Source: Bacteroidota bacterium (GTDB taxonomy: Bacteria; Bacteroidota; Bacteroidia; Chitinophagales; Chitinophagaceae). Taken from it: a stretch of DNA of 33,898 nt. Both the position numbers and the translations under genes were made by a program. Positions 1 to 33,898 of the stretch are shown here, in pieces. The stretch covers positions 1-33,898 of the forward strand of contig JANXUL010000199.1 in assembly GCA_025356235.1 (NCBI GenBank), written 5' to 3'. A model generated the notes under the pieces. The model saw only the letters and a list, made by a program, of their open reading frames with translations. It made no database searches and was not told the origin of the DNA. Position 1 is the first letter of the stretch. Each line of letters begins with the position of its first letter.

Positions 1-635
1 GACGCGACCTGAATGAGTTGGCAGAAACAGACAAAATCATCAAAGTGCATGGAGGGGCCTTATCAAAATCTTTTCATAGTTCATTCTTGCGGGCTGATGT
101 GTTTCGTGCAGACAGTAAACGGATAATTGCAGAAAAGGCGGTGCAACTGATCAAGGATGATATGTTTATCCTTACGGGGGGTGGAACAACTATTATTGAA
201 CTGGCACGGATACTTCCGCCAGACCTGCGAGCTACTTTTTTTACCGGAAGTGTGCCTGCGGTATACGAATATGCGCAGCACCCAAATATAGAAGTGGTTT
301 TTATCGGCGATAAAATTTCAAAAGGTTCACAGATTGCGGTAGGTGGGGAAGCCATTGCGAGGATCAACGGAATTAATGCGGATCTCTGTTTACTTGGTGT
401 GAATGCGATAGATGAAAATGGGATTACCGATAACGACTGGGATGTTGTTCAGTTAAAAAAGGCAATGATGCAAGCATCCAAACAAACAATTGTATTGTCT
501 ATTTCGGAGAAGATTAATACGCACCAACGGTTTATGATCTGCGGATTAGATCAGATTGATATATTGATCACTGAACTGGCACCTTCGGATATTTCATTAA
601 CTAATTATCATACAAAAGACATTACTATTTTGTAA
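1..635 (+). CDS. DeoR/GlpR-family transcriptional regulator, 5'-truncated by window edge
   Basis: This is the C-terminal part of a sugar-responsive repressor. The reading frame is open from base 3 upstream of the first possible TTG start at 18. It reads RDLNELAETDKIIKVHGGA, the end of the DeoR winged helix-turn-helix, so the true start lies outside the window. The sensor domain follows (DeoRC, an ISOCOT-like sugar-phosphate-binding fold). It shows the ILTGGGTTIIEL phosphate-binding loop, the VGGEA segment, and the conserved run from DLCLLGVNAID to the ITD/DW segment. Family members are cytoplasmic and usually respond to a phosphorylated sugar or sugar alcohol. The stop codon lies 22 bases before the susC start on the same strand, so it may regulate, or be co-transcribed with, the SusCD pair. 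The inducer cannot be predicted from the sequence. Confidence 0.9.
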   Translation, partial: RDLNELAETDKIIKVHGGALSKSFHSSFLRADVFRADSKRIIAEKAVQLIKDDMFILTGGGTTIIELARILPPDLRATFFTGSVPAVYEYAQHPNIEVVFIGDKISKGSQIAVGGEAIARINGINADLCLLGVNAIDENGITDNDWDVVQLKKAMMQASKQTIVLSISEKINTHQRFMICGLDQIDILITELAPSDISLTNYHTKDITIL

Positions 636-657
636 TCATTTCAATAAACACTGCTCT

Positions 658-3600
658 ATGAACATTAAATTGATGCAATGGCCCGGCAGATGGAAAACAG
701 GAATAATCTTGTTGTTACTGTCCATGGCAACAACCCAATTGAGTGCGCAGGTGCGCATCAATGGTAAAGTAACCGCGAAAACCGGTGGTATTGTTGAAGC
801 TGCTTCTGTTTTTGTAAAACAATCCAAAGCAGGAGCTGCTACTGATGCAGCCGGTAACTATAATTTTACTGCCAACCTGAAACCGGGTAATTATATTTTG
901 GTGTTCAGCAGTAATGGTTTCAAATCAAAAGAATCTGCTTTAACAGTCGGCTCCGCATCAATCTATACGGTCGATGCAGAACTTACCGAAAGTGTTTCCA
1001 AACTTGATGAAGTGATTGTTACAGGTACTTCGGCCGGAACAACGCGAAGGCAATTAGGTAGTTACATCAGTTCAGTAAAAGCTGAGGACCTTACAAAAGG
1101 TGCCACGGCCAATGTGTTGGCCGCTTTGCAAGGAAAAACTGCCGGTGCACAGATTTCACAAAACTCAGGAGACCCGGCTGGAGGTTTATCTGTAAGGTTG
1201 CGGGGTATCAGTTCTATTTCATCTTCTTCAGAACCCTTATATATTATTGACGGGGTGATTGTAAATAACGGTACCAACCGTGTTACCAATACCCAATCAG
1301 GATACGACGGCACGAATGTGGTAGGTGCTATCGGTCAGAGCAGGTTGGTTGATATTAACCCTAGTGATATTGACCGTGTTGAAGTTTTGAACGGTGCAGC
1401 AGCAGCCGCTATTTATGGTAGCCGTGCGAATGCAGGCGTAGTACAGATCTTTACTAAAAAAGGTAAGAATGGTACGCCTGTCATTACTTTTTCTACCAGC
1501 TATCTCACAAGCAGCCTCCGCAAAAGAATTGATGTGAACATGGCGCCAGTTAAATTTGGCGGACCAACTGATGGTGCTGGAGCGCAAACACAGGATATCT
1601 TATCACCTGCCTTAACAACTACCACACCGGTTACCCGTTATGATTACCAGGATTATATTTTCCGAAATGCGAATGGTACGGACAATAATATATCTATCAG
1701 CGGCGGAACAGATAAAACTAAGTATTATATCTCGGGCTCATATTTCTATAACCAGGGTATCGTACCCAATACTGATTATCAGCGTTTCAGTTTTCGCAGT
1801 AATATTGAACAGGTGCTGAATAAATGGGCAAATTTTAATATAGGGTTGAACTATGTAAATAGTACAGCGAATGAAAAGCCGGATGGTAATTCATTCTATT
1901 CTCCTATGAATTCTGTTACCATCCTTGGTAACTTTCATAACATTTACCAAAGGGATGCATTAGGAAACATACAGGCAGTAGGGGAAAGGGGCCGTACGAA
2001 TCCGGTTTCTGTTATTGAAGATATCAAGCAGAAACAAACCACTAACCGTTTAATAGCGAGTATGGGTTTAAAATTAAGGCCCTTGAAGCACCTTACAGTT
2101 GATTACACAATGGGCATTGATAATTATGCGCAAAACGGAACTACTTTTATTCCTCCCTTCGCTTATAACGTAAATACAGCATTCTTTGGTGGTGGTTCTG
2201 GCCTGGACCCTACGCAAAATGGTTATGCCAGCACCGGAAACAATAATTTCTTTGCCATTAATCACGACCTGGGCGCTACCTATACGGCAGATATTACCAG
2301 CAATATCAGTTCGGTAACACAAGTTGGTTTTTCCCAACAATATGAAAAAAATAATTATTCATTATTACAGGGCAGGGGCCTTGCGCCTTTTGTACAGACC
2401 GTAAATGGTGCCAGTACGATCTTAGGTGGTGTGGATGACAGGAGCGAGTTATCTGTATCGGGTACATTTGCCCAGCAGAATTTCAAATACCGTAACCAGT
2501 TATTTATAACAGGTGCGGTAAGGGTTGACGGATCTTCTGTTTTCGGAAGTAACCAACGTAACCAAACCTATTACAAAGCCAGCGGCAGTTATGTAATGTC
2601 AGGAACAGATTTTTGGGGTAAGATGGGTGTTTCCAAATGGTGGGATCTCTTCAAACTACGTGTAGCGTATGGTGAAAGTGGAAACTTAACGGGTATTGGC
2701 GCTTACTCGAGGTTTAATACATATGCTTCTTCCTCTTATATCGGCAGAACAGCGCTGAATTCGAGCGGTACACTGGCTAACGAAAATGTAAAGCCGGAAC
2801 GCCAGCAGGAAATTGAATTTGGTGCTGACCTTTCTTTTCTTTCCAATCGTTTGGGTTTAACCGTGAACGTGTATAACAAAAAAGTAAAAGACCTTTTGAT
2901 CAACCGTTTCATTGCACCAAGTTCCGGCTTCTCAAGCCTGCTGGATAATTTTGGCTCATTGGAAAATAAAGGATACGAACTGGTATTAACCGGAAGCCCT
3001 GTTTCTACAAAAGATTTTAAATGGGACATCACCGGTATTTATAACCATAACCGCAACAAAGCAGTAAGTATCGGGCAGGCATTAACTTTATTAAGTACCA
3101 ACGCCGGTGCGCCGGTTTCTATTATTGAAGGGCAACCGATCGGCGTATTCTACGGAACTTTCTTTGCAACAGATGCAAGTGGAAACCTGTTGAAAAATGC
3201 AGGAGGTATCCCACAAATAGAATTAGGTGTTCAGAACAGTGCATTGGTGTACACACCCGGAAGAAATACTACCACGGGGTTGCCTCTAGGTTCTACTTTG
3301 CGAAGGGTAATTGGTAACCCTAATCCAGATTACACTGCGAGTCTGGTGAATGAGATCACTTATAAAAAATTAAGTGTCCGCATACAGATTGATGCTGTAA
3401 GGGGGGTAGATGTGTTTAATGCAGACTGGCGTACACGACAGGGTGTAGGCAATGGTAAGGTGGCTGAGCAGGAGGATCTGGGACTTATCCCACGCGGGTA
3501 TGTTGCCGGTGTATATGCCATTGAACAATGGAGAATAGATGATGGCTCTTATACAAAACTTAGGGAATTATCTGTTACCTATAATATTGGTAAGGTGAAA

Positions 3601-3777
3601 GGCTTTAGCGATCTGAGTATCAGTTTCAGCGGGCGTAACCTTATCAGTTGGGATAATTATAAGGGCTATGATCCTGAAGTAAATGCGGGCGGGCAAAGTA
3701 CCATTCTGCGGGGAATTGATTTTGGATCAATACCTATTCCGAAAACATTCAGTTTTGGTATCCAGGCTAAATTTTAA
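658..3777 (+). CDS. SusC/RagA-type TonB-dependent outer-membrane receptor
   Basis: This outer-membrane porter imports oligomeric substrates with energy from TonB-ExbBD. It has 1039 residues. A signal peptide (about 1-31, ending LSAQ) is followed by a carboxypeptidase-like regulatory domain (about 33-110). A TonB-box-like DEVIVTG lies at 117-123, then the plug domain (about 125-268) with the SusC hallmarks LYIIDGV (194-200) and a segment ending AAIYGSRANAGVVQIFTKKG (near 250-269). The rest is a 22-strand barrel that ends in a terminal aromatic residue (AKF). No N-terminal STN domain is visible, so coupling to an anti-sigma factor is unlikely. The susD-like gene starts 18 bases downstream. No glycoside hydrolase or peptidase sits next to the pair, so the substrate is unknown. 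Confidence 0.95.
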   Translation: MNIKLMQWPGRWKTGIILLLLSMATTQLSAQVRINGKVTAKTGGIVEAASVFVKQSKAGAATDAAGNYNFTANLKPGNYILVFSSNGFKSKESALTVGSASIYTVDAELTESVSKLDEVIVTGTSAGTTRRQLGSYISSVKAEDLTKGATANVLAALQGKTAGAQISQNSGDPAGGLSVRLRGISSISSSSEPLYIIDGVIVNNGTNRVTNTQSGYDGTNVVGAIGQSRLVDINPSDIDRVEVLNGAAAAAIYGSRANAGVVQIFTKKGKNGTPVITFSTSYLTSSLRKRIDVNMAPVKFGGPTDGAGAQTQDILSPALTTTTPVTRYDYQDYIFRNANGTDNNISISGGTDKTKYYISGSYFYNQGIVPNTDYQRFSFRSNIEQVLNKWANFNIGLNYVNSTANEKPDGNSFYSPMNSVTILGNFHNIYQRDALGNIQAVGERGRTNPVSVIEDIKQKQTTNRLIASMGLKLRPLKHLTVDYTMGIDNYAQNGTTFIPPFAYNVNTAFFGGGSGLDPTQNGYASTGNNNFFAINHDLGATYTADITSNISSVTQVGFSQQYEKNNYSLLQGRGLAPFVQTVNGASTILGGVDDRSELSVSGTFAQQNFKYRNQLFITGAVRVDGSSVFGSNQRNQTYYKASGSYVMSGTDFWGKMGVSKWWDLFKLRVAYGESGNLTGIGAYSRFNTYASSSYIGRTALNSSGTLANENVKPERQQEIEFGADLSFLSNRLGLTVNVYNKKVKDLLINRFIAPSSGFSSLLDNFGSLENKGYELVLTGSPVSTKDFKWDITGIYNHNRNKAVSIGQALTLLSTNAGAPVSIIEGQPIGVFYGTFFATDASGNLLKNAGGIPQIELGVQNSALVYTPGRNTTTGLPLGSTLRRVIGNPNPDYTASLVNEITYKKLSVRIQIDAVRGVDVFNADWRTRQGVGNGKVAEQEDLGLIPRGYVAGVYAIEQWRIDDGSYTKLRELSVTYNIGKVKGFSDLSISFSGRNLISWDNYKGYDPEVNAGGQSTILRGIDFGSIPIPKTFSFGIQAKF

Positions 3778-3795
3778 TCTCAAAAAAATCATTGT

Positions 3796-5097
3796 ATGAA
3801 AAAGATAATTCAATCAATCGTATATGGCAGCCTGGCTGTTCCGCTGTTACTGGCAACGGGGTGTAAAAAAGATTACACCAACCCAAATGCGGCCACTTCA
3901 GTGCAGGTGTTCAGCTCTGCAAAAGGGTTGGCAGGTATAGCGGTAGGTTTGCAAAGAACGTATGCCAATAACGTTGCTTATGGCATATCGGATGCAACCG
4001 GGTTACTAACAGGCGAAACCATTTTGCTCAACGCAGGTAATGGTTCCGAACTTCAGTTTGCTACAGGTGGCAATGCAGTAGATGGTACCAATGCCTTATT
4101 GGGAAATTTGTGGAGTGCAAGCAATAAAGTGATCTATGATGCAAATAATGTGATCAATGCGGCAGTTACCTTAAGCGATAAGGGCTATGCCAGCGGACTG
4201 ATAGGGTATGCAACTATTTTCAAAGCCCTGTCTATGGGTTGCCAATCGGGTTATTGGGAAAAAGTTCCTGATACAGTTGGAACGGCTGCTGCTACTTTCT
4301 CTGACCGTGTGGTTGGTTATAACAGGGCCATTGCAGCCATTGATAAAGCTTTGGCAGCCATCAATGCCAATGCCATTAGTACTGCATTTATTGCAGATAT
4401 ACCTGTTGGTGTGGATATTGTAAATACGTTGAATGCGCTCAAAGCCCGGTATGCATTATTTGCCGGTAATTATGCGCAGTCATTAGCTGCAGCGAATGCA
4501 GTTGATCTCACCAAAAAATCTACTTTAAATTTTGAGGCGGCTAACCCTAACCCGGTCTATAATACAGTAACATCCACCAATAACGTATATCAGCCGGTTG
4601 ATTCCACTTTAGGCTTACCAGCAGGCATCCAGCCATCATTAAACGATAAACGTATTCCTTTCTATACACTCATTAATGCTACCATTAATCCAAGGTTCCG
4701 GTTAAATGGATTCTGGATAGCTGCTACAACGCCAATACCGTTGTATATACCCGACGAAATGCGTTTGATCAGAGCTGAGTGTTATGTGCGCCAGTCGACC
4801 CCTAACCTGGTATTGGCAAAAGCTGATATTGATGCTATTTTAATGCAAACACCGGCGCAGGATCCTTTTGGGGTAGGTGCTGATATTGCAACAGGATATA
4901 CCGGAACGATTGATGCTCAGTCTTTATTGACAGAAATCTATCGTAACCGATGTATCGAATTATTCTTATCAGGCATGAAATTGGAAGATATGCGGAGATT
5001 CGCCAGGCCATTAACAGAACGTAAACGTAACCTTCTTCCATATCCATTCAGGGAAAGGGATGGCAATAGTAATACCCCTCCCGATCCTTCCTTTTAG
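3796..5097 (+). CDS. SusD/RagB-like nutrient-binding outer-membrane lipoprotein
   Basis: This is the surface lipoprotein that caps its SusC partner and binds the substrate. It has 433 residues, at the short end for SusD proteins. The lipoprotein signal peptide ends at Cys23 (LLATGC), giving an outer-membrane lipid anchor. The helical TPR-like core includes YANN..., an ALKARYALFAGNY helix and MRLIRAECYVR. Near the C-terminus is the RagB/SusD signature region LLTEIYRNRCIELFLSG followed by KLEDMRRFARP. It lies immediately downstream of susC and is followed by a strong terminator, so the transcript ends here. Assignment to the family is firm; the ligand is not known. Confidence 0.92.
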   Translation: MKKIIQSIVYGSLAVPLLLATGCKKDYTNPNAATSVQVFSSAKGLAGIAVGLQRTYANNVAYGISDATGLLTGETILLNAGNGSELQFATGGNAVDGTNALLGNLWSASNKVIYDANNVINAAVTLSDKGYASGLIGYATIFKALSMGCQSGYWEKVPDTVGTAAATFSDRVVGYNRAIAAIDKALAAINANAISTAFIADIPVGVDIVNTLNALKARYALFAGNYAQSLAAANAVDLTKKSTLNFEAANPNPVYNTVTSTNNVYQPVDSTLGLPAGIQPSLNDKRIPFYTLINATINPRFRLNGFWIAATTPIPLYIPDEMRLIRAECYVRQSTPNLVLAKADIDAILMQTPAQDPFGVGADIATGYTGTIDAQSLLTEIYRNRCIELFLSGMKLEDMRRFARPLTERKRNLLPYPFRERDGNSNTPPDPSF

Positions 5098-5118
5098 TTA
5101 GTGAAAACCAAGTAGGAT

Positions 5119-5152
5119 ACAAAGGCCCCCATGCGTGGGGGCCTTTGTTATT
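5119..5152 (+). terminator. Rho-independent terminator of the SusCD operon
   Basis: A stem of about 13 bp runs from 5119-5131 to 5136-5148 (core AAAGGCCCCC / GGGGGCCTTT) with a TGCG tetraloop, followed by a short T/A-rich run. It begins 22 bases after the susD stop. The stem is long, GC-rich and perfect, so this is the most convincing classical terminator in the window. Confidence 0.9.
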
Positions 5153-5212
5153 ATAAAAGAGACTGCTTCCATCATTTTTTTTCATTTTCTTTGCTGCTAA
5201 TATTGATGGATT

Positions 5213-6172
5213 ATGTCTGTAATTAAAGATAGAATATTGGTGATTGGTGCTTCGGGCCAGATAGGTGTAGAACTTACCATGGCTTTGCGGAAAAAGTATG
5301 GTAACAATAATGTAATTGCCTCAGACCTGCGCGAAGAAAACCCTTTACTGAAAGGCACAGGTCCGTATGTTAGCCTTGATGTGATGAATAAAGAGATGCT
5401 GCATGTACAGGTGATACGGCAAAATATTACGCAGATCTATTTACTGGCGGCCATTTTATCTGCAACCGGCGAAAAGAATCCTAACCTTGCCTGGCACCTG
5501 AATATGCAGGGGTTATTGAATGTGCTGGATATTGCGCGGGAAGAAAAACTGCAGAAAATATATTGGCCCAGCAGTATTGCGGTATTTGGCCCTACATCGC
5601 CCAAACAAAACTGCCCGCAACAAACCATTATCGAACCATCCACTGTGTATGGTATCAGTAAATATGCCGGTGAATTCTGGTGTAATTATTACCATAACAG
5701 GTATGGGGTGGATGTACGCAGCATCCGTTACCCGGGACTAATCAGTTATAAATCAGAACCCGGTGGCGGAACCACGGATTATGCCATTGAAATATTTAAC
5801 GATGCACTGGAGTATAAGAAATACCAATGCTTTTTAAACGAAGACACCTATTTACCTATGATGTATATGCCCGATGCTATCCGCGCCACTTTAGAATTAA
5901 TGGATGCACCGGCGGATAAAATTTCTATCAGAACATCTTACAATATTTCCGGAATGAGTTTTTCCCCTAAAGAAATCTCAGCAGAAATAAGCCAACATAT
6001 CCCCGGGTTTAAAATCAGCTATAAACCAGATTACCGACAAAATATTGCCAATAGCTGGCCGCAAAGTATTGACGACAGCATTGCTACAAAAGATTGGGGA
6101 TGGAAGCCGGACTATGATTTAGCAAAGATGACGGGGGATATGCTGGTTAATCTGAAGGAGAAAGGCCATTAA
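5213..6172 (+). CDS. L-threonine 3-dehydrogenase, short-chain (extended SDR) type
   Basis: The predicted enzyme is cytoplasmic. It oxidises L-threonine to 2-amino-3-ketobutyrate with NAD+, the first step of threonine breakdown to glycine and acetyl-CoA. It has 319 residues. A Rossmann NAD-binding motif GASGQIG (12-18) is followed by the acidic residue of ASDLRE (near 38) that favours NAD. The extended-SDR catalytic set is Ser120/121 in WPSSIAVFG and Tyr146-x3-Lys150 in TVYGISK. The PGLISYKSEPGGGTTDYA segment and YLPMMYMPDAIRATLELM are typical of the SDR threonine dehydrogenases of Bacteroidota, as opposed to the zinc MDR type of E. coli. The gene stands alone; the usual partner, 2-amino-3-ketobutyrate CoA ligase, is not in the window. 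A generic UDP-hexose epimerase is the less likely alternative. Confidence 0.87.
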   Translation: MSVIKDRILVIGASGQIGVELTMALRKKYGNNNVIASDLREENPLLKGTGPYVSLDVMNKEMLHVQVIRQNITQIYLLAAILSATGEKNPNLAWHLNMQGLLNVLDIAREEKLQKIYWPSSIAVFGPTSPKQNCPQQTIIEPSTVYGISKYAGEFWCNYYHNRYGVDVRSIRYPGLISYKSEPGGGTTDYAIEIFNDALEYKKYQCFLNEDTYLPMMYMPDAIRATLELMDAPADKISIRTSYNISGMSFSPKEISAEISQHIPGFKISYKPDYRQNIANSWPQSIDDSIATKDWGWKPDYDLAKMTGDMLVNLKEKGH

Positions 6173-6211
6173 AATCTAAATATTCTGGCCGTAAATCCCT
6201 TTAAATTATAG

Positions 6212-6250
6212 GGCCGTATTATGTTCCGAATAGTGAAACATAATACGGCC
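6212..6250. terminator. Bidirectional hairpin between convergent genes
   Basis: A perfect 14-bp stem (6212-6225 with 6237-6250, beginning GGCCGTATTATGTT) has an 11-nt loop. It lies between the threonine dehydrogenase stop (6172) and the stop of the convergent minus-strand gene (6267), so it can end transcription from both sides. T-runs next to it are weak. Unlike the 7-nt-period arrays elsewhere in the window, its arms contain no internal repetition. Confidence 0.75.
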
Positions 6251-6266
6251 TTGTCAATATTGCTAA

Positions 6267-6989
6267 TTAAAATCTAAGTCCAATACCAATATTAGCTCCC
6301 CGTATTCCTGCCCACGGGCCATCAGTTTTTATCTGGGCACCGTTAGCATTAACCGTGTTGGTGAATTTAAAAGGATCTGGTTTAATATTATCCAGGCTTT
6401 GTTTTAATGCAGATTGTTCCTGCGCGTTAAGTGGTGCTGTGGCAATAAAATTCAGGTCGCCATTGCTGTGCCCGTAATGCCCGCCAATCAACTGTATATC
6501 CATCACTAATTTAGTAGCTAACTGGAACTGCCAACCGATCATTACTCCCGGACTGGTTGATTTTACATTGCCCACGAAGTTGGCTTCTTTGGTTACGGTT
6601 CCGCTGGTATATTTTACCGGTGCACTCAGGTCAAAATTGGCAAAACGTAAATAGGGGGCGAGATAGAAACCTTTCATCGCTCCCAGGCCCAGGTATAAAC
6701 GCCCCTCAATGGTCCACGCGGTATTACCCATCTGAAAATTACTGAAATTGATATCATTACTGTTAATCGCTTTTTCCAGCTGGCTTTGAAAGGGAACAGA
6801 TCCTTTGGCCATGGTTCGGTAACTGGCAGAAAGGGAAATGTGTTTTGTTAAACTCCTTTCATAGGTAAAATGATAATTTTTTAAAGCAAGGGAACCGAGG
6901 TTCCATCTAAAAATATTTTTGCCACCGATCAGGCTTTGTGCCCCGGCAAACATGGGTAGGCAGAGTAATACGATAATAATTTTTTTCAT
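6267..6989 (-). CDS. Outer-membrane beta-barrel protein, DUF3575-like
   Basis: This 240-residue protein has a cleavable signal peptide (1-17, ending FAGAQ). The mature part is rich in alternating hydrophobic and polar strands and ends in an aromatic residue (IGIGLRF), typical of an outer-membrane barrel. The N-terminal part, FRWNLGSLALKNYHFTYERS, resembles DUF3575 proteins. A long polar insert (about 190-215) probably forms an external or periplasmic loop. The function is unknown. The gene lies 36 bases or more downstream of the rrf2 gene on the same strand and may be co-transcribed with it. The DUF3575 call rests on a short N-terminal resemblance and is moderate. Confidence 0.65.
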   Translation of the reverse strand: MKKIIIVLLCLPMFAGAQSLIGGKNIFRWNLGSLALKNYHFTYERSLTKHISLSASYRTMAKGSVPFQSQLEKAINSNDINFSNFQMGNTAWTIEGRLYLGLGAMKGFYLAPYLRFANFDLSAPVKYTSGTVTKEANFVGNVKSTSPGVMIGWQFQLATKLVMDIQLIGGHYGHSNGDLNFIATAPLNAQEQSALKQSLDNIKPDPFKFTNTVNANGAQIKTDGPWAGIRGANIGIGLRF

Positions 6990-7025
6990 ACACTTTGGTT
7001 TAGGTTAGTTGTTGATTTGGCTGCC

Positions 7026-7436
7026 TTATTTATTTACTAGGTCAAATACTGTTTTGGTTTCTAATATAGCAAGTGTGTTGTCCCTTACCTGTATCATTAC
7101 TTTGTTCAGGCCACATTTTTTCTCATCGCAATCCTTGCACTTCTCGTAAAAATTTAAGCTTACGCAGGGCAGCAGTGCAATCGGTCCCTCTATTAAACGC
7201 ATAATCTGTGCCAGCCTGATGTCTTTCGGGTCTACTTTAAAAAAATAACCGCCCCCTTTTCCTTTTTTGCTTTCCAGCAAGCCTGCTTTTCTCAGTTCCA
7301 ATAAAATATTCTCCAGAAATTTGAGCGGTATCTTTTTCTTTTTGGCAATTTCTGCTATCAATACCGGACCCTCCTTCTTGCGTTCAGCTATAAACGTAAG
7401 TGCCTTAAATGCATATTGTGTTTTCTTGGATAGCAT
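7026..7436 (-). CDS. Rrf2-family transcriptional regulator with a four-cysteine cluster
   Basis: Rrf2 proteins are dimeric winged-helix regulators that often sense Fe-S status, nitric oxide or cysteine. I take the ATG at 7434-7436 as the start because the product then begins MLSKKTQYAFKAL, the usual family N-terminus. An in-frame ATG at 7461-7463 would add nine hydrophobic residues that do not fit. The HTH contains IAEIAKKKKIPLKFLENILLE and the wing contains KGKGGGYFF. In the sensor region Cys91, Cys100, Cys103 and Cys108 (C-x8-C-x2-C-x4-C) could ligate a cluster, as in IscR/NsrR, though the spacing is not that of IscR. The nearest downstream gene is the outer-membrane protein at 6267-6989. 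No cysteine or Fe-S biosynthesis gene is nearby. Confidence 0.88.
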   Translation of the reverse strand: MLSKKTQYAFKALTFIAERKKEGPVLIAEIAKKKKIPLKFLENILLELRKAGLLESKKGKGGGYFFKVDPKDIRLAQIMRLIEGPIALLPCVSLNFYEKCKDCDEKKCGLNKVMIQVRDNTLAILETKTVFDLVNK

Positions 7437-7546
7437 ACGAAGCAGGTAAATTAATAAAATCATCAGATTCCTGAAAATAGAGAACTATGTCTTAATCTAT
7501 ACCAGGGGATAGGATACCCAAAGCGGGTTCATATCTTCATTGGTTT

Positions 7547-8263
7547 TTATAAACCCAGTACCTCTTTCATACCGAAGATACCTTTTTTGCTAATAACAAA
7601 TTCAGCCGCCAGTAACGCACCGCCCGCAAAACCAACCCGGTTATGGGCTGTATGGATGATTTCAATATCATCTACAGAAGAAGAATATTTAATCTTATGT
7701 GTGCCGGGTGCAGGGTCAGCCCGTTCTGAAATGATTTCCAATTCCCCGGGGTTATTGCTGAGATGGTTTACCCATTGTTTTTTACCCGGAATGTTCTGTA
7801 ATACTTGTTCTGCCAGGGTAATAGCTGTTCCACTTGGGGCATCTTTTTTTTGCGTGTGATGGATTTCCTCCATCGTTACATTATAATCTGTGTGGTTACG
7901 CATGAGTTTTGCGAGGAAAGTATTCAACTCAAAAAATAAATTAACGCCAATACTGTAATTGCTGGCATAGAGTAAAGTTCCATTTTGTTGTTCGCAATAT
8001 TTTTTTGCTTCCCCCCAATTATCTAACCAACCTGTTGAACCGCAAATAACAGGAATGCCCAGTTCCAGGCATTTCATCACATTAGCAAATGCACTATGCG
8101 GGCCAGTGAATTCAATGGCTACATCTGCTTTGGCAATATTTTCCCTGTTCAGGTCGGCTGCATTGTTAATATCAATCTTCAGTACAATCTCATGTCCTTT
8201 TGCAAGGGCAATAGACTCAATCGCCTGCCCCATTTTTCCGTAACCGATCAATGCAATCCTCAT
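7547..8263 (-). CDS. dapB: 4-hydroxy-tetrahydrodipicolinate reductase
   Basis: DapB is a cytoplasmic NAD(P)H enzyme of the diaminopimelate/lysine pathway, supplying both lysine and peptidoglycan cross-linking residues. At 238 residues it has the compact length seen in Bacteroidota. The dinucleotide-binding motif is GYGKMG (7-12). The catalytic signature is E133-x-HHTQKKDAPSGTA, with His135/His136, Lys140, and the substrate-binding SGT. The C-terminal HNRVGFAGGALLAAEF region is also typical. It lies downstream of parA-parB-DUF5683 on the same strand, an arrangement common in Bacteroidota. A 187-base gap separates it from the DUF5683 gene, so it may also have its own promoter. Confidence 0.95.
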   Translation of the reverse strand: MRIALIGYGKMGQAIESIALAKGHEIVLKIDINNAADLNRENIAKADVAIEFTGPHSAFANVMKCLELGIPVICGSTGWLDNWGEAKKYCEQQNGTLLYASNYSIGVNLFFELNTFLAKLMRNHTDYNVTMEEIHHTQKKDAPSGTAITLAEQVLQNIPGKKQWVNHLSNNPGELEIISERADPAPGTHKIKYSSSVDDIEIIHTAHNRVGFAGGALLAAEFVISKKGIFGMKEVLGL

Positions 8264-8450
8264 GATTACTCGTTTAAATAATTTTTGTATAATGAAAGTA
8301 CGAAGTTAATTCCTAAACAGGTCATGAGGTGTGCCATTAAACGTATATTCTTCACTTGTGTTTTTGGCCCATGTAAGAAAATAATTTTAGTATATAGTGC
8401 TACAACGCCACTATGTTAAACAATCTAAGTAAAGTAATTCATCAGAAGCT

Positions 8451-9128
8451 TTAACGCGTAATGGCCTGCTTGTGGGAAGCGTTTTTCAGGTTCAGGGTAA
8501 GACCTAAACCGGGGGTTCTTGTATACGGATTAAAGGTGGGCGTTATATTCATTGACAGGTCATCGCTCACATCAAACTGTTTCAGGTGTGCAAATACAGT
8601 TGCATCTGCCACCTGCAATCCCCAGGCAAGCAGGAAATAGAGTATGGAATAATCCCTGTCGCGCCTGAATGCGTTCCTGTAGCTTTGTAAAGAAGTAATG
8701 CTCAGATTTTTTAACTGATCATCAATGAAAGGGACATCGCTGCTATCTTTATTCGCCTCTTTGAACCTTGCTTCAAAAGCGAATTTTGTTTTTTTGTAAT
8801 AACTGTTGTTGTAAAAATACAACACCGTAGGGATAGCGATGATCCCATAAACGATTGGTATTTTCCAGTATTCTTTATTATAAGCCTGGCCCCAGCCTGG
8901 TATCAATGCGGAGCGGCGGGTAGCAATGCGGGGAATATGTTTGGCAACGGTATCTTTCTTAACGGTTGCAATAATAAGTGCAGTATCTTTTTTTACGGGC
9001 ACTACTGAATCTTTTTTTCCAGACAAAAGGTTAGCATTGGCGAGTCCTCTTTTGTCGTCCTGAGCCGATACATGGCTTAACAATCCAACACACAAAAAAA
9101 ATAATATGAAGAGCCTGTCTGATTTCAT
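8451..9128 (-). CDS. DUF5683-family membrane protein
   Basis: This is a 225-residue protein of unknown function. A signal peptide or signal anchor (1-22, ending SHVSAQ) is followed by a lysine/serine/threonine-rich low-complexity linker with repeated VKKDT (about 35-65). The conserved DUF5683 core starts RSALIPGWGQAYNKEYWKIP (72-91). It contains a transmembrane helix (about 90-108) and a second one near YSILYFLLAWGLQVADATVF, and ends in a strand-rich tail (SMNITPTFNPYTRTPGLGLTLN). It starts seven bases after the parB stop, so it is almost certainly translated from the same transcript. The link to segregation is positional only; no biochemical role is known to me. Confidence 0.82.
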   Translation of the reverse strand: MKSDRLFILFFLCVGLLSHVSAQDDKRGLANANLLSGKKDSVVPVKKDTALIIATVKKDTVAKHIPRIATRRSALIPGWGQAYNKEYWKIPIVYGIIAIPTVLYFYNNSYYKKTKFAFEARFKEANKDSSDVPFIDDQLKNLSITSLQSYRNAFRRDRDYSILYFLLAWGLQVADATVFAHLKQFDVSDDLSMNITPTFNPYTRTPGLGLTLNLKNASHKQAITR

Positions 9129-9135
9129 GTAAGCA

Positions 9136-10059
9136 TTAACTCACGGTTACATTCATCGCATCCAGGAGTTTATTTAATTCTTCGAGTGAATAATATTCGA
9201 TGGTGATGCTGCCATATCCTTTTTTATTATGAACCATCTTTACCTTAGTTGCGAAATGGGAAGCTAAATTATCTTCAATTTTTTTGTATGCAGCGGGCAG
9301 ATCAGACTTTACGGAAGATTTAACAGCACCAGGCTTTTCAGCTTTGTACATCTGGCGAACCAATTCTTCTGTCTGGCGCACACTCAGGCTTTTTTGCTGT
9401 ATTTCTTTATAAACAAATAATTGCCTGTCAATCGTATCAATATTTACCAAAGCCCTTGCATGCCCCATGCTTAAACTGCCATTGCGTACGGCGAGTTGGA
9501 TGTCGGGTGGTAATTTTAACAGGCGGATATAATTGGTTACGGTACTTCTTTCCTTACCCATCCGTTCGGCAACCTGTTCCTGTGTGTAACTCAGTTCTTC
9601 CATCATACGTTTGTAGCTGATGGCAATTTCTACTGCATTCAGGTCCTCGCGCTGTAAATTCTCGAGCAATGCGAGCTCCAATAACTGACTGTCGTTTGCC
9701 TGACGGATATAGGCCGGAACATCTTTCAGTCCCGCTATTTTAGAAGCACGGAAACGGCGTTCACCGGCAATCAGCTGGTATTTGCCGCCGGCTAATTTAG
9801 AAACAGTGAGTGGCTGAATAATATCATGCAGTTTGATAGATGCAGCCAGTTCATTCAAAGCGGTTTCATCAAAATCCCTACGCGGCTGTTTGGGGTTGAT
9901 CTGGATATCAGAAAGGGATATACGGCTGGTATGTGTTACCTGTTCTACCACATCGGTTTTTAGAGAGCCGGCAGTTGTTTTCAGATCGGCATCAATATTC
10001 TGTAATAAAGAACGTAGCCCTTTTCCTATAAGGTCTTTATTTTGTTTGGGTGTAGTCAT
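9136..10059 (-). CDS. parB: Chromosome-partitioning protein ParB/Spo0J family
   Basis: ParB binds parS sites near the origin, loads as a CTP-dependent sliding clamp, and recruits SMC and ParA. It has 307 residues. The N-terminal GKGLRSLL element (13-20) contacts ParA. The CTPase motifs are GERRFRAS (99-106) and ENLQREDLN (133-141). The helix-turn-helix is at about 159-182 (YTQEQVAERMGKERSTVTNYI), and the C-terminal dimerisation domain ends LLDAMNVTV. It follows parA with a 21-base gap made of heptamer repeats. I did not see an obvious parS 16-mer in the window. Confidence 0.95.
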   Translation of the reverse strand: MTTPKQNKDLIGKGLRSLLQNIDADLKTTAGSLKTDVVEQVTHTSRISLSDIQINPKQPRRDFDETALNELAASIKLHDIIQPLTVSKLAGGKYQLIAGERRFRASKIAGLKDVPAYIRQANDSQLLELALLENLQREDLNAVEIAISYKRMMEELSYTQEQVAERMGKERSTVTNYIRLLKLPPDIQLAVRNGSLSMGHARALVNIDTIDRQLFVYKEIQQKSLSVRQTEELVRQMYKAEKPGAVKSSVKSDLPAAYKKIEDNLASHFATKVKMVHNKKGYGSITIEYYSLEELNKLLDAMNVTVS

Positions 10060-10060
10060 T

Positions 10061-10084
10061 GGTAATTACTAATTATTAATTCAC
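10061..10084. repeat. Three-unit heptamer array (AATTNNN) filling the parA-parB gap
   Basis: Bases 10064-10084 form three consecutive 7-nt units that share AATT at the same phase. The units start at 10064, 10071 and 10078, and the last overlaps the parA stop codon. The parA-parB gap (10060-10080) is exactly 21 bases. AATT is self-complementary, so short hairpins are possible, but there is no second arm. This is the smallest member of the array class described in the findings, and because the region is AT-rich its membership is the least certain. Confidence 0.5.
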
Positions 10085-10881
10085 TCTATTATTCTTTCCT
10101 GGTTAGACATCTTCGTCATCCCATTGTTCTGTAAAATTTCTTTGGCCAGGTTGAGGTAGTTGATGGCTCCTTTGCTTTCTGCATCGTATAAGATAACGGG
10201 TTTGCCTACACTTGGGGCTTCACTTAGCCGGGTGTTACGGTGGATGATGGTATCGAAAACCATATCATCAAAATGCCTTCTTACTTCACTTACCACCTGG
10301 TTGCATAAACGTAAACGGCCATCATACATAGTCATTAAAATACCTTCTATCTGTAACTCGGGGTTCAGGCGGTTTTGTACGATTTTAATGGTGTTTAATA
10401 ATTTACCCAGTCCTTCCAATGCAAAAAACTCGCACTGAACGGGCACAATCACACTGTCTGAAGCCACTAAAGAATTTACAGTAATCAACCCCAAGGAAGG
10501 GGAGCAGTCAATAATAATAAAATCATACTTATCACGCACAGGTTCTAATATACCTTTTAAAACATTTTCGCGATTTGGGTAATTGATCATTTCAATCTCT
10601 GCACCCACCAGGTCAATATGTGAAGGGATGATATCCAGGTTAGGCACATCGCTTTTCAGGATTACATCTACGGCCAATACATTATTCACCATACAATCGT
10701 AGAGACTATTGGTAATATTGTGCAGGTCAAAACCAACACCCGTGGTGCTGTTTGCCTGTGGGTCTGCGTCTACTAACAGTGTCTTGAATTCCAACACGGC
10801 CAGGCTGGCTGCCACATTAATGGCAGTTGTTGTTTTGCCCACTCCGCCTTTTTGATTGGCCACTCCGATAATTCTCGCCAT
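10081..10881 (-). CDS. parA: Chromosome-partitioning ATPase ParA/Soj
   Basis: ParA is a nucleoid-bound ATPase whose gradients position the ParB-parS origin complex. I choose the ATG at 10879-10881 (MARIIGVANQKGGVGKTT) over an in-frame GTG three codons upstream. The deviant Walker A motif KGGVGKTT is at 11-18, switch I is around LVDADPQANST, and Walker B is YDFIIIDCSPSLG. No long N-terminal HTH extension is present, so this is the chromosomal (small, type Ib-like) form. It heads the parA-parB-DUF5683 cluster. The C-terminal half has the usual family segments (PVQCEFFALEGL and a DTIIHRNTRLSEAPSVGKP block). Confidence 0.95.
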   Translation of the reverse strand: MARIIGVANQKGGVGKTTTAINVAASLAVLEFKTLLVDADPQANSTTGVGFDLHNITNSLYDCMVNNVLAVDVILKSDVPNLDIIPSHIDLVGAEIEMINYPNRENVLKGILEPVRDKYDFIIIDCSPSLGLITVNSLVASDSVIVPVQCEFFALEGLGKLLNTIKIVQNRLNPELQIEGILMTMYDGRLRLCNQVVSEVRRHFDDMVFDTIIHRNTRLSEAPSVGKPVILYDAESKGAINYLNLAKEILQNNGMTKMSNQERIIE

Positions 10882-10923
10882 AAGTACCACTCCTGACCCC
10901 TAAGGGCTTTTTAAAATGAATAT

Positions 10924-11604
10924 TTATAAATCAATGGTTTCTGCGATAGCCGGTAACAGTAATGTTTTGCCTGCCGTTGCAAAGGCAGTGGTTGCAGCTG
11001 CCATATCTATCTTGATGAAGCCAAATGTATTGTAATGTACCCCTACAATCTTTTTACATTGTAGAAAGTCTGCTGCACGCACCGCATCTGATACATCCAT
11101 CGTAAAATTATCACCGATGGGGAGCACTGAAAAATCCAGTTTGGCCCAGCTGGGTATTAGTTGCATGTCTAGCGTTAAAGCTGTATCACCACTATAATAG
11201 AAATTACCTTCCTCGGAAGTGAAAATAAAACCCATAGGGTTACCACCGTAACTGCCATCCGGCAAGCCGCTGCTGTGCTGCGCCACCACACATTTTACTT
11301 TACCAAAATCGAAATTCCATTTGCCACCGGTATTCATAGGGTGGGTATTGGAAATGCCCTTTTTATTCAGCCACTCATGAATTTCCCAATTAGCTACCAC
11401 CTGGCAACCGGTTCTTTGGGCAATACTGATACAATCCGCAATATGGTCTACATGGCCATGTGATAAGAAAATATAATCCGTTTCAATACTATCTACGCTT
11501 ACATCTTTGGCGAGCTCATTATAGGTGATAAAAGGATCAAAAAGGATTTTTTTACCCTTTATTGATACCTGAAAACAGGAATGTCCATAATAAGTTAATT
11601 TCAT
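10924..11604 (-). CDS. UPF0173 metal-dependent hydrolase (metallo-beta-lactamase fold)
   Basis: The predicted protein is a cytoplasmic metal-dependent hydrolase of the UPF0173/YtkL group, whose physiological substrate is not established. The start is taken at ATG 11602-11604 because the protein then begins MKLTYYGHSCFQV, the conserved N-terminus of the group. A longer frame from a TTG at 11631 is improbable. Metal-ligand motifs are SHGHVDH (48-54), a later conserved histidine in VAQHSSG, and the aspartate of YYSGDTALT. The histidine near the C-terminus (VGVHYNTF) completes the site. It lies about 40 bases upstream of parA on the same strand and may share its transcript. Confidence 0.88.
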   Translation of the reverse strand: MKLTYYGHSCFQVSIKGKKILFDPFITYNELAKDVSVDSIETDYIFLSHGHVDHIADCISIAQRTGCQVVANWEIHEWLNKKGISNTHPMNTGGKWNFDFGKVKCVVAQHSSGLPDGSYGGNPMGFIFTSEEGNFYYSGDTALTLDMQLIPSWAKLDFSVLPIGDNFTMDVSDAVRAADFLQCKKIVGVHYNTFGFIKIDMAAATTAFATAGKTLLLPAIAETIDL

Positions 11605-11887
11605 AATAGCACTTTCATTGAAAGTCGTCAAAAATACACTTTAGGGAACATCTGCCGAAACAATATTATCCAAACAGTGTTATGGATGGAAGGCAAGTTT
11701 TCAACATAGGTAAATTAAGACTGAAATGCTTGCAGGCTATGCTTTTGAGGGTATGCTTCCCTACTTCCTCCTTTAATCGCCCGGCTTCAACCGCTATCTT
11801 TACCCGGTTCTGTTTGTAAAAACAGGCCATTGGTACAATAAATACGGGCAGTAAACGTCTGCCTCTAAAACAAATAAACCCTTTTTC

Positions 11888-13135
11888 ATGAGAAATGCAA
11901 GCACCTGGTGGATTATAGCCGCGATCATGTTACTCTTAGACTTTTATGTTTACCAGGCACTCAAAACCGTTACACAAAATTCAAGCGACAAGGCAAGAAT
12001 GGCTATTCATATAACCTATTGGGTGGTTTCCGGGTTAACGTTGGCAGCATTATTATCGTTCCCGTATATACAGGCTTTGCAAACGTCCAAACTGTTTCGT
12101 AATTATGTATTCGCTATACTGGTAGGTTTATTTTTTGCCAAGCTGGTAGGATCTGTTTTTTTTCTTACGGATGATCTTCGGCGTGGGGCCTTATGGTTAA
12201 TGAGTAAACTCTTTCGCGAAACAGGTGCGCAGTATATGAATGAAGGAAATAGCATACCCCGTTCCGGTTTTCTTAGCTGGCTTGGGTTGGGCGTAGGCAG
12301 TGCTTTATTCGGCACACTCTTATATGGCTTCAGTAACAAATACAATTACCAGCTTAGGAAAGTAAAACTTGCTTTTGCCAACCTGCCCGAAGCTTTTAAA
12401 GGATTAAAAATTATTCATATCAGTGATATACACAGCGGCAGTTTTCAAAATAAAGCGGCAGTAAACCATGGCGTAGATATGATACTGCAACAACAGGCCG
12501 ATCTCGTTTTATTTACAGGTGACCTGGTAAATGACCGTGCAGATGAAATGACTGAGTACATGGACGTATTTAACCGCATAAAAGCGCCCCTGGGCGTATT
12601 CAGTTCACTGGGTAACCATGATTATGGAGATTATGTATCATGGCCTTCGGAAGCGGCCAAAAAAGAAAACTTAGACAGATTAAAGCAGGTGCATACCAAT
12701 CTGGGCTGGCGTTTGTTGATGAATGAACATGTTTTACTAGAAAAAGGCGGTGAAAAAATAGCACTTTTAGGTATTGAAAATTGGGGTGCTAAGGGAAGAT
12801 TTCCTAAATATGGCAAAATGAACGAGGCGTATCCCGGAACGGAAAAAATCCCTTTTAAAATATTGTTGAGCCATGATCCCAGTCATTGGGATGCAGAAGT
12901 AAAAACAAAGTATACAGATATTGACCTGATGCTTGCCGGTCACACCCATGGGATGCAATTCGGATTAGAAAATCCCTATTTCAAATGGAGCCCGGTAAAA
13001 TGGATGTATAAGCAATGGGCGGGTTTGTATGAAGATGGCCCGCAAAAATTATATGTGAACCGCGGCTATGGATTTATCGGCTATCCCGGCAGGGTAGGTA
13101 TTTTACCGGAGATAACGATGATAGAGTTGGTATAG
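11888..13135 (+). CDS. Membrane-anchored calcineurin-like metallophosphoesterase
   Basis: This 415-residue protein has about four N-terminal transmembrane segments (near 5-23, 43-63, 73-93 and 128-148), then a binuclear metallophosphoesterase domain. Metal-binding motifs appear in order: HISDIHSG (Asp180, His182), FTGDLVND (Asp212), LGNHDYG (Asn243, His244), LLSHDPSHW (His329) and AGHTHGMQ (His352, His354). The arrangement resembles the YkuE/YaeI group of membrane-linked phosphoesterases. For those, lipid-linked or phosphodiester substrates have been proposed. The catalytic set is complete, so it is probably active; the substrate is unknown. A heptamer hairpin array begins directly at its stop codon. 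Confidence 0.9.
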   Translation: MRNASTWWIIAAIMLLLDFYVYQALKTVTQNSSDKARMAIHITYWVVSGLTLAALLSFPYIQALQTSKLFRNYVFAILVGLFFAKLVGSVFFLTDDLRRGALWLMSKLFRETGAQYMNEGNSIPRSGFLSWLGLGVGSALFGTLLYGFSNKYNYQLRKVKLAFANLPEAFKGLKIIHISDIHSGSFQNKAAVNHGVDMILQQQADLVLFTGDLVNDRADEMTEYMDVFNRIKAPLGVFSSLGNHDYGDYVSWPSEAAKKENLDRLKQVHTNLGWRLLMNEHVLLEKGGEKIALLGIENWGAKGRFPKYGKMNEAYPGTEKIPFKILLSHDPSHWDAEVKTKYTDIDLMLAGHTHGMQFGLENPYFKWSPVKWMYKQWAGLYEDGPQKLYVNRGYGFIGYPGRVGILPEITMIELV

Positions 13136-13240
13136 TGAGTTGTGAGTAGTGAATTGTGAGTGAAAATGATCTTTTTTAAAAAGATATTTCCTTATTGGCC
13201 ATTCGCCATAGGTCATTTGCAACTCACTACTCACTAACCA
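13135..13240. repeat. Heptamer hairpin array, word GTGARTN (copy 1)
   Basis: Four consecutive 7-nt units of GTGARTN run from 13135 to 13162. They begin on the last base of the metallophosphoesterase TAG stop. The opposite arm (about 13220-13234) has two reverse-complement units. Fourteen of 15 positions of 13142-13156 and 13220-13234 are complementary. The spacer carries a small A/T hairpin (13169-13185). A TGA recurs every seven bases, so stops fall in all three forward frames within 21 bases. The same word is used at 16270-16352. Confidence 0.8.
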
Positions 13241-13347
13241 CAATCCCATTTGTTAAGACTTCTTTAACACATACATGGATCATTTTTAATGTGTTTATAA
13301 TTTTTGGCATGGTCTTGGAAATATGTTAGGAAACAAAATAACATCTT

Positions 13348-13938
13348 ATGAAACGATTATTACTGGCAGCTACAGCCATTATTGTATTTACAGCAGCCTC
13401 TTATGCACAGGGAGGCGTAAGGTTAGGCATTAAATTAGGTACGAACCTGAATAAAATAGAAGGTCAATCTTTTAAAGATGGCTTTGACCTCTCTTACCAT
13501 GCGGGTGGATTTGCTGAAATTGACTTTAATAAAAAATGGGGTATCCAACCCGAAGTTTTATGGAACCAGACTTCAGGCAGGCGCTCTAATTTGAATACCT
13601 TATATACATCTGTTGCCAATCCTAATGGAAGCGAGAAAATTAAACTTAATTACCTCTCTATTCCTGTGCTTCTCCGTTATAATATCGGCAGTATTTTAAG
13701 CCTTAATGCTGGACCACAATTTGGTATTTTACTCAGTGAGGATAAGACATTCCTGCAGAGCGGGCAATCCGCTTTTAAGAATGGCGATTTTTCGATGGTT
13801 GCAGGCGCGCAGCTTAATTTTACATTCCTCAGAGTATACGGACGTTATAATATTGGGTTGCAGAATATCAATGATATTGATAACAAAGAAAAATGGACGA
13901 ACCAACAGATACAGTTGGGACTTGGCTTAAGGTTTTAA
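13348..13938 (+). CDS. Small outer-membrane beta-barrel protein (PorT/OMP_b-brl type)
   Basis: This 196-residue protein has a signal peptide (about 1-20, ending ASYAQG). A glycine-rich strand RLGIKLGTNLNKIEG follows, then alternating amphipathic strands (SYHAGGFAEIDF, WGIQPEVLWNQTSG, LNYLSIPVLLRYNI and a SLNAGPQFGILLSE strand). It ends in an aromatic residue (LGLGLRF). This is the pattern of the abundant outer-membrane beta-barrel family of Bacteroidota that includes PorT-like proteins. The function is unknown. It is a single-gene unit, bounded downstream by a heptamer hairpin that starts right after its stop. Confidence 0.82.
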   Translation: MKRLLLAATAIIVFTAASYAQGGVRLGIKLGTNLNKIEGQSFKDGFDLSYHAGGFAEIDFNKKWGIQPEVLWNQTSGRRSNLNTLYTSVANPNGSEKIKLNYLSIPVLLRYNIGSILSLNAGPQFGILLSEDKTFLQSGQSAFKNGDFSMVAGAQLNFTFLRVYGRYNIGLQNINDIDNKEKWTNQQIQLGLGLRF

Positions 13939-13939
13939 A

Positions 13940-14008
13940 TGCTCAACGCAAAACGCTCAACGCAGAACAGGTTTCGCGTTGAGCGTTTTTGCATTAAGCG
14001 TTTTGCGC
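13940..14008. repeat. Heptamer hairpin array between convergent genes, word CGCNNAA
   Basis: Four 7-nt units (starting 13940, 13947, 13954, 13961) share the pattern YGCNNAA. The opposite arm contains the complementary TTNNGCG words up to about 14008. The inner stem is a perfect 14 bp (13950-13963 with 13976-13989, AAAACGCTCAACGC) with a 12-nt loop. A looser outer stem contains G-T pairs and one bulge. It fills the space between the stops of two convergent genes (13938 and 14014) and can serve as a bidirectional terminator. Confidence 0.8.
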
Positions 14009-14013
14009 CTACA

Positions 14014-16233
14014 TCAAGGTTTAAGTTTAAAACGTTTTTTAAGTGCAACGATGTCTTTTTTGAAAGACTGCAACTCTGCTACCTGTTGTTTGATAAAACT
14101 ATTATCTTCCAGCTTTCCTATTATCTCATTCATTTCCGGGATACTTTCATATACCATTTTCCGGTAAGGATTGGTGTAATCTTTTGCCCTGGAATCGTAT
14201 ATGCCTTTGGTCATCCATTCTTTTGTAACGATAATTGAATCTAACAGGTGGGAAAATTGAGATGGTGCCATTTTTTTCAGCGAGATTCCTGTTATTTCAG
14301 ATAAGGAAGCCAATGCGTGTTTTATTTTTTGTTGCGGGTATTTGTCTCCCTGCCCCTGGTAGTATTCATGTACCCCATCCCATGATTTTATCTTTCCTGT
14401 TTTTATTTTTTCTTTCAATGTATTTACCTCTTCCGCGGGCATTAACTGGCCGCCAATATTTATCCATTCTGTGCGTGTTGGTTTTGCGGGCAGTGATGCT
14501 GTTAATTCTTCGAAAGTCTTGAACGCGTTTTCGTTGAGCAATTGCAATAACTGCATCATACCATAATAAACGATCATCTCTTCAAAAATCCGGTAGGCGG
14601 GCAATACTTTGGTCAGTACTGTTTTTCTTTTGCTGTTTTCAATATTGTCGGCGATAATCTCTAATTCATTAACGATCCTGTTACCACTTTTTAATAAATG
14701 TTTTCCTGCTGTATTGTTATCAGTATTTTTTTTATCCGCAGCATCCGTTTTGGCGTAAGCTTTGCCGGTAGCTGTTTCCATCAGTTGCAAAGCAGTAAAC
14801 AGTTCATTGATGGTATCTGGAGCGAGGTAATCGTATTCTATATGCTGTATCCTTTCGATGCGTTTATCCCTGTTAACAGATTTCCATGAGTTGCGGGCCA
14901 AAGCATACATGTTATATAGGAACCAATAGCCTGGCATAATGGTAAGCTGGTCTTTGCTTACGTCATTCGTGATCAATGAAAATGGGATAGGTACATTTAG
15001 CTCAGCGGGATAATCGCCCTTGGTTAAAATACTGAAACTGGCAAATTTCGAATTGTGTTTTAAACTTACACAAAGTCCCGGCCAGAAACCACGCCCTAAA
15101 ATGACCTCACCATCAGCACCGCGACTGTTATGGTTAGAGCCTATGGTGGCACCTGCAGCAATATTACTTTGTCCCATCACCAGTGCCGCGCATAAAAATG
15201 AATTATTGTGGTGCTGCTCATGTGCAGGAAAAATAAGTGAATTCAAAACTTCACAACAGGAAATGGTGGCATTATTACCTAGATAAGAATTGATAAGCCT
15301 AGCCCCGTATTTCAATTGCGAATGCGATGCCATGATAAAGCGAACAGCTTTAACGCCATAAAACATCCGACAACCAAAACCAATGATGCCGTTTACAACC
15401 TCACAGCCTTCACCAATTTGTGTTCGTCCTTCTTCACCTGAATTTACTGTAAGGTTCTTGAGTTTATTGGCGCCTTTAAAATAAGCATCCGTTCCTACCC
15501 ATACATCTTTAATAATTTTGCAGTTTTTAATTACAGTCCTGTCGCCTATTTTACCGTAATAGCCGCGCCTGTTATCAAATTTTTGTTCGGTAAGCCATTT
15601 AAATTTTTCCTGCAGTACCTCATCATTTCTATACCGGCTCCATAAATACGCATCGCCAGGCAGCATTCCGTTAAAAGGCATTACGCGGCGCCCGGTATTT
15701 TCATTGCATATTTCCATCCAGGTACGTACTTCTTCATCTTCACCCTGTTTTAAAATGCCGTTCCCGAATTTGGCGTGGTTGGTAGTAACCAGTTCATTAA
15801 CATTGGTAATGATTACTTCACTTCCTATTATATAATGAGATAGGTAGTTAACATTATCAATCACCACATTGTCGCCAAAATCACAACTGATAATGGTAGA
15901 ATTATATAAGCCTACCGGTGCTTTCAGGTCGCTGAAGCCCATACAAAAAGGTTCCAGTTTTCCAATACGTACCAGCCCATAAAATTTACAGTTTTTTACC
16001 AATTCAGGATTGAATGCATTTGATACCAGGATATTATTCCAGTCATCACTTGTATTACCGTTACGTACCAGCATTTCTATTTCATAAGCAGATAAGCGAC
16101 GGTAAGTAATGCCGTTTTTGATCTGCATATCCCGCAGGTAAAACTCATCCTTGCCTTTTGGTAAATCCGCTCCTTTAATAAAATTGTAACCCAGGGTAAC
16201 CAGTGGTGTTTTATAGATGATATTTTTTGGCAT
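14014..16233 (-). CDS. DUF4954-family protein with left-handed beta-helix (hexapeptide) region
   Basis: This large protein of unknown function is characteristic of Bacteroidota. I place the start at ATG 16231-16233 (MPKNIIYKTPLVTLGYNFIK). The longer frame from a GTG at 16338 would translate the heptamer repeat and is rejected. The product has about 739 residues. The central region has many beta-helix turns with short hydrophobic/glycine repeats (CDFGDNVVIDNVNYLSHYII, IGEGCEVVNGIIGFGCRMFY, IAAGATIGSNHNSRGADGEV), as in GlmU-like and other acyl/nucleotidyl transferases of sugar metabolism. The C-terminal third is helical. It follows glmS on the same strand with a hairpin array in between, which suggests, but does not prove, a role with amino sugars or sugar nucleotides. 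Confidence 0.8.
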   Translation of the reverse strand: MPKNIIYKTPLVTLGYNFIKGADLPKGKDEFYLRDMQIKNGITYRRLSAYEIEMLVRNGNTSDDWNNILVSNAFNPELVKNCKFYGLVRIGKLEPFCMGFSDLKAPVGLYNSTIISCDFGDNVVIDNVNYLSHYIIGSEVIITNVNELVTTNHAKFGNGILKQGEDEEVRTWMEICNENTGRRVMPFNGMLPGDAYLWSRYRNDEVLQEKFKWLTEQKFDNRRGYYGKIGDRTVIKNCKIIKDVWVGTDAYFKGANKLKNLTVNSGEEGRTQIGEGCEVVNGIIGFGCRMFYGVKAVRFIMASHSQLKYGARLINSYLGNNATISCCEVLNSLIFPAHEQHHNNSFLCAALVMGQSNIAAGATIGSNHNSRGADGEVILGRGFWPGLCVSLKHNSKFASFSILTKGDYPAELNVPIPFSLITNDVSKDQLTIMPGYWFLYNMYALARNSWKSVNRDKRIERIQHIEYDYLAPDTINELFTALQLMETATGKAYAKTDAADKKNTDNNTAGKHLLKSGNRIVNELEIIADNIENSKRKTVLTKVLPAYRIFEEMIVYYGMMQLLQLLNENAFKTFEELTASLPAKPTRTEWINIGGQLMPAEEVNTLKEKIKTGKIKSWDGVHEYYQGQGDKYPQQKIKHALASLSEITGISLKKMAPSQFSHLLDSIIVTKEWMTKGIYDSRAKDYTNPYRKMVYESIPEMNEIIGKLEDNSFIKQQVAELQSFKKDIVALKKRFKLKP

Positions 16234-16269
16234 GCATAGCTGTTTATGTTCATTCAAAAGGAAGGGGGG

Positions 16270-16352
16270 GTGAATCGTGAATCGTGAGTTGTGAGTGGTG
16301 AGTAGAATGAAAAGATTCTTAATATAGTTCCTACTCACGATTCACAATTCAC
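16270..16352. repeat. Heptamer hairpin array, word GTGARTN (copy 2)
   Basis: Five consecutive 7-nt units of GTGARTN occupy 16270-16304. Three reverse-complement units occupy 16332-16352 and end directly at the glmS stop codon (16353-16355). Nineteen of 20 positions pair between 16270-16289 and 16333-16352. It uses the same word as the array at 13135 but lies between two genes on one strand (glmS and DUF4954). Read on the glmS strand, it begins with the first base after the stop, as copy 1 does for its own gene. Confidence 0.82.
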
Positions 16353-18191
16353 TTATTCCACAGTAACACTCTTCGCCAGATTGCGGGGTTTATCAACGTC
16401 CAGACCTTTGGCAAGCCCAACATAATAACTTAATAATTGTAAAGGGATAACGCTTAACAAGGGAGCAATCACTTCATCTGCATCGGGTACCAGCATTACA
16501 TCATCTGCCATACCGGGTATAATTTCGTCGCCAGCTGTGGCAACGGCAATTACTTTTCCTTTTCTGGCTTTTATTTCCTGCACGTTAGATACGATCTTCT
16601 GGTAATAAGAATCTTTGGTGGCAACAAATACCACGGGTAATTTTTCATCTACCAAAGCAATAGGCCCGTGTTTCATTTCAGCGGCAGGGTAGCCTTCGGC
16701 ATGTATATAAGAGATCTCTTTTAATTTTAAAGCGCCTTCTAATGCTACCGGGAAATTATATCCGCGCCCAAGGAAAAGAAAATCAGTTGCATCTTTATAT
16801 TTTATTGCGATGCGCTCTATGTTTGTTGTGTCTTTTAATATTTCTTTTACTTTTTCCGGAATAGCTTCCAGCTCCTGCATCAGTTGCATATAACGTGTTT
16901 CATCAATGGTTCCTTTCGCATAGCCTATTTTTAAAGCCATCATCGTGAGTACAGCCAGCTGTCCCGTAAATGCTTTGGTGCTGGCTACACCAATTTCATG
17001 GCCGGAATGTGTGTAGGCACCGGCATGACTTAGCCTGGCTATGCTACTGCCAACGGCATTTACTACGCCAAAAATGAAAGCTCCTTTTTCTTTGGCACTC
17101 TCAAGCGCTACCAGGGTATCCGCTGTTTCGCCACTTTGTGATATGGCAATGATCACATCTCCCTGATGAATTACCGGGTTCCTGTAACGGAATTCCGATG
17201 CATATTCTACTTCTACCGGTATTCGGCATAATTCTTCAATCATGTATTCGGCAATAAGCCCTGCATGCCAGCTGGTGCCGCATGCAACGATGATAATACG
17301 CGGTGCTTTTATAAATGCTTCCAGGTTATTTTCAATGCCGCCCATCATTATCTGGCCACTTGAAGTAAGAAGCCTTCCCCGTAAACAGTCGAAAATGGTT
17401 TCGGGCTGTTCATGAATTTCTTTCAGCATAAAATGGTCGTATCCACCTTTTTCAATAGCGGCCAGTTCCATATCTAATTTGGTAATGAAGGGGGTTTGTT
17501 TTTCGTTACCCAGGTTTTTTAAAATCAATTCATCGGGGCGAACAATGGCTATTTCATAATCGTTTACATACACTACTTCTTTGGTGTATTCGATGATGGG
17601 GGATGCATCACTGGCTAAAAAATGTTCACCTTTACCAATGCCGATAACCAAGGGACTCCCTTTTCTGGCAGCGATAATGGTATCTGGATCTTCATTAGAG
17701 ATCAACAGGATGCAATAAGCGCCCACTATGCGTTTAAGGGCAATGCGCAAGGCCTCTTCTACAGAACAACTGTTATTTTTTTTGATGTCCTCAATGAAGT
17801 TCAGAAGGACTTCGGTATCCGTATCGCTTGTAAAGTGATACCCTTTTGAAAGTAACTCCTGTTTAATCTGTACATAATTTTCTATAATGCCATTGTGTAT
17901 CATAGACAACTCGCCACTTTGTGATTGATGGGGATGCGCATTTCTATCACTGGGTTCACCATGCGTAGCCCATCGCGTATGCCCGATACCAATATGCCCG
18001 TGCAGGTCTTTACCTAATACACTTTCTTCCAGTTCGGCTACTTTACCTTTCTTTTTGTAAACATTCAGCTTCCCTTCATTAAGTAAGGCCACCCCGGAAC
18101 TGTCGTATCCGCGGTATTCCAAACGTTTTAATCCTTTAATAATTACGGGATATGCTTCCCTTGGACCGGTATAACCTACAATTCCACACAT
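16353..18191 (-). CDS. glmS: Glutamine-fructose-6-phosphate aminotransferase (isomerizing)
   Basis: GlmS makes glucosamine-6-phosphate from fructose-6-phosphate and glutamine, the committed step to UDP-GlcNAc, peptidoglycan and lipid A. It is full length at 612 residues. Cys2 is the glutaminase nucleophile (MCGIVGYTG), with HTRWATHG (71-78), NG (100-101) and Asp126 completing the type-II glutamine amidotransferase domain (about 1-225). Two SIS domains follow, starting with ACGTSWHAG (303-311) and including AISQSGETADT. The C-terminal DKPRNLAKSVTVE is the conserved tail that closes the active site. No glmS ribozyme was recognised in the 107 bases upstream. The divergent GNAT gene starts at 18299. 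Confidence 0.97.
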   Translation of the reverse strand: MCGIVGYTGPREAYPVIIKGLKRLEYRGYDSSGVALLNEGKLNVYKKKGKVAELEESVLGKDLHGHIGIGHTRWATHGEPSDRNAHPHQSQSGELSMIHNGIIENYVQIKQELLSKGYHFTSDTDTEVLLNFIEDIKKNNSCSVEEALRIALKRIVGAYCILLISNEDPDTIIAARKGSPLVIGIGKGEHFLASDASPIIEYTKEVVYVNDYEIAIVRPDELILKNLGNEKQTPFITKLDMELAAIEKGGYDHFMLKEIHEQPETIFDCLRGRLLTSSGQIMMGGIENNLEAFIKAPRIIIVACGTSWHAGLIAEYMIEELCRIPVEVEYASEFRYRNPVIHQGDVIIAISQSGETADTLVALESAKEKGAFIFGVVNAVGSSIARLSHAGAYTHSGHEIGVASTKAFTGQLAVLTMMALKIGYAKGTIDETRYMQLMQELEAIPEKVKEILKDTTNIERIAIKYKDATDFLFLGRGYNFPVALEGALKLKEISYIHAEGYPAAEMKHGPIALVDEKLPVVFVATKDSYYQKIVSNVQEIKARKGKVIAVATAGDEIIPGMADDVMLVPDADEVIAPLLSVIPLQLLSYYVGLAKGLDVDKPRNLAKSVTVE

Positions 18192-18298
18192 ATTAACTTA
18201 CAGTTTATCAGATTAAATTAATGGCAAGATTACTTATTTTGCACAAAAGCACGTGGTATTTAAACGATTAAACAGTTTTTAAAAGTATAATTTTCGAA

Positions 18299-18898
18299 AT
18301 GAGCTTTGTATTTGATTGCCAAACTGATTATTTTTTAGAGGATGACTGCGTTTTATTGCGGCCTTTACAGAAGGAAGACTGCAATAATTTGCTGTTATTT
18401 TCCTTGCAGGAGCCCGAAATATGGAAATATTCTTTAGTGGCGGTTGCTGGCGAAGAAAATCTAAAAAATTATATAAACAGTGCGTTAGCGGCCAGGGAAA
18501 TGGGTAAAGAATACCCTTTTATTGTTTTTGACAAGCGTTCGCAGGAATTTGGGGGTTGCACCCGTTTTTATGATATCCAGCTTGCTAATAAAGTTTTACA
18601 GTTGGGGTATACCTGGTATGGTAAAAAATTTCAGGGCACGGGATTGAATAAGCATTGCAAATTTTTGTTACTGCAATTTGCTTTTGAACAAATGGGTATG
18701 GAGCGGGTGGAATTCAGGGCAGATAATACCAATACAAGAAGTATAGCCGCGATGAAAAGCATCGGTTGTGTAGAAGAAGGTATTTTAAGAAGCAATACCC
18801 TTAAGGCCAACGGGAACCGAAGGGATAGTATTGTGCTGAGTATTTTAAAAAACGAATGGGAGACAGTGGTAAAAGAAAAATTACTCCAAAAACTATAA
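18299..18898 (+). CDS. GNAT-family N-acetyltransferase (RimJ/RimL-like)
   Basis: This predicted cytoplasmic acetyl-CoA-dependent acetyltransferase has 199 residues. It shows the Acetyltransf_3 layout: CVLLRPLQKEDCNNLL at the N-terminus, GCTRFYDIQ in the central strand, and TWYGKKFQGTGLNKHCKFLL containing the acetyl-CoA pyrophosphate-binding loop. The ERVEFRADNTNTRSIAAMKS helix and IGCVEEGILR at the C-terminal strand complete the fold. This arrangement is shared with ribosomal-protein alanine acetyltransferases and with many small-molecule acetylating enzymes, so the substrate cannot be assigned. It is transcribed divergently from glmS and converges on mgtE, whose stop lies 51 bases away. Confidence 0.85.
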   Translation: MSFVFDCQTDYFLEDDCVLLRPLQKEDCNNLLLFSLQEPEIWKYSLVAVAGEENLKNYINSALAAREMGKEYPFIVFDKRSQEFGGCTRFYDIQLANKVLQLGYTWYGKKFQGTGLNKHCKFLLLQFAFEQMGMERVEFRADNTNTRSIAAMKSIGCVEEGILRSNTLKANGNRRDSIVLSILKNEWETVVKEKLLQKL

Positions 18899-18949
18899 TT
18901 TTTTATACAAAGATGCTGGTATATCAACCACAGCTAATACCTACTACGC

Positions 18950-20329
18950 CTACAAAATGAGTAAAGATGCTACACTGAAATAAATGATCAACCCCGTTAC
19001 GTCAACCAATGTTGCAACAAAAGGAGCGGAGGATACGGCTGGATCGGCACCGAGTTTTTTAAGCAGGATGGGTAACATAGAGCCTGCTAAAGTTCCCCAC
19101 AATACAACACCTACCAAAGAAAACCCCACGGTTGTTGCTATCATCATCCAATTGTCTCCGTAGAGTTTTGGTGCAATGGAATGCCATAACACTACGCGGG
19201 TAAACCCGATTGAGCCCAACACGGTACCCAGTAATAACCCGCTGGTTAGTTCTCTGCGGAGTACCCGCCACCAGTCTGCAACAGTAATTTCTCTAACTGC
19301 CATCGCTTGTATAATCAGGGTGGAAGCCTGCGAACCGCTATTGCCCCCACTCGAAATAATCAAGGGTATAAATAAAGTAAGTACAATTGCTTTGGCTATC
19401 TCATCTTCAAAATAACCCATAGCGGTGGCAGTGAGCATTTCACCCAAAAATAAAACCACGAGCCAACCAATCCGTTTACGGAATAATTTTAAGAGGGGAG
19501 TATCCAGGTATGGCTCATTCAATGCTTCGGTACCACCCATTTTCTGCATGTCTTCACTGAATTCTTCATTGGCCACCCATAACATATCATCTATGGTTAC
19601 AATACCGAGCAGGATATTGTTATCATCCACCACCGGAAGGGCTACACGGTTATTCATTTTAAATACCTGGCTGGCATGTTCCTGGTCTGCATGTGCATCC
19701 AAGGAAACAAAACGCCCATCAATAATTTCATCTACTCTTTTATCCGGCGTTGCAAGGATTACATCTCGTATACGGATATCATCTATTAATTGACCGTTCG
19801 CATCAATCACATAAATCACATCAATGGTCTCACTGTTTTTGGCATGCTTACGGATAGTATCAAAAACATCACTCACCGTGTTATGGAGATAAACGTATAC
19901 ATAATCCGGTGTCATCAAACGGCCCACACTGTCTTCCGGGTAACCAAGCAGGGAAAGGGTAATCTTTCTTTCTTCAGGATCGAGCAGTTTAATCAGGTCG
20001 CGAATAGCCGCTTTGGGCAGTTCTTCTAAAAAATCGGTACGGTCATCTGCCGGTAACTCATTTAATAATTCAGCTGTTTTTGCCGATGGCAGTTCTTTAA
20101 CAATATCTTTTTGTTGTGAAATATCCAATATCTTAAACACACTGGCAGCACGGTGTATGGCCATATTGGCAATGATCTGCGCTTCGTACTCCGGGTATTC
20201 GTTTATCAGGTCAGCCACATCACTGATGTTCTGATCATCCAGGAACTCACGGATCTCAAGTTTATCTTCTTTGGAAATCAGTTGTTCAAACTGCTCAAAG
20301 ATGCCGGGTTGGTCTAATTCGAGTGACAT
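18950..20329 (-). CDS. mgtE: Magnesium transporter MgtE
   Basis: MgtE is a homodimeric inner-membrane Mg2+ channel gated by cytosolic Mg2+. It has 459 residues in three parts. First is the N-terminal superhelical MgtE_N domain (about 25-135; PADDRTDFLEELP). Second are two CBS domains (about 140-260; VGRLMTPDYVYVY and VVDDNNILLGIVTIDDMLWV). Third is the five-helix membrane domain starting near 285. The pore signature IPLIISSGGNSGSQASTLII is at 321-340. The plug helix between the CBS pair and the membrane domain is present. The gene is divergent from the SET gene, and the shared upstream region holds two heptamer arrays, one starting 12 bases from the mgtE start. Confidence 0.95.
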   Translation of the reverse strand: MSLELDQPGIFEQFEQLISKEDKLEIREFLDDQNISDVADLINEYPEYEAQIIANMAIHRAASVFKILDISQQKDIVKELPSAKTAELLNELPADDRTDFLEELPKAAIRDLIKLLDPEERKITLSLLGYPEDSVGRLMTPDYVYVYLHNTVSDVFDTIRKHAKNSETIDVIYVIDANGQLIDDIRIRDVILATPDKRVDEIIDGRFVSLDAHADQEHASQVFKMNNRVALPVVDDNNILLGIVTIDDMLWVANEEFSEDMQKMGGTEALNEPYLDTPLLKLFRKRIGWLVVLFLGEMLTATAMGYFEDEIAKAIVLTLFIPLIISSGGNSGSQASTLIIQAMAVREITVADWWRVLRRELTSGLLLGTVLGSIGFTRVVLWHSIAPKLYGDNWMMIATTVGFSLVGVVLWGTLAGSMLPILLKKLGADPAVSSAPFVATLVDVTGLIIYFSVASLLIL

Positions 20330-20340
20330 GGGTGCAATTT

Positions 20341-20376
20341 AATTAGTAATCGGTAATTAAAAATCAGTAATTACCG
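20341..20376. repeat. Five-unit heptamer array (AATYNNN) upstream of mgtE
   Basis: Bases 20341-20375 are exactly five 7-nt units, all starting AATT or AATC (20341, 20348, 20355, 20362, 20369). A perfect 9-bp stem forms between 20351-20359 and 20368-20376 (CGGTAATTA / TAATTACCG) with an 8-nt loop. It lies in the 5' leader of mgtE, in the divergent region, not at a gene end. Confidence 0.7.
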
Positions 20377-20384
20377 GGGACAAA

Positions 20385-20472
20385 CATCGAATATTGAACA
20401 AATAATTTTGAATGATGAGGTGAAAGTCACTTCGATACTTACAATTCTTTGTTCAATATTCGATATTCAATC
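20385..20472. repeat. Heptamer hairpin array (NNNYGAA / TTCRNNN) in the mgtE-SET divergent region
   Basis: The left arm has 7-nt units ending GAA (CATCGAA 20385, TATTGAA 20392, TTTTGAA 20406). The right arm has in-phase units starting TTC (20431, 20445, 20452, 20459, 20466). The outer stem is a perfect 17 bp, 20386-20402 with 20448-20464 (ATCGAATATTGAACAAA), around a 45-nt spacer. It ends about 30 bases before the SET gene start and could affect transcription or leader structure on either side. Confidence 0.78.
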
Positions 20473-20504
20473 CCTAGCTTTCTTTCCGCTACCTTCACTG
20501 CATT

Positions 20505-20888
20505 ATGATACTACCGATTTTAGTTGTGGCACCTTCGGATAAGCGGGGCAGAGGTATTTTCGCCTCAGAAAAAATCCCTTCCCATACTGTTATTGAAATT
20601 TCCCCAGTATTGGTATTAAGCGAAAAAGACCGGAAGCTGGTTGAGAAAACCCTGTTGTTCGATTATATTTTTGAATGGGGTGATAAAAGAAAAAAAGCCT
20701 GTATTGCATTAGGCTATCTCTCGTTATATAATCATGCCTATAATGCCAATTGTGATTATGAGATGGATTTCACTACAAACCTTATGAGCATTAAAACAGT
20801 CCGTATTATAAAAAAGGGCGAAGAACTATTCATCAACTACAATGCTGTTGCTGATGATGCAACACCGATATGGTTTGACGCGAAATAG
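20505..20888 (+). CDS. Small SET-domain protein (predicted protein-lysine methyltransferase)
   Basis: This stand-alone SET domain has 127 residues. Ordered motifs are KRGRGIFASEKI (13-24; the N-terminal GxG-like SAM-binding segment), LGYLSLYNHAYNANCDY with NH at 76-77 and NC at 82-83 (the NHxxxxNC signature that forms the pseudoknot with SAM), and GEELFINY (105-112; catalytic tyrosine). Together these predict a working S-adenosylmethionine-dependent lysine methyltransferase. No pre-SET or post-SET zinc-binding cysteines and no partner domain are present, so the target is unknown. The stop codon is TAG followed immediately by the 16-unit heptamer array. Confidence 0.82.
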   Translation: MILPILVVAPSDKRGRGIFASEKIPSHTVIEISPVLVLSEKDRKLVEKTLLFDYIFEWGDKRKKACIALGYLSLYNHAYNANCDYEMDFTTNLMSIKTVRIIKKGEELFINYNAVADDATPIWFDAK

Positions 20889-21006
20889 GGATTAATTACG
20901 AATTATTAATTACGAATTACGAATTCGTAATTGATAACCCGTAATTCGTAATTGATAATTTGTAATTGATAACCTGCAATTCGTAATTGATAATTCGTAA
21001 TTAACC
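20889..21006. repeat. Sixteen-unit heptamer array (AATTNNN) filling a convergent gap
   Basis: From 20894 to 21005 the sequence parses without a single slip into sixteen 7-nt units. Fourteen begin AATT and two begin AACC. Ends pair strongly: 20892-20918 with 20978-21004, 26 of 27 Watson-Crick and one G-T. The element occupies the entire space between the TAG stops of two convergent genes (SET at 20886-20888; tolC at 21007-21009). On each strand the stop is followed by GG, giving mirror-image ends. Confidence 0.92.
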
Positions 21007-22287
21007 CTACCAATACGCATACCCCATCAACCGCGCTAACTCTACTTTAGCCAAACAAAGCTGGTATTCATATTGTAATTTGGTGAGTGCAGCACGTTGC
21101 ACGTTTGTACTTGCATTGGTAATTTCTAAATTAGTGCCTGTGCCACTTTTAAAACGGTTAGAAGCCAATGCCTGGGCAGCCACTGATTGATCTACCTGGC
21201 CCCTTGTATTTTTTATCCTTTCTAAATTGGTGGCAATATCTGTTAATGCCTGTTCAATGTCTTTTTTATAGTTGCTACTTAAGGTTTCAACAGCCATCTG
21301 GTTTTGTTTAATGATATTTTGTTGCAGTTTCTGCTGCTGTTTATTTTTTCCGCCATTATATATGGGCATAGTAAAAGAAACACCGGCTAAATAATTAAAC
21401 CGCATATCGGAAATATAAGGTACATATCCATTTTTAATACCCGCTGCTGCTTTTAGTCCTACCATCGGCTTTTCAGCAATTTTAGTGATGGCCAGGTCAC
21501 TCTCAGATTGTTTGATCTTGTCTTTGGCAAGAACAAAATCCACATTGTTTTCCTGTGCCAATGCCAATGCACTATTCGCATCAGTAAGGTTGATATCGAA
21601 ATCAAATGCTTTGCCGGCACTTAGTTTGATGCCGGTCGTATATTTCAGCAGGTTCAATTGCTTTTGAAGGCTATTGGCCAGATCAACTTTCCGATTGTCT
21701 TCATTATCAATGGTAGCCAGGATGTTCAGCAGGTCTATCCTCAATGCTGTACCGTTCTTTAACTGGCTTTCCACCATTCTTTTATTATCACTCAAAAAAG
21801 TCAATACACTGTCCTGTATACTGATCGTTTTTTGCAGGTAAACAATATTATAGTAGATGTTAGCTACCTGGTAAGCTAACTGCGACTTTACATAATCTAC
21901 ATTGTGATTGGCATATTGCAGGTCGTCTTTTGATCGTTCAATATTTGCCTGCAGCCTTCCAAAATCAAACAAGGGATAGGTTGCATTAACTGCGCCTCCT
22001 AAATTATGAAGAGGTGCAAACTGAAAATTATTACCGTTAAGTGGGATTTCTATTTTAGGCCTTACATAGGCATACGATGCATCTGCCGTAACATCAGGGT
22101 ATTTGTTTAATCCTGTTAAGGTTAGTTTTTCCTGAGCGGTAGCTACCGTATTTTGTACTTCCTTCACTCTCGGAAAGTAGCTGAATGATTGACTGATCAA
22201 ACCTTTCAGTTCATTGTTCACCGTTACCTGTGCCTGCGAAAACAGAACAGTAACGATGCTGCCTAACGTAATAAATATCTTTTTCAT
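21007..22287 (-). CDS. TolC-family outer-membrane efflux protein
   Basis: This 426-residue trimeric outer-membrane channel is the outer part of a tripartite pump. A signal peptide (about 1-20, ending FSQAQ) is followed by two homologous outer-membrane-efflux repeats. These are rich in long helices with the usual LTLTGLNKYPDVTADASYAY and YPLFDFGRLQANIERSKDDL beginnings (first repeat) and VGLKAAAGIKNGYVP / MPIYNGGKNKQQQKLQQNII (second repeat). It is the last gene of TetR-EmrA-EmrB-TolC, about 100 bases after emrB, and should pair with the adjacent EmrAB. The array described at 20889 abuts its stop. Confidence 0.92.
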   Translation of the reverse strand: MKKIFITLGSIVTVLFSQAQVTVNNELKGLISQSFSYFPRVKEVQNTVATAQEKLTLTGLNKYPDVTADASYAYVRPKIEIPLNGNNFQFAPLHNLGGAVNATYPLFDFGRLQANIERSKDDLQYANHNVDYVKSQLAYQVANIYYNIVYLQKTISIQDSVLTFLSDNKRMVESQLKNGTALRIDLLNILATIDNEDNRKVDLANSLQKQLNLLKYTTGIKLSAGKAFDFDINLTDANSALALAQENNVDFVLAKDKIKQSESDLAITKIAEKPMVGLKAAAGIKNGYVPYISDMRFNYLAGVSFTMPIYNGGKNKQQQKLQQNIIKQNQMAVETLSSNYKKDIEQALTDIATNLERIKNTRGQVDQSVAAQALASNRFKSGTGTNLEITNASTNVQRAALTKLQYEYQLCLAKVELARLMGYAYW

Positions 22288-22387
22288 TGTATGTTGATTC
22301 TGCGGTTATTATTATTTTTTATTGTTCAATTCATTTGTAAGACCCCTCTTTCAATTTCCCATTTTCAAAATACCCGAGTCTCTTTCC

Positions 22388-23971
22388 TCAATGTGCTTCT
22401 GCTGCCGCTTTCATCGAAGCGGCCACCTCATCTGCTGATTTCTTTTTCACCCTTAGGAATACTACTAACGGTATCACCAGTACAAAAAAGATAGTGATCA
22501 GGCGGAAAGTATCTAAGTAAGAAAGAAAATATGCCTGCCTGTCAACCACATTATTAATGGTAGCCAGGGCTTTGTTACTGGCACCGGCCACATCGCCCGA
22601 ACGCGCAATGATGCCTTGTGTGATGGTATTGCTGCGTTCTAAAAACATCTGCGATTCGCCGGTTACTTTGGTTACCAGATCATACCGATGTTGCGCATAT
22701 TGATGGGCGATATAATTATTAGCCAGTGCAATTCCGAATGCGCCACCTAATTGACGGATCATATTATTCAACGCAATACCTGCTGGATAATCTTTAGGCT
22801 GCAACCCTGCCACCGCCTGGTTAATCAGTGGTAGCTGTACCATACTGATACCTACTGCACGAAGGGCAAGGGGAATAAAGAAATCTTCTTTGCCTACATC
22901 CGGACTAACACCTGCACTCATCCAGGAATAAGCGGCGAATAAAAGGAAACCCACTACCACGAATGGAATGGGTGATACACCTTTGCTCATCAACTTTCCT
23001 ATTAGGGGCATCATTACAACAGTGATCATAGTTGGGGCCAATAAGGTTAAGCCTGTTTCAAAAGCTGTGAAACCTAATGTTCTTTGTGCTAATACCGGAA
23101 ACACAAATACCGATGTAAATAACCCTACGCCCACTACAAACGTAAAAATGGTAGTAAAAGCAAGGTTACGGTTGCCGAGTATTTTCAGGTTTACTGCTGG
23201 ATTTTTGATACTTAACTCATACCATACAAACCCAACCATACCAACAAAAGCGAGTACCGAGGTGATTTGTATGATTGTACTGCTGAACCAATCTTCCGAT
23301 TCACCCCTTTCCAATACATATTGTAAACAACCAATACCCACCATGAGCAGCAGGATGCCTGTGTAATCTATCTTGATCTCTTTTTTCTTATTGCCTTCCC
23401 CTACTTTCTTATCAATAAAAGTGAATGATAAGAATGTGGCAAGTATACCGATGGGTATATTAATCATAAAAATTAATGGCCATGATGCATGGTCTATGAT
23501 GTAACCGCCAAGTGTTGGGCCGAGTGTGGGGCCGAGTACAATACCCATCCCGAATAAACCGGCAGCAATGGGCCTGTCTTTGGTTTCAAAAGCATCGAAT
23601 AATATCGCTTGAGAAGTGGATAGCAAGGCACCACCACCCACCCCCTGTACAAAACGCCAGATGATGATCTCTACCAGGCTTGATGATTGCCCGCACATAT
23701 AAGAGGCAGCCGTGAAAATGATCATGGAAACGATATAATATTTTTTTCTTCCGAAATATTCAGCCAGGAAGCCTGTTAATGGGATGATGATTACATTGGC
23801 AATCGCATAAGAAGTAATTACCCAGCTGATGTCTTCTATGTTTACCCCCAGGCTGCCACTCATATCGCTCAATGCCACATTCACGATGGAAGTATCAATC
23901 AACTCCATCACTGCAGCGGTTACGGTGGTTATAACAATGATTGCTCTCGCAAATCCTTTTGGTGTTGCCAT
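22388..23971 (-). CDS. DHA2-family drug:H+ antiporter (EmrB/QacA type, 14 TM)
   Basis: This 527-residue inner-membrane exporter uses the proton gradient to expel hydrophobic toxic compounds through the EmrA-TolC conduit. Motif D1 in TM1 is ELIDTSIVNVAL with Asp26. Motif A is GFLAEYFGRKKYY (67-79). The antiporter motif C in TM5 is GMGIVLGPTLGPTLGGYI (141-158), and the length matches 14 transmembrane helices. The C-terminal tail is charged (RVKKKSADEVAASMKAAAEA). It lies between emrA (44-base gap) and tolC on the same strand. Specific substrates cannot be read from sequence. Confidence 0.93.
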   Translation of the reverse strand: MATPKGFARAIIVITTVTAAVMELIDTSIVNVALSDMSGSLGVNIEDISWVITSYAIANVIIIPLTGFLAEYFGRKKYYIVSMIIFTAASYMCGQSSSLVEIIIWRFVQGVGGGALLSTSQAILFDAFETKDRPIAAGLFGMGIVLGPTLGPTLGGYIIDHASWPLIFMINIPIGILATFLSFTFIDKKVGEGNKKKEIKIDYTGILLLMVGIGCLQYVLERGESEDWFSSTIIQITSVLAFVGMVGFVWYELSIKNPAVNLKILGNRNLAFTTIFTFVVGVGLFTSVFVFPVLAQRTLGFTAFETGLTLLAPTMITVVMMPLIGKLMSKGVSPIPFVVVGFLLFAAYSWMSAGVSPDVGKEDFFIPLALRAVGISMVQLPLINQAVAGLQPKDYPAGIALNNMIRQLGGAFGIALANNYIAHQYAQHRYDLVTKVTGESQMFLERSNTITQGIIARSGDVAGASNKALATINNVVDRQAYFLSYLDTFRLITIFFVLVIPLVVFLRVKKKSADEVAASMKAAAEAH

Positions 23972-24014
23972 ACAATTTTTTTTCTGCGTCTTTTAAGAGA
24001 AGGCAGGCAAGGGG

Positions 24015-25058
24015 TTATTTCGTTTCTGCGCTTACAAATACACTCAATCCCGCTCTCAGCATGTTCCTGTACTTGGCAATGTTTTTAATCTGAATTTTAA
24101 CCGGCACACGCTGGGTAACTTTTACAAAGTTGCCGCTGGCATTATCCGGTGGCAGTAAGGAAAACTTGGCACCGGTGGCTTCACTCAGGCTTTCAATCAC
24201 ACCTTTTATTTTCATATCAGGATACGCATCCACTTCAATATCTACTTCTTTCCCCGGGTATAATTTCTTCAACTGGTTCTCTTTGAAATTGGCTACCACC
24301 CAATAGGTAGTATCATTTACAATAGAGAAGAGTGGGGTGCCTGCCTGCACATATTGCCCTTCAGATACATTTTTCTTGCCAATTTTGCCAGCCTGGGGAG
24401 CATAGATTTTTGTGTAAGTAAGTTTAAGTTTGGTTTGTTCTATTTTAGCTTTCTTCACATCCAATCCGGCGGCCGCTTTTTGTATGCCTGCCTGCAGTAC
24501 AGCTATTTTACTTTCAGCTGCAGTAAGGTCTGTTTTACTGTTCTCTAATTGCTGCGCAGAAGTTTCTACGGTGAAACGTGTATCGTCTAATTGTTTTTTA
24601 GTAATGGCCTGGTCGGTGAAAAGACTCTGATCCCTTTTCAGATCATCTTCTGCTTTTTTTCTGCGCATCTGGCTCAGGTCGATATTGCCTTTGTTTACAC
24701 GGAGTGTTACGATTGCATTGTTGAGGGAAGCTTTGGCATTGATCACATCAACTTCTGCCTGGCGGAAGTCGGCTTCCATTTCCAATAACTGTGTTTGTAA
24801 TTCGGCATCATCCAGTTCTACCACTAATTGACCGGTTTTTACTGAATCATAATCTTTTACGGCTATGTTTTTTACATACCCTGCCACACGTGGCAATACA
24901 GGTGTGATCTGTGTTTCAACCTGCGCATTATCTGTTGTTTCATGAGTTAATATGAAGTGGATCTTCTTGTATCCAAAATAACCTGCCACAAGAAATATGG
25001 TAACGAGTACAATGATTTTGACAGGTGATTTTTTTTCTTTGGTTACTTGTGCTGACAT
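24015..25058 (-). CDS. HlyD/EmrA-family periplasmic adaptor protein
   Basis: This membrane-fusion subunit links the EmrB pump to the TolC channel. It has 347 residues. A single N-terminal transmembrane helix (about 12-31, IKIIVLVTIFLVAGYFGYKK without the first residues) anchors it in the inner membrane. A biotinyl-lipoyl half-motif (VLPRVAGYVKNIAVKDYDSV) is followed by a long coiled-coil hairpin (about 85-210), the second lipoyl half (TKIYAPQAGKIGKKNVSEGQ) and a beta-barrel domain (FSIVNDTTYWVVANFKENQL). The order and length match EmrA rather than RND-type AcrA adaptors. It is the first structural gene after the TetR regulator, 55 bases downstream of it. Confidence 0.93.
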   Translation of the reverse strand: MSAQVTKEKKSPVKIIVLVTIFLVAGYFGYKKIHFILTHETTDNAQVETQITPVLPRVAGYVKNIAVKDYDSVKTGQLVVELDDAELQTQLLEMEADFRQAEVDVINAKASLNNAIVTLRVNKGNIDLSQMRRKKAEDDLKRDQSLFTDQAITKKQLDDTRFTVETSAQQLENSKTDLTAAESKIAVLQAGIQKAAAGLDVKKAKIEQTKLKLTYTKIYAPQAGKIGKKNVSEGQYVQAGTPLFSIVNDTTYWVVANFKENQLKKLYPGKEVDIEVDAYPDMKIKGVIESLSEATGAKFSLLPPDNASGNFVKVTQRVPVKIQIKNIAKYRNMLRAGLSVFVSAETK

Positions 25059-25086
25059 ATGATCGGTTTGAGATTTGTAGTTTATG

Positions 25087-25127
25087 GTTAGTTGTTTAAT
25101 ACTACTTGCTTTGTTAGTTGTTTAATA
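25087..25127. repeat. 15-bp direct repeat at the tetR-emrA junction
   Basis: GTTAGTTGTTTAATA occurs twice, at 25087-25101 and 25113-25127, a spacing of 26 bases. The second copy covers the tetR stop codon. Read on the gene strand, each contains TATTAAACAA, which also occurs in the tetR operator (25758-25767). This may be a local duplication or a pair of operator half-sites. Confidence 0.55.
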
Positions 25128-25734
25128 AGTAGGAATGCATAATTTGTTTCAGGTGTTTGATAAGCCGGTCTCTGAATGATCGATCAGTATAGGGGTCGAA
25201 ATCGTTTTCGCGGTTAATCAACATAACACAGAGTGCTTTTGAAAGCATCACCTGGTTAATGGTTCCTATTAAAGTGGCCATGGTAAGTTCGGGATCTACT
25301 TTTTTAAATACCTTTTTTTTGATGCCCTGTTCAATAATGCTTCTCAATGTTTTAGTGTTCCTTACAAATACCTTAATAATGTTTTCATGCATTGCTTCCC
25401 TATCGCCCATTAGCAGTTCCTGGTGCAATACGCGGTGAAAAGATGGGTTGGACAGGATCTTAGCAACATAATTTTCTATAATGGCGTCTATCTTTTCAAT
25501 TTCAGTAAGCTCGGTATTGGCTTCTATCTCATCTAATTTTCCCCTCATGAAAGAAGCTTTGTATTCTACGATAGCCTCAAAAAGCTTGTCTTTCGAGCCA
25601 AAATAATAGTTCACCATGGCCACATTCACATCCGCGCGGGTGGCCAGGTCACGAATGGAACTACCCTCAAAACCCTTTTCGGCAAAAAGTTCTATGGCCG
25701 CATTCATAATATGTTCTTTCTTATCGGTAATCAT
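25114..25734 (-). CDS. TetR-family repressor of the efflux operon
   Basis: This one-component DNA-binding repressor senses a small ligand. I use ATG 25732-25734 (MITDKKEHIMNAAIELFAEK). A TTG in frame at 25767 would put the start inside the operator, so it is rejected. The N-terminal HTH contains GFEGSSIRDLATRADVNVAM followed by VNYYFGSKDKLFEAI. The C-terminal ligand-binding domain has about 150 residues, with CefD/AcrR-like helices (VLHQELLMGDREAMHENIIK). It is the first gene of the operon and reads away from the GH1 gene. Two overlapping palindromes 25 bases upstream of its start are the obvious autoregulatory target; drug export is then derepressed when ligand binds. Confidence 0.92.
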   Translation of the reverse strand: MITDKKEHIMNAAIELFAEKGFEGSSIRDLATRADVNVAMVNYYFGSKDKLFEAIVEYKASFMRGKLDEIEANTELTEIEKIDAIIENYVAKILSNPSFHRVLHQELLMGDREAMHENIIKVFVRNTKTLRSIIEQGIKKKVFKKVDPELTMATLIGTINQVMLSKALCVMLINRENDFDPYTDRSFRDRLIKHLKQIMHSYLLNN

Positions 25735-25758
25735 GCAATTGGATTTGAAAACGCAAAT

Positions 25759-25793
25759 ATTAAACAAATGTTTGAATTAAACAAACGTTTAAT
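25759..25793. promoter_or_regulatory. Tandem palindromic operator upstream of tetR
   Basis: Two palindromes follow each other 17 bases apart: ATTAAACAAATGTTTGAAT (25759-25777) and ATTAAACAAACGTTTAAT (25776-25793). The shared pattern is ATTAAAC-N4-GTTTRAT, with the second copy perfect over seven bases per arm. They lie 25-59 bases upstream of the tetR start in the tetR-GH1 divergent region (25735-25852), the place expected for TetR autoregulation. Control of the GH1 gene from the same site is possible but not shown. Confidence 0.75.
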
Positions 25794-25852
25794 TGATTTT
25801 TTAATCAGCCGCTTAGAAAATAACAATAGCTTAATCAGGTATTTCAACTTAT

Positions 25853-27238
25853 ATGGTCACTTTTGTGCAAACGTTTCACTTGTCATATCAGCAGAAAATA
25901 AACGCCCGTTCCTTTGGTCCCGATTTTTTATGGGGTGTTGCCATTGCTGCAGCCCAGAATGAGGGCGCGTATAATGTAGACGGGCGAGGGCTGTCTATCT
26001 GGGATACTTTCTCACGCCGTTCCGGCAAGATCAAAGGCGGTGCGAAACCTACGGAAGCCTGCGATTTTTACTATCGCTATAAAGACGACCTGATGCTGGT
26101 AAAAGCGCTGGGCTTTACCGTATTCCGTTTTTCCATTTCATGGAGCCGTATTTTGCCCGAAGGGATGGGGCGGGTAAATAAAGAAGGAATCGCTTTTTAT
26201 CACAAATTAATAGATGAATGTTTGCAATTGGGGCTGGTGCCTTATGTTACTTTGTATCATTGGGACCTGCCGCATGAATTGCAAAAGAATGGTGGGTGGA
26301 CAAGTCACCAGATGCTCAAGTGGTTCACCCGTTTTGTAACGGTTTGTTCGGAAGAATATGGCAACAATGTAAAAAACTGGATCATACTAAATGAACCCAT
26401 GGGTTTTACATCGTTGGGATATATGTTGGGCATGCATGCACCGGGTAAAACAGGACTTGGTAATTTTTTACCCGCAGTACACAATGCCGCGCTGTGCCAG
26501 GCCGAAGGTGGGCGCATAGTTCGTGCATTGGTTGGCAAAGCCAATATTGGTACCACTTTTTCATGCAGTGAGGTAATACCTTATACACAAAAAGAAGATG
26601 ATATATTGGCAGCCAAAAGGGCCGATGCTTTGCTAAACCGTTTGTTTATTGAACCAGCACTGGGCCGTGGATACCCGCAGGAAGAAAATTTTCCATTCCT
26701 TGAAAAATTACACCTGTATAACAAAGCATGGAAATATACAGAACGGATGAAATTTAATTTCGATTTTATCGGATTGCAAAATTATTTTCCCATCACAGTT
26801 AAATATAATGCGCTCATTCCTTACCTGCATGCGTCGGAAGTAAAAGCGGCTACCCGCAAAGTGCCTCATACAGCAATGGGCTGGGAAATTAATGCAGATA
26901 GTTTTCAGCGGATGATTAAACGTTTCTGGTTATATGGCGGTGTAAAAGAAATTATCGTAAGTGAGAATGGCGCAGCTTTTAAAGATGAACTGGTGAATGG
27001 GGTAGTAGATGATACACAGCGTATTGATTATTTTCAACAATATATCGCGGCTATGCTGCGGGCCAAAAAAGAAGGGGTAAACGTGAACGGCTACCTGGCA
27101 TGGACACTCACCGATAATTTCGAATGGTCAGAAGGGTATGCAGCAAGGTTCGGCCTTATCTACCTCGATTATAAGACCCAGTTGCGTACCATTAAAAACT
27201 CAGGTTATTGGTTCCGCGATTTTCTCAGGCAGGCATGA
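25853..27238 (+). CDS. GH1 family beta-glucosidase
   Basis: This retaining glycoside hydrolase releases glucose or related sugars from beta-linked disaccharides or aryl glucosides. It has 461 residues and no signal peptide, so it is cytoplasmic. The N-terminal family signature is FLWGVAIAAAQNEGAYNVDG (25-44). The acid/base Glu181 lies in WIILNEP and the nucleophile Glu371 in EIIVSENGAA. The sugar-binding LYHWDLP (135-141) and the EWSEGYAARFGL block (about 424-435) are also present. The gene is followed 38 bases later by the DUF3472-like/FKBP fusion gene on the same strand. Phospho-beta-glucosidase activity is less likely because Bacteroidota generally lack PTS uptake. Exact substrate preference is not predictable. 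Confidence 0.93.
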   Translation: MVTFVQTFHLSYQQKINARSFGPDFLWGVAIAAAQNEGAYNVDGRGLSIWDTFSRRSGKIKGGAKPTEACDFYYRYKDDLMLVKALGFTVFRFSISWSRILPEGMGRVNKEGIAFYHKLIDECLQLGLVPYVTLYHWDLPHELQKNGGWTSHQMLKWFTRFVTVCSEEYGNNVKNWIILNEPMGFTSLGYMLGMHAPGKTGLGNFLPAVHNAALCQAEGGRIVRALVGKANIGTTFSCSEVIPYTQKEDDILAAKRADALLNRLFIEPALGRGYPQEENFPFLEKLHLYNKAWKYTERMKFNFDFIGLQNYFPITVKYNALIPYLHASEVKAATRKVPHTAMGWEINADSFQRMIKRFWLYGGVKEIIVSENGAAFKDELVNGVVDDTQRIDYFQQYIAAMLRAKKEGVNVNGYLAWTLTDNFEWSEGYAARFGLIYLDYKTQLRTIKNSGYWFRDFLRQA

Positions 27239-27276
27239 GTTTCTTTTACTAAGTTTGATCACTTAAAAATCAAACT

Positions 27277-28941
27277 ATGTTTCGCTCTGCTTCAATCATC
27301 ATAATTGCCTGCATCAGCTCACTCATTTCGGCACAAACAGTTACCATTCCTGCGTATACCGGTTATGCAGTTCCTGCAGAAACGGATGAATCTTCCCTGT
27401 TTTCAGAAAAAAATGGCCTTCAGCAATGGAGCAATACAGGACAGGCAATCAGTTATTTTTTTTATATCCGTAAAGCAGGTAACCTCTCGGTCAGTATTAA
27501 TGCAAAGAATGCGGTGGCAGGCAGTACCCTTAGACTTTCTGTGGGAGGGAAAGTATTTTTAGTTACGATTCCCCTGTCAAAAAATTTTAAAACAATTAAA
27601 GCCGGATTGGTTACCATAAAAGATAGTGGCTTTTACCAGCTTACGATTGCTGCCGTAAAAAAAACCGGTAAAAACATTGCTGATATCCAGTCAATACAAC
27701 TAACGGGTTCGGCAACTGAAAATATGCACTTCAATACGAAAACCAGGCGCAACGCGGCTTCGGTGCATCTGCGTTATCCATTGGCAGATTCATTAAAAAA
27801 AACAGTTGCTTTTTATAATGAGATCACTATTCCAAACGGTTCCGATCATTTATATAGCTATTATATGGCTTGCGGTTTTGCCCGTGGTTATTTTGGAATA
27901 CAGGTAAACAGTGCTACAGAACGCCGCGTAATTTTTTCAGTATGGGATGCAGGTAAGGAAACCGCTGACCGGAATAAAGTAGCCGATTCAAACAAAGTAC
28001 AATTGATGGCCAAGGGCGACGAAGTTTTTGCTGAGGATTTTGGTAATGAAGGTACCGGTGGTCATAGCCATTGGGTATATCCCTGGAAAACAGGTCAAAC
28101 ATATAAATTAATGGTAACTGCATTAACAGATAGCGCCACACAAAGCACTATTTATACCGGTTATTTCTTTCTGCCTGAAGTACAAAAATGGAAACTCATA
28201 GCGAGCTTCAAAGCACCGAAAGACGGGCAATACCTTCGAAACCTCTATTCTTTTAATGAAAATTTCTTGGGTACTAATGGACAACTGCAACGAAAAGCCT
28301 TTTTCGGAAACCAATGGGTACAGAAAGAGAACGGACAATGGGTAGAATTAATGCAGAGCAACTTTTCTTATGACGCTACAGGTAAAGCCGGCGACAGAAT
28401 AGATTATGGTGCCGGTGTATTGGATGGGAAATTTTATTTGTGGAATGGTGGATTTCAAAAAGCTAATACAACATATTGGGAGATACTCTCCAGACCGGCT
28501 GCCAATCAAAAACCTGTTATTGACTGGACAAAGAATGCAGACAGTGCAAAACAGGCTGTCCGCGACCTGCAAATGATTCTTGATGCGGTTAAGGCAAAAC
28601 AGATTGATACAACGGGTAGTAAGGACGGTGTGTATTACCAAATTTTAAAAGAAGGTACCGGCGATTATGTTTCTATAAATGATACCGTAACTGTCTTTTA
28701 TAAAGGATATCTTTTAAAGGATGGAAGTGTTTTCGACCAGACAAAAGAAAACCCCGCAACATTTCCGCTGAAAAGATTAATCAAAGGGTGGCAGGTGGCT
28801 TTGCCTATGTGTAAAGTAGGTGGTAAGATCAGGGCATTTATTCCTTCTGGTCTGGCATACACTATCCGCAGCCGCAGCAAAGCTATCCCTCCAAACAGTG
28901 TATTGGTATTTGATGTGGAAGTAGTGCGTGTGAAGAAGTAA
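27277..28941 (+). CDS. DUF5077/DUF3472-like exported protein fused to a C-terminal FKBP-type peptidyl-prolyl isomerase
   Basis: This is a three-part exported protein of 554 residues. A signal peptide (1-19, ending SLISAQ) comes first. A DUF5077-like beta-sandwich (about 22-145) follows, then a DUF3472-like region (about 165-345) containing YMACGFARGYFGIQVNSATE, GTGGHSHWVYPWKTGQTYKL and AKGDEVFAEDFGNEGTGG. The C-terminal FKBP domain is about 451-554: VTVFYKGYLLKDGSVFDQT, LIKGWQVALPMCKVGGKIRA and FIPSGLAY, where the usual AYG reads AYT. The DUF3472 part looks like a carbohydrate-binding or lectin-like fold. The isomerase domain suggests an exported folding helper or a substrate-associated chaperone. 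Domain names for the first two regions rest on recognition without a search. Confidence 0.75.
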   Translation: MFRSASIIIIACISSLISAQTVTIPAYTGYAVPAETDESSLFSEKNGLQQWSNTGQAISYFFYIRKAGNLSVSINAKNAVAGSTLRLSVGGKVFLVTIPLSKNFKTIKAGLVTIKDSGFYQLTIAAVKKTGKNIADIQSIQLTGSATENMHFNTKTRRNAASVHLRYPLADSLKKTVAFYNEITIPNGSDHLYSYYMACGFARGYFGIQVNSATERRVIFSVWDAGKETADRNKVADSNKVQLMAKGDEVFAEDFGNEGTGGHSHWVYPWKTGQTYKLMVTALTDSATQSTIYTGYFFLPEVQKWKLIASFKAPKDGQYLRNLYSFNENFLGTNGQLQRKAFFGNQWVQKENGQWVELMQSNFSYDATGKAGDRIDYGAGVLDGKFYLWNGGFQKANTTYWEILSRPAANQKPVIDWTKNADSAKQAVRDLQMILDAVKAKQIDTTGSKDGVYYQILKEGTGDYVSINDTVTVFYKGYLLKDGSVFDQTKENPATFPLKRLIKGWQVALPMCKVGGKIRAFIPSGLAYTIRSRSKAIPPNSVLVFDVEVVRVKK

Positions 28942-29061
28942 CCATACTTCAAGAGCGAGGTTTACTATTGCGAAACAGCAGACTTACAGAAAATGCACGG
29001 GCTAAATAGTTCTTTAGTTGTAGTGTATATTTTGTAATTTGATTAATTAATTCCCCTTTAC

Positions 29062-29529
29062 ATGAGAACAGCCCGACAGCTATCTATTTTTTTGCTGGCT
29101 ATATCAGGTATTTCAGCTTTGTATAGCGGATACCAAATGATCAGTGACCCAACAGGTAATTCGCTCGGGCTACCTTTTTATTTACTGAATGGCTCTGCTT
29201 TTTCAGATTACTCCCTGCCGGGTTGGGTGATATTGGGTACAGTGGGTGTATTCAGTTTTGTTATTATTCTTTCCATCATCAAAAAAATTAAAACCTATTC
29301 TTTCCTCATCATACTGCAGGGTGTGATCATTTGTATCCTGATCATTTTACAGATGATATTATTGAGTGAAACATTTGTTATTCAATATGTTTCCCTGATA
29401 TTGGGCGGAGCTTTAATTGGATTGGGCGCATTGCAATACCAGCGAAGGATAGCTGTTGAAGCGGAGCACAAAGCAAATCCGCACGTAGCACCCAAGAGCC
29501 ATCATCATAAACACAGGAAGCAGAAATAG
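29062..29529 (+). CDS. Small four-helix membrane protein with histidine-rich C-terminal tail
   Basis: I do not recognise this 155-residue protein. It has four predicted transmembrane segments (about 7-24, 54-74, 80-103 and 108-126). The first two are separated by a polar loop with DPTGNSLGLPFYLLNGSAFS. The cytoplasmic or periplasmic C-terminal tail is highly basic and His-rich (AEHKANPHVAPKSHHHKHRK), possibly metal-binding. The start follows a 120-base gap after the FKBP fusion gene. It reads in the same direction as that gene but the spacing suggests its own promoter. No enzyme motif is visible. The reading frame ends TAG, followed within seven bases by a heptamer array. Confidence 0.6.
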   Translation: MRTARQLSIFLLAISGISALYSGYQMISDPTGNSLGLPFYLLNGSAFSDYSLPGWVILGTVGVFSFVIILSIIKKIKTYSFLIILQGVIICILIILQMILLSETFVIQYVSLILGGALIGLGALQYQRRIAVEAEHKANPHVAPKSHHHKHRKQK

Positions 29530-29535
29530 ACTATG

Positions 29536-29598
29536 TTGAATTTTGAATGTTGAATTTTAAATTAATTCAATCATTCAAAACTTAAAATTCAAAATAAC
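29536..29598. repeat. Heptamer hairpin array (TTGAATN / NATTCAA) between convergent genes
   Basis: Bases 29536-29598 parse into nine 7-nt units. TTGAATN words start at 29536, 29543 and 29550, and their complements start at 29564, 29571 and 29585 region. The best stem pairs 29541-29556 with 29564-29580 (one bulged base). It sits between a plus-strand stop (29529) and a minus-strand stop (29602), so it could terminate both. Confidence 0.78.
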
Positions 29599-29601
29599 CC
29601 C

Positions 29602-31098
29602 TTACTCTGCCAATAATTTCAGGTACACTCCATTGGTCCAGCCAAATCCATCCTGGTTGGGATATTCACCACCGCCAGCTTTACTTTCAGTATCGGTTAC
29701 ATTGTATTTCTCCATCATTTTACCGGTAGCAGCAAATACTTTTTCATTATTGTGCATCCAGTTTTGTCTTATTTTTTTGGCAATGGTACGATGGCCATAA
29801 GGAACTTTTTTCAAACCATGGTAAGCTATCCACTGTAACGGTGCCCAGCCATTGGGTGCATCCCATTGCTGGCCGGTTTTGTTAAGGGTAGTGAGCAGCC
29901 CACCGGGTTGTAAAAATTTTTCTTCAATTATCCTAGCAACTTTAATAGATTGTTCAAAATCAGCAACAGGAATAAATAAGGGAAAAGCACCTGCTAATGT
30001 GTAGGAAGCAGATTGTTGCTGATCTTTAAATTGATAATCAAAATAAAAACCTTTCTCTTCGTTCCAGCAATATTGTTGTATGGCTTTTTTTCGTTGACTT
30101 ATTTTCTGAAGAAATTTTTGAAATGTTAGCTGATCCTGGTTTTGATAAATAACGGAAAGCATTGTTTCCATAAAAAGCAATAAACAATTCAGGTCAACCG
30201 GTATAAGATTGGTTGTTTGAATGGTTTCCATAGTCAGTTCATCACGAAACCAACGGCTGCTGAAATCCCAGCCCGATTCGGCTGCGGCGCGGATATGGCG
30301 GTATATAACGGCAGGGTCTTTACCTGATTTTTTAGCAATATGGGTATCTTCTATAAACGCTTCGGGCCTTGGTGTATCCTGGTCATCCCAATAACGGTTA
30401 AGAATACTGCCATCCTGCATGAGCACCACACGGCGATGGGTAGGGTTGGTTGCTGTAAGCGTTTCTGCCCCATCCATCCAGAAGCCGTATTCTTTTTCTA
30501 ACGGTGTTTGGTATTTTAACAGAATAACATCCCCTTTTTCTTCCATTAGAACGGATACCATTAAAGCAAAAAAAGGAGGTTGTGAACGGCCGAGATAATA
30601 AGTGCGGTTACCATTGGGAATAAAACCTTCCCGGTTAATCAGGTAAGCGAAATTATCTACCATGTTTTGAATAATGTCAACTCTTTTGGATACCTGCAGG
30701 CCAAGCATGGTAAAATAACTGTCCCAATAATATACTTCTCTGAAACGTCCCCCTGGAACAATGTATTGATAAGGCAGGGGAATTAAGGTTCCGCCCTTCT
30801 GGTCAGGTGTTCTCGTTAACACATTCCATAATCCGGTTAGATGTTCGTGTAAGGATTTATCGGCAGAGGAATATTCGTTATCAGATGCTGCTGGCAGGAT
30901 AAAATTTTCGGTAACGAAAGTTTTCAGATCAAATCTCTGTTGGTTCTTTGCCAGTTCATATTTCAACAGGGTATCTTTCACTGTGGAACGGGGGATACAG
31001 TCTACAAAAAATTTCGAGTCGGAAAAAATCTCAGCTAACTGTACATCTTCATACAGTGGTGATAGGCTTTCAATATAAAAATGGGGCAGGATAGGCAT
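29602..31098 (-). CDS. Trehalase, GH37 family
   Basis: This enzyme hydrolyses trehalose to two glucose units by inversion. It has 498 residues and no signal peptide, so it is a cytoplasmic (TreF-type) trehalase. The first GH37 signature is VPGGRFREVYYWDSYF (114-129) and the second is QQWDAPNGWAPLQW. Predicted catalytic residues are Asp278 in ESGWDFSSRW and Glu478 in GGGEYPNQDGFGWTN, corresponding to Asp312 and Glu496 of the E. coli periplasmic enzyme. It is the last gene after an MFS porter (8-base gap) and fits a trehalose uptake-and-hydrolysis unit. It is not the phosphotrehalase TreC, which belongs to GH13. Confidence 0.95.
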   Translation of the reverse strand: MPILPHFYIESLSPLYEDVQLAEIFSDSKFFVDCIPRSTVKDTLLKYELAKNQQRFDLKTFVTENFILPAASDNEYSSADKSLHEHLTGLWNVLTRTPDQKGGTLIPLPYQYIVPGGRFREVYYWDSYFTMLGLQVSKRVDIIQNMVDNFAYLINREGFIPNGNRTYYLGRSQPPFFALMVSVLMEEKGDVILLKYQTPLEKEYGFWMDGAETLTATNPTHRRVVLMQDGSILNRYWDDQDTPRPEAFIEDTHIAKKSGKDPAVIYRHIRAAAESGWDFSSRWFRDELTMETIQTTNLIPVDLNCLLLFMETMLSVIYQNQDQLTFQKFLQKISQRKKAIQQYCWNEEKGFYFDYQFKDQQQSASYTLAGAFPLFIPVADFEQSIKVARIIEEKFLQPGGLLTTLNKTGQQWDAPNGWAPLQWIAYHGLKKVPYGHRTIAKKIRQNWMHNNEKVFAATGKMMEKYNVTDTESKAGGGEYPNQDGFGWTNGVYLKLLAE

Positions 31099-31106
31099 GA
31101 CTGATA

Positions 31107-32357
31107 TTATTGATGGCCAGGATTGGCTGCCTTGAATTTATTCTGTAATCGTTTAAATATAAACAGGCAGGTGATCAGTATAGCCATCGGTATCAGCGAA
31201 AAATAAAATGCTTTCTGCCCGCCATAACTTTCAAAAATATGACCTGTAATGATGGAGCCGGTAGTACCACCCAGTGCTGAGAATATGATGATAAGCCCAG
31301 ACATGGCCCCATGTTTTTGAACAGGTAACGTACTCAATATGATAGAATTTACTGCGGGGTAAATAGGTGCGATCAATAAACCGATTAAGGGAAAAATAAA
31401 AGCGGCAACAGGTGCATTGCCCCAGCCGGTAATAGGTTCACCAGATACTTTTTGTGCCAGGGGTATCGCTATTAACACCAAAGCGGCAGCCAATACCAGG
31501 CAGGAGGCCAGTACTAAAAACCAGTTCATTTTTTTGAGTAGTATCCCGGCCAGAAAACGCCCCAATGCGGTAGAACCGGCAAGTATGCTCGCCATTTGTA
31601 TACTAAGTGCGGCAGGTAAAAGCAATACTTTATTATTAAAGGTAGGTAGCCAGCTCATAATGCTTTGTTCAATCAACACATAAAAAAAAGCACAAAAAAC
31701 AAATACGAGCACAATGGGGGATACCATCAGTTTAAACATTTGCAGGAAGTCGCCTGCCAGTGAAGTGGGTTGTTGGTTTTTTATGGATGATTCGTCCAAA
31801 GGGGCCGCCAACAATAGTATAAACGCAAGTAACGAAATGGCACCGAGTAAATAATATACTTTGAGCCATTCGGTAGAGTGCGGATTATTATTATCTACAA
31901 AGGAGCTGAAAATAAAATAGCCCGTAAGAATGCCTACCATGAAAAACGATTCGATAAAATTCATCAGGCTAATATGTTCTTTCTCGTTTTTGGTTACCAG
32001 GCCAATGGTACTGTACACCGACATTTTAATCAATGCAAAACTGGCTCCTACAGCTGCAAATAATAATTTAGTCGCTCCGAAGCCGGTAGTAAAAGGCATG
32101 ATACAACAAACTACTGTAATAAAACCCAATGCAATCAGCATGGCATTTTTATAACCGATCCGGGTTATATAAGAAGAAAGTAAAAAAGAAACGATGGCGA
32201 TACTGAAATCTTTAAAAGCTTCCAATACAGAAGCCGATCCCTGCGAGATACCATAATTATTCTGCACCTGTAAAATAACCGTTCCCACACTGTTCAGTAA
32301 AATGGCAAATACAAAATAGTTAAGAAACAGCGAAGCTTTGATCTTCCAGTTTTTCAT
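31107..32357 (-). CDS. MFS transporter, probable sugar (trehalose/disaccharide) porter
   Basis: This inner-membrane carrier of the major facilitator superfamily has 416 residues and about 12 hydrophobic helices. A central loop at about 185-200 (DESSIKNQQPTSLAGDF) separates the two halves. The first half has an RIGYKNAMLIALG segment equivalent to motif A (66-78). The second half has ALGRFLAGILLKKMNWF at the corresponding position. It resembles the sugar-porter clusters near FucP-type transporters. It overlaps the trehalase operon with only eight bases between them, so trehalose or a related glucose disaccharide is the natural substrate guess. That substrate is an inference from position, not from residues. 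Confidence 0.8.
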   Translation of the reverse strand: MKNWKIKASLFLNYFVFAILLNSVGTVILQVQNNYGISQGSASVLEAFKDFSIAIVSFLLSSYITRIGYKNAMLIALGFITVVCCIMPFTTGFGATKLLFAAVGASFALIKMSVYSTIGLVTKNEKEHISLMNFIESFFMVGILTGYFIFSSFVDNNNPHSTEWLKVYYLLGAISLLAFILLLAAPLDESSIKNQQPTSLAGDFLQMFKLMVSPIVLVFVFCAFFYVLIEQSIMSWLPTFNNKVLLLPAALSIQMASILAGSTALGRFLAGILLKKMNWFLVLASCLVLAAALVLIAIPLAQKVSGEPITGWGNAPVAAFIFPLIGLLIAPIYPAVNSIILSTLPVQKHGAMSGLIIIFSALGGTTGSIITGHIFESYGGQKAFYFSLIPMAILITCLFIFKRLQNKFKAANPGHQ

Positions 32358-32367
32358 TTGTATAGTT

Positions 32368-32482
32368 GGGGTTATAGGGGTTAAAAAAGGTTAAAGGGGT
32401 TAAAGAGGTTAAATAAATAATATACTTGTTTAACCTCTTTAACCTTTTTAACCTCTTTAACTTCTTCAGTTTCTTCAACATC
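32368..32482. repeat. Nonamer hairpin array (GGTTAAANN) between lactonase and MFS genes
   Basis: The left arm has five units built on GGTTAWA (32368-32413, nominal period 9, with one inserted A). The right arm has six in-phase 9-nt units from 32429 to 32482, built on TTTAACCTC, with decay in the last two. A perfect 16-bp stem pairs 32398-32413 with 32429-32444 around a 15-nt loop. It lies between two genes on the same strand, so it can act as a partial terminator or transcript-stability element. Confidence 0.85.
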
Positions 32483-32495
32483 CTACTCAATATCA

Positions 32496-33617
32496 TTATT
32501 CTTTCTCAAGCATTTGTAAACAAACCGGATTGGGCACTTCTATTTGCTGTAATGTTGGTTGTAATAAGCCTGTTTGCATATCTCTTTTAAATACCACGAT
32601 ATTATTTGTTTTCTGGTTCGCCACCAGTAAATACTTACCGCTGGGATCAATGATAAAATTGCGTGGTTGCTGCCCTGCTATGGGCTGGTAGCCAATAGTG
32701 GTAAGTTTACCTGTAGCCGCATCAATAGAAAAAATAGCAAGGTTATTTTCATCACCCCTGTTGGAGGCGTATAAGAATTTGCCATCGGGGGAAATATGGA
32801 TATCTGCACTCCCCGGCTGGCCTTTGAATGTATCGGGATGTGTGGCAATGGTTTGCAATGTTTTCAATACACCATTGTTATATGCAAATGTTTTTACGGT
32901 ACCACTCATTTCTTCTACCAGATAGGCGAATTTTTTATTGGGGTGGAAGGCAATATGCCGTGGGCCACTACCGGGTGCAGAAGCTGTAAACGGAACTGTT
33001 GCGGGCTTTAAAGGTTTTTTATTGGCTGCATTAAATTGATACACCATTACTTTATCCATACCCAGATCGGGCGCAAGAATGTATTGATGATCGGGGGAGA
33101 AAAAAGTTGCGTGTACATGCGCTTTCTCCTGTCTTTGTTTGTTGGCACTGCTGCCTTTATGCTGAATGAGTTGGGTATAAGGTTGCAGTGAGCCGTCTCC
33201 ATTAACCGGGAATGCAGCAAGGCTGCCGCCACTATAATTGCCAACAATTACCCAATGACCGCTTTGATCAGTTGTAACAAAGCAGGGATCATCACCGCCA
33301 CTCAATTGCTGACTGAGGAATGAGAGTTTGCCTTTGGTTTTATCAAATTCAAAAGTACTTACATGGCCGGGCAACTCTCTGCCTGTTTCATTTACTGCAT
33401 ACAGGTATTTGCCATTGGGGGATACCGATAAAAAAGATGGATTGGTACAGCTGTCTGTATTACTCACATAGCTTACTTCTCCGTTTTTTGAATTGAAACG
33501 GAATACATATATCCCTTTGCTTTTTGCGGTGGTATACGTACCTACAAACATATAATAGTTTTGAGCAGAGCCCAGTAAGGCACAAAAACTGATACAAATG
33601 GCAAGCAACAGGCGCAT
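32496..33617 (-). CDS. Lactonase-family beta-propeller protein (YbhE-type 6-phosphogluconolactonase-like)
   Basis: This exported seven-bladed beta-propeller belongs to the lactonase family (Pfam Lactonase). I place the start at ATG 33615-33617, which gives a signal peptide (MRLLLAICISFCALLGSAQ). A TTG at 33656 would add 13 residues before it. The mature part begins YYMFVGTYTTAKSKGIYVF. It contains blade repeats such as NPSFLSVSPNGKYLYAVNE, GSGPRHIAFHPNKKFAYLVE, and PRNFIIDPSGKYLLVANQ, which are typical of the YbhE group. YbhE itself is cytoplasmic 6-phosphogluconolactonase; the secreted forms of Bacteroidota have uncertain substrates. It is the first gene of the lactonase-MFS-trehalase set. 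Confidence 0.85.
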   Translation of the reverse strand: MRLLLAICISFCALLGSAQNYYMFVGTYTTAKSKGIYVFRFNSKNGEVSYVSNTDSCTNPSFLSVSPNGKYLYAVNETGRELPGHVSTFEFDKTKGKLSFLSQQLSGGDDPCFVTTDQSGHWVIVGNYSGGSLAAFPVNGDGSLQPYTQLIQHKGSSANKQRQEKAHVHATFFSPDHQYILAPDLGMDKVMVYQFNAANKKPLKPATVPFTASAPGSGPRHIAFHPNKKFAYLVEEMSGTVKTFAYNNGVLKTLQTIATHPDTFKGQPGSADIHISPDGKFLYASNRGDENNLAIFSIDAATGKLTTIGYQPIAGQQPRNFIIDPSGKYLLVANQKTNNIVVFKRDMQTGLLQPTLQQIEVPNPVCLQMLEKE

Positions 33618-33800
33618 AGAAGTTAGTTTAAAGGAGCTGTAAGATAAAGATTGCAAATGAGAAAAAGGAAAGAAAACAAAGCTTTTACGGTGTTTTAAGA
33701 AGGGATGGAGTTAGTCAGTAAAATGATGGGTAATCCAATACAAACTGGTTAATTTTAATCCGAAGCATGATAAATGTAAACCACCGTTATCCGTCACTAC

Positions 33801-33898
33801 ATGAAAATCATTACCTGGAACTGTAACATGGCTTTTCGTAAAAAGGCAGATTATATCCTGGCCCATCAACCGGATGTTTTAATTATACCTGAATGTGA
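33801..33898 (+). CDS. Endonuclease/exonuclease/phosphatase-family protein, 3'-truncated by window edge
   Basis: The window ends 98 bases into this gene. The 32 visible residues, MKIITWNCNMAFRKKADYIL followed by AHQPDVLIIPEC, match the start of the EEP superfamily (exonuclease III, DNase I-like). WNxN carries the first metal-site asparagine, and the PE at the end is the position of the conserved metal-binding glutamate. Its exact activity (DNA repair nuclease, phosphodiesterase or unknown) cannot be decided from this fragment. The 183-base gap to the divergent lactonase start shows no clear promoter motif. Confidence 0.75.
   Translation, partial: MKIITWNCNMAFRKKADYILAHQPDVLIIPEC

Follow-up and report, generated by a model that had tools for sequence, protein, structure and literature searches.

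Why do gaps between genes hold arrays in which a short word returns every 7 nt, mostly as inverted pairs beside stop codons, and how did these arrays arise? The window (the whole stretch of DNA analysed, 33,898 nt from a member of the Chitinophagaceae) has nine listed arrays in eight gaps (Table 1). In all eight gaps the period given in the original prediction was the best lag between 5 and 12. Each gap was compared with 1000 Markov shuffles of itself, the pair of arrays in gap 20330–20504 being scored together, and p for the stated period ranged from ≤ 0.001 to 0.025. Gaps 16234–16352 and 20889–21006 are strong (score 19.5 each, shuffle maxima 9.0 and 11.5). The period of 9 nt claimed for the array at 32368 was likewise recovered, gap 32358–32495 scoring 31.0 against a shuffle maximum of 12.5. 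Gaps 29530–29601 (score 14.0) and 13136–13347 (9.5) are good, with p = 0.002 each, and the weak gaps are 13939–14013 (p = 0.025), 20330–20504 (p = 0.017) and 10060–10080 (p = 0.004, but only 21 nt long).

Reverse-complement arms had been predicted for all but the smallest array. They are listed for seven of the nine; the array at 20341 forms a 10-bp stem on folding, and that at 10061 has none. When one or both strands were folded as RNA, 10061 gave z = +0.58 and no hairpin, and the remaining eight arrays had z between −3.2 and −9.0. The element at 20383–20467 combines a strong hairpin (z = −7.0) with a loose heptamer pattern. The predicted adjacency to stop codons is also seen: the 13135 array begins within a TAG, and the arrays at 13939, 16352, 20889 and 29532 lie 0–6 nt from a stop codon. 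Rfam gave no match within the window at the gathering score.

Table 1. Heptamer arrays, array arms and the period-9 array in the window.
Position	Strand	Feature	Context or basis
10060..10080	.	AATTA-type period-7 tract, small, no hairpin	between parB start and parA stop
13133..13163	.	5′ arm, GTGARTN word	overlaps stop codon of metallophosphoesterase gene
13213..13248	.	3′ arm of the GTGARTN element starting at 13133	listed inverted arms, folding
13937..14013	.	AACGCTC-type hairpin	fills convergent gap, outer-membrane barrel gene / DUF4954 gene
16269..16303	.	5′ arm (on + strand), five GTGARTN units	
16333..16352	.	3′ arm of the 16269 element, ends directly at glmS stop codon	
20330..20382	.	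AGTAATT-type tract beside mgtE start	divergent leader
20383..20467	.	hairpin, weak TTCAATA periodicity	same divergent leader as 20330..20382 (mgtE)
20889..21007	.	AATTACG/CGTAATT palindromic array	fills convergent gap, SET-domain gene / outer-membrane efflux gene
29532..29596	.	TTGAATT/ATGTTGA palindromic array	fills convergent gap next to trehalase gene
32368..32466	.	period-9 (GGGGTTAAA/TTTAACCTC) palindromic array	between lactonase-like gene and MFS gene

At several of these sites relatives are array-free or carry another word. The glmS gap measures 118 nt with its element in the window and 0–53 nt without an element in 10/10 relatives compared. The orthologue of gap 20889..21007 was found in three relatives, two with arrays of other words and one with a plain hairpin; at 13937..14013 several relatives have single hairpins resembling bidirectional terminators. 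The gap at 10060..10080, flanked by the genes for ParB and ParA, holds hairpins with other words in G447 and L032 (judged by eye), and the AGTAATT-type tract is present also in L031 and L097. An orthologous gap was sought among relatives for 29532..29596 and for 32368..32466, and none was found for either.

The excess of lag-7 periodicity between genes, which the original prediction had made its own check, was found in the part of the window's genome (G000) to which the check was applied, and the claim survived it. In an unselected 459 kb (contigs 1–47, up to 20 kb each) there were 16 sequence windows with period 7 between genes against 0.3 after shuffling, and no excess over chance at neighbouring periods. 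Inverted repeats with 7-periodic arms occupied 63/524 gaps of G000, a count that includes contigs picked for GTGARTN hits, 75/203 gaps of a Pinibacter relative, and 48/189 and 32/710 in two further gap sets; two shuffles each of the first two sets gave 0/1048 and 0/406. Median length is 88 nt and the median loop 37 nt. Genes were delimited by a simple ORF caller that took the longest non-overlapping ORFs from their first ATG, which makes distances to genes approximate. Gaps < 35 or > 900 bp were excluded from the hairpin, arm-order, mismatch, placement and stop-frame counts, and the 80 relatives entered the hairpin and placement counts minus L082 and L092, which belong to the Pinibacter genomes G040 and G041. 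What the elements share is, as proposed, a design and not a sequence: a dispersed intergenic class with a 7-nt period, inverted arms and a position on the stop-codon side. With heptamer intergenic tandem repeats (STRR/LSSR-like) the arrays share 7-nt tandem units lying between genes above chance.

The words were said to be locus-specific, which is half right: they change between genomes, sometimes at one orthologous site, but they form large families within one genome. GTGARTN, carried by the window arrays at 13135 and 16270, occurs 121 times across G000 when overlapping three-unit matches are counted (2 for the pattern read backwards) and 41 times as four units (0 reversed). AATTA-type words are common to window arrays 10061, 20341 and 20894, and TTGARAR has 984 matches in G040. 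Four GTGARTN units occur in 33/395 genomes, G000 included, and the reversed pattern in 36/395, many of these in one family (f33), so the phylum tally shows patchiness and not that GTGARTN is commoner than another 7-nt word. Spread is patchy within a single genus as well, with 95 matches in G447 and 0 in G214. G010, from the window's own genus, has no array within the 100 kb sampled; in the same sampling G447 was represented by 11 stretches, 6 of them picked for holding GTGARTN hits. A stop-codon cassette, with words closing all frames, was considered and is unsupported: compared with column-permuted words, stop frames per arm numbered 2.16 against 1.94 ± 0.10 in G000, slightly high but below the highest of 100 permutations (2.31), and 2.20 against 2.21, 2.35 against 2.31 and 1.77 against 1.77 in three other sets.

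Elements occur in all gene contexts, with a clear bias. An element lies within 15 nt on 180/245 stop sides versus 38/191 start sides, and convergent gaps are occupied more often than divergent ones (59/304 versus 32/375, p = 4 × 10−5). Stop-side placement (94/127) exceeds the 76.9 expected under uniform placement with 50 nt before the start codon kept free, an excess that mere tolerance may fail to account for. Of the 218 elements, 194 begin with the purine-rich arm, and this holds in divergent gaps too (28 purine-first, 3 pyrimidine-first, 1 tie). Non-periodic inverted repeats are likewise mainly purine-first (151 versus 40, with 8 ties); the rule is therefore stronger in heptamer elements, not peculiar to them.

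Arms recur, and loops are mostly unique. Another copy of the loop exists in the sampled DNA for 1/24 loops in G000 (control slices 1/24), 18/59 in G040 (control 23/59) and 10/36 in G041 (control 13/36). The G000 element at 16236–16355 matches 42 other places in its own genome, 3 of which span the loop at 72–76% identity, and segment 13162–13222 (loop and arm edges) is single copy there, the next best match having E = 0.19. An element's own arms match each other better than they match same-word arms of other elements (mean ranks 0.70, 0.59 and 0.68 for 26, 50 and 19 elements). Mixed unit triplets are shared in excess for TTGARAR (730 versus 478 ± 49) and AATTARG (383 versus 264 ± 40) in G040, in G041 (100 versus 62 ± 11) and in G447 (12 versus 6.2 ± 2.4); G000 has no such excess (12 versus 14.1 ± 3.4). 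By eye, some Pinibacter AATTAAG elements seem to share a degenerate core.

Turnover is fast. Among 164 orthologous gaps of the sister species G040 and G041, 27 hold the same word, 8 a different word and 101 neither, with 25 occupied in G040 only and 3 in G041 only; one more was masked. Occupied gaps thus differ in presence or word in 36/63 cases, some through decay below threshold, and 20 of the 27 same-word pairs have loops that do not align (normalised score < 0.3). Filled and empty sites measure, for example, 132 versus 31, 131 versus 25, 185 versus 21 and 65 versus −1 nt, and no target duplication was noticed at such sites by eye. In only 11/28 presence differences is the empty species' gap shorter by 30 nt or more, and some copies scored as 'absent' can be seen to be decayed ones, so the raw count overstates insertion turnover.

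We tentatively prefer, at a little under even confidence, to read the elements as non-coding palindromic repeats of one class, spread through the copying of arm tracts and tolerated at gene ends, some members perhaps acting as terminators. Each element is two inverted arms of one heptamer word family around a usually unique loop. During replication or repair, a several-unit arm tract may be copied out of one array into a different gap, by template switching or ectopic conversion, to found a new element, and the second arm could be made or refreshed by fold-back copying; arms would then be shared and loops not. Survival at gene 3′ ends may reflect that insertion costs least there. Some convergent elements, at positions that hold terminator-like hairpins in relatives, may terminate transcription, as a by-product and not as what brought the design about. 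The analysis turned up no copying intermediate, no enzyme and no target duplication, and the copying model leaves the purine-first rule unexplained.

Where a position is conserved and its word is not, selection for a hairpin at that site might also be the reason. The elements might be selected bidirectional terminators or 3′-end-protecting hairpins whose heptamer periodicity is only a means of making and refreshing long stems fast, an alternative that we regard as unlikely but far from negligible. Bidirectional intrinsic terminators have a purine-rich first arm and a pyrimidine-rich second arm and stand at gene ends; the present elements also offer stable hairpins at gene ends, but they are much longer, have tandem-unit stems and occur in divergent gaps too, where the purine-first rule is equally strong. 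Abutment to stop codons, the preference for convergent gaps and strong folding all fit termination, as does the occupation by arrays 13940 and 20894 of sites that hold plain hairpins in relatives. In Xanthomonas, transcripts start or stop more often in quadruplex-forming GGGANTN repeats than in non-forming ones (PMC4692102). Classical terminators, scored separately from array hairpins, are rarer beside arrays in G000 and 78 relatives (convergent 5/27 versus 75/197, tandem 3/56 versus 97/656) but not in G040 (7/20 versus 7/21, 12/44 versus 11/79) or G041 (3/12 versus 5/27, 8/27 versus 12/85), so terminator substitution is contradictory between genomes. Selection on RNA pairs would tolerate G-U and avoid A-C, yet tandem contexts show no sense-strand G-U excess (68 G.T versus 91 A.C mismatches). 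Array hairpins inside the parA–parB gap, a probable operon, in G447 and L032 (by eye) and the array-free sample of same-genus G010 also argue against this alternative. Of the termination or 3′-end role first suggested, what stands is a possible role at convergent sites, with the conflicting terminator counts and the missing G-U excess weighing against it. Miniature transposons of the MITE, REP or REPIN kind, mobilized in trans by a transposase recognizing the heptamer arms, would account for clean filled and empty sites, genome-wide families and patchy spread in one genus, and the possible degenerate core (by eye) of some Pinibacter AATTAAG elements would fit; we nevertheless judge them distinctly unlikely. 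The Y1 transposase (PF01797, RAYT domain) is above cut-off in 6/7 array-bearing genomes searched and in 1/6 same-genus genomes without GTGARTN. The exception is G000 itself (98% complete), where the profile search gave one broken match below cut-off; the best copy in G040 is also broken, and array-free G010 has a good match. The Y1 evidence therefore points both ways. The arms are inverted repeats, as in MITEs, but the core is unconserved in the G000 sample (some Pinibacter cores recur), a single site can differ in arm length and word, and no target duplication was seen by eye. The mostly unique loops and varying words do not fit a conserved palindrome of the REP kind, which carries GTAG or CGTC as its tag.

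Loss of the hairpin nuclease SbcCD as a permissive cause was also considered and rejected. SbcD is below cut-off in array-bearing G000, G447, G356, G040, G041, G048 and G366, equally missing in G010, G214 and nine other searched same-genus genomes without GTGARTN, and present in the GTGARTN-array carriers G026, G035, G039, G168 and G187; its loss is neither necessary nor sufficient. Plain replication slippage of locally seeded heptamers, with palindromes arising by chance or quasipalindrome correction, seems very improbable. Among intergenic tandem repeats, heptamers are the commonest across a wide range of prokaryotes (PMC6344855), and a slippage origin was proposed by Mrazek 2007, a paper cited to this effect in PMC4679880 and PMC4692102. 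Slippage would enrich adjacent identical units, which are instead depleted in G000 (16/129 versus 25.5 ± 2.7), G041 (19/52 versus 24.2 ± 2.4) and both G040 sets (AATTARG 39/107 versus 47.5 ± 3.6, TTGARAR 62/158 versus 69.9 ± 4.2), as well as in a sixth, overlapping genome-word set; identical words also recur at many unlinked places. Four of the five genome-word sets thus speak against the suggested self-copying by slippage, and one, G447, speaks for it (24/109 versus 18.4 ± 2.7). Least probable of all is that the arrays bind a DNA- or RNA-binding protein, one heptamer per monomer. The fixed 7-nt register would suit such a protein, and MacGregor mentions cold-shock protein binding of heptamer repeats (PMC4679880), but words diverge widely among and within genomes. 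An apparent common word grammar, rejected here, weakens and then vanishes as related words are thinned: 3.20 bits versus 2.62 (sd 0.09) for permuted words with 80 words, 3.10 versus 2.75 with 39 words at distance ≥ 2 (2/60 permutations as high), and 2.72 versus 2.85 with 14 words at distance ≥ 3.

Filamentous cyanobacteria carry STRR heptanucleotide arrays, intergenic direct tandem heptamers with small dispersed repeats embedded in them; these and the present arrays are both intergenic heptamer tandem arrays. Just a few inverted heptamer pairs are reported for Anabaena (PMC4692102). The TAACTGA repeats, found in five Bacteroidetes among others (MacGregor 2015; PMC4679880), are likewise heptamers between genes with patchy spread and have stop codons in all frames, but they are direct repeats, in BOGUAY mainly just upstream of start codons, with one indirect repeat; here the pairs are inverted, at stop codons, with other words. 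In REP sequences the palindrome is conserved and tagged by GTAG or CGTC, and those of the GTAG type are frequently accompanied by a RAYT; REPs share with MITEs and the present elements a short, dispersed, extragenic palindromic form and possible effects on transcript ends (PMC3733652). Unlike REPs, the elements here recur in their heptamer arms alone, and no intact Y1 transposase showed up in the window's genome.

The original prediction knew of no palindromic, locus-specific heptamer arrays in Bacteroidota, but outside that phylum palindromic heptamer arrays had been described: the Xanthomonas (GGGANTN)n or GGGAATC arrays form inverted pairs near stop codons, 70 in Xcc and 75 in Xac (Rehm et al. 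2015; PMC4692102). GGGANTN and GTGARTN are both 7-nt units with variable positions, intergenic and often in convergent inverted pairs. The Xanthomonas arrays, too, lie on the coding strand 0–50 bp downstream of a stop codon or overlapping it, and are under-represented in divergent gaps. There, a single G-rich word has been studied as a G-quadruplex former, and most sites are common to two species; here, several C-poor words, mostly without a G-tract, coexist in a genome, words are replaced at some orthologous sites, and sites may be filled or empty. The elements are thus a variant of a known, unexplained kind of repeat whose closest precedent is the Xanthomonas arrays, and to it the Chitinophagaceae add arrays that are palindromic, mostly purine-first, stop-adjacent and fast-changing between sister species. 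It is conceivable, but improbable, that one unrecognized process, a purine-first copying in 7-nt steps that produces inverted arms beside stop codons, underlies the Bacteroidota palindromes, the Xanthomonas pairs and perhaps the cyanobacterial arrays. The existing arrays of a genome would then dictate its word, which could therefore drift from one lineage to the next, and the result would be a mobile element defined by architecture, not sequence. Array-rich 26-R-25, Pinibacter soli and G447, with the array-free G010 sample, make origin and spread testable by comparison and experiment. GTGARTN, AATTACG, TTGAATT and AACGCTC have no run of three Gs that would make them quadruplex words; the period-9 window array contains GGGG.

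The heptamer arrays are confirmed and general beyond the window. The period named in the original prediction (7 nt, in one array 9 nt) is the top lag among 5–12 in 8/8 gaps. Hairpin capacity, also claimed there, is strong at most arrays but modest at 20341, and 10061, only 21 nt long, forms no strong hairpin. The draft genome to which the window belongs as contig 75 (G000; 3.55 Mb in 317 contigs) was sampled without selection; this sample (458,697 bp in all, contigs 1–47 each contributing at most 20 kb) yielded 16 lag-7 windows in 41 kb of intergenic DNA versus 0.3 after shuffling. Lags 3–6, 8–13 and 15 gave 0–2 intergenic windows each and lag 14 gave 7; the coding DNA contained 10 lag-7 windows, five of them present at every lag and in shuffles. 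Relatives (80 loci, 1.41 Mb) carry 41 intergenic lag-7 arrays, spread over 20 loci, and 10 coding ones. Their intergenic arrays at other lags number 11 (lag 8), 34 (lag 14) and 5 (lag 15), with 0–1 at the rest.

Coordinates of arrays, gaps and related features (G, genome; L, stretch of a relative's DNA)
Position	DNA	Feature	Observation
10060–10080	window	parA–parB gap, 21 nt	G447 and L032: 7-periodic hairpins of other words in 80–89-nt gaps; seven other relatives: 2–41 nt or 4-nt overlap, without hairpin
13162–13222	window		no second copy in own genome
13939–14013	window	gap	eight relatives: AACGCTT-type hairpins in L031 and L032, single hairpins in five, 7-nt gap in one (by eye)
16236–16355	window		matches at 42 other places in own genome; three span the loop, 72–76% identity
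20341	window	tract	common to window, L031 and L097 (by eye)
20889–21006	window	convergent gap	AATTACG in window, AATTAAG-like array in L031, AAGT-type array in L097, plain hairpin in G010 (by eye)
29062–29529	window	155-aa gene, array neighbour	Pfam search without match
29536	window	array	orthologous gap sought in relatives, none found
32368–32466	window	period-9 palindrome GGGGTTAAA/TTTAACCTC	periodicity score 31 against at most 12.5 in shuffles, very strong; orthologous gap sought in relatives, none found
10200–10543	L060, Chitinophagaceae bacterium CAN_BIN01	longest lag-7 segment among relatives' loci, 344 nt	words CATTGAC/TATTGAC
102128	G040/G041	filled/empty site	65 vs −1 nt, sister genes overlapping; difference is the element
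17942, 257975, 268266	G040/G041	filled/empty sites	gap versions likewise differ by the element
about 12875, 118224, 279100	G040, 300-kb block	recurrent core of TTGAAAR elements	

The scan covered gaps of 35–900 bp and looked for inverted repeats, 14 nt or longer, with 7-periodic arms. These elements occur in 63/524 gaps of G000, in 75/203 and 48/189 gaps of one 300-kb block each of the Pinibacter-type sister species Chitinophagaceae bacterium 26-R-25 (G040) and Pinibacter soli (G041), and in 32/710 gaps of 78 other loci; shuffled gaps gave 0/1048 (G000) and 0/406 (G040). An arm period of 7 (plus its double, 14) prevails, 8 is second, chiefly in G040 and G041, and the rest are rare. The purine-rich arm comes first in 194 of the 218 elements (15 reverse, 9 ties), and in 151 inverted repeats without the 7-nt period (40 reverse, 8 ties). 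Because the element is a palindrome, this rule is valid on both strands. A distance of at most 15 nt separates elements from 180 of 245 stop-codon sides versus 38 of 191 start-codon sides. Within tandem gaps, 94 of 127 elements lie this close to the stop, versus 45–77 expected under uniform placement, a range that varies with the length of leader kept free. Convergent gaps are the richest (59/304), followed by tandem (127/947) and divergent ones (32/375). Since the purine-first rule is equally strong between divergent genes (28 vs 3, 1 tie), where there is no gene end, the polarity looks intrinsic to the element.

Array neighbours with a Pfam match are ordinary: parB, parA, metallophosphoesterase, outer-membrane barrel, DUF4954, glmS (assigned in the window by its SIS and glutamine amidotransferase domains), mgtE, SET-domain, efflux outer-membrane, trehalase, MFS and lactonase-like genes. 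The best named matches of the DUF4954 protein are in genomes of Chitinophagaceae and other Bacteroidota, many of these genomes being metagenome-assembled; Sediminibacterium is among them.

Exact three-unit matches to GTGARTN number 121 in G000 (2 for the reversed control); matches to TTGARAR number 984 in G040 (control 85), 358 in G041 (control 15) and 0–1 in six other genomes. Among same-genus genomes, G214 carries four lag-7 arrays in 80 kb, with the word TGAAGAG, G447 carries 29 in 220 kb of stretches partly picked for hits, and G010 has none within 100 kb. Loci of one genome thus share words, which differ from one genome to the next; the locus specificity of the original prediction holds only in part. 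GTGARTN was found in 0/24 same-genus genomes of one draw, yet in 4/15 genomes that belong to the order but not to the family. Runs of four units occur in 33/395 genomes of a phylum-wide draw (own genome counted), in which one same-genus genome has 95 matches and one same-family genome 174. As the reversed pattern is about as widespread (36/395), this tally reflects patchiness and not a special word. In several members of family f33 (e.g. G158, G285, G438) the reversed pattern matches tens of times, so that another 7-nt word seems to abound in them. 8-mer palindromes (TTTGAAAA) also occur in gaps of stretches L171–L180 and L211–L215 (G040) and L201–L210 and L216–L220 (G041), as do tracts with a period of ∼ 8–10, such as GATTTTCAT and CGCAAAGG; these non-heptamer repeats sometimes stand in place of the heptamer element at an orthologous site.

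G040 and G041 share 300 kb of synteny, with long HSPs mostly 78–93% identical. Scored by the hairpin rule (inverted repeat with 7-periodic arms), 164 orthologous gaps, one further gap being masked, divide into same word (27), different word (8), G040-only (25), G041-only (3) and neither (101). Lag-7 arrays alone (autocorrelation) gave 40 in both, 28 G040-only, 7 G041-only and 90 in neither. The empty species' gap is at least 30 nt shorter in 11 of the 28 presence differences under the hairpin rule, and some others are, by eye, degenerate copies below threshold. Of the 27 same-word pairs, 20 have loops that fail to align (counted from the gap table). Between glmS and DUF4954 only the window has an element; 10/10 relatives have 0–53 nt without one.

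It is the arms that recur; most loops do not. Another copy of the loop was found in sampled DNA for 1/24 elements of G000 (control slices 1/24), 18/59 of G040 (versus 23/59) and 10/36 of G041 (versus 13/36). Slippage by single units is expected to leave identical neighbouring units. These are depleted in G000 (16/129 versus 25.5 ± 2.7), in G041 and in both G040 sets, and in excess in G447 (24/109 versus 18.4 ± 2.7). Three-unit mixed strings common to different places exceed the permuted level in G040, G041 and G447; in G000 such sharing is not above it. The two arms of an element also resemble each other more than they resemble other elements' arms of the same word. Together, these results suggest that tracts of several arm units are copied, with fold-back in addition. 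The elements could instead be moved by transposition in trans: a search of G000 found no intact Y1 transposase, the gene being broken there, but the transposase passes the cut-off in 6/6 other array-bearing genomes searched (and in 1/6 same-genus genomes without GTGARTN). Sense-strand arm mismatches in tandem gaps (68 G.T, 91 A.C, 179 other) give no sign of RNA-level selection. Classical terminators beside arrays are rarer in G000 and relatives, and not rarer in Pinibacter. The genomes with the highest GTGARTN counts (G000, G447, G356, G366) have no SbcD above the family cut-off, and five genomes with it (G026, G035, G039, G168, G187) have lower counts, a comparison of few genomes and a single word.

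The nearest described system is the GGGANTN arrays of Xanthomonas, which are reported as inverted pairs, adjacent to stops on the coding strand, differing in length and sequence between species and of unknown function (PMC4692102). Other papers report TAACTGA arrays in five Bacteroidetes (PMC4679880), heptamers of no known function as the commonest tandem repeats between genes (PMC6344855), and satellites derived from heptamers (PMC6749651). Palindromic heptamer arrays in Bacteroidota are not described among the matches listed (titles and abstracts, most subscription papers lying outside the search). The heptamer palindromes are an unexplained phenomenon with known precedent, in a new variant. 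Most valuable are the palindromic purine-first design at stop codons, word turnover at orthologous sites, and the availability of genomes where the array-forming process can be followed. Several TTGAAAR elements of G040 (L171–L180, L211–L215) have in common a hairpin core GGTCGAAC..GTTCGACC and a tract similar to GAAGTCTATGACATGGGACTTC, an arrangement that resembles small repeats lying inside heptamer arrays.
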